Below are positions 1-64,000 of a stretch of 64,000 nucleotides of DNA, piece after piece (positions within the stretch are counted from its first letter, which is position 1; the number at the start of each line of letters is the position of its first letter). The DNA lies in the NCBI GenBank assembly GCA_963978545.1, contig OZ021731.1:29298593-29362592 (forward strand), written 5' to 3'. Made by a program: the position numbers and the translations under genes. The notes under the pieces are model-generated. The model saw nothing but the letters and a program-made list of their open reading frames with translations. It made no database searches and was not told the origin of the DNA. The DNA comes from Linyphia triangularis. Lineage: Eukaryota > Arthropoda > Arachnida > Araneae > Linyphiidae.

Positions 1-253
1 ATAGCTGTGTTGGGTTTTCTTTTTCGCTTTAATGGGATTCTGGTCTAGCTGGTTGCATAGCTGAGGTCTGGGATGTGTTGTCTTTTAGATGAGTAAGCAA
101 GTATATGAGCTGCGAAGTGGATGATTCTGTGATATTTCATACGAAAATTTCGTAATTTATTCAATGACCTACTTCCAAGGTGAAATATTTTCACAAGCAT
201 ATCTTTCGGCACGCTTTAAAAAAAAAAAATTTCATTCATAAAAGAGATCCTCA

Positions 254-759
254 TTAAGGGGGTCCAGTACCGAAATTTCTTCAAAAATCCCAAACTTTTT
301 TTTCTGGTTTTAAAAAATAGTTCATACATTCCTGAAGAGAATGATGTTTTTATCTTATTCCTCCGGTGATTAAAACGCCACAAAATTACCTGTGATTTAA
401 ACATCACTAATTTTGCGTAACACATTGAAGCGTTTGCTTAAAGTGCGTTTTTCGAGTTTTTTTATTCACCCATCAAAATTCTGTGATGACAAAATTTTCT
501 TTATATAATTATGTATTACTGAAAGCTTTCACTTTGAAAAAAAAAATAAAAAAATTTGTTTTACTTATATCAAAATACGCAAACATCAATTATTATGGAT
601 TTTTCTTGGTTTTTAAATTTTTTTTTAAATAACTAAACGCAATATTTAAAAAAACATTTTCTCAAAGATATATAAATAGTATTTCATACATAAAATAAAT
701 TTTTGACATAAAAATGTACATAACTAAAGTTTTTTTATTTTCATACCGGACCCCCTTAA
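254..759. mobile_element. Short terminal-inverted-repeat element with TTAA ends
   Basis: The left end reads TTAAGGGGGTCCAGTACC and the right end is its near reverse complement (CATACCGGACCCCCTTAA). This gives inverted repeats of about 16 bp on a 506 bp AT-rich body. TTAA at both edges could be a piggyBac-type target duplication or part of the inverted repeat. The minus-strand open frames inside (216-425, 662-886) are low-complexity and cross the element edges, so I do not treat them as genes. The flanks 1-253 and 760-996 show nothing recognisable. Confidence 0.6.
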
Positions 760-996
760 GTGACTGATGGTAAACTATTTGTAATAATCTAATAAGAGGC
801 CGAAATTTTTTATTTCTTTGAGGCTTTTTATTTTTAATTTTTGAGAAATTTTTTATTTTTAAAAAGAGGGCCAAGAGACCAGACATCCAATAACGAGATT
901 ATTGGCTGTGACGGATGTGGGGCAGAAGACCCTCGCGACAAATTTTCAAAAGAACCCTTTCTAGAAATAACAAATTCTTACATTACCCTCTAGACT

Positions 997-1645
997 GAGA
1001 GGCGACTGCAATTTTTGGACCCCATCGAACATCATTCTGAATTTTTTATAGAAATTGGAGAAAAGTTAGTAGATTACGAATCCACTGGTCTGCCGTGGTA
1101 AAAATGGCCGAAAATGGTCACAAATCTACTTTTAATAAGTTGAACTAGATCCAATGGCCAAATGTGCCATAACTTGCCAAATAATGACCTTTTTTTTTTA
1201 TTTGATAACCCTCACTCTTTAATTTTCGATTAAGAAGGTTGCAGACGATTCAGTTATCTGGCGACGGTCTACTTGCATCTATTAAAATTGAGCCAAGTTG
1301 GCAAAAATATTACGTCACTTACGACGTAACTGATGTCGCCAATTTGGCTTATTTTTAAAAGATACAAGTTTTCCCAGCCAAAGATCAGAAATCGTTTGCG
1401 CTTTTTCTCATTGAAAATCAAAATGAAGTGGGTTGCCAAACGAATAAGTTTGTTCTATTTTTGGCAGGTTATGACATATTTGGCAATCGGATTTTAGTTC
1501 AACTCATTCCAAGTCGATAATTGATCAGTTTCGGCCATTTTTGCCACGGCAGACCAGTGGATTCCTAATCTACTCACTTTTCTCCAATTTCTAAAAAAAA
1601 TTCAGAATGATGTTCGATGGGGTCCAAAAATTGCAGTCGCCTCTC
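997..1645. mobile_element. Fold-back element (long imperfect palindrome)
   Basis: The left edge GAGAGGCGACTGCAATTTTT is mirrored exactly at the right edge. Similarity between the arms continues inward (the segment about the 'CCACTGGTCTGCCGTGG' word near 1080 is mirrored near 1545) to a centre close to 1320. Nearly the whole 649 bp can fold on itself. There is no open frame. It is a non-autonomous fold-back or MITE-type element; the superfamily is not identifiable and no clear target duplication was found. Confidence 0.75.
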
Positions 1646-2248
1646 GGACTACTCTTATCTCTAACGGATAAAGAATTCAAACGCGTTTCTTTATGGGATA
1701 CCCTGCATTATTACTATGCATATAAATAAATCCTACATCTTTTATCTTACAAATTTACGTAAACTGATATTTAAACTGTAAATAAAATTTGCTGTAAAAA
1801 ATACCCTGCAGATTTCGCGATACTAGTTAAAGTAAAATTAAATAAAAAACAAGTTAGTTTGTGGTTAAAATGGTCTCCTAAAAGTATTTTAATTGAGGCA
1901 CATCACCTCCAGAAGCCATGTTTGTAAAATTTGGGGACATTTAATGACAGGAATATCTCCCTGTTCAGGTTGACAACATAAAACAAAAAAACAATGTCAA
2001 TTTTGAGGATTTTTTTATTTAAAAAAAAGTATTGCCAAGTTAGCGAGCAAACTTGTTTACCCAAATATCAAAGTCTAGCCCAATATCTCAATCTCTATTT
2101 ATATCCAAGAAGTGAATAACTTCTATAAAATAACTATGGAAGCACTCTTCCGGTCGAAGTTTAAAGAACTTCCGGTAGAAACTTTCGGTCGAATTTTATG
2201 TAACCCTACTTATCTTCAAGATGACATATGACAGACATCTGTAGCAAT
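1646..2248. other. Intergenic or intronic DNA, nothing recognised
   Basis: AT-rich sequence with no open frame of note, no clear repeat structure and no RNA gene that I can identify. Confidence 0.5.
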
Positions 2249-2784
2249 GGACGATTCCGCATTTTTTAAAAACAAGTGAAATTACTTTATATTTATGAAG
2301 AATTTCTTTCTGATTCCAAATATTCAAACAAAAGTTCTTTAAAAAATTAGTTATTTAAATATTAAGAAAAGAAAATGTCCCAAAACCCAGCCAAAACTAG
2401 TCCAATCAAAACTCTCAATTATAGCTGTGACGTCAAAACTTCCTTCCGTTTCTATGGTTATTGGAAGGTTTCTGCCAAATAGTTGGTGTGTGTTTGGGAT
2501 CAGTGTTTAGTAGACAATTGAAATATCCCATACCGGTTGACGCGATTTGCGAGAAACTTGCTAAACTGGTTTCCGCTGCTGCGTTTCAAGCCAAGTTGTT
2601 TGAGATGTAGTAACGTCACATTTAATTAGAGACGAATGAATCGTTTTCTCTCCAAAGTCTAACAGGGGAAATTTGATTGCAAATTAAAAAAAGAAAAAGC
2701 GCATTGAGCAGAAATTTTTGTGTTTATGGCCTTTTTAAAGCATTTAAAATTATTAAAAAAAAAATTTAAATGCGGGAATTGTCC
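2249..2784 (-). mobile_element. MITE family A, copy 1 (inverted relative to the copy at 25071)
   Basis: The ends GGACGATTCCGCATTTTTT and its near mirror AAATGCGGGAATTGTCC form inverted repeats of about 17 bp. The 536 bp body aligns along its length, in reverse complement, with 25071-25572. Shared internal words include a run around 'GTTTCTATGGTTAT' and one around 'GAGCAGAAATTTTTGTG'. Two copies with matching ends define a family. No transposase is present. Confidence 0.8.
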
Positions 2785-2790
2785 ATTATA

Positions 2791-3232
2791 CAGAGTGGCC
2801 ACAGAACCGGGAAAACCTGGAAATCAGGGAAATATCAGGGAGCTTTCTGATTCTGGGAAAAATCAGGGAAATGTCAGTGAACTTTTTAAAATTTCATGAA
2901 AATCAGGGAAATTTTGTATTGTTTAAGGCACGTTCATCCATATTTCGGCGTTATTTACATGGGGATTTGTAGTGGTAAGCTATTAGAAGTTTAATGTTAC
3001 GGAATAATTTAAACTTTTCATTACCAGCAAAACTTTTTAAAAAAACTGCATATTATCCCTTTAACATACATGTTCTATTTGATCAGGGTGTCTAGACATC
3101 TGGAAAACTTAAGAAAATTGGGGAAATTTGAAAAAAAAAATTGCCCTAAAATCAGGGAATTTTTTAGAAATCTGTCCGGAAAATCAGGGAATTATCAGGG
3201 AACTTTTTTTCATGAATTTTGTGGCCACCCTG
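2791..3232 (+). mobile_element. MITE family B, copy 1, with TTATA target duplication
   Basis: It starts CAGAGTGGCCACAGAACC and ends TTTTGTGGCCACCCTG, imperfect inverted repeats of about 15 bp. TTATA lies directly outside each end (2786-2790 and 3233-3237), a 5 bp target duplication. A second copy at 63422-63835 aligns throughout. The body contains repeated 'ATCAGGGAA' words. An open frame at 3070-3255 lies inside the element and is not a gene. Confidence 0.85.
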
Positions 3233-3237
3233 TTATA

Positions 3238-4303
3238 GTAAGCTTAACAAATTGAAAATTTCTTTCCAGTCAGTTGAGTTTTATTATGGGAACTTGTTTT
3301 GGTGAGACCTTTCGTTTGACTTATTGCACGTGTCTGTAATAAATGCAATATTTTAATATTAACTTCAAACGGACAGGGCTTTTATATAATCTTTTCACGA
3401 TATGTCTTAGTGTACTGTCAAAGCTAAATGCTGCGGTAAATTAAAAAAATAAATAAATAATAACACAAATATATATTTTTTTTATTATAAACTGTTTTAA
3501 AAAAGCTATCGAATTTCACTGTGCATGTTCTTTAAAAAATATTTAGTTTCCATAGCGTTGGAATTTGATTTCCTAATCAAATAGCCTTGAAAATACAAAA
3601 AATTAGATTAAGTAATTCATCAAATGTGTCATTATAATAGCTAACACAAATTTCAGGCTACGGAGAAAATACTTGCTTACACAATTTGACTATCACATTT
3701 CAACAATGTAATGAGCGTAATGTTTTCGTAGAAAGGTTGAATTTTCAGAGCATTTTATATTTATTCTGGGACGTTTTAGCTTGTTTTTGTTTCTAATACA
3801 GTCATTAATTTCAGTGCGTGGCAATAAGAACAAATTCAAAAAGAAATTTAATATCAAATACTGGTTGTCGAATAATATTGCTTCAAAATTTTAAATGCTT
3901 TTATCTTTGTTTAGTTTTAAGTGTAAATTGAGTATCTAAGAATTATCATGGTATCGCTTGAAATGCTAAAATAATTCATAGAATCGCATGAAACGAGATG
4001 TTACATATTTATTCGTTAGACACCTACTTTAATTTTAAAGAGTTTTTTTTAAATAACTATTTAAAAAAAATGCTTTCTAAGGTTGTTCTACGTGCTACAC
4101 AGGGCGATTTTAAAATATCTGGCAAAATTTTTAAAGCTGGTAGATATTTTGTAATGGAATGCACGTATGTGAGGAAATGGTATGTGTAAGTACTACACTT
4201 AGTTAAGTGAGAATGACCTTTAAAGTCAAAAGAAGCAAGCATTTTAATGATTAAGTTTTTTTTACAATGGTGTTCTCGAAAGGGTGATCACCAACAGACT
4301 ATA
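3238..4303. other. AT-rich spacer, nothing recognised
   Basis: No coding or structural signal beyond homopolymer runs. The short opposing open frames near 3998-4242 have no family resemblance. Confidence 0.5.
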
Positions 4304-4993
4304 CAGGGTGGTCATAAAATAACTTTGCCGATGTATGGACTTTAGCTTTCTTTCCGTTCAACCGATCGAGATGAGATTTCAGGTATAGTTATTCAGAGGT
4401 ATGACCTCGAGATTCTGTGAATGGCAACAAAATGGCACTCATGGTTACGGTTATAGTTACAGAAACTAGAAATTTTCGAATGGCAACACCTACTTTTTCC
4501 TGTCTCAAAATACTCAGGGCATGAGAAAATCTTAGAGAGCGTTGGAACGGTACGTGCATCACAAAAAACGGAAGCATTATGCAAGAACAAATACAGCTTT
4601 GCGAAAGGCCAACAAAAACACGATCGGGACCAACGGTGGAAATTTGCATATCACAGAGGCCAAAATTAACATGGGTGCCATCACAGGCAATTTTATAGGC
4701 TTTCTACGCTGAAAATCTGGCGAACGGCCTCCGTGTGCCTTGATTTATGTTTATGTTGGCCGTTCTCAGAGCTGTTTTTTGTGCCGGCATAACGTGTCCG
4801 TTTTTTGTGGTACACATATCGTTCCAACGCTCTCTAGGGTTTTCGATTGCGCTGAGCATATTGCGATAGAAAAAAAAGTAGGTGTTGTCATTCGAAAATT
4901 TCGAGCTTCTGTAACTATGACCGTAACCGTCATTTTGTTCGGAATGGAAGCTAGATCTTCATATATCGGCAAAGTTATTTTATGACCACCCTG
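4304..4993. mobile_element. Fold-back element, TATA target duplication
   Basis: The ends CAGGGTGGTCATAAAATAAC and its exact mirror (positions 4974-4993) are the outer part of inverted arms that continue for roughly 300 bp. For example, AGAGAGCGTTGGAACG near 4535 is mirrored by CGTTCCAACGCTCTCT near 4830. TATA sits on both flanks. Open frames on either strand here (including one of 157 codons at 4766-5239 that runs out of the element) are by-products of the arms. Confidence 0.85.
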
Positions 4994-5395
4994 TATATTC
5001 CTGCTCGCTGTACATGGATTGGCGGACGACATTAGCAAACATGCTGGGCATTTCGAGCATATTTCCAGAAACAACTGGCTGTCTGGCCGTTCGATCTTTA
5101 TCTGACTCAATTGGAGTGCCCAGACCGGACGACTCACCCAGAAAGGCTTAGAGCATTTTATACCTCCGGCAGGGAGGAAAGTGTCACCACCAGCCCGAAA
5201 GGAGATCCCCCGAGCATCCAGCACTACCGGAACAACCATACATTCACACCAAGTTAGTCCTACGCGTTTTAGTCCGACACGAATTGCTTTTATTTTGCCA
5301 ACTGCCTGCCCTTTCTTCCTCGATTGGGGATCGAACCCGTGGAGTTGACTTGGGCAGCACAGAAGGCCGGTTCCCTACCGACCAAGGTACCTGGC
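4994..5395 (-). mobile_element. tRNA-derived SINE, minus strand
   Basis: Read on the minus strand from about 5395, the sequence has a pol III box A-like word (TGGTCGGTAGGG) and, about 48 bases later, a consensus box B (GGGTTCGATCCCC, about 5328-5340). A body without coding potential follows. This is the layout of a SINE head made from a tRNA. I could not fold a cloverleaf with CCA-compatible acceptor pairing, so it is not a tRNA gene. The downstream limit at the neighbouring fold-back element is a guess. Confidence 0.65.
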
Positions 5396-6281
5396 GGTGA
5401 ACATCGGGGTTCTTTTTACTTATTTAAATTTTGAATTTTCTCTTTTTATTATTGATTGTTTGATTGACTGGTTAATTTAATAATTAATGCTTTTCTAGTG
5501 CGTCATACATTATGCTAATTTAGGCAATTTATTCAAGATCATTTGCATTTTTTTTCGATTTTTTGGAAAATGGGTCACCGGTCACCACTATCTCTCTTCA
5601 AAGTTTTTTTTTTTTTTATCATGCATTTGAAATAGCTTTTTACTTGGGCATATTTTAAATGCCTCACTTTGAAGCGAGAGCCTGGTTCGCTTTGCGAACC
5701 ACGGGGAATTGCGTGTCAATCTTGGTGGTTGGCGAACAGGAGGCGGAGCCACCTAATAAAATATATTAATCATTAAAACTATTTCATTATTAATATTAAT
5801 TATTTAGTGTGGATATTTTATTATTAACCATAACTATTAACTATAATGTTTGACTGATGATAATATTGAAAATTTGGGCCGGAATAAATCTAAAATTACC
5901 TGGCCATTAAATATTATGTCCCAGTCCTGTTTAGCTTTATAAATACTTATTAAGTATTAATGTGTGTTTACAATAAACTTATTAAACAATAATTAGTACC
6001 AGTGAATTATTGTGTTCCTTTATATGATTTGAAAAGACAACACGACAATTAGTTGTTGAATGTCACACAAAAAGTATCACAGAAGAAAAATATTTATATA
6101 TCCCTTGGCTTGTCACTTAGATAAATATATATATATATATATAAAAATACAGGTGCACATTGCATTAAATAAGCGCATTTTTCTAAATTTGGATAAAAAT
6201 TTATGGAGTTCAGTTGATTCCAAAATATAAATTTCTATCTAGAAAATAATTTTGGACATTTAATTATTTAAATTATTTTAA
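5396..6281. other. AT-rich spacer with a small GC-rich patch and a TA microsatellite
   Basis: Mostly featureless. Around 5670-5755 there is a GC-richer patch with a perfect small hairpin (GGTTCGC-TTT-GCGAACC) and a related GGTTGGCGAAC word, possibly the remnant of another SINE. A TA microsatellite lies at about 6122-6142. Confidence 0.4.
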
Positions 6282-6355
6282 GAAAAAGTTTTTCAAGAAA
6301 TGAAATTATCTGCATTTAAATATGCAGATAATTTCATTTCTTGAAAAACTTTTTC
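6282..6355. repeat. Perfect 34 bp inverted repeat
   Basis: The arm at 6282-6315 and the arm at 6322-6355 are exact reverse complements, separated by the 6 bp loop TTAAAT. The arms include the words AAGAAATGAAATTATC and GATAATTTCATTTCTT. Perfect pairing in otherwise drifting DNA suggests a recent origin or gene conversion between the arms. Confidence 0.9.
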
Positions 6356-6561
6356 CCTAACAACTTCTTTTTCTATTAATTGCAAAAGAAAAATGATTAG
6401 GAAAAGAAAGAAGAGAAACGAACAGAGTTATTGTGATGTAATTCTTAAATTGTTCTGAAGTTTAAAATAGTCTTTAGGTATAAAAAATATCAAAGAAAAA
6501 AATAATAAATAAACTAAACTTTTTCGGAATTACTTAATTTTCTTTTATTCACAACAACAAC

Positions 6562-6583
6562 AAAAAAAAAAAAAAAAAAAAAA
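6562..6583. repeat. A homopolymer (22 bp)
   Basis: An uninterrupted run of A follows four CAA units. It may be the tail of an old retroposed sequence, but no head is recognisable upstream. Confidence 0.8.
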
Positions 6584-6707
6584 CCCACACATTTTCTAAA
6601 TAGCAAGCCTGCCACAAAAAAGCACAATAATGTAGTAATCGTTTTGATTATTCACGACACCTGGATCTGGTCATCCTATTAGCCAATCAGAGAGCAAACC
6701 CATTTTG

Positions 6708-7006
6708 TAGAATTGCTATTTCTAGTCGCTCGTGAGGAAGGCTCCAGTCATCCTGCTGGCACCATTTCCATTTCAAATTTAAATCTGAAGTCATATTTTC
6801 AAAAAATATTGTCGCATGGGAATTACGAAGAATTATACTGGATAAATTTATTTTTAGAATAGAATTGCTATTTCTAGTCGCTCGTGAGGAAGGCTCCAGT
6901 CATCCTGCTGGCACCATTTCCATTTCAAATTTAAATCTGAAGTCATATTTTCAAAAAATATTGTCGCATGGGAATTACGAAGAATTATACTGGATAAATT
7001 TATTTT
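6708..7006. repeat. Two-copy tandem duplication, period 152 bp
   Basis: The block starting TAGAATTGCTATTTCTAG at 6708 is repeated at 6860 with no difference that I can see over about 147 bp, ending at the GATAAATTTATTTT words. Identity over the whole unit implies a recent local duplication. It has no open frame. Confidence 0.95.
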
Positions 7007-7350
7007 AAAAAGCAATACATTTATTTGTTTCATTCATTAAACCGGATTTTTAAGCTGCCAGTTGAGATTCGAGTTCATATCACCAGTTGTCACTTCACAA
7101 CTAGAACCCCGACTTCAATATGGAAAGTTTAATCATCGTTTTTATTTTAAACATGCCACCTTTCTATACGTTGACTACAAATCTAGAGTATTTTTAACTT
7201 TTACCATTCATACAGAACACTAAAATTATACATTTTTCTCATTAGGCATCAATTTATAATGACGTCACAGTCTAGCTTTATGATCTTATTTTGTTAGCAA
7301 ATTTGTGTTACTTTACTTTTTCGATTTGGCAACCCTAACTGTTTTATTGT

Positions 7351-7567
7351 TAAATACCAATAAGCACGCGGTTTTTGAACGCAAAAAAAGCAGAAGAATT
7401 TTAGAAAGGTGAATATTTCACAGGTAAGAACTTATTCCATTTTTTTTATCCTACTGTATTTTGAAAAATAGAAATGTGGAGAAAACTGATATGATTCACT
7501 GGTAGTGAAACTATGATATGTTCTAATAAGGAACTTTCAAAAACCGCGTGCTTATTGGCATTTTTAA
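7351..7567. mobile_element. Small MITE with ~25 bp inverted repeats
   Basis: CCAATAAGCACGCGGTTTTT at 7357 is mirrored by AAAAACCGCGTGCTTATTGG ending at 7559, and similarity continues a few bases outward into AT sequence. The total length is about 215 bp, with no coding capacity. Confidence 0.75.
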
Positions 7568-8748
7568 ATATTCAATAGATAAGAAATTTAATACATAAGT
7601 TTAAATTTTCATATCTATAGCCTGTTGAAAAAACAAAGTTATTACAAAAAATTAACCACCTTGGTCCCCTTTGGATGCTATCTGCACCCCCCTAAAAATA
7701 ATTCTTTCGGCGCTCATGGTTTTTTTATGAATCATTAGTTAGTTTTAATCAATTTTTAAAGTTTGATTTGCACGGTCCCGGCTATTATTTCTGACTCTAT
7801 GAAGTAATTATCGCAGCCAAATTGAGGTTGGTTGGAGTTTAACGGCGTAAGGCCATCACGTGGACCAGCCTCCATTATCATGCACGAGTGGATTTGAAAT
7901 TTGAGGCATTTTTAATGTCCAACAAAAGACTTGTGTTTATTTTGAAATTTAATAACCTGTGCGCTTAGATGTTTGGGTAAATTCCTAGTTGACGTTTGTT
8001 TTTTCCAAAAATATTCAAGTTATGAGTTACTTATTACGAGTTATGTGGTATAATATTATAAGAATATACCTTAAGCCATTTTGGTTCAGATGTAGAATAG
8101 GACATTTCTTTGGTGGGATTTTATTTGGAATTTTTTTTCACAACAAGTTTTATTTCAAGTTATATTCTACTTTAATTTATTAAAGTAGTTACATTTTGAT
8201 TTGATTTTAGTCACTGTGGTTTTGGCAAATTTTCTAATTTGCCAAATGAAAAAAATTGTTGAATGTCTTATACTATTTCTGCATTTTTTTAAATAATTTT
8301 TTAACAAGCAGCAATCTTAGAAAATAGGCTGTCTGAAACAATAAAGTAAAATTTCTTTTTCCTATTTTACTAATTTCCAATTTATTAAATAACTTTGAAA
8401 AACCTATGTATTTTCAAAAATATATATTGTAATAACTTTTTAAAATATCCTTGAATTTTTTTATTTAATTTTCTGGTACATACTGTTATGTTGTACGAGA
8501 GAAATATCAGGTCTGTTACCAAAGATAATCATATTCAAAATTACTCAGAAAATGGGGGCATCATTTTTTAATATTGGTTTAAGGATGTGAGTTAAACCAT
8601 TTTGAAATAAAATCTTAGGTGAGCTGATAGGATACTGCAAGTTATTTAGCGTTGCCTTTAAATGCCTGCCACATGCAAAGTAAGTTTGTGAACTATATTT
8701 GAGTCATGATGTCTTAAGCCTAAATAGTTTACACTTGGTTAATGTGAC
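7568..8748. other. AT-rich spacer, nothing recognised
   Basis: A 64-codon open frame at 7989-8183 is compositionally ordinary and matches no family I know. A short inverted repeat (TTGGCAAATTTTCTAATTTGCCAA, near 8221) is the only structure. Confidence 0.5.
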
Positions 8749-9113
8749 CAGATGTCCCAATTTTCACCTCACTGCTCAAATGACCCGCTTTTCCTTTAGA
8801 GTCCCGCCAAAGTCCTTTTTAACAAAACAAACATGTTCTTCAGACCTTCATTTAAACAAGAAAAAGTAATAGAGTGGATAACTGATGTAGTTTCTGGTGA
8901 TAAGCATTGGGCGGAGTTTTTTACCCATTTCCACCAGCACTCAATTGAAATTGCCAATATTATGAAAATTATAGAATTCGTCTTTAATTTGTCAGGAACA
9001 ATTGCTGCCATTGAAAAGATATTTTCTATAGTTAATAAAATTTGTACTTCTGAGAAAACGCAACTTTCTGTGGATAGTCCTGAAATCTTTGTTAATTACT
9101 AAAATTAACTTTT
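8749..9113 (+). pseudogene. hAT transposon remnant (left end plus C-terminal dimerisation-region fragment)
   Basis: The sequence opens with CAGATGTCCC, a hAT-like terminal word, preceded by AATGTGAC (possible 8 bp target site). An open frame at 8833-9102 (89 codons) contains 'NLSGTIAAIEKIFSIVNK' followed by 'TSEKTQL'. That resembles the conserved C-terminal dimerisation segment of hAT transposases (usually LPGTNA.VER.FS). The catalytic core is absent, so this is an internally deleted copy. A LINE is inserted directly after the open frame and the right terminus was not found. Confidence 0.55.
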
Positions 9114-11047
9114 TCCTTAAGGGACACAGGGATAAACTATATACTATGTACATGGATTGAGAACCTGCTATCAGATAGAACTATTCAAATGAACATCTTT
9201 GATGAATCTCTTGAAAAAAAGGCTACCAGAGGTTGCCCTCAAGGAGGTGTCTTATCACCATTACTTTGGAACCTGGTAGTAAATAACCTTATTAAGCACC
9301 TGAATAATATAGGTTATTATACGCAAGGTTATGCGGATGACATTGTCATCCTTATCCTTGGTAAAGATTTCAACATAACTTGTTCACTTATGCAGAATGC
9401 ATTAAGTTATGTTAGCAAATGGTGTACAGAGAGGGATCTGAAGGTTAGTCCGCAGAAAACCAATCTTGTACCATTCACCCGCAAAAGAAAATGGGATGGT
9501 TTTTTCATCCCTAAACTTTTTGACGTTGAAATCAATGTGGCTTCTGAGGTGAAGTATTTAGGCTTATATCTTGACCAAAAACTCACATGGAATAAACATG
9601 TTGACTACAAAATAAATCAAGCAAAAAAATGCATTATGACATGTAGGTGCATGCTTGGAAAAAACTGGGGTCTACAACCAAAAATGATGTTTTGGATGTA
9701 CTCAGCAGTCATCAGACATATGATCACTTATGCCTCTGTGATCTGGTGGTGTAAAGTGGAACAGAGAACTGTGAAGGACAGGCTGGGTAGTCTGCAAAGA
9801 CTAGCCTGCTTGTGTATCACAGGTGCAATGTCCTCGGCACCCACCAGAGCATTAGAGACCATATTAGATCTGACCCCATTAGACATCTTCATTTGCAGCA
9901 CTGCAAGAATGACTGCGTACAGAATGATGTTAAAACAACAATGGTATGACAAGCCTACGGCTAAAGGGCATATCAGCATCACCAGAAAAATCCATGAACC
10001 TACTCTTCTGATGCCTTCAGACACCTTGGAGAAGAAATACATGTTTGAAAGACCATTCAAGGTAGTAATACCCACCAGAGATGAATGGAATGACTACATG
10101 TTTAACCAAACAAACAATGATCTTATCTGGTTCACAGATGGATCAAAGAAAGACAACCTCTCAGGACTGGGAGTACATGGTGTATCACCAAGAATTAACT
10201 TCTTTAGAGGTCTTGGAGGGTATGCCACTGTGTTCCAGGCAGAGGTCCTTGCAATCACTGACTGTCTACGGATTAATATGAAAAAAGGCTACCGAGGTAA
10301 GCGGATTCTCATTTATAGTGACAGTCAAGCAGCCTTAAAGGCACTTAATTCATTCCAAATCAATTCAAAGGCTGTATTGGAATGTAGAAACCTTCTAGAA
10401 GAACTGGCATTAGAAAATGAGGTTACTCTTGTATGGGTGCCAGGACACAAGGGTATAGAAGGTAACGAAAAGGCTGATGAACTTGCAAAACAGGGATCGT
10501 CTTATAATCCAATAGGTGCGGAGCCCTTCTGCGGGATCAATTTGAAGACTGCAAAAGGTGTTCTTCATAAATGGGAAAAACAGGAGATGAATAAAACGTG
10601 ACGAAGTTCTTCTGGACAAAAACACGCTAAAAGCATGATTATCAGATCATCTGCGAAGATTGCTTCTGAAATTCTTAGATACCCAAGACTGAAGATGCAA
10701 GCAATTGTGGGCTTCATCACAGGGCATTATCATTTCAGAAAACACCTCCATACAATGGGACTCTGTCAACAAGACCCCATATGCAGGAAATGTCACAAAA
10801 ACGAGGAAACGGCACATCATGTTATATATGAATGTGATGCTCTTGCCCTCACTCGATTAACTACTTTAGGAACCACAAAACACTAAAGAATTACACCTTA
10901 GTTCCATTAGAGGTTTGTCGGACTTTATTGCTAAAGTGGGCGATCCGAACAAATGGATCTAAGAAACATTGGGTTTGGAGTATGGTACAAAATGCTACCC
11001 TAAAGCAGAGGTGCCACATATCTGACTAACCCAATACAAAGAAAAAG
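9114..11047 (+). mobile_element. 5'-truncated non-LTR retrotransposon (LINE, R1/I-like with RNase H)
   Basis: The 1934 bp element is bounded by a 13 bp target duplication. It starts inside the reverse transcriptase and ends in an A-rich 3' end (CAAAGAAAAAGAAAA). The endonuclease and first ORF are missing, as in most LINE copies. It sits inside, or at the edge of, an older hAT remnant. Confidence 0.9.
9120..10886 (+). pseudogene. LINE ORF2 fragment: reverse transcriptase plus RNase H
   Basis: The reading frame is open from the truncation point, about 23 codons before the ATG at 9189, to 10601. RT motifs are CPQGGVLSPLLWN and the catalytic GYADDIVIL (about residues 20 and 50 from that ATG). 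An RNase H domain follows, with FTDGSK, YSDSQAAL and GHKGIEGNEKADELA carrying its acidic residues. The frame stops at TGA (10599-10601) and then continues in the same frame to 10886 through a CCHC-like segment (CRKC...H...C). So TGA is an in-frame nonsense change, not a frameshift. The RT plus RNase H order is typical of I-group and related arthropod LINEs. The copy cannot make a full protein. Confidence 0.9.
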
Positions 11048-11060
11048 AAAATTAACTTTT

Positions 11061-12225
11061 GTTAATAACTTAAGTACCCTGGTTTCAGTTTAATTATTGG
11101 TCTCCATATGGGATGAATATTGATTACAACTTGTTTTTATATTTTTAAATGTCAAAAGTAAATTAGTAGATAGTATCAATATTTAGCACTCACAAAGTTT
11201 CTATACTAATGCATAGTAGTTTAATCGAGGGGGAAAAAGTTATTAATTTAGATTGTGCTGTTATTTAAATGTTGATATTACAAACTAGCATACCTTAACT
11301 TGACAGAATTTCTTATAACATTTGTAAACTAAATAAATTGTATTAGTATCTGCTACAAAGGAATTACTTCCCTATAAAATTATTTGCTCATAGATTATAT
11401 TTTTCATATTGATAATTTCTATCATGTTTCGATTTGGCCCGTGAGAGTTACCAGCCCCTTGTCCAAGAAATTGAATATCAACTCTTCCGGTTCAGTATGT
11501 TTGTAAAATGAATTACTGTCGGAATATGCAGAATAGTATGGAAGTTCCTTATATTATTATGTATTTTCTAAGCCTGAATTCTTTTTTTAACTGCTCAATT
11601 TCAACTGTTTCTACCTTATTTTCAATCACCTCATCAGATGTTCAAAATATATGCATTTTGTTGCTGGTGAGGCATTCATATTAATATGAATTAAAGTTTT
11701 TGTTTCTTTTCCAATGAGATTTTTCTTGGTGTGCATTCTTTTCTCCTCTCACCGCTTCTGTTTTGCGTCAGCCATATCTTAGATTTTCTTCTGGAATTTT
11801 GATTTGTAATAACAGCTGAGTTTGTGTTTATTTATGTTTTTAATTTGATACTCTTGGGCTACTATATCTTAAATGCTCACTTAAAGGCCATATTCACAGT
11901 CAAGGAATAAATCACAGATTAAACCTGGAATATGAAATCCGAGAATTGAGGATCAGGATAATTGGCGGTTTATATTGTAATTCTATTCACAGTTGCATCT
12001 TAACCAGAGCTCAAATTATATTGCCGGACATGCATGTAAAAATTCAGATTGGGCATATAAATATTTAATCAAAAATACCTTTCAAAAAATAAATATTTTG
12101 TATTTTCACTTGCGCGGCTGTAATTTCGACCGGTTTGTCACTTTCAGTCGAAAGACGCGACTTGTGTGTTTCTCCCAGAATGTTAGTCTGCGATAGAGGA
12201 TTCATTGCTATGAATTGTATAAAGA
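11061..12225. other. AT-rich spacer, nothing recognised
   Basis: No repeat boundary or coding signal that I can support. The open frame at 11993-12196 has no recognisable motif. Confidence 0.45.
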
Positions 12226-12441
12226 ACCCATTGCGAACAGCTTGTCCACTGAAACTATAAATAATTTAATGCGAATAGGCATTGATGAAGTTTAGCCAGC
12301 AAACTTCGATGAATCACCAGTATTTGAAAACTGGTTATTTGCAACTACAGGAACAAGGCACGTAGAAGAGCATGCAGTTGAAATTGCTACCAGTTCAGAA
12401 TTTTTTGATTTAGATCAGAAAAAAAATCAACAAAATCAATG
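12226..12441 (+). pseudogene. Possible hAT transposase C-terminal remnant
   Basis: A degraded plus-strand frame contains STETINNLMRIGIDE, one stop codon, then NFDESPVFENWLF. This resembles the extreme C-terminus of some hAT-type transposases (…R…NLMRI.…F…..W). There is one internal stop and no identifiable terminus. The assignment is weak and rests on pattern memory only. Confidence 0.3.
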
Positions 12442-13949
12442 ATCTTGTGTATTGTGAAAATATTTTTTTAAAGTAGTATGTTAATATAATGTCTTTGCTT
12501 ATTTCATTTTAGTGTAAGAATAGATCAATATATACATGTTGTTAACGATAATTCTTTTTCATTCGATCAGTACTAGATACATGGTTATGAATGAAATGTT
12601 TAGGCATGTAAAAATTTTATTTGTTCATGTATTTCTTATAATACTAACATGCCCAATAGGGCACGTAAAATTTTAAAGATTTTTCGAGCCCTGATCTTAA
12701 CCTTTTAAAGCACAAATTTCTATTTTAGTAACATTTTGTACTGTCAGTCTTTATGAGAATAAGAATACAGAATATATGGAGTGTATTCTTTTCTGCAAAA
12801 AAATATTTAACTTTTGTAAGAGATAATTTCTACGCTTTGTGTTTTCACTGTAAAACCAGTCTGCGTATAGGAATGAATATTTTAAGTAAGTGGTTTCTGA
12901 GTAGAACTATTATGCTTCAAAGGGTTAACTACGAATTTCCAAATGCACTTGTTAACATTGTATTACAACTGAAAAAGTGTAACGAGAGGGTCATTCCACA
13001 CAAAATCAACCAATAAAAAATTAATTTTTCAACTCAATGTGTAGGAATGTTTTAATATTTTGTCTGCGTGTTGAACTTACTTCTGAGATGAAAACAGTGT
13101 GATTAAAAAAAAATTCTGTCAATTCCTTCTATAGTTACGAATATTTTAAATTTTGAAAAATTCCCGAATATTGCATAGTTTCACAATCTTTAAATGGCTG
13201 TAACTTTGGAACTATTTGACCTAAATGTTGGTATTTGTGTCATTTTGTTCAGTTTTTTTATGTCTTTCATTGAATATATAACATGATCAACTTATTGAAA
13301 CAATATTTTTTTTTTGTAAATTTGTCTTATACATTTTTCAAAAACTTGAAAACGGAATTTTTAATTTTTTTGAAAAAAACATATATTTTCACCAAATTTC
13401 ATGATGGTTCTCTTATTTTATTATAAATAAAAAAAAATTATATCTGTATGTAGGTTTGGGTATTTTTTAAAAAAAAACAACCTATTATCTGATGTTAAAA
13501 TGTAATTTGAGTATAAATTCATGTCTAAAATAATAATATTTTCCATTTATGCAAGTTTAGCTTAGTTACTAAACAAAATATTAGTGTTTATTTTGTTATA
13601 TTTTATTTATTTGGTAAAATTAACCATTTTATAGCAAATTTTTTTCCAAACTGTTACAGTACTTTTATAACTATTCTACTGTAATAAAAATATCTGTTCT
13701 ATATGCTTGTAAATTCTGTAAAACTCTTGCACATTACCATTTAAACTTAAGGGTTGTAATAGGTAAGCAATGTAAGGTGGTGAACTTCAAAAATAAACCG
13801 TTTACTTACATTCTAATGCTAAAAGTTTGCTAAGTTAAACTCCCACATTGCTGCAATGAAGCAGCCATCTTAAAACAGTATATTTTTTTTCTGGAGCAAC
13901 ATTTTTGTAGCTCTTATCTCCTGTTTCAGGACTTAGCATGTTCAATCTG

Positions 13950-14790
13950 TTGCAGTAATAGGATTCAATTTACACAAAATAAAGTTTTTTGGAACTGATG
14001 GTCTGCTTTTCTTGGATATGTGAATGATATTGATGGTCTTTTTGGATGGAAGGAAATAAACTTTAACCTCTTCTTTAACTTGATCTTTTAAAAGAATAAT
14101 TTTTTTTCATTGACAATTCTTTTCAGAAAAACAAATTGATTGTTGTTTTAGATGTGTTATTTGGTTACCAAACTCTTGCTTAAAATCTTCAAGTGGTTTA
14201 GCAATGGTCTCAAAGGTGCAACGATCAACAATAAACCATTGTTTATACGTGATATTTTTCATCATTCATATCTTCTGCAAGACATCCCATCAGAGCTTCT
14301 TTAAAATCATCAATTTTGGAACAGTTTTCATAGTTGTTTAAAACCCATGACTGTTCTGGAGGGGATTGCACATAATGTTAGCCATGCATTCTCATTATAT
14401 GTTGTAAGAGAATTATCAGATTTAAGTAGTTTGATTTTACGTAAATTACCTCTAGCAATCATCAATTTAATATTATGGAGTGCTATGCATACACACACAG
14501 AATGTGTACCACTGACACCAGCAATCTTACAGTTTTTCGGTCTCAACTCTGCAAACTTTGAAAAGCCAATTAACTTCTCATAAGTTTCCCAAAATTAGTC
14601 TCTTTTGTATATGAACTGTCTTACCTAAAGCATCCTTCCCCACAGAAACATAGTCTTTTTTCCCAGGCATATGTCTGCTTACTTCATCATCGTCATAAAA
14701 ATTCTTTACTGAAATAGTTGTTTGAGGAGATAAACTTTTACCAAGTTTTGAGACTGGAATCGACAAGACACCTTTTTCTTCAAATAGTGT
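13950..14790 (-). pseudogene. Decayed transposon-borne gene (family common in aphid, Hydra and spider annotations)
   Basis: The minus-strand frame from about 14790 to 14578 reads LFEEKGVLS, then NFYDDDEVSRHMPGKKDYVSV and HIQKRLILGNL. After a frameshift near 14580 it continues as FSKF, ELRPKNCKIAGVSGTHSVCVC and HNIKLM down to 14328. Further down, FLPSKKTINIIHI (about 14070-14030) fits the same protein. This order (DDE.SR.MPGKKD, QKRL.L.NL, FSKF.ELRPK.C..AG.SGTHSVCVC) is one I recall from many hypothetical proteins linked to DNA transposons. Frameshifts and stops make it non-functional. The biochemical role is unknown to me. Confidence 0.6.
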
Positions 14791-15058
14791 AACAAATTGC
14801 AGACTATTATTTCATCTGAATATTGATATTTACTTACATGACTAGAAAACGGTATTTTACACTCAAATGGGCCACATTCGATACTTTAATTGCTTTTTAA
14901 CAACATGTATTTTTTTTATATAAAAATTGTGCAGACAATCATACATGGACAATTCTCTGCTTTAAGCACAAGACATTTTAGCTCTTTTTTCTACTCATAA
15001 ATTAGAATTCTAAAATTATTATCAATCTAGCAATTTTGCTTTTGTTTTATATAGCTCT

Positions 15059-15214
15059 ACTTGGGGACAAAGTTATCTGGAAAAATAATTATTTTAACTA
15101 GGTCATGTATGCATTTATATTGTCAGACGCACTGTATCCTGTGCGTCAGACGATATAAATGTATATTTGACCTAGTTAAAATAATTATTTTTCCATATAA
15201 CTTTGTCACCAAGT
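15059..15214. repeat. 156 bp near-perfect hairpin MITE
   Basis: The arms ACTTGG(G)GACAAAGTTAT…TTAACTAGGTCA and TGACCTAGTTAA…ATAACTTTGTCACCAAGT pair almost throughout. Pairing continues into GTCAGACGCAC/GTGCGTCAGAC around an 8 bp loop (TGTATCCT). No coding capacity. If transcribed it would form a stem of about 70 bp. Confidence 0.85.
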
Positions 15215-15538
15215 AATATAATATAAAATGAAAACATAAGTATTAGATTCACCTTAGTTTTATAAATCTTATCAATTTACTAGAAAAAGGTGCCAAAATG
15301 TCCCATGCATCAGCCAGAGAGTTACTCACAGAATTTTTTTTCCCTATGATACCATGGAAGTACCATCTTGAAATTTTGCAAGAATGTTTGTAAAAGATGG
15401 TTAAATATAATATATTTTTTTCAAAAAAAATTAAAATTCCGATTTTAAATTTAAAAAAAACTTTTTTTAATTAAAAAAATAAATATTGTTTAAAAAAAAC
15501 TTTGTCATGTGTTATATATTTTATTAAAGACAATATAA

Positions 15539-15873
15539 TGGTGCCTTCCGGAGCTTAATCTTGACCGCGAAATCACCACTACCATCAGCAGATTGCGGAC
15601 GGGGCACATGAGAGGTATGAAGATCATGCCTGACGGCTCCAGAACTTATGCAGAATGCAGGCACTGCCCAGGAGTTCAGCTGGATCCGAGGCATCTCTTC
15701 AGTATCATCTCTGTTGCCTCGACCCTCTTCAACATCGATCTCAACTGCTGCCATGACACCCTTTATACCGATAAAGTCGGAGATGTGGCCCGGGCTGTGC
15801 TCAATGCCTTTGGTCCCATTTGACTTGTCCTATCACCTTTTTTCTGCACTTGTCACACGACAACAACAACAAC
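15539..15873 (+). mobile_element. 5'-truncated LINE 3' end with 16 bp target duplication
   Basis: The 335 bp insert is flanked by ATTAAAGACAATATAA (15523-15538 and 15874-15889) and ends in a (CAA)n tail. The frame 15539-15823 is open to a natural-looking stop and encodes the C-terminus of a LINE ORF2. It contains LDREITTTISRLRTGHMRGMK and a zinc-knuckle-like CRHCP motif in which the usual later Cys is replaced. It closely resembles C-terminal ends that I remember from orb-weaver spider RNase H-bearing elements, my strongest taxonomic hint. It is much GC-richer than its surroundings. Confidence 0.85.
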
Positions 15874-16152
15874 ATTAAAGACAATATAAAACTGAATAAA
15901 CTGACATAAATTTCAGCTCTCTAGGTCGATTAGTTCTTGAGTTACAACCATTTAAAGATAGTTAAATGATGCAAAATTTATGAATTTTTCAAATTTTCAA
16001 AAATACATAACTTTGAAACTAACTTTGAAAAAAATCTCAAAATATGATTTTTTTAATTCAATGCACTAATACTACATTTACACCAAAAATGAATAAAATT
16101 CATTGACCTGCCGATTTGACCATTGGTTGATTTGATGTGGAATTATCCGAGA

Positions 16153-16744
16153 GCTGTTATTGGTTGAAACTGTACCACATAATATTGTTTATAATTTGAA
16201 GTTAATCTATATAAATTTGTTTTATGCATATTTTTAATTACAGCCGTTGATTAAAATTATCAGCCAAAATGCTTAGTATAACTTACTTATTAGGTTAAAA
16301 ATTTAAATTTATATTGCACCAATACAACAGTAGTATACAGTAGTAGACATACAACAGTAGTAGAGTACAACAATTCATAGACTTACAGAACACTGAAAAG
16401 CTTCACCAATTTAATTTTTTTTTTTTTTTTTTTTTTTTAGAAATAAACTGACTTTATGTTAAAATTTTTTATAACAATTATAAAAAATTGCAAATTGATT
16501 GTCAGTGCAATAAACGATCAAAATTGAATTCAAGGTTGTCACAGAAAAAATGCACACTTAAGCTAAATATCATTTCTGCCTTAACATTTTTCTTGCCTGC
16601 TACAACACATGTATACATTCTGAACAACATTTCAGTTTTACATAATTGGCTTATTATAGAGTGAATCCTTATCATCCCATTTTACCTTTGTTCGAACCCA
16701 TCGGAGTAAATAAAAGAATTTCTCTCTCTTGCTACAAATATATA
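16153..16744. other. Spacer with T homopolymer
   Basis: Holds a T run (about 16415-16438) and irregular CAGTAGTA repeats near 16328-16370. Nothing else recognised. Confidence 0.5.
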
Positions 16745-17765
16745 CAGGTATAGAATAGAACAAAATAATAGAAACACCTGTAAAAGTATGCACAATTTTT
16801 ATTAGAAGGGAGTTGGAACACCGTTGGCCCAAATAACAGCTTGTATCTGAATTGGGATTGATAAATAAAGGTCGTGCTCAACAGCTCAACGTTTAAGTGA
16901 ATTCTCAGCCATTCCTGCTTTCAGAATGGTTTCGAATTCAGATAGTGTGCATGAAGGAAGAAACCGAGAACGTACATTGTTCTCTAAAACCTCCCACAAT
17001 GATGTTGAGATTTGGAGACTGAAGACACCACGTGAGATGTTCCACTTCATCATTAAACTCAGCGAGCCGTGTGTACAGGGGCATTGTCATTTTGGAATAG
17101 AGGACGTTTTCAACGAAACAGAGTCTGAAGCGCATAGAATATAAATAATCTGCAAAAAATACTGCAGTACTGTTTGCCTTTGACCATCCCCCTCAGAACT
17201 ACGGGTGACTCCAAGCTGTGTCAAGATATCTCTCCTCACACCATCGCAGAGCCCCCTCCATGCTTCACAGTAGGAACCAGACAATCAACATAAAATGCTT
17301 CTGCTGGTGTTCGCCAGATGATCCCACCTTCAGTGGTATGAAATAATGCAAATGATGATTCGTCAGACCAAATTACCTGTTCCCATTGCTGTTGTGTCCA
17401 GTTGTGGTGGTCTTGGAGCCATTATCATTGCTTCCTAGCATTCTGCGGCGACACTAACGGCTTTAGGATGGCTACTCTGCAATGAATGTTCGCAGCATGC
17501 TGCTTGGTGGAGATGAATTTTCACCGCGGAGATTATCTGCAGTAGTGTAGTCTTATGCTTTTGGGCTACTATCCTCTTTAATGTTCGTCTATCCCGGTCG
17601 GTCAACTTCGACTCGCACAACTCTCACACTGGCAAATGCTCGATTGACTCCTACCCTTTCACTGCTTAGGTGGGAGACTGTTGTGACACGTGGCAAAGCT
17701 GTATTGGATGTTCGAAGTATGGCTCATTTTGAAATGGGTGTTCCTATTATTTTCTCCCATACCTG
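16745..17765 (-). mobile_element. Decayed Tc1-family transposon
   Basis: The inverted ends CAGGTATAGAATAGAACAAA and (reverse strand) CAGGTATGGGAGAAAATAAT are followed by AATAG(A/G)AACACC on both sides, with TA on each flank, the Tc1/mariner target duplication. The length of 1021 bp is short for a full Tc1 element (about 1.3-1.6 kb), so there are internal deletions. Confidence 0.9.
16900..17480 (-). pseudogene. Tc1-type transposase pseudogene
   Basis: Minus-strand pieces in different frames give the family's signature segments in order: QVIWSDESSFALF with the first catalytic Asp region (about 17390-17350), GGIIWRTP, CLVPTVKHGGGSAMV (about 17290-17240), then DNAP.HT with the second Asp (about 17085), and QSPNLNII near 17000. 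Several frameshifts and stops separate them, so no active transposase is possible. Confidence 0.85.
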
Positions 17766-17767
17766 TA

Positions 17768-18840
17768 TATATTATATATTTAAAATTTTGTATAAGGTAA
17801 ATACAATGTATAAAGAGTTTTTACCGTATTTTAGTTTTTAAATACCAATTTTTAATACTGAAAAGTGAATGACTATTAATTACCCAAGCAGGGGCGCAAC
17901 CAGAAAATGTTTGTGGGAGGGGTTTTCAATTGAGTCTTTAGTTTGCTTCAGTGTTTCTCTGTATTAAAAACAATTTTCATGCAGAAATTTCTCATTTCAT
18001 ATTTGTCGCATATCATTAATATTTTTGGAGCTTCTTAATCTGTCACCTACATATGATGAAATATTAGAACAGTTTTTGTCCAGTATTCGAATTATACAGA
18101 ACACTACAACATGGGATTACATTTTATCTAGATCCCTTATTATACATTATATCTAGATTATAGATTAGAGAAAGTGTAATAGATTCACGTGAACGAACAC
18201 TAATATTACTGACCATGTAGCACCGAAACACTATTGCAACATGTTTAAAACGAAAAACATCCATGTATATAAAATTTTTTTAATGAAAGTTTATATTCGA
18301 CCAAACTAACAATTAAAGGAATTAATTAAGTAGACCAAAAATTTATGCAGTATAGCATCCTTTTTATCATTTTAGAGAAAATTAATAGACCTGACATTTT
18401 TTAATATAAATAAAATATCAAATATTTCTTTAGTGCAAAACTAAGAAATAGCTTTCATAATAGATAATTAGTCTGACATTGAAATTTAACTTACTAATTC
18501 AAAAAGTTGTAATTTCGTATAAAAATTTCAAATATTCGTCCGGTAACAGACCTCTGATATTTTTTAGTTTTGTGGCGTAACAGCTTCACAAGTCTAAGTG
18601 TTAATTTAAATCTTGCTATGAAAACATGTGCAAAACATATGCAAGAACTAATGTTAATCACCAACAATGATTAATTTTATTTTCAAAAATGCCTTAAATT
18701 TGAAAACCACCCACACACAAGTATTCAGCAAGACAATACCATACCCATGTCTTACCTCTCATGAACTTGGTGTCTTTACTCTCTAGGACACAGGAAGCCT
18801 TTGTTTTTGTATTGCGGTGTAGTAAGATTTTGGGTAATTT
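17768..18840. other. AT-rich spacer, nothing recognised
   Basis: No supported coding, RNA or repeat structure. Confidence 0.5.
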
Positions 18841-19200
18841 TACTATACTAAACTCCAACTTAACTTGACATCACTAGACGATAGATCTTCACCGTGCTCA
18901 TAGGCAATTAATCCATTTTAGCGGAGTGAAGACATAATTATCGCCAAACCTTATAGCCTTTTGTTCTCTACAGGGTTGATGGGCTGAGTTTCCTAGCGTG
19001 TTTTTTTTCTTGTGGGATGGGAGAAGAATGAAAAGGGAATAGGGTGATACAGTATTCCTGTCCATCCCGTATGTCGAACAAAAGGCTGTATGGTTTGGTG
19101 AGCATTATGCTTTCACGCCACCAAAATGGATAAATTGCATATGAGCACTGTGACGATCTACCATCTAGTGATGTCAAGTTAAGTTGAAGTTTAGTATAGT
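18841..19200. mobile_element. Fold-back MITE, 360 bp
   Basis: TACTATACTAAACTCCAACT at the left is mirrored by AGTTGAAGTTTAGTATAGT at the right. Arms continue inward through TTAACTTGACATCACTAGA/ATCTAGTGATGTCAAGTTAA and ATAGCCTTTTGTT/AACAAAAGGCTGT, leaving a central loop of about 100 bp. No coding capacity. Confidence 0.85.
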
Positions 19201-19233
19201 TGAAATTAAATTTGCATAGTCCAGCGCATTTAT

Positions 19234-19701
19234 TAGGGATGCACCAAATAGTGATTTTAGCCGAATAACAAATATTTGGCCAATGGACAGGCTGATGTAT
19301 TCTTTCCTATGAAACTTGTCTTGATAACTACTAATAATAAAAAATAGGATCAAATTATAAAAGCAGATGACTGGACCTTCATTGATGACAATCATCTTGA
19401 CAAGGAAAGGTTAAATAACAAAAATAACTGTTCTCAAATCTTTAAAACTATTGAAGAGGACACATCTCATGTCGTATATATATTTAAAGGCCCTGGTACT
19501 TCCTGAAATTCATGAAAAAAACAAAAACATTCCAAAATTGCTGTGGATGTGCCTTATAAGGTTTGACATTTTTTAAATATTGTATATCGTATTTCTATAG
19601 AGTGTTACTCTGCAATAATAAATTGGAAATAAATAAAAATAAAAAGTTATTAGGCCAAACTAAATATTCTGCTCTATGGCCAAATACTTGGTGATTCCCT
19701 A
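19234..19701. mobile_element. Probable hAT-type non-autonomous element
   Basis: The ends TAGGGATGCACCAAATA and (reverse strand) TAGGGAATCACCAAGTATT form imperfect inverted repeats followed on both sides by TTTGGCC. The flanking octamers GCATTTAT and CAGTTTAT are only partly alike, as in an old insertion. No transposase domain is recognisable in the 468 bp body. Confidence 0.55.
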
Positions 19702-21320
19702 CAGTTTATATTACAATTTTTTTTATATACATTGAATGTTTCATTAGTAAGATCGTTATTTGACATATATTGCATCCATATAAAGTGATTTGAGAGTTAT
19801 TTGTTTGAACCAAGACATTATAAATCGTTTTTTCGTCATTGTTTGCCATCAATAATAATGGATCCTCCCGAAACATGAAAAATGCATGTCACAACATTAT
19901 ACCACTTTAGGAAGAAGAAATACAAAAATAATGAATTGTTTTTTAATAACTTTTTCATGTTTCAGGCTCTCTCATTAATGGCATATTGAAATTTTTCTTA
20001 TTGAAGTGTGCTTAAAAATGTATAAAACGTCCAATAGTCATTTTCCTGGCTTGTCATTAGAGCCATCTTTCCTGTTATAAATGTTAAATAAATTAATAAT
20101 CAAACTAATATTCCAACAATAATTAATTTAGTGCATTTATAATAAAGTGTTTTATACAATGGAAAATAATTTCATTATTATTATTTATTTTTTTAAATTT
20201 CTAAAATGCATGTCACTAAACAAAGCATCATTGTCCTGGCATATTGCATTACACTCAATACTTGAACTACAAGAGATAGCTGCATTCTATTTTTTGTGCC
20301 GATTCCAAGAATTTTTGTTTGTTAAGTTATCTGTATGAAAAATTATTCTCGATTGGCATATTTTTTTTACGGAATTTTGAAGTTCTATTCCACAGACTTA
20401 TGTTTAATTCGCACATTTTTCTGGCACATACAAATAATACTAAATATGTAGAATTTTTTTTTATATTGCTACTACTATATAGAATACATAATAAAGTTAC
20501 CTTTTCTAAAATATATATATTAACTTTAAAAATTGTGTCAGCTTTTAATTACATCAATTTCTTATGTTCTGGCATAAATCAGGATAATGATGCTTGTTAT
20601 TTATTTCAAATATAATTAAAATTGATATTTAGTTTAACAGTGTCCCACTGCTATTGTAGTAATCAAATTTGATTTTTGATTTTTTTTTTTGTTATTTTAA
20701 TTGATTGGCATTTTTTAAATCACCTTATTTAAAAAATTTTATATTATGAACATCATTGTCTTACCATAGGGATTTTTTTAATATTTTTTCCTACTCACAA
20801 TTAACAAATTTTTGCGTCTAAATAATAACAAAGAATATATAACATACGTTTTGGCATTCTTTTTTAAAAAAATATTTTAATATTGAAAAGTTGCCTGTGT
20901 CCGAAGAATGGCCCTAATATATTGTCTTCATTTTTGCATGACTTTATTTTTATGTGTTTGTCTGTGTGTATTCACTTTTAAAGTGCAAGTGTTTAAATTT
21001 AAAGGCAGTAAAGCGTCCAATACATTTAAAAATGAATTACACATACATACAAACTCAATAAAAAACTACAAAATAATAAAAAGTGTAAATAAATGAGTAT
21101 AAAATTCCATTAATTATTTGTGTTAAACATTTTTAATCTAATCTCCATAAAGAGTATTTCCAAGGTTATATAAATTTCACAAACAATTGTAAAGTTGCTA
21201 TTATTGAGTTTAGTGAAATAAATGCACATTTTTTTTTTAAATTTTTATCTTATGTAAATTGTGGTCTGAGAGTATGGTCGCTTGAAGCAAGTTCCATTAA
21301 TTTCTTTTTCTTTCTTACAG
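19702..21320. other. Presumed intron upstream of CBP-like exon 1, nothing recognised
   Basis: Very AT-rich, with long T and A runs. I looked for the exon that should encode the first half of the ZZ finger (CxxC…W/YHC) and did not find it here or further left. The preceding exon is probably outside the window. Confidence 0.4.
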
Positions 21321-21647
21321 GATTTTGATTTGCGTATAAATTGTTTTGATAAACCTAACCGCAATCATAAAATGGAAAAATTTGGTTTTGGTTTGGATGA
21401 TGTCCCTGGAACATGTGATCCAAATCTAACAAGTGTTCAAGAGACAAAAAGATTAGTTCTTCAAAGTTGTCTTCAATCACTATATCATGCAAGTGAATGT
21501 ATAGATGCGATTTGCCATTTTCCAAAGTGCCAACAAATGAAAATGATGTTGCGACATGCAAAGAGTTGCAAAATAAACATCAATGGTTGCTGTTCAATTT
21601 GCAAACCGTTTCTTAACATATGTTCTTACCATGCAATGTCTTGTGAG
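21321..21647 (+). CDS. CBP/p300-like exon 1: ZZ finger tail plus TAZ2 domain
   Basis: The exon is bounded by a pyrimidine-rich acceptor (TTTCTTACAG) and the donor GAG|GTAATT. It is 109 codons, phase 0 at both ends, with no stop. It begins DFDLRINCFDK then HKMEKFGFGLDD, matching the end of the CBP/p300 ZZ domain and the linker after it. It continues into TAZ2, a zinc-bound protein-interaction domain that binds transcription-factor activation domains in the nucleus. Zinc site 1 (H-x3-C-x4-C-x4-C: HASEC…C…C) and site 2 (HAKSC, then C-x7-C-x2-C ending CSIC) are complete. The His and first Cys of site 3 (HAMSC) are here; its last two Cys are in exon 2. Oddities: the ZZ tail has Arg where CBP has Cys (DLRINC for DLCINC), and NRNH where p300 has two His. 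So it may be a diverged paralogue rather than the sole nejire orthologue. Confidence 0.88.
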
Positions 21648-21740
21648 GTAATTAAGTTTATGACACTCCAAAATATGTCCACTAAAGGACTTGTCACGAT
21701 TGGTAAGACAAAACGATATGATGACAATATTATTTATTAG

Positions 21741-21910
21741 CAGACGATCACTCTTCGTTAGTTTTCACTAGAGTGGCGTCAAGACACCATATAATAGCAA
21801 ATGGTCATGCGCCAGAAGTCCCAATATGTCCAGCTTGTTTCGTTAGGATTGCTAACGGAAACTTGCTGTACGAATTGGCGGGATATCACTCGAAAAATGA
21901 TTTACGCAAT
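21741..21910 (+). other. Exon-like open segment of unknown identity
   Basis: A frame open from 21725 to beyond 21910 is GC-richer than its surroundings. It contains SSLVFTRVASRHHIIANG, then a CPAC pair (…VPICPACFVRI…) and LLYELAGYH. It has an AG at 21739-21740 and a strong donor-like AAT|GTATGT at 21910/21911. The phase (the frame needs one base from the previous exon) does not fit exon 1, which ends in phase 0. It could be an alternative exon, an inserted retroposed fragment or chance. I recognise no family. Confidence 0.3.
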
Positions 21911-23939
21911 GTATGTTACATCTGTAAGAATCTTAAGAATATAATGAACTATGTTATTTTACATTATATTTTCTTTCACTATAATTTTATTATACTTTTT
22001 AATTATTACATAATTTAAATAAAAGCAGATTATGTATTATAAGTTCACATAAATTTAAGCAGATTATTTTTGCTATAAAAATAATTTTAATATAGGAAGA
22101 ATGCAGCTTTCTGTGTCTAATTTACTTTTATATTTTTGCAGAGTATTTAAAAAAAAACAACTTAATATTGTATTACCATTAGCAGTTTCTTGTATATTAA
22201 AAAAGTAATTTTGCAATTGTAATCCGTATTAATTCTAGGTATTATGTTATTTATATTGAAAGTTGGATTTATCAAGTAAAAGTAAGGTGTATTCTCAATT
22301 GTTTGAGCTACTGTATCTCATGTATGGTAAGAAGACAAACACTTTAAATTGAAAATAAAAAATAAACATAACCTCTGTAATCAAAATTAAAAACCAACCA
22401 AGTTATCGGCGCTAAGGCCACAGGACAACATTAGTAGTTATTGAAATTACAGCTAAGAATTAATAAATAACAAAAAGTAAACAACGGGACAAAGGCATAT
22501 TTGTTGATTATAGTAAGCTTCGTCAGGGGGTGACTACCGTAATCAATGCCAGAATTCTAGAGTTTGTCTATATATGATATGACAAAAGCCTAAATAACAT
22601 ATTGTTATCCCAATCAAATCCATTTTGATACAAAAGAACGAGACAAGAGTTCAAAAGATAATTTATATTAATCCTTTTTAAAATAAGCTGTTATAACAAA
22701 AAATCTGAATTATAACAAAAAATCTGAATTATAAATACTAAAAAATCCCAATATAAACATAAGTATCTTCATTATTAAATATATGAATTTTAAAGGTAAC
22801 TGAACGTATTTGCTAGAATGAATCCACGTGGTTTGTGGCGCCATTTACGTCGCCAATATGAGCCAAAGTTCGCAAAACAGCCGGTGTCCGAGATAAATGT
22901 TTCCAATTAAAAGAATTGCAACAAATATACAAAAATATCTCGATATATTCATACATTAGACATTTCTACATTGAAATATATTCAAAAACTAGTATTTACG
23001 TAATTTTATATTAGCGATACTTGGGATTTAAAACCAGCTTCTTCGTCGCTCTATGTATTTGCAATGGAGTGAAAACTGAAAACCCCCCCAGTCGGTCTTT
23101 CTCGACAGGCTACTAATCACTGCGTCGATCCTTGTCGTCACTCTCCCCATATAGTCTCTAGTTTTCACTTTTCATACAATACAGAAATAAATAAAGTAAT
23201 TATAAATAATCCTTCACAGTTAATTATTTTTATACTTTTTTGGTCATCTATAAAATCAAATTTGATTTTTACCGGAACGTGAAGTAAACCAGCTCGGGAC
23301 ACTGGGATTTTGTCTGAAAACCGGGACTTCTTGCAAGCGTATGTATAGACACGATTATTTTTCTTCTTGCCTTGCTTTTTTGTCAACAGAAGATAGTAGA
23401 ACCCTAAATTCCTTAATATTTAAAATTGATTCCTTCAGATTTTTCGTTTTTATTAACCCTTTACAGTGCTGTGTTACAAATGTGCGACCAATTTATAGGC
23501 ATCCATAAGAGAAGAAGCTTAGATCCTATTCTTGATTTTTTATTTTGTACTTTCATTTTGACATTTTATTTAACACAAGTAACTGCGAGTGATATATGCG
23601 TTTTTGATTTACATTTGCATGTTTAATATAAATCAAATAAAGAATTGAAACATCTTCCTCCAAAAAAAATCTGAATGCGTTACTGCATACAACCAGATAA
23701 AAGATCGTAAAACATGCATTCCTGTAAAGGGTAAAATCCCAACGTCCCCTTCCCTAGCTGCGCCTATGGTCATAAAAAAAAGTTTTCTATGAAGTGACCA
23801 CTAAATTAAAAGTGTCTACTAGCCACAGGCTACTACTTGAAACTTTCAATTTTCAGGTCTACTTTCTTGTATATTTTCCCTTGGCTAATGCTTGGCAGCG
23901 GAAATTTAGATGCGATGAATTATGGCTCAATGATACAGG

Positions 23940-24347
23940 AATGAGGAACTTGCACAAGTGAGGAAAATGAATATTTTTTTGTATTTTCTAGTATTATCTA
24001 ACGAATATATTTGAGCAGTACAATTATTTTTTATCTTTATGCTTTTAATTAATCAAAAATCGAGTTTGAAATCAAAACAAAGGTCACGTAATAAAGAACA
24101 CATAAAATCGAAAATCGGAGGAGAAACCTCACTCATTCCTCATTTAAAACAGGTTTTAGACAAGTTCATCATCTGCGCATTGACGTCACACGCAAAAGCA
24201 GCTTTTTCCCGCCAAATCGCAAAGTTAAAAACTAAATAAATTTTTTTAACTATCTATCCGAGCTCAAATTTTTGAAAAATGGTTTTTCATGATTTTTTCC
24301 CTACTTTTATTTAAAAATAAAACCAAAAAACGTGAAAGTTCCTCATT
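23940..24347. mobile_element. MITE, possible hAT type, in intron 1
   Basis: AATGAGGAACTTGCAC at the left is mirrored by GTGAAAGTTCCTCATT at the right. Comparison with the homologous introns (CTCAATGATACAG followed directly by GGATTT…TTTGAGCACTT) gives a paralogous empty site. The flanking octamers GATACAGG and GATCAAGA may be a diverged 8 bp target duplication. No coding capacity; the short frame 24039-24239 inside it is not a gene. Confidence 0.65.
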
Positions 24348-25070
24348 GATCAAGAAGTTTTCTCTTTTTGGGTTTTGAGCATTTAAACGTTGATGGGTTT
24401 TCAGTAAAAAAAGTTTCTCGTTCATTGCCTTGAACAGCGTTTCATGCCTTGATCACATCTTCCTTATGAGCAGCGTTTGTTATCTGAATTAGAAGTCAAT
24501 CAAGCCATTTTGTTAGAAATAGAGCTAAGCAAAGGGAATTAGATTTTTGCTAGACAAAAAAAGGTGCTTGTATCAATTAAATTTTCTGCAAATAAATTTT
24601 ATTATGTTGATTCTTACTCTACTCACATAACATAAAAAATCCTAAATTTTAATTTTTTTTATTTAAATACTCAATTTTATATTTCTTTTTGTGTTATTAA
24701 AAGGAAGACGTACATAAATTACTTCACACAAAATTTTGACAACTCCCTCCGCCCCATGTTGTGATTTGTTAGGTTTATTCGGCATCCCCCACATTACAAT
24801 TACTTTACATTGCTGCCACCCCTTTCTAAAATTGAAAATTTAATGTATAATCTAGTTTTTAGATTTGAAATTAACTGAGAGTTCAACTAATTGCAAATCA
24901 TCTTTTATTAAGGTGATTTGTAGTCAAATGTTTAAAACTCTCTGGTAAAAGTGAAATTGTCGTGTCTCAAATTCAATTACTCTGCCCTCGTCACTGTCAC
25001 GGACGATTTTGGGAACAAGCCCCCTCATTCCCTCTTTTGTGCATTAGGTAAATTATGTATGACCCTAAAT

Positions 25071-25572
25071 GGACAATTCCCGCATTTAAATTTTTTTTAT
25101 TTATTTAATTCTAAATGTTTCGAAAAGGCCGTTAATACAAAAATTTCTGCTCAATGTGCTTTTTCTTTTTTTTTAAATTTGCGATCAAAATTACCTTGTT
25201 AAACGTTGGCGAGAAAACCACTCATTTTGTTGGCATTGAATGTGACTTCACGGCTTCGCAAACATCTTGGCTTGAAATGCAGCAGCGGGAACCAGATTTG
25301 CAAGTTTCTCGAAAATCACGCCAACCTCTACGGAATGAAGCAATGGTCTATCAACGACAACTATTTGGCAGAAACCTCACGATAACCATAGAAACGATAG
25401 GGTCTTTTTACGTCACGGACTTTGTTGACTGTTTTGGGGCATTTTCTTTTCTTAATATTTAAATAACTATTTTTTTTTTAAAGAACTTTTGTTTAAATAT
25501 TTGAAATCAGAAAGAAATTCTTAATAAATATATACTAATTTCACTCGTTTTTAAAAAATGCGGGAATGGTCC
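25071..25572 (+). mobile_element. MITE family A, copy 2, in intron 1
   Basis: The ends GGACAATTCCCGCATTTAAA and (reverse strand) GGACCATTCCCGCATTTTTT flank a body homologous in reverse to 2249-2784. Homologous introns read GACCCTAAATTCAATATC without interruption, so the insertion point is defined exactly, with a duplication of at most AT. The 102-codon open frame at 25154-25462 is inside this element and is not a gene. Confidence 0.85.
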
Positions 25573-25780
25573 ATTCAATATCTTTAAAATTAATGCAACA
25601 ACATAAAAGTACTGTTTCCTAAGAGCGAATCAAAAAGTTATACAACATTTATATCGAACTTGGATTTGAATTCTTTTTAATTACATGCAACTGATATATT
25701 TTTATTTGTGCGTAGTTTTAAAAGTATTTAATTATTTGCACACTTCTGGACTAGATTCTAACTTCTTGTTATTTTTGCAG

Positions 25781-26362
25781 AAAGTTATATGTCCTGTATT
25801 TTTTTGCCTGAATGTAAAGCGACAATTGGAACAATTTCCAAGAAGGCAAGTGCAAGCTATATTTCGTAAGCATCAACTCTCAGCTATGTGGTACAGGAGA
25901 ACATCTGATGCAGTATCTGGAAATTCTAATTCCAGTAGCCAGCCTTCACCTAGTGCTCAATCCGTTGCTTCACCTCATCTTCCACAGAAAGAAATAGATG
26001 TAAAACCTTCACCTGGACCTCCTGTTGATGCTTTACTGGCAGTTTTGCAAGTTCCAGGTGCAAGAAAAATTGCTCCATCAGGACCCAATCAAGACTTTAA
26101 ATTAGGTTTAGGATTAAATGATGATTCTCAAACACGTGATAAAAAGCAAACAATTCCTCAAGAGTGTAGAAGATTAACTATACCAAGATCTACTGAATTA
26201 CTTGTTCATGCATGTAATTGTACAGATGCTAAATGCTCATTTTCTAACTGCAATAAAATGAAAAGGGCATTGCTACATGAAAAGAGTTGCAAACAAGAAA
26301 CAAAATGCTGGTTACGCAAAAAGCTTACTGCCTTATGTTGTTGCCATTCAAAGGGTTGTCAG
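25781..26362 (+). CDS. CBP/p300-like exon 2: end of one TAZ2, linker, start of the next TAZ2 (long class)
   Basis: 194 codons, acceptor TTTTTGCAG, donor CAG|GTAATT, phase 0 at both ends. It opens KVICPVFFCLNVKRQLEQF, the CBP-like end of TAZ2. Its two Cys complete zinc site 3 begun in exon 1 (H-x3-C-x4-C-x4-C across the splice), followed by a basic helix. A Ser/Pro linker follows (NSNSSSQPSPSAQ), then PPVDALLAVLQVPGARK, which resembles the segment after TAZ2 in CBP. Next come KLGLGLNDD and a new TAZ2: site 1 HACNC…C…C intact, site 2 altered (HEKSC then C-x5-C, final Cys absent), site 3 started (HSKGC). This is the least derived copy, so the composite exon probably arose by joining post-TAZ2 sequence to a second TAZ2. 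Confidence 0.88.
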
Positions 26363-27220
26363 GTAATTAAATTTAGTTGATTATTTTTACTGTTTATTAT
26401 AGGTTGCATAGTATTTTTGACTATTGTTCAAACTTTTTTCTGATATAATAATATTTGTAGGTATGTCATTTTTATTGCATGGAGTGTTTATTTGTCAATG
26501 TTTAATGCTTACATTCAATGTTAAAATTCTTCTTTTAAATAACAAATAGTCCTTGCTCTCAGTTTTTTGTCCTTATCAGAACTCAAGAAACTTAAATTAT
26601 GATCCGATAAATGCAATGTTAATTTCTGAATTTCAATTAAGACACCTCTTACACCATTTACATAACCTGCCTCTTAACAATAAGATTTTTTTTCTGACTG
26701 TTGGCTTTTTAACTTGTGGACTGCTAAATACTTTTTTTTTTAAATATTTTTTTGTGCATATTCGAATAGAATCTGTATTTTTAGAATTCTTACTGGGAAT
26801 TCTAATTGAAATTCTTCTTTCTGAATTGAAATTTTTATCCTTTATATTTGTAGCTGTTCCAAAGTTGGGTGAGTTTTGATGCATAGAGCATACTCAGCTC
26901 TTTCGAACTATTAAGGAGGCCTTTTCACATATTTTATTTGGTCAACAGACTGCTTAGCAGTAAAAAGATTATGACAAGATGTATCTCAATGATACAGGAG
27001 GGATTTCTTTTTCTCTATGCTTTGACCACTTAGGCAAAATATATATATATATAGGTTTGTTTCTTGCAACATTTGCAAAAATATTAGGGTAGGAAGGTAG
27101 GTAGGGATTTTTTTTTTTTTGCTAAATACTTATAGCAAATACATAAAAATAAATATTATCAGAGTATAAATGTGCAAGATCTAAAATTGATCAGTGATGT
27201 AAAATACTTGGGTATGTTTG

Positions 27221-28535
27221 CAAGCCCGTGCTGGGCTGCCGGGACACCGGGACGTATCCCGGTGCGCCCTCCAGCCTGGAAATTTTGGCGCCCTCCTGTT
27301 CAGAAACTGACAAGTTTTACGACGAGGCATAACGTTGATATTGCCGAGCGGCCGGGTTGAGTGTTGCGACTGTAGGCTACTGCTAAATGGACGGGAGCGT
27401 TTCGTTGGCCCCGTCCAGAAACTTACTCATTTTTTAATATATACCAAATTTTAGGGCTTAATTAGTGCTTTCAGAATCCACCATTAAAAAAATTAATGCG
27501 TCAATATTTACGCCCACAGACGCACTAATTGTCTCACATATGCAAACATGTAGTGCTCAATTAGTGCTTTCAGAATATCCAACTGCCAAAATTAGTGCTT
27601 CAATATTTTTGCCAAAATCGCCAATTTTAGCTTATTGCCGAATGTACGCGAGCCTTAAATTTTTTTTAATTATCCCGCACTAATTGTTTGACCGGTGCCA
27701 TATTTTAGTGCTTTTAGAATCCCCAACTGCCTGAATTAGTGCGTCAATATTTTGACCATTTTGTAATAATTATTCACTAATCACTTCTGTTTCATTGACC
27801 CCGCCCACAGACTCACTAAAAGTATATAAATTTCTTCTAACCATCCCATTGACTCAAGTTTCTTGTGAACGAGCATTTTCTAAATTGAAACTTATTAAAA
27901 CCAGATTGAGATCGTCTTTGACAAACGAAAATTTAGAATCTTTACTGTTAATGCACTCAGAAGCTGATATTTTAAACTCCACAGATCCAGACACTGTTAT
28001 TGATTATCTTTGCCACTCCAGCTCCGAATTAAAAAGACTTCTTCAGGTTTAGTTTGTAAATTCAATCAAAGGGAACATTACATTTGTGAACATATTTGTT
28101 TTTGTTACTTTCCTTAAGAAATTAAGTAGTAAATGCTGGTAACTTTTTTTGAAATGTATGTTAAATTGTCTCGTCTTAATTTTATATGTGTGTTAGTTTA
28201 CCAAAATTACACTAATTATGTTTCAACTACTACTTTGTCTTTTATTTCACCCTAAGACATTGCAAAATATTTGAAATGAATCAAATGAACATTAGAATTT
28301 AGCAAACAATACATGGTCATTTTGTTTGACAAATACCGGTACGATATGTGTAAGTGTGATGGTCCGTTCGTACCGTAACCTGCTGCCAGAAAAGCATATT
28401 GAACCCAGCTCCATGTGCGATTAACGCTTTAGTTATTATATTCCATACCCCCCCAGTAGTCCTCCCCCTGCATAGTGCTGGCGCCCTCTGGCCAAGGCCG
28501 TCCACCGCCCTAACAAGGGGTCCAGCACGGGCCTG
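27221..28535 (+). mobile_element. Internally deleted hAT transposon with 8 bp target duplication
   Basis: The ends CAAGCCCGTGCTGG and (reverse strand) CAGGCCCGTGCTGG form 14 bp inverted repeats with one mismatch. TATGTTTG is duplicated at 27213-27220 and 28536-28543, the 8 bp hallmark of hAT. Homologous introns (e.g. about 30873 and 62929) show the uninterrupted site. Subterminal GCGCCCTC words recur at both ends. About 27460-27780 contains three diverged tandem copies of a TTAGTGCTTTCAGAATCC…GTCAATATTT unit. Confidence 0.92.
27795..28052 (+). pseudogene. hAT transposase C-terminal dimerisation fragment
   Basis: This 85-codon open stretch contains FLLTIPLTQVSCERAFSKLK, then IKTRLRSSLTNENLESLLLM. 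This is the conserved C-terminal dimerisation segment of hAT transposases related to ZMYM-type fusions (…P.T.VSCERSFSKLKLIK..LRS…). It ends at a stop (28050-28052). The DNA-binding zinc finger and the catalytic residues are absent, so the element is non-autonomous. Confidence 0.85.
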
Positions 28536-29631
28536 TATGTTTGTTTCTGTTGGTCAATATCCTGGGTATATACCCAGGTATTTACTGTAATTGGGTGTAT
28601 TTATAATTGGTCTTCAGGTTTAACTGCTCATTACGTGATAATTATTTAATGTCTTCAACAAACTTTTTTTATATAATTAATTTTTTTTTTTTTTTTAATT
28701 TAAGATCTAGAAGTAAGTTATAAACACAAAAACCTTTATTTTAGAAGCAAATTTAAAATGTAGACTATAATTTAAGTTTAATTAATAATTTTGAGTAATT
28801 TTAAAAATTAATATATCTATTATATTAATACAAAAACTATTGTTCAATAGGTAGTCTTTAAATGCAAGATTTATTTAAAAATAGATTAAAACTTAATGTG
28901 TACGGTATTCGTATAATTTTTCATTTACAAAAACATCCCTTAATCATGTTATAGTACCAAGAATGTAGATATTTCATTGTGTGAATTATTTTTTTAAAAA
29001 ATAGAAAGAAAACTAATTTCGTATTTCTTTATTCCATTTAAAACATATTTTGTATTTAGCATTTTGAATTTAAAAAAAAAAAAAGCTTTGCTGCTTTTTC
29101 TAAAACCTGTATTTACACAACAATTGCACATCTAAAAAAAATATATATATATTCTCTCGTGATTTGCTGTAGTTCTTTAGAATGTAGGAACTTAAGTTTT
29201 AAAGTAGAATTGGATGTATGCACATGAGTAGAATTTGTCTTCTAAATTGGTAGTCAATCAGTTTGTTGAGCAATTTTGTTAAAATTAGAGTTAAGTAAAG
29301 GAGGTTAGATAATAAAATAAGTGGTTGTATCAATAAATTTTCTGCATCTAAATTTTATTATGTTAACCCCTTCCTTTCACCCTTTGATCATAGCATATAT
29401 TATATACCCTCCATGACCCTAAATTCGATATCATAAATATCAATCCAGTGACATAAAATTTACTATTTTTTTAAAAACAGATCAAAAAGTATCAAGCAAT
29501 ATTTTATCGAACTTAGATTTATGATTCTTTTTAATTATAAGGCTATGCAACTGGTATATTTATAATGTAGTTTTGAAAGTGTTTCTATGTACACTTCTGG
29601 TCTAGATTCTAACATCTCGTTATTTTTGTAG

Positions 29632-30123
29632 GAACGGGAATGCCCTGTACCATTTTGCCGAAATATAGACCCCAAATCCAAACAACAAGTTCGAAAAAGG
29701 GAATTGCTATCTAAAATTTCTAAACTACAAATTTCAGCTCTGAAGAACCCTGCAATATCTGTTGCGGTACCTGGAAATACTAATTCTAGTAGCCAGCCTT
29801 CTCCTAGTTCTCAATGTGTTGCTTCACCTCATCTTTCACAAAAAGAAATAGACATAAAACCTTTACCTGGACCTCCTGTTACTGCTTTACGAAGACGTGA
29901 TAAAAAGCAAACAATTACTCGAGAGTGTAGAAGATTATCTGTACCAAGATCTACTGAATTACTAGTTCATGCATGTAATTGCGCAGATGTTAAATGCCGG
30001 ATTTCTAACTGCAAGAAAATGAAAAGGGCATTGCTGCATGAAAAGAGATGCAAACAAGAAACCAACTGCCGATTACGCAAAAAGCTTACTGCCTTATGTC
30101 GTTGCCATGCAAAGGGTTGTCAG
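29632..30123 (+). CDS. CBP/p300-like exon 3: TAZ2 end, linker, TAZ2 start (short class)
   Basis: 164 codons, TTTTTGTAG|GAA acceptor, CAG|GTAATT donor, phase 0-0, no stop. It begins ERECPVPFCRN, completing zinc site 3 of the TAZ2 started in exon 2. The linker is shortened relative to exon 2: after PGPPVTAL it jumps to RRRDKKQ, a loss of about 31 codons that removes the KLGLGLNDD segment. TAZ2 site 1 is HACNCADVKCRISNC; site 2 is the altered HEKRC, C-x5-C form; site 3 starts HAKGC. It has one codon more than exons 4-7 near the start (NIDPKSK versus NNTGSK). The first Met-like codon inside the exon is not a start; the exon is internal. Confidence 0.86.
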
Positions 30124-33100
30124 GTAATTAAATTTAGTTGATTATTTTTACGGTTTTGTATAGGTTGCATAGTATTTTTGACTATTGTTCAAACTTTTTT
30201 CTGATATAATAATATTTGTAGGTATGTCATTTTTATTGCATGGAGTGTTTATTTGTCAATGTTTATCAGTTACATTCAATGTTAAAATTCCTCTTTTAAA
30301 TAATGAATAATCCTTGCTCTCCGTTTTTTGCCATTATCAAAACTCAAAAAACATAAATTATATTCCGATAAATGTACTATGTTAATTCCTGAATTTCAAT
30401 AAAGACACCTCTTACACTATTTACATAACCTGCCTCTTAACAATAAGATTTTTTTTCTTACTGTAATTTAAGCATGGTGGCTTTTTAACTTGTGAACTGC
30501 TAAAAAAAATTTTTTTTTTTTTAAATCTTCTGTTGTGCATAGTAGAAAATAATCTGTATTTTTAGAATACTTGCTGAAGAGATTTTTTTTTTTTACATGG
30601 TCAACAGACTGTTTAGCAGAAAAAAGATTATGGCCAGAGGTATGGGTATCTCAATGATACAGAAGGGATTTTTTTCTTTAGGCTTTGAGCACTTAGGTAA
30701 ACCATATATATATATAGGTTTGTTTCCTGTAACATGTACAAAAATATTAGGGTAGATAGGAAAAAGGTGGGGTTTTTTTGCTAAATCCTTATAGCAAATA
30801 TGCAAAAATAAATATTATCGGAGTATAAATGTGCAATATCTAAAATTGATCAGTGATGTAAAATACTTGGGTATATTTATTTCTGTTGGTCAATATCCTG
30901 GGTAACCAAGGTATTTACTGTAATTGAGTATTTTAGTGGGTATTTATAATTTTTCTTCAGGTGTAACTGCTCATTAAGTGATAATCATTTAATGGCTTCA
31001 ACAAATGTTTGTTATATAATTAATTTTTTTTTTTATGTCTAAAAAAATTTACGGAGGAAATTTTTGTATTGTAATTTTAGGGTAGGTAGGGTTACTGGAA
31101 ACAAGCCCCTTTTTTTCTTTGGCTTTATATAGAGTTTGATGAGTTTTCAGTAAAAAAAAAGTTTTTGATTCATTGCTATTCAAACAAACTATTCAGTAGT
31201 TGCCGAGCTTATAAATTTGATTAGTTTAGATATAATTTTTTTTGCAACTGCTTGATTGGGATTATGGGTTAATAACATAACTACTGTGTGTGGTAGCCAT
31301 TACTAATTGCTTAACATACTCATGCAAAAACCCAACTTCATATTTTCTTTTTTGCTACCCATATCTTGACAAATTTAAAAATATTGAAAAAAATTCCTTG
31401 AGTTAAAAACATTAAATTAGTATGCCTGGACCTAAAAAGTGTTATCAGCAATTTAGCGCATAACACAATGTATAGTCAACAACAGGCAACTTAGAAGCAA
31501 GAGTAGTTAGCTACTTTTCAAGTTATCTGTATTTCCTATGTATTCTATCATAGACATGTTAGGTGTTAAGGAGTACTACCAGCCCAAATGAAATCAGTGA
31601 GCTCCATAGCCTCTAGTTGTAAAGAGAAAATGGTGTTGGATGCATTTTCTTTGGAAAATTACACCAGCCTGCAGGCAGTAATATGATAGCACAAACATAC
31701 CAGGAGTCGCATTCATCCTAAGATTATTTAAATTTTTGTTTTTCCCTAAACTGTGTTCATACGCCTCAAGGAGAACAGGGAAAATAAATCAGTCTTAAAA
31801 TCTTGGGAAAAAGAGAAAAATCTTGCCTAAAACGTGGAAAAAGTGGTGGTTACTCTGGAAAAAAATCTTACTCTTCGGTGCTATTTGTTTAACCCTAACT
31901 TGAGGAGTTGCAGTTACAGAATTATTTGATAACATGGACTTGTAGAAAGTTATTCCTAAAGAAGAAATACTTTTTTAAAGTTATCGGAATAATTTCTTTT
32001 ATCGAGGCTTGATTATATTTATGTGGCTAAAAATAATTAAGCTTGCGATGGAAAACTGAAAATGAGTATCTTTTATCATTTTCAGTTTTCATTTTATTAT
32101 TCATTCTCATTTTATTTTTTTTTGAAAATGAGTATGAGCTCTACTAAAATTCCTAAAACTGTACTTAACTTTTTCGATAACTTTATTTATCGATTGACTT
32201 TATAGATTTTCCTCCAAACCCTGTAAAAAAACCCAGATATTTCCTCCAGATGAGATATGGGCATTTAATTAAATTTGCATGTTTGTCAAAATAGTGTAAT
32301 TGTATAACTGTTATTTGCCTCAAATTTGTGTAACTTTAAATTTTTTGAAAAGTAACGTAATACTTATTTGACGAATAAGTTAGCACTCCTCAAATTAGCA
32401 TTTTAATTTGTTTGAAAAAGTATTACTTTCCCAATTACATGCATAAATAACTATTTTCCTTTGTTGATTTAATGGGTGTTACACATTGATTAATGGATAA
32501 TAATAGCTTACACAAAGCAGCACTAGGGGTTCAATAGCTTTACTTGCTTCAAAGAAACAAGCAGGATATTTTTATTTAAATTATTGGAGTACATGAGTAG
32601 CATTTGTCATCTATATTGGTAGTTAATCAATTTGCTAACCAATTTGTTAAAATTAGAGTTAATCTAAGAAAGTTAGATTATAAAAAAAGTGGTTGTATCA
32701 ATAAATTTCTGCATCCAGGGCCTGATCATCGCCTAGGCCCAGAAGGCCCGGTCCTTGGGCCCCGAAATTGGCCGTAAACCATTTTTGTTTCACAAAATCT
32801 ATGTGAATATCTTTTATAACATGTATAAAATAATTTTTACATAAAAATCATTTCGTATTGATCTCGAACCATCTTTAGAATCCCAGAGTGTATTTATTCA
32901 AATAAACCGTTTAAAAGCGTGAAACACAAGCTTTTTTGAAAGATAGAGGGGGGAAAAAATTGACAGGTAATCTTGACGAATTTATAGTGAGATCAGCAAA
33001 TGTCGACTCTGAAGTTGTGAATAATGCGGCAGATATTGTCGTCACAGATATACACCATTGTTATAGGGAAATGCAATGTTATACATAACAAAGTTTTTCC

Positions 33101-33617
33101 TTTTTGGATTTATAAATTTGATTTTTTGAAATTTGTTTCTTTATTTGTGATAAAAAAAAAATTTTAAAAAACAATATTAACATTAATACATCAACTTTTT
33201 CTATATTTCATGTTAATTCATTTGACTTTGTGTCGAGTCCATTTCCAATAAATCACTTGTTTGAAAAAAGGGCCATGGAATGTGTTGGGGGCCTTGGGCC
33301 CCAACTTGTCATGATCAGGCCCTGTCTGTATCTAAATTTTATTTTGTTAAACCACTTCCATTCGTCTTTTTATCGAAGCGTATTTTATATTCCCTTCATT
33401 ACCCTAAATTCAATATCTTAAAAATCAATCCGGTGGCATAAAATGTACTATTTTTTGAAGAACAGATCAAAAAGTATGACACAATATTTTTATCGAAATT
33501 AGATTTAGGTTTCTTTTTAATTATAAGGATATGCTACTGGTATATTTATGATGTAGTTTTGAAAGTATTTCTATGCACACTTCTGGTCTAGATTCTAACA
33601 TCTCTTAATTTTTGTAG
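30124..33617 (+). other. Intron 3, with hAT MITE but no gypsy
   Basis: Colinear with introns 4-6 but without the gypsy element. The ATATATATATA tract at about 30703-30716 is the paralogous empty gypsy site. It includes long non-coding blocks shared with later units (e.g. the GTGTGTGGTAGCCATTACT and AAATGAGTATGAGCTC regions). The hAT MITE sits at 32716-33324. Confidence 0.75.
32716..33324 (+). mobile_element. hAT-type MITE (CAGGGCCTG family), unit 4 copy
   Basis: The ends CAGGGCCTGATCATCGCC and (reverse strand) CAGGGCCTGATCATGACA form inverted repeats. The 8 bp duplication is TCTGCATC (32708-32715) / TCTGTATC (33325-33332). Exon 3's upstream intron reads TCTGCATCTAAATTTT uninterrupted at 29343, giving the empty site. 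The 609 bp body includes a frame-like remnant (GKLTGNLDEF-type words with gaps near 32950-33060) that may come from a hAT N-terminal region. Confidence 0.9.
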
Positions 33618-34106
33618 GAAAGAGAATGCCCTGTACCATTTTGCCGAAATAACACTGGATCCAAACTGCAAGTTCAAAAAAGGGAACTGTTAGCTAAAAT
33701 TTCTAAACTACAAATTTCAGCTCAGCAGAACCCGGCAATATCTGCTGTTGTACCTGAAAATACTAATTCTAGTAGCCAGCCTTCTCCTAGTTCTCAATGT
33801 GTTGCTTCACCTCTTCTTTCACAAAAAGAAATAGACGTAAAACCTTTACCTGGACCTCCTGTTACTGTTTTACGAAGACGTGATAAAAAGCAAACAATTA
33901 CTCGAGAGTGTAGAAGATTATCTGTACCAAGATCTACTGAATTACTAGTTCATGCATGTAATTGCGCAGATGCTAAATGCCGGATTTCTAACTGCAAGAA
34001 AATGAAAAGGGCATTGCTGCATGAAAAGAGATGCAAACAAGAAACCAACTGCCGATTACGCAAAAAGCTTACTGCCTTATGTCGTTGCCATGCAAAGGGT
34101 TGTCAG
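33618..34106 (+). CDS. CBP/p300-like exon 4: TAZ2 end, linker, TAZ2 start (short class)
   Basis: 163 codons, TTTTTGTAG|GAA acceptor, CAG|GTAATT donor, phase 0-0, no stop. It begins ERECPVPFCRNN, which closes zinc site 3 of the previous TAZ2, then a basic stretch with KISKLQIS. Next come the Ser/Pro linker SSSQPSPSSQC, PGPPVTVLRRRDKKQ, and a TAZ2 with HACNCADAKCRISNC (site 1), HEKRCKQETNC (altered site 2) and HAKGCQ. It has no ATG or TTG at the place where its sisters do, so it is easily missed by start-codon-based scans, but the whole exon is open and splice sites are intact. It is the first exon of the 8.7 kb repeat units. Confidence 0.86.
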
Positions 34107-34684
34107 GTAATTAAATTTAGTTGATTATTTTTACGGTTTTGTATAGGTTGCATAGTATTTTTGACTATTGTTCAAACTTTTTTCTGATATAATAATATTT
34201 GTAGGTATGTCATTTTTATTGCATGGAGTGTTTATTTGTCAATGTTTATCAGTTACATTCAATGTTAAAATTCCTCTTTTAAATAACGAATAATCCTTGC
34301 TCTCAGTTTTTTGCCATTATCAAAACTCAAAAAACATAAATTATGATTCGATAAATGTACTATGTTAATTCCTGAATTTTAATTAAGACACCTCTTACAC
34401 TATTTACATAACCTGCCTCTTAACAATAAGATTTTTTTTCTTACTGTAAATTAAGCTTAAGCATGGTGGCTTTTTAACTTGTGAACTGCTTAAAAAAAAT
34501 TTTTTTTTTAAATCTTCTGTTGTGCATAGTAGAAAATAATCTGTATTTTTAGAATACTTACTGAAGAGATTTTTTTTTTAAATGGTCAACAGTCTGTTTA
34601 GCAGAAAAAAGATTATGGCCAGAGGTATGGGTATCTCAATGATACAGAAGGGATTTTTTTCTTTAGGCTTTGAGCACTTAATCA

Positions 34685-34688
<4 letters not shown>

Positions 34689-34734
<46 letters not shown>
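34689..34734. repeat. AT microsatellite at the left gypsy junction, unit 4
   Basis: About 22 AT repeats directly abut the LTR. The matching tracts are much shorter in units 5 and 6 (43393-43410, 52124-52141). On the right side the tracts are 39390-39422, 48064-48150 and 56794-56834, so length varies between otherwise near-identical units. Confidence 0.95.
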
Positions 34735-34738
<4 letters not shown>

Positions 34739-35198
34739 ATGAATTTTTCCACTGATGGCACAGTTTTTCAGATAAAAACTAGTATTTATTCTCTTCAGAA
34801 AACTCAAAAAATTTATTCACAGATTACAGTGCAATCACTATTAATCTTCAATAGAAGCTTCAACAAGAACAGCTTCGAATATAGCGATTATACAAGCTCA
34901 CTCCAATAGGTCAACAGAGCGATCGCGATCAGCTTTCAACGAAGTCCGAAGTCAATCTGAAAACTTTCCCTATCCCCGGTCTTTAAATACTTGGCGCGAG
35001 AGAATACTCGCAAAATTTCCAGCCAATTCGTCGGAAAAGAAACGTCTCGAAATTTCTCGATTGCTTTAGGTGTTGCCACCTTTTCCTAACCTGTATAATC
35101 GCTGTTAATAAAAAATAAAATAAGATAAAAATAAATTACAATAGAATTTTAAAATAATACGTCACTATTTACACTATATATAGACAATTTGTGCAACA
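34735..35198 (-). repeat. 3' LTR of gypsy copy 1
   Basis: 464 bp; on the reverse strand it starts TGTTGCACAAATTG and ends ATTCATAACA. Diagnostic states shared with the left LTRs of copies 2 and 3 are TTTTTCAGATAAAAACTA, CAATAGAAGC and a terminal CAACA. Confidence 0.93.
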
Positions 35199-35258
35199 TT
35201 TCCCCCTTCTTAAAGACTGCACGTCCCGGGCAGTGAAGTCCTTAAGAGGAAAGGCAAT

Positions 35259-38200
35259 TCAATCACTTCTACTATAATATGGGGCTAGTCTATTGTTATG
35301 TACAACTCTAGGTTTACAGTAGGGTGTCCGTTGAATCCTTACCACGATGTCTTTGATCTTCTTAAGGACCACATACGGCCCTTCGCAGTTCATCTGGAGC
35401 TTAGGGGAGAGTCCTTTCCGACGTTTAGGATTCCATAACCACACCTTGTCACCTTCCTGGAATGAACGTTCCGTGGCCTTGGCATCGTAGCGGACCTTCA
35501 TGCGCTCCGTCATGATGTTGATTCTTTCTCTGGCGAACCGATGTATGGCTTCCAAACGTGCCTGGAGATCATCTAGATACTGGATAGGCGAGGAAGGGGT
35601 GTCCGGTGGTCGTCCAAAGAGGAGGTCGCACGGTAGCCTAAGGTCTCTTCCAAAAATCATTTGAGATGGTGTATAGCAGGTGGTCTCGTGAGTAGCACTT
35701 CTGTAGGCCAAAAGGAATAGTGGAAGTTTCTGATCCCAATCTTGCTGGTTCTTGGAAACAAACAAGGAGAGATGATTCAGAATCGTTCTATTAAAGCGTT
35801 CGACCCTTCCATCGGATTGTGGGTGCAGAGGAGTTGTATGAGTCTTTTCCATGTCGAGCAAGTCACACAGCCCAGTGAAGACAGCAGAGTTAAAGTTCGT
35901 CCCCTGGTCGGAATGTATCAGCAGGGGTACGCCAAATCGGGAGATCCAGTTCTGTACGAGAACTTCTGCTACGGTTGTGGCTTCCTGGTCCGGGATCGCG
36001 TATGCTTCTGGCCACTTGCTAAAGTAGTCCATGACAACTAGGATGTATTTGTTGCCATTAGTTGTGTGAGATAGGGGGCCTAAAACGTCCAAAGCAATTC
36101 TTTCGAATGGTGTTCCTACGTTGTAACGTTGCAACTTTCCACGAGTTCGGGTCTTCGGTCCCTTCCGCGAATTGCATGCATCGCAGGACTTGCACCACTT
36201 CTCCACGTCGGACTTTGCTTTGTCCCAGAAGAATCTTTCCCTGACTTTCTGAAGAGTTTTCGTGATACCAAAATGTCCTCCAGTAGAGCTGCTGTGAAGT
36301 TCTTCTAGAATGTTGGTAACTCTAGAACTTGGAAGGATTAATTGCCACCGGAAGCTTTTGCCATCATCGGACTCCCATCGACGGTAGAGTACTCCATTTT
36401 TCAAGTGCAAAGAGTCCCACATAGCCCAATATATCTTCATTGCTGGGCTATAGCGTGCAATTTCCTGCCAACTGGGTTTTCCGGTAGCTGCTTCCATGAA
36501 TTCAATTAGAGGTTTCAAGTCCTGATCTTCGACCTGACTTTTTCGGACATTCTGATCACTCCAAGGATCTACGTCTGAAGTAGTTGACTTGGAAGTTATT
36601 TTACGAACGGCAGATGCGGTTGTCCCAAACTTTGACTCCGCATTGGAACAAAATCGGCAATTCTCCGGACATGGTCTTCTGGAAAGAGCGTCTGCATTCC
36701 CATGGGACGTTCCTTTTCTGTGACGGATATCCATGTCATACTCCTGTAGGCGCTGGATCCACCTTGCTATTTGTCCCTCTGTATTCTTGAAATTCAGCAA
36801 CCAAGTCGGAGACGCATGATCAGTTCTTAAAAGGAATTTTCGCCCTTACAAGTAATGATGAAAGTGCTCAACGGCTTTTACTATTGCCAGTAACTCCTTT
36901 CTTGTGACGCAGTAGTTCCACTCGGATCTTGACAGGCTCTTACTAAAATAAGCGATGACTTTCTCCTGTCCTTCAATTTCCTGGGAAAGAACGGCGCCCA
37001 CTCCCTCATTGCTGGCATCGGTATCCAGAATAAAGTCCTTGTTAACATCGGGAAAAGCCAAAACAGGCGCGGATATTAAAGCGTTCTTCAGTTGATTGAA
37101 GGAGTCGTCACAGTCGGCAGTCCACAGGAACTTCTGCTTGCTCTCTGTTAGTCGATGCAAAGGTCTGGCGATCTTGGAGAATCCCTTCACAAATCTACGG
37201 TAATACGTGCACAGGCCTAGGAAGCTTCGCAATTGATGAACGTCTTGCTGTCGAGACCAAATTTGCACAGCATGGATCTTGGCTGGATCTGTGCTCACTC
37301 CATCGGATGAGATGATGTGTCCGAGATAACTGACTTTCCGCCTAAAGAGCTTACATTTTGATGGGCTAAGTTTCAAGTGGGCTTCCCTAAGCTTCAAGAA
37401 CACGTTCTTTACGTTTTGCAAGTGCTGATCAAAACTCCGCCCGGTGATAATGATATCGTCCAAATATACCAGACAGGTCTCGTAGGAAAGTCCTCTAAGT
37501 ACAGTCTCCATTAGTCGCTCGAACGTAGCCGGTGCATTACACAAGCCAAACGGCATAACTTGAAACTGCCATAATCCTTGTCCGGTAGTGAAGGCCGTCT
37601 TCTCACGATCGTCGGGATGAATTTCCACTTGCCAGTATCCACTCGTCAAATCCAAAGTCGAAAACCACTGGTTCCCCGATAGAGTGTCCAAAGTGTCATC
37701 AATTCTTGGCAGAGGGTAGCTGTCCTTTTGCGTAATTTCGTTCAGCTTCCGGTAATCCACACAAAACCTGGTGGAACCATCCTTCTTTCGAACGAGTACG
37801 ATTGGAGAGGCCCATGGACTTGAGGAGGGTTCGATAACTCTATTATCTTCCATTTCATGTAACAGTTTCCCGACCTCCTCTTGTTTTGCGAAATGAAGCC
37901 TTCGAGGATGTTGTTTAATAGGTAAAAGGGTCCCAGTGTCGATTCGATGTTGAGTAAGCTTTGTTCTTCCCACATCTTTCGATGATACGGAGAAAATGTC
38001 TTGAAATTCTTTTATAAGGTTTCCGACAATCTTCTCTTGTCTTCTTTCCAACCGGGAGTCCTCGAGAAGCTGGTCCACTAAATCCGAGGATGGTGCGGTC
38101 GGAAGCTCCTTCGATCCTCGTTCGATGCTTGTAACAGGTGTGCAAGTGGCAATTTCTTCTCCCTTCTTGATAACTCTTGTAGAATCACCGATGTTGGCCA

Positions 38201-38748
38201 TTCTCACATGCACCACCTCTTGAGAGAGATCCACAAGCGTCGCTCCTACTAGCACTCCTTTCGTCACACTATTCGATGACGGGAAGTCCGTTACTCCAAA
38301 TCGGAAGGCCTTCGAGAGCTCTGCTGAACCCTTTACAACCAAATCTGTCATGGAGGGGATGGTGATGTCTTCAAGAGCTACTATTCGACATGCACACGGC
38401 TCTTCCGAGTCCAAACCGAACAATGGAACTTCTTCTTTCCCTGTTTGAAACTCGCCTTTCTCGAAATTCAAAGTAATTCCATTTTTTTTTAAGAAATCCA
38501 GTCCATGGGTCAATAATTTCAGCGACGTAAACGGTATGAGTGTTGGTGTGAAATCCAAAAGAGATGTTGACATTTAATTTCCCATGCACAGAAATTTTAT
38601 CACCAGTCACAGTTTGTAGTGAAACTGAAGGCGCCGTGTAAAGGGGTTGGCTGTCCAGGCGCCGGGCTACATCCGTCCGTAAGATGGTTACATTTGCCCC
38701 TGAGTCAACTATTAGACGACAGGGAGTTCCATTGATCTTGCCCAACAC
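35259..38748 (-). pseudogene. Gypsy pol pseudogene, copy 1
   Basis: Protease lies at 38748-38371 (active-site LIVDSGANVTIL). A shift of frame near 38485 leads into 38573-36846, with RT motifs RFCVDYRKLNE, the catalytic VYLDDI, and the first part of RNase H (DTDASNEGVGAVL). A TAA at about 36846-36848 replaces the Tyr codon present in the other two copies. The frame resumes at 36800-35259 with the rest of RNase H, the HHCC-type zinc finger (H…H…CKSCDAC), the integrase D-D-E core (LDVLGPL, HSDQGTNF, GRVERFNR) and a GPY-like module (CEGPYVV). Gene order and motifs are those of 412/mdg1-like gypsy elements. Unlike copies 2 and 3 it lacks the TGA near 47050. Confidence 0.93.
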
Positions 38749-38885
38749 GAATAAACCATGGTTTCCTCCTTGAAGGGATGAGATGTGATAGAGGCTGAGG
38801 CGGTTTCTTGGCAGGCTTTCATTCCAGCAAGCATTTCCAGCAACTGCTTCATTTGGTCTTCCATCATTCCTCTAGTAGTCGGCAT
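38712..38885 (-). pseudogene. Gag N-terminal stub, copy 1
   Basis: A 57-codon frame begins MPTTRGMMEDQMKQLLEM just inside the primer-binding site and runs out of frame into protease sequence. Full elements of this type carry several hundred gag codons between these points, so an internal deletion has fused the gag start to the protease region. The identical arrangement occurs at 47388-47561 and 56116-56289. Confidence 0.75.
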
Positions 38886-38898
38886 TCAAGATGACTTG

Positions 38899-38916
38899 AT
38901 CCCACTTCTGACACCA
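38899..38916 (-). promoter_or_regulatory. Primer-binding site of gypsy copy 1 (tRNA-Leu type)
   Basis: The reverse strand reads TGGTGTCAGAAGTGGGAT one base after the 5' LTR. As I remember it, this is complementary to the 3' end of a eukaryotic tRNA-Leu (…ATCCCACTTCTGACA plus CCA). Exact equivalents lie at 47575-47592 and 56303-56320. Confidence 0.8.
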
Positions 38917-38917
38917 C

Positions 38918-39385
38918 TGTTATGAATTTTTCCACTGAGGCAATGATGGCACAGTTTTCACGGTTTAAAAATATTTATTCTCTCTTCAGAAAACTCACAA
39001 AATTTATTCACAGATAACAGTGCAATCACTATTAATCTTCAATACAAGCTTCAACAAGAACAGCTTTGAATATAGCGATTATACAAGCTCACTCCAATAG
39101 GTCAACAGAGCGATCGCGATCAGCTTTCAACGAAGTCCGAAGTCAATCTGAAAACTTTCCCTATCGCCGGTCTTTAAATACTTGGCGCGAGAGAATATTC
39201 GCGAAATTTCCAACCAATTCGTCGGAAAAGAAACGTCTCGAAATTTCTCGATTGCTTTAGGTGTTGCCACCTTTTCCTAACCTGTATAATCGCTGTTAAT
39301 AAAAAATAAAATAAGATAAAAATAAATTACAATAGAATTTTAAAATAATACATCACTATTTACACTATATACAGACAATTTGTGC

Positions 39386-39389
<4 letters not shown>
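38918..39389 (-). repeat. 5' LTR of gypsy copy 1
   Basis: 472 bp. It differs from the 3' LTR by a GAGGCAATGATGG versus GATGG indel, CACGGTTTAAAAATA in place of CAGATAAAAACTAGTA, CAATACAAGC, and a terminal CAATA. The same differences mark the right LTRs of copies 2 and 3. Confidence 0.92.
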
Positions 39390-39424
<35 letters not shown>

Positions 39425-41421
39425 TTTGTTTCCTGTAACATGTACAAAAATATTAGGGTAGGTAGGAAAAAGGTGGGGTTTTTTTGCTAAATACTATTAG
39501 CAAATATGCAAAAATAAATATTATCGGAGTATAAATGTGCAATATTTAAAATTGATCAGTGATGTAAAATACTTGAGTATATTTATTTCTGTTGGTCAAT
39601 ATCCTGGGTAACCGAGGTATTTACTGTAATTGAGTATTTTAGTGGGTATTTATAATTTTTCTTCAGGTTTAACTGTTCATTAAGTGATAATCATTTAATG
39701 GCTTCAACAAACTTTTTTTATATAATTACATTTTTTTTTTAAGTTTAAAAAAAATTAAGAATGAAATTTTTGTATTTTAATTTTAGGGTAGGTAGGGTTA
39801 CAGGAAACAAGCTCCTTTTTTCTTTGGCTTTATATAGAGTTTGATGAGTTTTTAGTAAAAAAAAAAGTTTTGGATTCATTGCTATTCAAACAAACTATTC
39901 AGTGGTTGCCAAGCTTATAAATTTGATTAGTTTAAATATAACTTCTTTAGCAACTGCTTGATTGGGATTATGGGTTAATAACATAACTACTGTGTGTGGT
40001 AGCCATTACTAATTGCTTAACATACTCATGCAAAACCCAATTTCATATTTTCTTTTTTGCTACCCATATCTTGACAAATTTAAAAATATTGAAAAAAAAA
40101 TCCTTGAGTTAAAAACATTAAATTAGTATGCCTGGACCTAAAAAGTGTTATCAGCAATTTAGCGCATAACACAATGTATAGTCAACAACAGGCAACTTAG
40201 AAGCAAGAGTAGTTAGCTACTTTTCAAGTTAACTGTATTTCTTATGTATTCTATCATAGACATGTTAGGTCTAAAGAAGTACTACCAGCCCAATGAAATC
40301 ATTGAGCTCCATAGCTTCTAGTTATAAGGAGGAAATGGTGTTGGATGTATTTTCTTTGGGAAAATTACACCAGCCTGCAGGCAGTAATATGATAGCACAA
40401 ACATACCAGGAGTCGCATTCATCCTAATATTATTTAACTTTTTGTTTTTCCCTAAACTGTGTTCATACGCTTCCAGGAGAACAGGGAAAATAAATCAGTC
40501 TTAAAATCTTGGGAAAAAGAGAAAAGTCTTGCCTGAAACCTGGAAAAAGTCTACTTTACTCTGGAAAAAAAATCTTACTCTTTGGTTCTATTTGTTTAAC
40601 CCTAACTTGAGGAATTGAAGTTACAAAATTATTTGATAACATGGACTTGCAGAAAGTTATTCCTAAAAAAGAAATACTTTTTAAAAGTTATTGGAATAAT
40701 TTCTTTTATCGAGGCTTGATTATATTTATGTGGCTAAAAATAATTAAGCTCGCGATGGAAAACTGAAAATGAGTATCTTTTATCATTTTTAGTTTTCATT
40801 TTATTATTCATTCTCATTTTATTTTTTTTGAAAATGAGTATGAGCTCTGCTAAAATTCCTAAAACTGTACTTAATTTTTTCGATAACTTTATTTATCGAT
40901 TGACTTTATAGATTTTCCTCCAAACCCTGTAAAAAAACCCAGATATTTCCTCCAGATGAGAAATGTGCGTTTAATTAAATTTGCATGTTTGTCAAAATAG
41001 TGTAATTGTATAACTGTTATTTGTCTCAAATTTGTGTAACTTTAAATTTTTTGAAAAGGAACGTAATACTTATTTGACGAATAAGTTAGCACTCGTCAAA
41101 TTAGCATTTTAACTTGTTTGAAAAAGTGTTACTTTCCCAATTACATGCATAAATAACTATTTTCCTTTGTTGATTTAATGGGTGTTACACATTGATTAAT
41201 GGATAATAATATCTTACACAAAGCAGCACTAGTGGTTTAATAGCTTTACTTGCATCAAAGAAACAAGCAGGATATTTTTATTTAAATTATTGGAGTACAT
41301 GAGTAGCATTTGTCATCTATATTGGTAGTTAATCAATTTGCTAACCAATTTGTTAAAATTAGAGTTAATCTAAGAAAGTCAGATTATAAAAAAAGTGGTT
41401 GTACCAATAAATTTCTGCATC

Positions 41422-42029
41422 CAGGGCCTGATCCTCGCCTAGGCCCAGAAGACCCGGTCCTTGGGCCCCGAAATTGGCCGTAAACCATTTTTGTTTCACA
41501 AAATCTATGTGAATATCTTTTATAACCTGTATAAAATAATTTTTACATAAAAATCATTTCGTATTGATCTCGAACCATCTTTAGAATCCCAGAGTGTATT
41601 TATTCAAATAAACCGTTTAAAAGCGTGAAACACAAGCTTTTTTGAAAGATAGAGGGGAAAAAAAATTGACAGGTAATCTTGACGAATTTATAGTGAGATC
41701 AGCAAATGTCGACTCTGAAGTTGTGAATAATGCGGCAGATATTGTCGTCACAGATATACACCATTGTTATAGGGAAATGCAATGTTATACATAACAAAGT
41801 TTTTCCTTTTTGGATTTATAAATTTGATTTTTTGAAATTTGTTTCTTTATTTGTGATAAAAAAACAATTTTAAAAAACAATATTAACACTAATACATCAA
41901 CTTTTTCTATATTTCATGTTAATTCATTTGACTTTGTGTCGAGTCCATTTCCAATAAATCACTTGTTTGAAAAAAGGGCCCTGGAATATGTTGGGGCCTT
42001 GGGCCCCAACTTGTCATGATCAGGCCCTG
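41422..42029 (+). mobile_element. hAT-type MITE (CAGGGCCTG family), unit 5 copy
   Basis: Same ends and same insertion point as the copy at 32716; the target duplication is TCTGCATC (41414-41421) / TCTGTATC (42030-42037). The shared TSD substitution shows it was copied with the unit and did not insert independently. Confidence 0.92.
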
Positions 42030-42322
42030 TCTGTATCTAAATTTTATTTTGTTAAACCACTTCCATTCGTCTTTTTATCGTAGCGTATTTTATATTCCCT
42101 TCATGACCCTAAATTCAATATCATAAAAATCAATCCGGTGGCATAAAATGTACTATTTTTTGAAGAACAGATCAAAAAGTATGAAACAATATTTTTTTCG
42201 AAATTAGATTTAGGTTTCTTTTTAATTATAAGGATATGCTACTGGTATATTTATAATGTAGTTTTGAAAGTATTTCTATGCACACTTCTGGTCTAGATTC
42301 TAACATCTCTTAATTTTTGTAG

Positions 42323-42811
42323 GAAAGAGAATGCCATGTACCATTTTGCCGAAATAACACTGGATCCAAACAGCAAGTTCAAGAAAGGGAATTGTTAGCT
42401 AAAATTTCTAAACTACAAATTTCAGCTCAGCAGAACCCGGCAATATCTGCTGTTGTACCTGAAAATACTAATTCTAGTAGCCAGCCTTCTCCTAGTTCTC
42501 AATGTGTTGCTTCACCTCTTCTTTCACAAAAAGAAATAGACGTAAAACCTTTACCTGGACCTCCTGTTACTGCTTTACGAAGACGTGATAAAAAGCAAAC
42601 AATTACTCGAGAGTGTAGAAGATTATCTGTACCAAGATCTACTGAATTACTAGTTCATGCATGTAATTGCGCAGATGCTAAATGCCGGATTTCTAACTGC
42701 AAGAAAATGAAAAGGGCATTGCTGCATGAAAAGAGATGCAAACAAGAAACCAACTGCCGAATACGCAAAAAGCTTACTGCCTTATGTCGTTGCCATGCAA
42801 AGGGTTGTCAG
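42323..42811 (+). CDS. CBP/p300-like exon 5: TAZ2 end, linker, TAZ2 start (short class)
   Basis: 163 codons, phase 0-0, intact splice sites, no stop. It begins ERECHVPFC, with His replacing the Pro of CPVPFC but both zinc-site-3 Cys kept. The rest matches exon 4 closely: KISKLQISAQQNP, SSSQPSPSSQC, PGPPVTALRRRDKKQ, HACNCADAKCRISNC, HEKRCKQETNCRIRK, HAKGCQ. Zinc site 2 lacks its fourth ligand, as in all copies after exon 1. The predicted peptide is identical to that of exon 6. Confidence 0.86.
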
Positions 42812-43410
42812 GTAATTAAATTTAGTTGATTATTTTTACGGTTTTGTATAGGTTGCATAGTATTTTTGACTATTGTTCAAACTTTTTTCTGATATAATAA
42901 TATTTGTAGGTATGTCATTTTTATTGCATGGAGTGTTTATTTGTCAATGTTTATCAGTTACATTCAATGTTAAAATTCCTCTTTTAAATAACGAATAATC
43001 CTTGCTCTCAGTTTTTTGCCATTATCAAAACTCAAAGAACATAAATTATGATTCGATAAATGTACTATGTTAATTCCTGAATTTTAATTAAGACACCTCT
43101 TACACTATTTACATAACCTGCCTCTTAACAATAAGATTTTTTTTCTTACTGTAAATTAAGCATGGTGGCTTTTTAACTTGTGAACTACTTAAAAAAAAAA
43201 AATTATTTTTTGAAATCTTCTGTTGTGCATAGTAGAAAATAATCTGTATTTTTAGAATACTTACTGAAGAGATTTTTTTTTTTAAATGGTCAACAGACTG
43301 TTTAGCAGAAAAAAGATTATGGCCAGAGGTATGGGTATCTCAATGATACAGAAGGGATTTTTTTCTTTAGGCTTTGAGCACTTAATCAAACAATATATAT
43401 ATATATATAT

Positions 43411-43874
43411 TGTTATGAATTTTTCCACTGATGGCACAGTTTTTCAGATAAAAACTATTATTTATTCTCTTTAGAAAACTCAAAAAATTCATTCACAGAT
43501 AACAGTGCAATCACTATTAATCTTCAATAGAAGCTTCAAAAAGAACAGCTTCGAATATAGCGATTATACAAGCTCACTCCAATAGGTCAACAGAGCGATC
43601 GCGATCAGCTTTCAACGAAGTCCGAAGTCAATCTGAAAACTTTCCCTATCCCCGGTCTTTAAATACTTGGCGCGAGAGAATATTCGCGAAATTTCCAACC
43701 AATTCGTCGGAAAAGAAACGTCTCGAAATTTCTCGATTGCTTTAGGTGTTGCCACCTTTTCCTAACCTGTATAATCGCTGTTAATAAAAAATAAAATAAG
43801 ATAAAAATAAATTACAATAGAATTTTAAAATAATACGTCACTATTTACACTATATATAGACAATTTGTGCAACA
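43411..43874 (-). repeat. 3' LTR of gypsy copy 2
   Basis: 464 bp with the left-type diagnostic bases at its ends, but the inner segment GAGAATATTCGCGAAATTTC…CAACC matches right-type LTRs, while copies 1 and 3 have ATACTCGCAAAATTTCC…AGCC there. This looks like a gene-conversion patch. Confidence 0.9.
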
Positions 43875-43934
43875 TTTCCCCCTTCTTAAAGACTGCACGT
43901 CCCGGGCAGTGAAGTCCTTAAGAGGAAAGGCAAT

Positions 43935-46900
43935 TCAATCACTTCTACTATAATATGGGGCTAGTCTATTGTTATGTACAACTCTAGGTTTACAGGAGGG
44001 TGTCCGTTGAATCCTTACCACGATGTCTTTGATCTTCTTAAGGACCACATACGGCCCTTCCCAGTTCGTCTGGAGCTTAGGGGAGAGTCCTTTCTGACAT
44101 TTAGGATTCCATAACCACACCTTGTCACCTTCCTGGAATGAACGTTCCGTGGCCTTGGCATCGTAGCGGACCTTCATGCGCTCCGTCATGATGTTGATTC
44201 TTTCAGTGGCGAACCGATGTATGGCTTCCAAACGTGCCTGGAGATCATCTAGATACTGGATAGGCGAGGAAGGGGTGTCGGGTGGTCGTCCAAAGAGGAG
44301 GTCGCAGGGTAGTCTAAGGTCTCTTCCAAAAATCATTTGAGATGGTGTATAGCTGGTGGTCTCGTGAGTAGCACTTCTGTAGGCCAAAAGGAATAGTGGA
44401 AGTTTCTGATCCCAATCTTGCTGGTTCTTGGAAACAAACAAGGAGAGATGATTCAGAATCGTTCTATTAAAGCGTTCGACCCTTCCATCGGATTGTGGGT
44501 GCAGAGGAGTTGTACGAGTCTTTTCCATGTCGAGCAAGTCACACAGCCCAGTGAAGACAGCAGAGTTAAAGTTCGTCCCCTGGTCGGAATGTATCAGCAG
44601 GGGTACGCCAAATCGGGAGATCCAGTTCTGTACGAGAACTTCTGCTACGGTTGTGGCTTCCTGGTCCGGGATCGCGTATGCTTCTGGCCACTTGCTAAAG
44701 TAGTCCATGACAACTAGGATGTATTTGTTGCCATTAGTTGTGTGAGATAGGGGGCCTAAAACGTCCAAAGCAATTCTTTTGAATCGTGTTCCTACGTTGT
44801 AACGTTGCAACTTTCCACGAGTTCGGGTCTTCGGTCCCTTCCGCGAATTGCATGCATCGCAGGACTTGCACCACTTCTCCACGTCGGACTTTGCTTTGTC
44901 CCAGAAGAATCTTTCCCTGACTTTCTGAAGAGTTTTCGTGATACCAAAATGTCCTCCAGTAGAGCTGCTGTGAAGTTCTTCTAGAACGTTGGTAACTCTA
45001 GAACTTGGAAGGATTAATTGCCACCGGAAGCTTTTGCCATCATCGGACTCCCATCGACGGTAGAGTACTCCATTTTTCAAGTGCAAAGAGTCCCACATAG
45101 CCCAATATATCTTCATTGCTGGGCTATAGCGTGCAATTTCCTGCCAACTGGGTTTTCCGGTAGCTGCTTCCATGAATTCAATTAGAGGTTTCAAGTCCTG
45201 ATCTTCGACCTGACTTTTTCGGACATTCTGATCACTCCAAGGATCCACGTCTGAAGTAGTTGACTTGGAAGTTATTTTACGAACGGCAGATGCGGTTGTC
45301 CCAAACTTTGACTCCGCATTGGAACAAAATCGGCAATTCTCCGGACATGGTCTTCTGGAAAGAGCGTCTGCATTCCCATGAGACGTTCCTTTTCTGTGAC
45401 GGATATCCATGTCATACTCCTGTAGGCGCTGGATCCACCTTGCTATTTGTCCCTCTGTATTCTTGAAATTCAGCAACCAAGTCAGAGACGCATGATCAGT
45501 TCTTAAAAGGAATTTTCGGCCGTACAAGTAATGATGAAAGTGCTCAACGGCTTTTACTATTGCCAGTAACTCCTTTCTTGTGACGCAGTAGTTCCGCTCG
45601 GATCTTGACAGGCTCTTACTAAAATAAGCGATGACTTTCTCCTGTCCTTCAATTTCCTGGGAAAGAACGGCGCCCACTCCCTCATTGCTGGCATCTGTAT
45701 CCAAAATGAAGTCCTTGTTAACATCGGGAAAAGCCAAAACAGGCGCGGATATTAAAGCGTTCTTCAGTTGATTGAAGGAGTCGTCACAGTCGGCAGTCCA
45801 CAGGAACTTCTGCTTGCTCTCTGTTAGTCGATGCAAAGGTCTGGCGATCTTGGAGAATCCCTTCACAAATCTACGGTAATACGTGCACAGGCCTAGGAAG
45901 CTTCGCAATTGATGAACGTCTTGCGGTCGAGACCAAATTTGCACAGCATGGATCTTGGCTGGATCTGTGCTCACTCCATCGGATGAGATGATGTGTCCGA
46001 GATAACTGACTTTCCGCCTAAAGAGCTTACATTTTGATGGGCTAAGTTTCAAGTGGGCTTCCCTAAGCTTCAAGAACACGTTCTTTACGTTTTGCAAGTG
46101 CTGATCAAAACTCCGCCCGGTGATAATGATATCGTCCAAATATACCAGACAGGTCTCGTAGGAAAGTCCTCTAAGTACAGTCTCCATTAGTCGCTCGAAC
46201 GTAGCCGGTGCATTACACAAGCCAAACGGCATAACTTGAAACTGCCATAATCCTTGTCCGGTAGTGAAGGCCATCTTCTCACGATCGTCGGGATGTATCT
46301 CCACTTGCCAGTATCCACTCTTCAAATCCAAAGTCGAAAACCACTGGTTCCCCGATAGAGTGTCCAAAGTGTCATCAATTCTTGGCAGAGGGTAGCTGTC
46401 CTTTTTCGTAATTTCGTTCAGCTTCCGGTAATCCACACAAAACCTGGTGGAACCATCCTTCTTTCGAACGAGTACGATTGGAGAGGCCCATGGACTTGAG
46501 GAGGGTTCGATAACTCTATTATCTTCCATTTCATGTAACAGTTTCCCGACCTCCTCTTGTTTTGCGAAATGAAGCCTTCGAGGATGTTGTTTAATAGGTA
46601 AAAGGGTCCCAGTGTCGATTCGATGTTGAGTAAGCTTTGTTCTTCCCACATCTTTCGATGATACGGAGAAAATGTCTTGAAATTCTTTTATAAGGTTTCC
46701 GACAATCTTCTCTTGTCTTCTTTCCAACCGGGAGTCCTCGAGAAGCTGGTCCACTAAATCCGAGGATGGTGCGGTCGGAAGCTCCTTCGATCCTCGTTCG
46801 ATGCTTGTAACAGGTGTGCAAGTGGCAATTTCTTCTCCCTTCTTGATAATTCTTGTAGAATCACCGATGTTGGCCATTCTCACATGCACCACCTCTTGAG

Positions 46901-47424
46901 AGAGATCCACAAGCGTCGCTCCTACTAGCACTCCTTTCGTCACACTATTCGATGACGGGAAGTCCGTTACTCCAAATCGGAAGGCCTTCGAGAGCTCTGC
47001 TGAACCCTTTACAACCAAATCTGTCATGGAGGGGATGGTGATGTCTTCAAGAGCTACTATTCAATATGCACACGGCTCTTCTGAGTCCAAACCGAACAAT
47101 GGAACTTCTTCTTTCCCTGTTTGAAACTCGCCTTTCTCGAAATTCAAAGTAATTCCATTTTTCTTTAAGAAATCCAGTCCATGGGTCAATAATTTCAGCG
47201 ACGTAAACGGTATGAGTGTTGGTGTGAAATCCAAAAGAGATGTTGACATTTAATTTCCCATGCACAGAAATTTTATCACCAGTCACAGTTTGTAGTGAAA
47301 CTGAAGGCGCCGTGTAAAGGGGTTGGCTGTCCAGGCGCCGGGCTACATCCGTCCGTAAGATGGTTACATTTGCCCCTGAGTCAACTATTAGACGACAGGG
47401 AGTTCCATTGATCTTGCCCAACAC
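43935..47424 (-). pseudogene. Gypsy pol pseudogene, copy 2
   Basis: Protease lies at 47424-47047 (LIVDSGANVTIL). Then an open frame of 1030 codons (47027-43935) covers RT (RFCVDYRKLNE near residue 200, VYLDDI near 300), RNase H (DTDASNEGV; RTDHAS; HRKGTSHGNADALSRR), integrase (zinc finger CKSCDAC; LDVLGPL, HSDQGTNF, GRVERFNR) and a WEGPYVV module, ending NRLAPYYSRSD. Two breaks lie upstream: the protease/RT frame shift common to all copies, and an in-frame TGA just before 47050 where copy 1 has CGA, a CpG-type C-to-T change shared with copy 3. The long open frame is a strong sign of recent duplication, not proof of activity. Confidence 0.93.
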
Positions 47425-47593
47425 GAATAAACCATGGTTTCCTCCTTGAAGGGATGAGATGTGATAGAGGCTGAGGCGGTTTCTTGGCAGGCTTTCATTC
47501 CAGCAAGCATTTCCAGCAACTGCTTCATTTGGTCTTCCATCATTCCTCTAGTAGTCGGCATTCAAGATGACTTGATCCCACTTCTGACACCAC

Positions 47594-48059
47594 TGTTATG
47601 AATTTTTCCACTGAGGCAATGATGGCACAGTTTTCACGGTTTAAAAGTATTTATTCTCTTCAGAAAACTCACAAAATTTATTCACAGATAACAGTGCAAT
47701 CACTATTAATCTTCAATACAAGCTTCAACAAGAACAGCTTTGAATATAGCGATTATACAAGCTCACTCCAATAGGTCAACAGAGCGATCGCGATCAGCTT
47801 TCAACGAAGTCCGAAGTCAATCTGAAAACTTTCCCTATCGCCGGTCTTTAAATACTTGGCGCGAGAGAATATTCGCGAAATTTCCAACCAATTCGTCGGA
47901 AAAGAAACGTCTCGAAATTTCTCGATTGCTTTAGGTGTTGCCACCTTTTCCTAACCTGTATAATCGCTGTTAATAAAAAATAAAATAAGATAAAAATAAA
48001 TTACAATAGAATTTTAAAATAATACATCACTATTTACACTATATACAGACAATTTGTGC

Positions 48060-48063
<4 letters not shown>
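47594..48063 (-). repeat. 5' LTR of gypsy copy 2
   Basis: 470 bp, right-type diagnostic states (GAGGCAATGATGG, CACGGTTTAAAAGTA, terminal CAATA). It abuts the longest AT tract of the window (48064-48150). Confidence 0.92.
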
Positions 48064-48152
<89 letters not shown>

Positions 48153-50152
48153 TTTGTTTCCTGTAACATGTACAAAAATATTAGGGTAGGTAGGAAAAAG
48201 GTGGTTTTTTTTTGCTAAATACTATTAGCAAATATGCAAAAATAAATATTATCGGAGTATAAATGTGCAATATTTAAAATTGATCAGTGATGTAAAATAC
48301 TTGAGTATATTTATTTCTGTTGGTCAATATCCTGGGTAACCGAGGTATTTACTGTAATTGAGTATTTTAGTGGGTATTTATAATTTTTCTTCAGGTTTAA
48401 CTGCTCATTAAGTGATAATCATTTAATGGCTTCAACAAACTTTTTTTATATAATTACATTTTTTTTTTAAGTTTAAAAAAAATTAAGAATGAAATTTTTG
48501 TATTTTAATTTTAGGGTAGGTAGGGTTACAGGAAACAAGCCCCTTTTTTTCTTTGGCTTTATATAGAGTTTGATGAGTTTTTAGTAAAAAAAAAAAAGTT
48601 TTGGATTCATTGCTATTCAAACAAACTATTCAGTGGTTGCCAAGCTTATAAATTTGATTAGTTTAAATATAACTTCTTTAGCAACTGCTTGATTGGGATT
48701 ATGGGTTAATAACATAACTACTGTGTGTGGTAGCCATTACTAATTGCTTAACATACTCATGCAAAACCCAATTTCATATTTTCTTTTTTGCTACCCATAT
48801 CTTGACAAATTTAAAAATATTGAAAAAAAAATCCTTGAGTTAAAAACATTAAATTAGTATGCCTGGACCTAAAAAGTGTTATCAGCAATTTAGCGCATAA
48901 CACAATGTATAGTCAACAACAGGCAACTTAGAAGCAAGAGTAGTTAGCTACTTTTCAAGTTAACTGTATTTCTTATGTATTCTATCATAGACATGTTAGG
49001 TCTAAAGAAGTACTACCAGCCCAATGAAATCATTGAGCTCCATAGCTTCTAGTTATAAGGAGGAAATGGTGTTGGATGTATTTTCTTTGGGAAAATTACA
49101 CCAGCCTGCAGGCAGTAATATGATAGCACAAACATACCAGGAGTCGCATTCATCCTAATATTATTTAACTTTTTGTTTTTCCCTAAACTGTGTTCATACG
49201 CTTCCAGGAGAACAGGGAAAATAAATCAGTCTTAAAATCTTGGGAAAAAGAGAAAAGTCTTGCCTGAAACCTGGAAAAAGTCTACTTTACTCTGGAAAAA
49301 AAATCTTACTCTTTGGTTCTATTTGTTTAACCCTAACTTGAGGAATTGAAGTTACAAAATTATTTGATAACATGGACTTGCAGAAAGTTATTCCTAAAAA
49401 AGAAATACTTTTTAAAAGTTATTGGAATAATTTCTTTTATCGAGGCTTGATTATATTTATGTGGCTAAAAATAATTAAGCTCGCGATGGAAAACTGAAAA
49501 TGAGTATCTTTTATCATTTTTAGTTTTCATTTTATTATTCATTCTCATTTTATTTTTTTTGAAAATGAGTATGAGCTCTGCTAAAATTCCTAAAACTGTA
49601 CTTAATTTTTTCGATAACTTTATTTATCGATTGACTTTATAGATTTTCCTCCAAACCCTGTAAAAAAACCCAGATATTTCCTCCAGATGAGAAATGTGCG
49701 TTTAATTAAATTTGCATGTTTGTCAAAATAGTGTAATTGTATAACTGTTATTTGTCTCAAATTTGTGTAACTTTAAATTTTTTGAAAAGGAACGTAATAC
49801 TTATTTGACGAATAAGTTAGCACTCGTCAAATTAGCATTTTAACTTGTTTGAAAAAGTGTTACTTTCCCAATTACATGCATAAATAACTATTTTCCTTTG
49901 TTGATTTAATGGGTGTTACACATTGATTAATGGATAATAATATCTTACACAAAGCAGCACTAGTGGTTTAATAGCTTTACTTGCATCAAAGAAACAAGCA
50001 GGATATTTTTATTTAAATTATTGGAGTACATGAGTAGCATTTGTCATCTATATTGGTAGTTAATCAATTTGCTAACCAATTTGTTAAAATTAGAGTTAAT
50101 CTAAGAAAGTCAGATTATAAAAAAAGTGGTTGTACCAATAAATTTCTGCATC

Positions 50153-50760
50153 CAGGGCCTGATCCTCGCCTAGGCCCAGAAGGCCCGGTCCTTGGGCCCC
50201 GAAATTGGCCGTAAACCATTTTTGTTTCACAAAATCTATGTGAATATCTTTTATAACCTGTATAAAATAATTTTTACATAAAAATCATTTCGTATTGATC
50301 TCGAACCATCTTTAGAATCCCAGAGTGTATTTATTCAAATAAACCGTTTAAAAGCGTGAAACACAAGCTTTTTTGAAAGATAGAGGGGAAAAAAAATTGA
50401 CAGGTAATCTTGACGAATTTATAGTGAGATCAGCAAATGTCGACTCTGAAGTTGTGAATAATGCGGCAGATATTGTCGTCACAGATATACACCATTGTTA
50501 TAGGGAAATGCAATGTTATACATAACAAAGTTTTTCCTTTTTGGATTTATAAATTTGATTTTTTGAAATTTGTTTCTTTATTTGTGATAAAAAAACAATT
50601 TTAAAAAACAATATTAACACTAATACATCAACTTTTTCTATATTTCATGTTAATTCATTTGACTTTGTGTCGAGTCCATTTCCAATAAATCACTTGTTTG
50701 AAAAAAGGGCCCTGGAATATGTTGGGGCCTTGGGCCCCAACTTGTCATGATCAGGCCCTG
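50153..50760 (+). mobile_element. hAT-type MITE (CAGGGCCTG family), unit 6 copy
   Basis: Same insertion point; duplication TCTGCATC (50145-50152) / TCTGTATC (50761-50768). Nearly identical to the unit 5 copy. Confidence 0.92.
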
Positions 50761-51053
50761 TCTGTATCTAAATTTTATTTTGTTAAACCACTTCCATTCG
50801 TCTTTTTATCGTAGCGTATTTTATATTCCCTTCATGACCCTAAATTCAATATCATAAAAATCAATCCGGTGGCATAAAATGTACTATTTTTTGAAGAACA
50901 GATCAAAAAGTATGAAACAATATTTTTTTCGAAATTAGATTTAGGTTTCTTTTTAATTATAAGGATATGCTACTGGTATATTTATAATGTAGTTTTGAAA
51001 GTATTTCTATGCACACTTCTGGTCTAGATTCTAACATCTCTTAATTTTTGTAG

Positions 51054-51542
51054 GAAAGAGAATGCCATGTACCATTTTGCCGAAATAACACTGGATCCAA
51101 ACAGCAAGTTCAAGAAAGGGAATTGTTAGCTAAAATTTCTAAACTACAAATTTCAGCTCAGCAGAACCCGGCAATATCTGCTGTTGTACCTGAAAATACT
51201 AATTCTAGTAGCCAGCCTTCTCCTAGTTCTCAATGTGTTGCTTCACCTCTTCTTTCACAAAAAGAAATAGACGTAAAACCTTTACCTGGACCTCCTGTTA
51301 CTGCTTTACGAAGACGTGATAAAAAGCAAACAATTACTCGAGAGTGTAGAAGATTATCTGTACCAAGATCTACTGAATTACTAGTTCATGCATGTAATTG
51401 CGCAGATGCTAAATGCCGGATTTCTAACTGCAAGAAAATGAAAAGGGCATTGCTGCATGAAAAGAGATGCAAACAAGAAACCAACTGCCGAATACGCAAA
51501 AAGCTTACTGCCTTATGTCGTTGCCATGCAAAGGGTTGTCAG
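51054..51542 (+). CDS. CBP/p300-like exon 6: TAZ2 end, linker, TAZ2 start (short class)
   Basis: 163 codons, phase 0-0, acceptor TTTTTGTAG, donor CAG|GTAATT, no stop. The predicted peptide equals that of exon 5 (ERECHVPFC … HEKRCKQETNCRIRK … HAKGCQ), so these are the most recent pair in the array. The context is the same: hAT MITE about 300 bp upstream, gypsy about 600 bp downstream. Confidence 0.86.
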
Positions 51543-52141
51543 GTAATTAAATTTAGTTGATTATTTTTACGGTTTTGTATAGGTTGCATAGTATTTTTGA
51601 CTATTGTTCAAACTTTTTTCTGATATAATAATATTTGTAGGTATGTCATTTTTATTGCATGGAGTGTTTATTTGTCAATGTTTATCAGTTACATTCAATG
51701 TTAAAATTCCTCTTTTAAATAACGAATAATCCTTGCTCTCAGTTTTTTGCCATTATCAAAACTCAAAGAACATAAATTATGATTCGATAAATGTACTATG
51801 TTAATTCCTGAATTTTAATTAAGACACCTCTTACACTATTTACATAACCTGCCTCTTAACAATAAGATTTTTTTTCTTACTGTAAATTAAGCATGGTGGC
51901 TTTTTAACTTGTGAACTACTTAAAAAAAAAAAATTATTTTTTGAAATCTTCTGTTGTGCATAGTAGAAAATAATCTGTATTTTTAGAATACTTACTGAAG
52001 AGATTTTTTTTTTTAAATGGTCAACAGACTGTTTAGCAGAAAAAAGATTATGGCCAGAGGTATGGGTATCTCAATGATACAGAAGGGATTTTTTTCTTTA
52101 GGCTTTGAGCACTTAATCAAACAATATATATATATATATAT

Positions 52142-52602
52142 TGTTATGAATTTTTCCACTGATGGCACAGTTTTTCAGATAAAAACTATTATTTATTCTC
52201 TTTAGAAAACTCAAAAAATTCATTCACAGATAACAGTGCAATCACTATTAATCTTCAATAGAAGCTTCAACAAGAACAGCTTCGAATATAGCGATTATAC
52301 AAGCTCACTCCAATAGGTCAACAGAGCGATCGCGATCAGCTTTCAACGAAGTCCGAAGTCAATCTGAAAACTTTCCCTATCCCCGGTCTTTAAATACTTG
52401 GCGCGAGAGAATACTCGCAAAATTTCCAGCCAATTCGTCGGAAAAGAAACGTCTCGAAATTTCTCGATTGCTTTAGGTGTTGCCACCTTTTCCTAACCTG
52501 TATAATCGCTGTTAATAAAAAATAAAATAAGATAAAAATAAATTACAATAGAATTTTAAAATACGTCACTATTTACACTATATATAGACAATTTGTGCAA
52601 CA
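52142..52602 (-). repeat. 3' LTR of gypsy copy 3
   Basis: 461 bp; left-type diagnostics. It carries the ATACTCGCAAAATTTCCAGCC segment like copy 1, and a 3 bp deletion near its end (AAAATACGTCACT for AAAATAATACGTCACT). Confidence 0.92.
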
Positions 52603-52662
52603 TTTCCCCCTTCTTAAAGACTGCACGTCCCGGGCAGTGAAGTCCTTAAGAGGAAAGGCAAT

Positions 52663-55600
52663 TCAATCACTTCTACTATAATATGGGGCTAGTCTATTGT
52701 TATGTACAACTCTAGGTTTACAGGAGGGTGTCCGTTGAATCCTTACCACGATGTCTTTGATCTTCTTAAGGACCACATACGGCCCTTCCCAGTTCGTCTG
52801 GAGCTTAGGGGAGAGTCCTTTCTGACATTTAGGATTCCATAACCACACCTTGTCACCTTCCTGGAATGAACGTTCCGTGGCCTTGGCATCGTAGCGGACC
52901 TTCATGCGCTCCGTCATGATGTTGATTCTTTCTCTGGCGAACCGATGTATGGCTTCCAAACGTGCCTGGAGATCATCTAGATACTGGATAGGCGAGGAAG
53001 GGGTGTCGGGTGGTCGTCCAAAGAGGAGGTCGCAGGGTAGTCTAAGGTCTCTTCCAAAAATCATTTGAGATGGTGTATAGCAGGTGGTCTCGTGAGTAGC
53101 ACTTCTGTAGGCCAAAAGGAATAGTGGAAGTTTCTGATCCCAATCTTGCTGGTTCTTGGAAACAAACAAGGAGAGATGATTCAGAATCGTTCTATTAAAG
53201 CGTTCGACCCTTCCATCGGATTGTGGGTGCAGAGGAGTTGTACGAGTCTTTTCCATGTCGAGCAAGTCACACAGCCCAGTGAAGACAGCAGAGTTAAAGT
53301 TCGTCCCCTGGTCGGAATGTATCAGCAGGGGTACGCCAAATCGGGAGATCCAGTTCTGTACGAGAACTTCTGCTACGGTTGTGGCTTCCTGGTCCGGGAT
53401 CGCGTATGCTTCTGGCCACTTGCTAAAGTAGTCCATGACAACTAGGATGTATTTGTTGCCATTAGTTGTGTGAGATAGGGGGCCTAAAACGTCCAAAGCA
53501 ATTCTTTCGAATCGTGTTCCTACGTTGTAACGTTGCAACTTTCCACGAGTTCGGGTCTTCGGTCCCTTCCGCGAATTGCATGCATCGCAGGACTTGCACC
53601 ACTTCTCCACGTCGGACTTTGCTTTGTCCCAGAAGAATCTTTCCCTGACTTTCTGAAGAGTTTTCGTGATACCAAAATGTCCTCCAGTAGAGCTGCTGTG
53701 AAGTTCTTCTAGAACGTTGGTAACTCTAGAACTTGGAAGGATTAATTGCCACCGGAAGCTTTTGCCATCATCGGACTCCCATCGACGGTAGAGTACTCCA
53801 TTTTTCAAGTGCAAAGAGTCCCACATAGCCCAATATATCTTCATTGCTGGGCTATAGCGTGCAATTTCCTGCCAACTGGGTTTTCCGGTAGCTGCTTCCA
53901 TGAATTCAATTAGAGGTTTCAAGTCCTGATCTTCGACCTGACTTTTTCGGACATTCTGATCACTCCAAGGATCCACGTCTGAAGTAGTTGACTTGGAAGT
54001 TATTTTACGAACGGCAGATGCGGTTGTCCCAAACTTTGACTCCGCATTGGAACAAAATCGGCAATTCTCCGGACATGGTCTTCTGGAAAGAGCGTCTGCA
54101 TTCCCATGGGACGTTCCTTTTCTGTGACGGATATCCATGTCATACTCCTGTAGGCGCTGGATCCACCTTGCTATTTGTCCCTCTGTATTCTTGAAATTCA
54201 GCAACCAAGTCAGAGACGCATGATCAGTTCTTAAAAGGAATTTTCGGCCATACAAGTAATGATGAAAGTGCTCAACGGCTTTTACTATTGCCAGTAACTC
54301 CTTTCTTGTGACGCAGTAGTTCCGCTCGGATCTTGACAGGCTCTTACTAAAATAAGCGATGACTTTCTCCTGTCCTTCAATTTCCTGGGAAAGAACGGCG
54401 CCCACTCCCTCATTGCTCGCATCTGTATCCAAAATGAAGTCCTTGTTAACATCGGGAAAAGCCAAAACAGGCGCGGATATTAAAGCGTTCTTCAGTTGAT
54501 TGAAGGAGTCGTCACAGTCGGCAGTCCACAGGAACTTCTGCTTGCTCTCTGTTAGTCGATGCAAAGGTCTGGCGATCTTGGAGAATCCCTTCACAAATCT
54601 ACGGTAATACGTGCACAGGCCTAGGAAGCTTCGCAATTGATGAACGTCTTGCGGTCGAGACCAAATTTGCACAGCATGGATCTTGGCTGGATCTGTGCTC
54701 ACTCCATCGGATGAGATGATGTGTCCGAGATAACTGACTTTCCGCCTAAAGAGCTTACATTTTGATGGGCTAAGTTTCAAGTGGGCTTCCCTAAGCTTCA
54801 AGAACACGTTCTTTACGTTTTGCAAGTGCTGATCAAAACTCCGCCCGGTGATAATGATATCGTCCAAATATACCAGACAGGTCTCGTAGGAAAGTCCTCT
54901 AAGTACAGTCTCCATTAGTCGCTCGAACGTAGCCGGTGCATTACACAAGCCAAACGGCATAACTTGAAACTGCCATAATCCTTGTCCGGTAGTGAAGGCC
55001 ATCTTCTCACGATCGTCGGGATGTATCTCCACTTGCCAGTATCCACTCTTCAAATCCAAAGTCGAAAACCACTGGTTCCCCGATAGAGTGTCCAAAGTGT
55101 CATCAATTCTTGGCAGAGGGTAGCTGTCCTTTTTCGTAATTTCGTTCAGCTTCCGGTAATCCACACAAAACCTGGTGGAACCATCCTTCTTTCGAACGAG
55201 TACGATTGGAGAGGCCCATGGACTTGAGGAGGGTTCGATAACTCTATTATCTTCCATTTCATGTAACAGTTTCCCGACCTCCTCTTGTTTTGCGAAATGA
55301 AGCCTTCGAGGATGTTGTTTAATAGGTAAAAGGGTCCCAGTGTCGATTCGATGTTGAGTAAGCTTTGTTCTTCCCACATCTTTCGATGATACGGAGAAAA
55401 TGTCTTGAAATTCTTTTATAAGGTTTCCGACAATCTTCTCTTGTCTTCTTTCCAACCGGGAGTCCTCGAGAAGCTGGTCCACTAAATCCGAGGATGGTGC
55501 GGTCGGAAGCTCCTTCGATCCTCGTTCGATGCTTGTAACAGGTGTGCAAGTGGCAATTTCTTCTCCCTTCTTGATAATTCTTGTAGAATCACCGATGTTG

Positions 55601-56152
55601 GCCATTCTCACATGCACCACCTCTTGAGAGAGATCCACAAGCGTCGCTCCTACTAGCACTCCTTTCGTCACACTATTCGATGACGGGAAGTCCGTTACTC
55701 CAAATCGGAAGGCCTTCGAGAGCTCTGCTGAACCCTTTACAACCAAATCTGTCATGGAGGGGATGGTGATGTCTTCAAGAGCTACTATTCAATATGCAGA
55801 CGGCTCTTCTGAGTCCAAACCGAACAATGGAACTTCTTCTTTCCCTGTTTGAAACTCGCCTTTCTCGAAATTCAAAGTAATTCCATTTTTCTTTAAGAAA
55901 TCCAGTCCATGGGTCAATAATTTCAGCGACGTAAACGGTATGAGTGTTGGTGTGAAATCCAAAAGAGATGTTGACATTTAATTTCCCATGCACAGAAATT
56001 TTATCACCAGTCACAGTTTGTAGTGAAACTGAAGGCGCCGTGTAAAGGGGTTGGCTGTCCAGGCGCCGGGCTACATCCGTCCGTAAGATGGTTACATTTG
56101 CCCCTGAGTCAACTATTAGACGACAGGGAGTTCCATTGATCTTGCCCAACAC
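52663..56152 (-). pseudogene. Gypsy pol pseudogene, copy 3
   Basis: Protease lies at 56152-55775, then a 1030-codon frame at 55755-52663. It has the same domain order as copy 2 (RT, RNase H, zinc finger, integrase core, GPY-like module) and keeps the catalytic motifs VYLDDI, HSDQGTNF and GRVERFNR. It shares the TGA before the long frame and the protease/RT frame break. It differs from copy 2 by a handful of residues (e.g. RFERIALD, HRFARERIN, THETTCYTP), where it agrees with copy 1, so copy 2 is the derived one at these sites. Confidence 0.93.
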
Positions 56153-56321
56153 GAATAAACCATGGTTTCCTCCTTGAAGGGATGAGATGTGATAGAGGCT
56201 GAGGCGGTTTCTTGGCAGGCTTTCATTCCAGCAAGCATTTCCAGCAACTGCTTCATTTGGTCTTCCATCATTCCTCTAGTAGTCGGCATTCAAGATGACT
56301 TGATCCCACTTCTGACACCAC

Positions 56322-56789
56322 TGTTATGAATTTTTCCACTGAGGCAATGATGGCACAGTTTTCACGGTTTAAAAATATTTATTCTCTCTTCAGAAAACTC
56401 ACAAAATTTATTCACAGATAACAGTGCAATCACTATTAATCTTCAATACAAGCTTCAACAAGAACAGCTTTGAATATAGCGATTATACAAGCTCACTCCA
56501 ATAGGTCAACAGAGCGATCGCGATCAGCTTTCAACGAAGTCCGAAGTCAATCTGAAAACTTTCCCTATCGCCGGTCTTTAAATACTTGGCGCGAGAGAAT
56601 ATTCGCGAAATTTCCAACCAATTCGTCGGAAAAGAAACGTCTCGAAATTTCTCGATTGCTTTAGGTGTTGCCACCTTTTGCTAACCTGTATAATCGCTGT
56701 TAATAAAAAATAAAATAAGATAAAAATAAATTACAATAGAATTTTAAAATAATACATCACTATTTACACTATATACAGACAATTTGTGC

Positions 56790-56793
<4 letters not shown>
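56322..56793 (-). repeat. 5' LTR of gypsy copy 3
   Basis: 472 bp, right-type diagnostics (GAGGCAATGATGG, CACGGTTTAAAAATA, terminal CAATA), next to an AT tract of about 41 bp. Confidence 0.92.
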
Positions 56794-56836
<43 letters not shown>

Positions 56837-58842
56837 TTTGTTTCCTGTAACATGTACAAAAATATTAGGGTAGGTAGGAAAAAGGTGGGTTTTTTTTGCT
56901 AAATACTATTAGCAAATATGCAAAAATAAATATTATCGGAGTATAAATGTGCAATATTTAAAATTGATCAGTGATGTAAAATACTTGAGTATATTTATTT
57001 CTGTTGGTCAATATCCTGGGTAACCGAGGTATTTACTGTAATTGAGTATTTTAGTGGGTATTTATAATTTTTCTTCAGGTTTAACTGCTCATTAAGTGAT
57101 AATCATTTAATGGCTTCAACAAACTTTTTTTATATAATTACATTTTTTTTTTAAGTTTAAAAAAAATTAAGAATGAAATTTTTGTATTTTAATTTTAGGG
57201 TAGGTAGGGTTACAGGAAACAAGCCCCTTTTTTTCTTTGGCTTTATATAGAGTTTGATGAGTTTTTAGTAAAAAAAAAAAAGTTTTGGATTCATTGCTAT
57301 TCAAACAAACTATTCAGTGGTTGCCAAGCTTATAAATTTGATTAGTTTAAATATAACTTCTTTAGCAACTGCTTGATTGGGATTATGGGTTAATAACATA
57401 ACTACTGTGTGTGGTAGCCATTACTAATTGCTTAACATACTCATGCAAAAACCCAATTTCATATTTTCTTTTTTGCTACCCATATCTTGACAAATTTAAA
57501 AATATTGAAAAAAAAATCCTTGAGTTAAAAACATTAAATTAGTATGCCTGGACCTAAAAAGTGTTATCAGCAATTTAGCGCATAACACAATGTATAGTCA
57601 ACAACAGGCAACTTAGAAGCAAGAGTAGTTAGCTACTTTTCAAGTTAACTGTATTTCTTATGTATTCTATCATAGACATGTTAGGTCTAAAGAAGTACTA
57701 CCAGCCCAATGAAATCATTGAGCTCCATAGCTTCTAGTTATAAGGAGGAAATGGTGTTGGATGTATTTTCTTTGGGAAAATTACACCAGCCTGCAGGCAG
57801 TAATATGATAGCACAAACATACCAGGAGTCGCATTCATCCTAATATTATTTAACTTTTTGTTTTTCCCTAAACTGTGTTCATACGCTTCAAGGAGAACAG
57901 GGAAAATAAATCAGTCTTAAAATCTTGGGAAAAAGAGAAAAGTCTTGCCTGAAACCTGGAAAAAGTCGACTTTACTCTGGAAAAAATATCTTACTCTTCT
58001 GTTCTATTTGTTTAACCCTAACTTGAGGAATTGAAGTTACAAAATTATTTGATAACATGGACTTGCGAAAAGTTATTCCTAAAAAAGAAATACTTTTTAA
58101 AAGTTATTGGAATAATTTCTTTTATCGAGGCTTGATTATATTTATGTGGCTAAAAATAATTAAGCTCGCGATGGAAAACTGAAAAATGAGTATCTTTTAT
58201 CATTTTCATTTTATTATTCATTCTCATTTTATTTTTTTTGAAAATGAGTATGAACTCGGCTAAAATTCCTAAAACTGTACTTAACTTTTTCGATAACTTT
58301 ATTTATCGATTGACTTTATAGATTTTCCTCCAAACCCTGCACACAAAAAACCCCCAGATATTTCCTCCAGATAAGAAATGTGCATTTAATTAAATTTGCA
58401 TGTTTGTCAAAATAGTGTAATTGTATAACTGTTATTTGCCTCAAATTTGTGTAATTTTAAATTTTTTGAAAAGTAACATAATACTTATTTGACGAATAAG
58501 TTAGCACTCGTCAAATTAGCATTTTAACTTGTTTGAAAAAGTATTACTTTCCCAATTACACGCATAAATAACTATTTTCCTTTGTTTATTTAATGGGTGT
58601 TACACATTGATTAATGGATAATAATATCTTACACAAAGCAGCACTAGTGGTTTAATAGCTTTACTTGCATCAAAGAAACAAGCAGGATATTTTAATTTAA
58701 ATTATTGGAGATATGCACATGAGTAGCATTTGTCATCTATATTGGTATTCAATCAATTTGTTAAGCAATTTTGTTAAAATTAGAGTTAAGCAAAGAAAGT
58801 TAGATTATAAAAAAAGTGGTTGTATCAATAAATTTCTGCATC

Positions 58843-59452
58843 CAGGGCCTGATCATCGCCTAGGCCCACAAGGTCCAGGCCTTGGGGCCTCAAATTGGCC
58901 GTAAACCATATTTGTTTCACAAAATCTATGTGAATATCTTTTATAACCTGTATAAAATAATTTTTACATAAAAATCGTTTCGTATTGATCTTGAACCACC
59001 TTTAGAATCCCAGAGTGTATTTATTCAAATAAACCGTTTAAAAGCGTGAAACACAAGCTTTTTTGAAAGATAGAGGGGGGAAAAAATTGACAGGTAATCT
59101 TGACGAATTTATAATGAGATCAGCAAATGTTGGCTCTGAAGTTGTGAATAATGCTGCAGATATTGTCGTCACAGATATACACCATTGTTATAGGGAAATG
59201 CAATGTTATACATAACAAAGTTTTTCCTTTTTTGATTTATAAATTTGATTGTTTGAAATTTGTTTCCTTATTTGTGATAAAAAAACAACTTTTAAAAAAC
59301 AATATTAACACTAATACATCAACTTTTTCTGTATTTCATGTTAATTCATTTGACTTTGTGTCGAGTCCATTTCCAATAAATCACTTGTTTGAAAAAAAGG
59401 GCCCTGGAATATGTTGGGGCCTTTGGCCCCAACTTGTCATGATCGTGCCCTG
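58843..59452 (+). mobile_element. hAT-type MITE (CAGGGCCTG family), unit 7 copy
   Basis: Same insertion point; duplication TCTGCATC (58835-58842) / TCTGTATC (59453-59460). More diverged from the unit 4-6 copies (e.g. GATCGTGCCCTG at the right end). Confidence 0.9.
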
Positions 59453-59745
59453 TCTGTATCTAAATTTTATTTTGTTAAACCCCTTCCATTCGCCCTTTGA
59501 TCGTAGCGTATTTTATATTCCCTTCATGACCTTAAATTCAATATCATAAAAATCAATCCGGTGGCATAAAATGTACTATTTTTTTAAGAACGGATTAAAA
59601 AGTATGACACAATATTTTTATCGAAATTAGATTTAGGTTTCTTTTTAATTATAAGGATATGCTACTGGTATATTTATAATGTAGTTTTGAAAGTATTTCT
59701 ATGCACACTTCTGGTTTATATTCTAACATCTCTTAATTTTTGTAG

Positions 59746-60234
59746 GAAAGAGAATGCTCTGTACCATTTTGCCGAAATAACACTGGATCCAAACTGCAAG
59801 TTCAAAAAAGGGAATTGTTAGCTAAAATTTCTAAACTACAACTTTCAGCTCAGCAGAACCCGGCAATATCTGCTGTTGTACCTGGAAATACTAATTCTAG
59901 TAGCCAGCCTTCTCCTAGTTCTCAATGTGTTGCTTCACCTCTTCTTTCACAAAAAGAAATAGACATAAAACCTTTACCTGGACCTCCTGTTACTGCTTTA
60001 CGAAGACGTGATAAAAAGCAAACAATTACTCGAGAGTGTAGAAGATTATCTGTACCAAGATCTACTGAATTACTAGTTCATGCATGTAATTGCGCAGATG
60101 CTAAATGCCGGATTTCTAACTGCAAGAAAATGAAAAGGGCATTGCTGCATGAAAAGAGATGCAAACAAGAAACCAACTGCCGATTACGCAAAAAGCTTAC
60201 TGCCTTATGTCGTTGCCATGCAAAGGGTTGTCAG
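59746..60234 (+). CDS. CBP/p300-like exon 7: TAZ2 end, linker, TAZ2 start (short class)
   Basis: 163 codons, phase 0-0, no stop, TTTTTGTAG acceptor and CAG|GTAATT donor. It begins ERECSVPFC (Ser for the first Pro, zinc Cys kept), then KISKLQLSAQQNP, PGNTNSSSQPSPSSQC, EIDIKPLPGPPVTALRRRDKKQ, HACNCADAKCRISNC, HEKRCKQETNCRLRK, HAKGCQ. It lacks the downstream gypsy; its intron is cut short by a deletion. Confidence 0.86.
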
Positions 60235-60631
60235 GTAATTAAATTTAGTTGATTATTTTTACGGTTTTGTATAGGTTGCATAGTATTTTTGACTATTGTT
60301 CAAACTTTTTTCTGATATAATAATATTTGTTGGTATGTCATTTTTATTGCATGTTAAAATTCCTCTTTTAAATAACGAATAATCCTTGCTCTCAGATTGA
60401 TTAATGGAAAATAATAGCTTGCACAAAGCAGCACTAGTTATTGAATAGCTTTACTTGCTTCAAAGAAACAAGCAGGATATTTTTATTTAAATTATTGGAG
60501 GTATGCACTTGAGTAGCATTTGTCCTCTATACTGGTAGTCAATCAATTTGCTAACCAATTTGTTAAAATTAGAGTTAATCTAAGAAAGTTAGATTATAAA
60601 AAAAGTGGTTGTATCAATAAATTTCTGCATC

Positions 60632-61246
60632 CAGGCCCTGATCATCGCCTAGGCCCACAAGGCCCGTCCTTGGGCCCCGAAATTGGCCTTAAACCATTTT
60701 TGTTTCACAAAATCTATGTGAATATCTTTTATAACTTGTATAAAATAATTTTTACACAAAAATCATTTCGTATTGATCTTGAACCACCTTTAGAATCCCA
60801 GAGTGTATTTATTCAAATAAACCGTTTAAAAGCGTGAAACACAAGCTTTTTTGAAAGATAGAGGGGAAAAAAAATTGACAGGTAATCTTGACGAATTTAT
60901 AGTGAGATCAGCAAATGTCGACTCTGAAGTTGTGAATAATGCTGCAGATATTGTCGTCACAGATATACACCATTGTTTTAGTGAAATGCAACGCTATACA
61001 TGACAAAGTTTTTCCTTATTTGATTTATAAATTTGATTGTTTGAAATTTGTTTCTTTATTTATGATAAAAAAAAAAAAAAAAACTTTTAAAAAACAATAT
61101 TAACACTAATTCATCAACTTTTTCTATATTTCATGTTAATTCATTTGACTTTGTGTCGAGTCCATTTGCAATAAATCACTCGTTTGAAAAAAGGGCCCCG
61201 GAATGTGTCAGGGCCTTGGGCCCCAACTTTTCATGATCGGGACCTG
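60632..61246 (+). mobile_element. hAT-type MITE (CAGGGCCTG family), unit 8 copy
   Basis: Begins CAGGCCCTGATCATCGCC; the duplication is TCTGCATC on both sides (60624-60631, 61247-61254), the ancestral state of the site that the other four copies show changed on the right. Confidence 0.9.
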
Positions 61247-61309
61247 TCTGCATCTAAATTTTATTTTTTTAAACCCCTTTCATTCGCCCTTAGGTTTTTT
61301 TTTTACAAA

Positions 61310-61475
61310 AGTTGCTTTTACATGCTACAAAGGTCATTTTTCTAGCTACTAAACTTGTTTTTACCTGCTCCGAAAGTCATTTTTCCTGCTCCAAAACTTA
61401 ATTTTACCTGCTCCGAGAGACATTTTTCCTGCTCCAAAACTTGATTTTTTCTGCTCCAAATCTCTCTGAGTGAGT
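61310..61475. repeat. Imperfect tandem repeat of a ~40 bp CTGCTCC unit
   Basis: Alternating words TTTTTCCTGCTCCAAAACTT and TTTTACCTGCTCCGAAAGTCA repeat about three times, each half-unit 20-22 bp. The block is absent from the other introns of the array. Confidence 0.75.
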
Positions 61476-61576
61476 GGGAGCCCTGGGATATGCTACTGGT
61501 ATATTTATAATGTTGTTTTGAAAGTATTTCTATGCACACTTCTGGTTTATATTCTAAAATCTCTTAATTTTTGTAG

Positions 61577-62158
61577 GAAAGAGAATGCCCTGTATCATTT
61601 TGCCGAAATAACACTGGATCCAAACAGCAAGTTCAAGAAACGGAATTGCTAGTTAAATTTTTTAAACTATATATTTCAACTAAGAAGAATCCTGTAGTAT
61701 CTGCTGCTGTACCTGGAAATTCTAATTCTAGTAGCCAGCCTTCTCCTAGTGCTCAATGTATTGCTCCACCTCATCTTGCACAGGAAGAAATAGATGTAAA
61801 ATCTTCACTTGGATCTCCTGTTGGTGCTTTACAGGCAGTTCTGCAAGTTCCAGCTGCAAGAAAAACTGCCCCATCCGGACCCAACCAAGACGTTAAATTA
61901 GGTTTTGGATTAAATGATGATTTACGAATACGTGATATAAAGCAAAGAATTCCTCAAGAGTGTAGAAGATTAACTATACCAAGTTCTACTGAATTACTTG
62001 TTCATGCATGTAATTGTACAAATGCTAAATGCTCATTTTCTTACTGCAATAAAATGAAAAGGACATTGCTACATAAAAAGAGCTGCAAACAAGAAACCGA
62101 CTGCCGATTACTCAAAAAGCTTACTGCCTTATGTCGTTGCCATGCAAAGGGTTGTCAG
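61577..62158 (+). CDS. CBP/p300-like exon 8: TAZ2 end, linker, TAZ2 start (long class)
   Basis: 194 codons, phase 0-0, no stop, TTTTTGTAG acceptor and CAG|GTAATT donor. It begins ERECPVSFCRNN. It keeps the long linker: PVGALQAVLQVPAARKTAP and KLGFGLNDD, as in exon 2. TAZ2 site 1 is HACNCTNAKCSFSYC, site 2 HKKSCKQETDC (altered form), site 3 starts HAKGC. The start of the exon (NNTGSKQQVQE) is like exons 4-7 while the second half is like exon 2, so it looks like a recombinant. The exon that would finish its third zinc site lies beyond the window. Confidence 0.86.
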
Positions 62159-62565
62159 GTAATTAAATTTAGTTGATTATTTTTACTGTTTTTTATATGT
62201 TGTATAGTATTTTTGACTATTGTTGAAATTTTTTTCTGATATAATAATATTTATAAGTATGCCATTTTTATTGCATAGAGTGTTTATTTTTCAATGTTTA
62301 TTGCTTACATTCAATGTTAATTTCTGAATTTCAATTAAGGCACCTCTTATACCATTCACATTACCTCTTAACAATAAGATTTTTTTTTCTGTCTGTAGTT
62401 TAAGTAAGGTAAGTCTGTAGTTTAAGTAAGTTAAAGTAGTTAAAGGTCTTTTTAACTTGTGAACTGCTAAATGAATTTTTTTGAAATCTTTTTTGTGCTT
62501 ATTAGAATAGAATCTGTACTTTTAGAATGCTTGCTGAAGAGAAGGTTTCTTAAAAAAAAACTTCT

Positions 62566-62730
62566 ATGAATGTAGCCGTTCCAAAGTTAGATGAGTTTAA
62601 ATGCATTGAGCCGACTCGGCTCATTCAAAATATTAAGGAGGCTTTCTCACGGGTCAACAGACTGCTTAGCAAAATAAATATTGTTGCAAGAGGTATCTCA
62701 ATGATACAGGATGGATTTCTTTTTCTTTAG
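62566..62730 (+). other. Small open frame of unknown function in intron 8
   Basis: An ATG-initiated frame of 54 codons reads MNVAVPKLDEFKCIEP, then NIKEAFSRVNRLLSKINIV and ISMIQDGFLFL, ending in TAG. Homologous sequence lies at the same place in the other units but is broken: a TGA in unit 2 (near 26877), and upstream parts lost in units 3-6, where only VNRLFSRKKIM…ISMIQKGF remains (e.g. 43286-43390). I recognise no family. It may be a decayed exon or transposon gene fragment. Confidence 0.3.
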
Positions 62731-63421
62731 GCCTCGAACACTTAGGAAATATATATATATATAGGTTTGTTTCTTGTAACATGTGCAAAAATATTAGGGT
62801 AGGTAGGTAGGGGAAATTTTTTTTTTGTTGCTAAATTCTTATAGCAAATATGCAAAAATTAATATTTTCGGAGTATAAATGTGCAAGATTTAAAATTGAT
62901 CAGTGATGTAAAATACATACTTGGATATATTTGTTTCTGTTGGTCAATATCCTGGGTATATACCCAGGTGTTTACTGTAATTGAGTATTTTAGTGTGTAT
63001 TTATAATTTTTCTTCAGGTTTAACTGCTCATTACGAGATAATCATTTAATAGCTTCAACAAATTTTTTTTATATAATTTCATTTTTTTAAAAGTCTAAAA
63101 AATATTTAGGGACAAAAATTTTGTATTGTAATATTATGGTAGGTATTGTTAGAGGAAACAATCCCCTCTTTTCTTTGGCTTTATATAAAGTTTGATGGGC
63201 TTTCAGTGAAAGAAAAAAAGTTTCTGATTCATTGCTATTCAAACAAAGTCTTCAGTGGTTGCCAAGCTTATATAATTAGTTTATATATAGTTTCTTTTGC
63301 CTGATTGGAATTATGAGTTAATAACATAACTACTGTGTGTGGTAGTCATTACTAATTGCTTAACATACTCAAACTCATGCAAAAACCCAATATCTTCATG
63401 AATTTATAAATATTGAAAAAA

Positions 63422-63835
63422 CAGAGTGGCCACAGAACCGGGAAATGTCAGGGAGCTTCCTGATTCTGGAAAAAATCAGGGAAATGTCAGGGAACTTTCT
63501 AAAATTTCATGAAAATCTCGGAAATTTTGTATTGTTTAAAGCATATTCGTCCATATTTTGGCGCTATTCACATGGAGATTTGTAGTGGTAAACCATTAGA
63601 AGTTTAATCTTACGGAATAATTTAAACTTTTCATTATCAGTAAAACTATTTTTTTTAAAATTGCATATTATCTCTTTAGCATACATGTTCTATTTGATCA
63701 GGGTGTCTAAATATCTGGAAAACCTAAGAAAATTGGGGAAATTTAAAAAAAAGTTTGCCTTAAAATCAGGGAATTTTTTAGAAATCTGTCAGGGAAATCA
63801 GGGAACTTTGTTTCCTGAATTTTGTGGCCACCCTG
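63422..63835 (+). mobile_element. MITE family B, copy 2, in intron 8
   Basis: Begins CAGAGTGGCCACAGAACC and ends TTTTGTGGCCACCCTG, matching 2791-3232 throughout. It is inserted in an A tract (GAAAAAA…AAAAAATTCC) that is uninterrupted in the homologous introns (e.g. near 31388). The open frame 63661-63849 is part of it. Confidence 0.88.
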
Positions 63836-64000
63836 AAAAAATTCCTTGAGTTAAAAATATTGTAATAGTATGCCTGGACCTAAAAAGTGTTATCAGCAGT
63901 TTAGCGCATGTAGTCAACAACGTGCAACTTAGAAGCAAGAGTAGTTAACTACTTTTCAAGTTATCTGTATTTCTCATGGTATTCAGTCATAGACATGTTA

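Follow-up and report, generated by a model that had tools for sequence, protein, structure and literature searches.

The coactivators CBP and p300 (KAT3; nejire in flies) possess a single TAZ2 domain (the CH3 region) together with a HAT domain, a bromodomain, KIX and TAZ1, and are limiting for many activators. The TAZ2 fold has three HCCC zinc sites with 12 ligands in all. TAZ domains have been described as four-helix bundles with three zinc atoms (PMC12547938), and the TAZ2 of CBP/p300 as docking activators and restraining the HAT (PMC12547938; PMC10475075). The domain order described for decapod CBP is the ordinary one (PMC12897451). The locus considered here, in a window of 64,000 nucleotides from the spider Linyphia triangularis, differs from CBP/p300 in that it holds eight TAZ2 modules, with HAT, bromodomain, KIX and TAZ1 not detected. 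The solved structures of isolated p300/CBP TAZ2 (e.g. 3t92, 5hp0, 3p57) represent the same domain, but as a single module.

A naked mole-rat protein, 'histone acetyltransferase p300-like' (P0001; 407 aa), contains two zf-TAZ and two ZZ stretches. Like the array it is p300-related, carries consecutive TAZ2 domains and lacks a HAT in the Pfam scan, but it consists of two ZZ-TAZ2 units, whereas in the array eight TAZ2 occur and no ZZ is complete; as it comes from a mammal, this two-module protein is presumably independent of the array. No relative with the multi-TAZ2 architecture occurs among the protein matches listed, nor do the titles and abstract openings found in a literature search describe a multi-TAZ2 protein. 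A natural protein with many TAZ2 domains would be a ready-made test of activator-coactivator binding titrated by avidity, and would show a simple route from a single-copy domain to an extensible array, namely duplication with breakpoints within both exons next to an intron that splits the domain.

Relation to the CBP genes of the genome

The array lies on contig C12 and is separate both from the ordinary CBP gene, on C14, and from a CBP frame without introns on C8; by homology it is a genomic copy of the last two exons of CBP and their intron. Compared with the C14 gene, exon 1 resembles the penultimate exon and exons 2-8 the last plus the penultimate exon; array and gene share a TAZ2-internal intron in phase 0 with homologous intron sequence. 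As parts of the array introns can be aligned with the CBP intron of C14 (66-78%), the copy was made at the DNA level, and a processed retrocopy of CBP was rejected because CBP intron sequence is kept between the array exons. A whole-genome-duplication ohnolog of CBP was rejected as well, since NG86 dS between array and C14 gene is only 0.15-0.41 and a search of the surroundings gave no other CBP exons; between C8 and C14, dS is saturated or 1.4. Within exon 2, homology to the C14 last exon extends up to about 26062-26077 and homology to the penultimate exon starts from 26099 on, and in exons 3-8 the fusion lies at points homologous to that of exon 2.

The locus had been taken for a CBP gene with repeated exons, but it proved to be a partial copy lying apart from that gene, on a different contig. 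Genome-wide, eight HAT_KAT11 candidates were scored, with four matches (one on C8, three on C14) and none on C12. With the C8 CBP protein (2382 aa) as tblastn query over 144 kb of C12, the matches comprised only last-exon sequence and TAZ2, to which exon 1 adds part of ZZ, and bromodomain, KIX, TAZ1 and a complete ZZ gave no match; at E up to 0.01, no further CBP exon turned up in the 61 kb before exon 1 or in the 40 kb past the window.

Exon structure, zinc sites and frame constraint

All eight exons of the original prediction were recovered (8/8), open, in phase 0-0, with AG acceptors and GTAATT donors (Table 1). From exon 1 to exon 8 they measure 327, 582, 492, 489 (four times) and 582 nt, each ends in (G/C)AG followed by the intronic GTAATTAA, and their remaining five frames contain 3 to 18 stops each. 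Codon 18 of exon 1 is an ATG with A at -3 and G at +4, a possible start methionine. A terminal exon 9, 1.8 kb outside the window (65785-65967 in window numbering; C12:29364377 onward), closes the eighth TAZ2; it matches the CBP last exon, has 60 coding codons and ends in TGA, with AATAAA 136 nt further on. The modular exon logic proposed for the array was right, and is strengthened by this terminal exon and by the tests of frame constraint below.

Table 1. Features of the array locus, in window coordinates.
Feature	Position	Strand	Description
5' edge of homology to C14 CBP gene	21292..21320	+	29 nt of intron with exon 1 acceptor; blastn alignment begins at 21292
Exon 1	21321..21647	+	copy of whole CBP penultimate exon: half of ZZ and opening part of TAZ2 module 1
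Exon 2	25781..26362	+	composite, long linker form; closes module 1, opens module 2
Approximate fusion point, exon 2	26098..26099	+	last-exon sequence joins penultimate-exon sequence in frame
Exon 3	29632..30123	+	composite, short linker form
Exon 4	33618..34106	+	composite, short form
LTR element, copy 1	34735..39391	-	Ty3/gypsy type by eye; intron after exon 4; ORFs on - strand; LTR pair 34735-35200 / 38918-39391, 93.7% identical
Exon 5	42323..42811	+	composite, short form
LTR element, copy 2	43411..48065	-	intron after exon 5; LTR pair 94.3% identical
Exon 6	51054..51542	+	composite, short form; identical to exon 5 (zero differences)
LTR element, copy 3	52142..56795	-	intron after exon 6; LTR pair 92.8% identical
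Exon 7	59746..60234	+	composite, short form
Exon 8	61577..62158	+	composite, long form; closed by terminal exon 9

In a whole-genome search with zf-TAZ (Pfam PF02135), 12 candidates were scored and all 12 matched above the curated cut-off, eight of them array exons, two on C14 and two on C8, and the array protein spliced in silico contains eight zf-TAZ stretches (E 9e-65). The claim of eight TAZ2-like modules holds with respect to this cut-off, exceeded in 8/8, but not with respect to the full three-site zinc pattern, which is confined to module 1 with all 12 ligands present. In modules 2-8, R or L replaces the last Cys of zinc site 2 and two residues are deleted; lacking one site-2 ligand, they are therefore altered TAZ2 domains. 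Zinc sites 1 and 3, half of the latter encoded by the next exon, are kept in 8/8 modules, which do not represent eight independent observations as exons 3-7 are near copies of one another; retention by chance in a neutral stop-free simulation was 0.008-0.013 per test. The modules carry net charges of +6 to +13, and the C14 TAZ2 one of +13; each of the two modules tested matches solved TAZ2 chains of 15 distinct sequences, with best E values of 6e-21 and 5e-28. An AlphaFold model of one composite exon (6-row alignment; pLDDT 43.7) is uninformative with respect to the four-helix bundle.

On balance, with a slight preference, we regard the locus as a rapidly evolving coding gene that arose from the 3'-terminal part of a CBP gene. 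An alternative that we consider unlikely is a non-functional duplication, in which a copied CBP tail was multiplied by unequal crossing-over and is now drifting, the open frames being a leftover. Such drift has to contend with exons 1-8 that are without stop or frameshift despite 51-80 nucleotide differences from C14 per TAZ2 or closing segment, with the ligands of zinc sites 1 and 3 retained throughout and with a terminal exon completing the last module. Stops number zero in exons 1-8 and in the 60 coding codons of exon 9, an outcome reached in 0/4000, 0/2000 and 0/4000 replicates of neutral simulation along the fitted trees, where stops summed over copies averaged 46, 47 and 37. Indels are multiples of three in 7/7 exon events versus 11/37 intron events (Fisher p 0.0008).

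Drift is, on the other hand, in agreement with the lost site-2 ligand of modules 2-8, with the HAT being without match on C12 and no 5' exon known, and with the 98% identity of the gypsy-bearing units, which resembles passive amplification. It also fits omega on the array branches, which ranges from 0.73 to 1.76 by model and segment and is not clearly different from 1 (p < 0.05 in 0/3 GY94 and 1/8 MG94 fits, the one at p 0.03 with omega above 1); near-neutral values count against a coding gene because decay looks alike. While NG86 dN exceeds dS between exon 1 and the composite exons (1.44-1.93), positive selection is not claimed, as the GY94 fits disagree with NG86 and the lone MG94 fit. In the comparison with C14, divergence near the acceptors is lower than in the deep intron, an observation dropped as evidence for splicing since constraint acting only on C14 could be enough to produce it.

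Predicted product and proposed growth of the array

As a fast-evolving coding gene, the locus is predicted to encode a HAT-less multi-TAZ2 protein. Counted from the first Met, the product of spliced exons 1-9 would be 1,356 aa long, or 1,373 aa if exon 1 is read from its beginning, with eight basic TAZ2-like modules separated by linkers of 89-120 residues, the HAT exon not being detected. Such a protein may engage multiple transactivation domains, or the HAT core of the two catalytic CBP proteins, at the same time, and its binding would compete with or titrate CBP recruitment; the multi-TAZ2 product would probably be a competitor of CBP.

As for its origin, homology shows that a genomic segment with the CBP penultimate exon, its downstream intron and the opening stretch of the last exon was copied to C12. 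A subsequent head-to-tail tandem duplication with one breakpoint in each exon, as the present structure suggests, may have created the in-frame fusion of last and penultimate exon; as the breakpoints are inside both exons, fused in frame, each repeat comprises one TAZ2. As TAZ2 is interrupted by its intron in phase 0, later unequal crossovers would each insert one exon which closes the preceding TAZ2 and opens the next. We propose more tentatively, and with rather less confidence than the coding gene as such, that a new self-extending gene has arisen, a HAT-less string of eight diversifying TAZ2 domains with a copy number tuned by recombination, acting in trans by competing with CBP for activators or for the HAT core of CBP itself. 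As the breakpoints are inside exons that split TAZ2, every unequal crossover would add or remove precisely one docking domain and keep the frame.

Since the internal exons are in phase 0-0, any subset of them may be spliced in, and the gene might be expressed as a protein family of one to eight modules instead of one long product. This choice among exons, which we judge improbable, is consistent with the symmetry of exons 2-8, mutually interchangeable in frame, and with exon 1 spliced straight to exon 9 already making one TAZ2.

Repeat units and upstream sequence

The 8.7-kb unit with LTR copy 2 is 97.7% identical, and the unit with copy 3 98.2% identical, to the respective preceding unit. That the assembly collapsed or over-expanded a smaller duplication is very improbable, as, despite the identity of exons 5 and 6 and the 98.2% identity of their 8.7-kb units, exons 1, 2, 3, 8 and 9 have clearly different sequences, linker length varies and the LTR-bearing units differ by 1.8-2.3%; doubt is limited only to the exact count of short-form units.

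Upstream of the array the + strand contains 98 ORFs of at least 60 aa, and a Pfam scan of six of these 98 demonstrated no fusion of an upstream host gene to the array. One of the six matched above the cut-off, with PF13725 (tRNA_bind_2, NAT10-like), approximately 42 kb upstream of exon 1.

Eight TAZ2 modules and their terminal exon

A Pfam profile search of the 1.35-Gb assembly gives 12 zf-TAZ matches, all above the curated cut-off, eight of which are the array exons, with two each on the contig with the intron-bearing CBP gene (C14) and the contig with an intronless CBP frame (C8). The positions, lengths, frames, acceptors and donors of the array exons are in all eight cases those of the original prediction. 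With the protein of exon 4 as query, 15 matches to the genome were obtained from 17 candidates scored, among them an additional array copy beyond the window, exon 9, which follows the acceptor TTTTTATAG and has 60 open codons starting with EKECPVPFC, the closing part of TAZ2. Its TGA, located at a 45-nt deletion inside last-exon sequence, is followed by an AATAAA. As this terminal exon combines the closing part with a stop codon, the array has an end; it comprises eight TAZ2 modules, of which every one is completed by the following exon, and then a stop. Splicing in silico results in a product of 1373 aa from the start of exon 1, or 1356 aa from its first Met, in which Pfam recognizes eight zf-TAZ stretches, as many as had been proposed at most.

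Features of the array contig and the intronless CBP frame (window frame, counted along C12 from the window C12:29298593-29362592, unless a contig is given)
Feature	Position	Strand	Remark
Open frame matching PF13725 tRNA_bind_2	-21275 to -21057	+	C12, upstream
Non-LTR retrotransposon ORF2 remnant	9096-10886		reverse transcriptase and RNase H-like sequence, stop-interrupted; identity by eye
Open frame like hAT transposase C-terminus	27756-28052		intron after exon 2; by eye
LTR element copy 1	34735-39391		intron after exon 4; Ty3/gypsy type by eye
LTR element copy 2	43411-48065		intron after exon 5; Ty3/gypsy type by eye
LTR element copy 3	52142-56795		intron after exon 6; Ty3/gypsy type by eye
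Exon 9	65785 (C12:29364377)		beyond window
Exon 9 TGA	65965-65967
AATAAA	66103
Intronless CBP frame	C8:82291598-82298743	-	2382 codons

Descent from CBP and probable growth of the array

On the minus strand of C14, the intron-bearing CBP gene spans about 66.720 Mb (TAZ1) to about 66.634 Mb (last exon); its penultimate exon ends within TAZ2, after YHAKHCQ, and its last exon begins with EGKCPVPFC. Array exon 1 copies the penultimate exon and array exon 9 the beginning of the last one, while each of exons 2-8 consists of a last-exon part that continues in frame into a penultimate-exon part. Parts of the array introns can be aligned with the intron of the C14 gene (66-78% identity); CBP homology is detectable from 29 nt upstream of exon 1. 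The simplest account would be a DNA-level copy of the CBP 3' segment, followed by a head-to-tail duplication whose two breakpoints lie within these exons, one in each, such that every additional copy would bring one whole TAZ2 and leave the frame undisturbed.

The linker is long in exons 2 and 8, and a deletion of approximately 93 nt is common to exons 3-7. As the TAZ2 half of exon 8 groups with exon 2 and its closing half with exons 3-7 (trees without support values), recombination between array units is suggested. The three LTR element copies provide a relative date: the LTR pairs (93-94% identical) are less alike than the 8.7-kb units (97.7-98.2%), thus the element was probably inserted once, before the unit tripled.

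Frame, substitution rates and zinc ligands

Neutral evolution, simulated on the fitted trees from the C14 root sequence and with base frequencies entered by hand, produced at least one stop in 4000/4000, 2000/2000 and, with branches cut to 0.7, 4000/4000 replicates; exon 1 taken by itself stays free of stops with a probability of 0.02-0.05. Seven distinct indel events, all multiples of three, were counted by eye in exons 1-8 on plain DNA alignments and on codon-based alignments, which are in frame by construction; this count omits the deletion of exon 9 and a gap of 17 nt that exons 2 and 8 show in the DNA alignments, taken to be the place where C14 homology ends. Of 69 indels in 13 intron segments, on the other hand, 51 have a length not divisible by three, and compared with five less redundant segments (26/37) the exons differ at Fisher p 0.0008. 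The reading frame of the array is thus not free to change.

The amino acids nevertheless change at an about neutral rate, as judged from omega and from codon positions. Under GY94, omega on the array branches is 1.04 (p 0.89 against 1) for the TAZ2 part, 0.73 (p 0.13) for the closing and linker part and 0.83 (p 0.28) for both combined; MG94 variants gave 1.39-1.76 and 0.97-1.38, with p < 0.05 in one of eight. In all eight comparisons made with C14, array exons differ least at the third codon position, whereas C8 and C14 differ mostly there. The C14 and C8 branches have an omega of 0.06-0.09 in the TAZ2 region (GY94), because of which the C8 frame is probably a second working CBP, arisen as a retrogene. 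Profile searches find two zf-TAZ matches and a HAT match in this frame; KIX, bromodomain and ZZ were recognized by eye.

All eight modules have the full ligand sets of zinc sites 1 and 3, with exons 3-7 being near copies and not independent cases, and two of the four ligands of site 3 come from the following exon. Modules 2-8 depart from a full TAZ2 at site 2, where R or L replaces the last Cys. In 5000 stop-free neutral replicates, with tests picked after the pattern was seen, the chance of ligand retention is 0.0098 for exon 1 (site 2 included) and 0.0078 for exons 2, 3 and 8, and that of retaining the closing Cys pair 0.0126. From the sequence pattern we infer a translated, fast-changing protein rather than a dead copy.

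Precedent and possible function

Among the matches listed, Pfam labels indicate no protein of the array architecture for queries of 630 residues (15 hits at E 0.001, best 7994 candidates by shared words scored), 163 residues (0 hits at E 0.01) or 1373 residues (7 hits at E 0.001, best 7988 candidates by shared words scored). Sequences were inspected for 4 of these 22 hits. One of the four, a p300-like protein of the naked mole-rat (P0001, 407 aa, in a cluster of 9 member sequences), carries two ZZ-TAZ2 units in tandem and no HAT by Pfam scan; TAZ2 doubling outside full CBP therefore has precedent. In the literature searched on TAZ2/CBP duplication, neither titles nor abstract beginnings describe a protein with several TAZ2 domains. 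The mitochondrial contig of the assembly translates as COX1 with the invertebrate code, and its motif is similar to the one of spiders.

In CBP/p300, TAZ2 is both a docking site for many activation domains and a restraint in cis on the HAT, lifted when an activator binds (PMC12547938, PMC10475075). The array modules are 53-58% identical to C14 TAZ2 and keep its basic charge (net +6 to +13 versus +13). The genome-wide search finds no HAT match on C12, nor were other CBP exons found up to 61 kb upstream of exon 1. Such a HAT-less chain would most probably withdraw activators from CBP by titration, or else bind to the HAT core of both catalytic CBPs. Six upstream ORFs were scanned as well, with the PF13725 frame, presumably NAT10-like, as the sole match over the cut-off.
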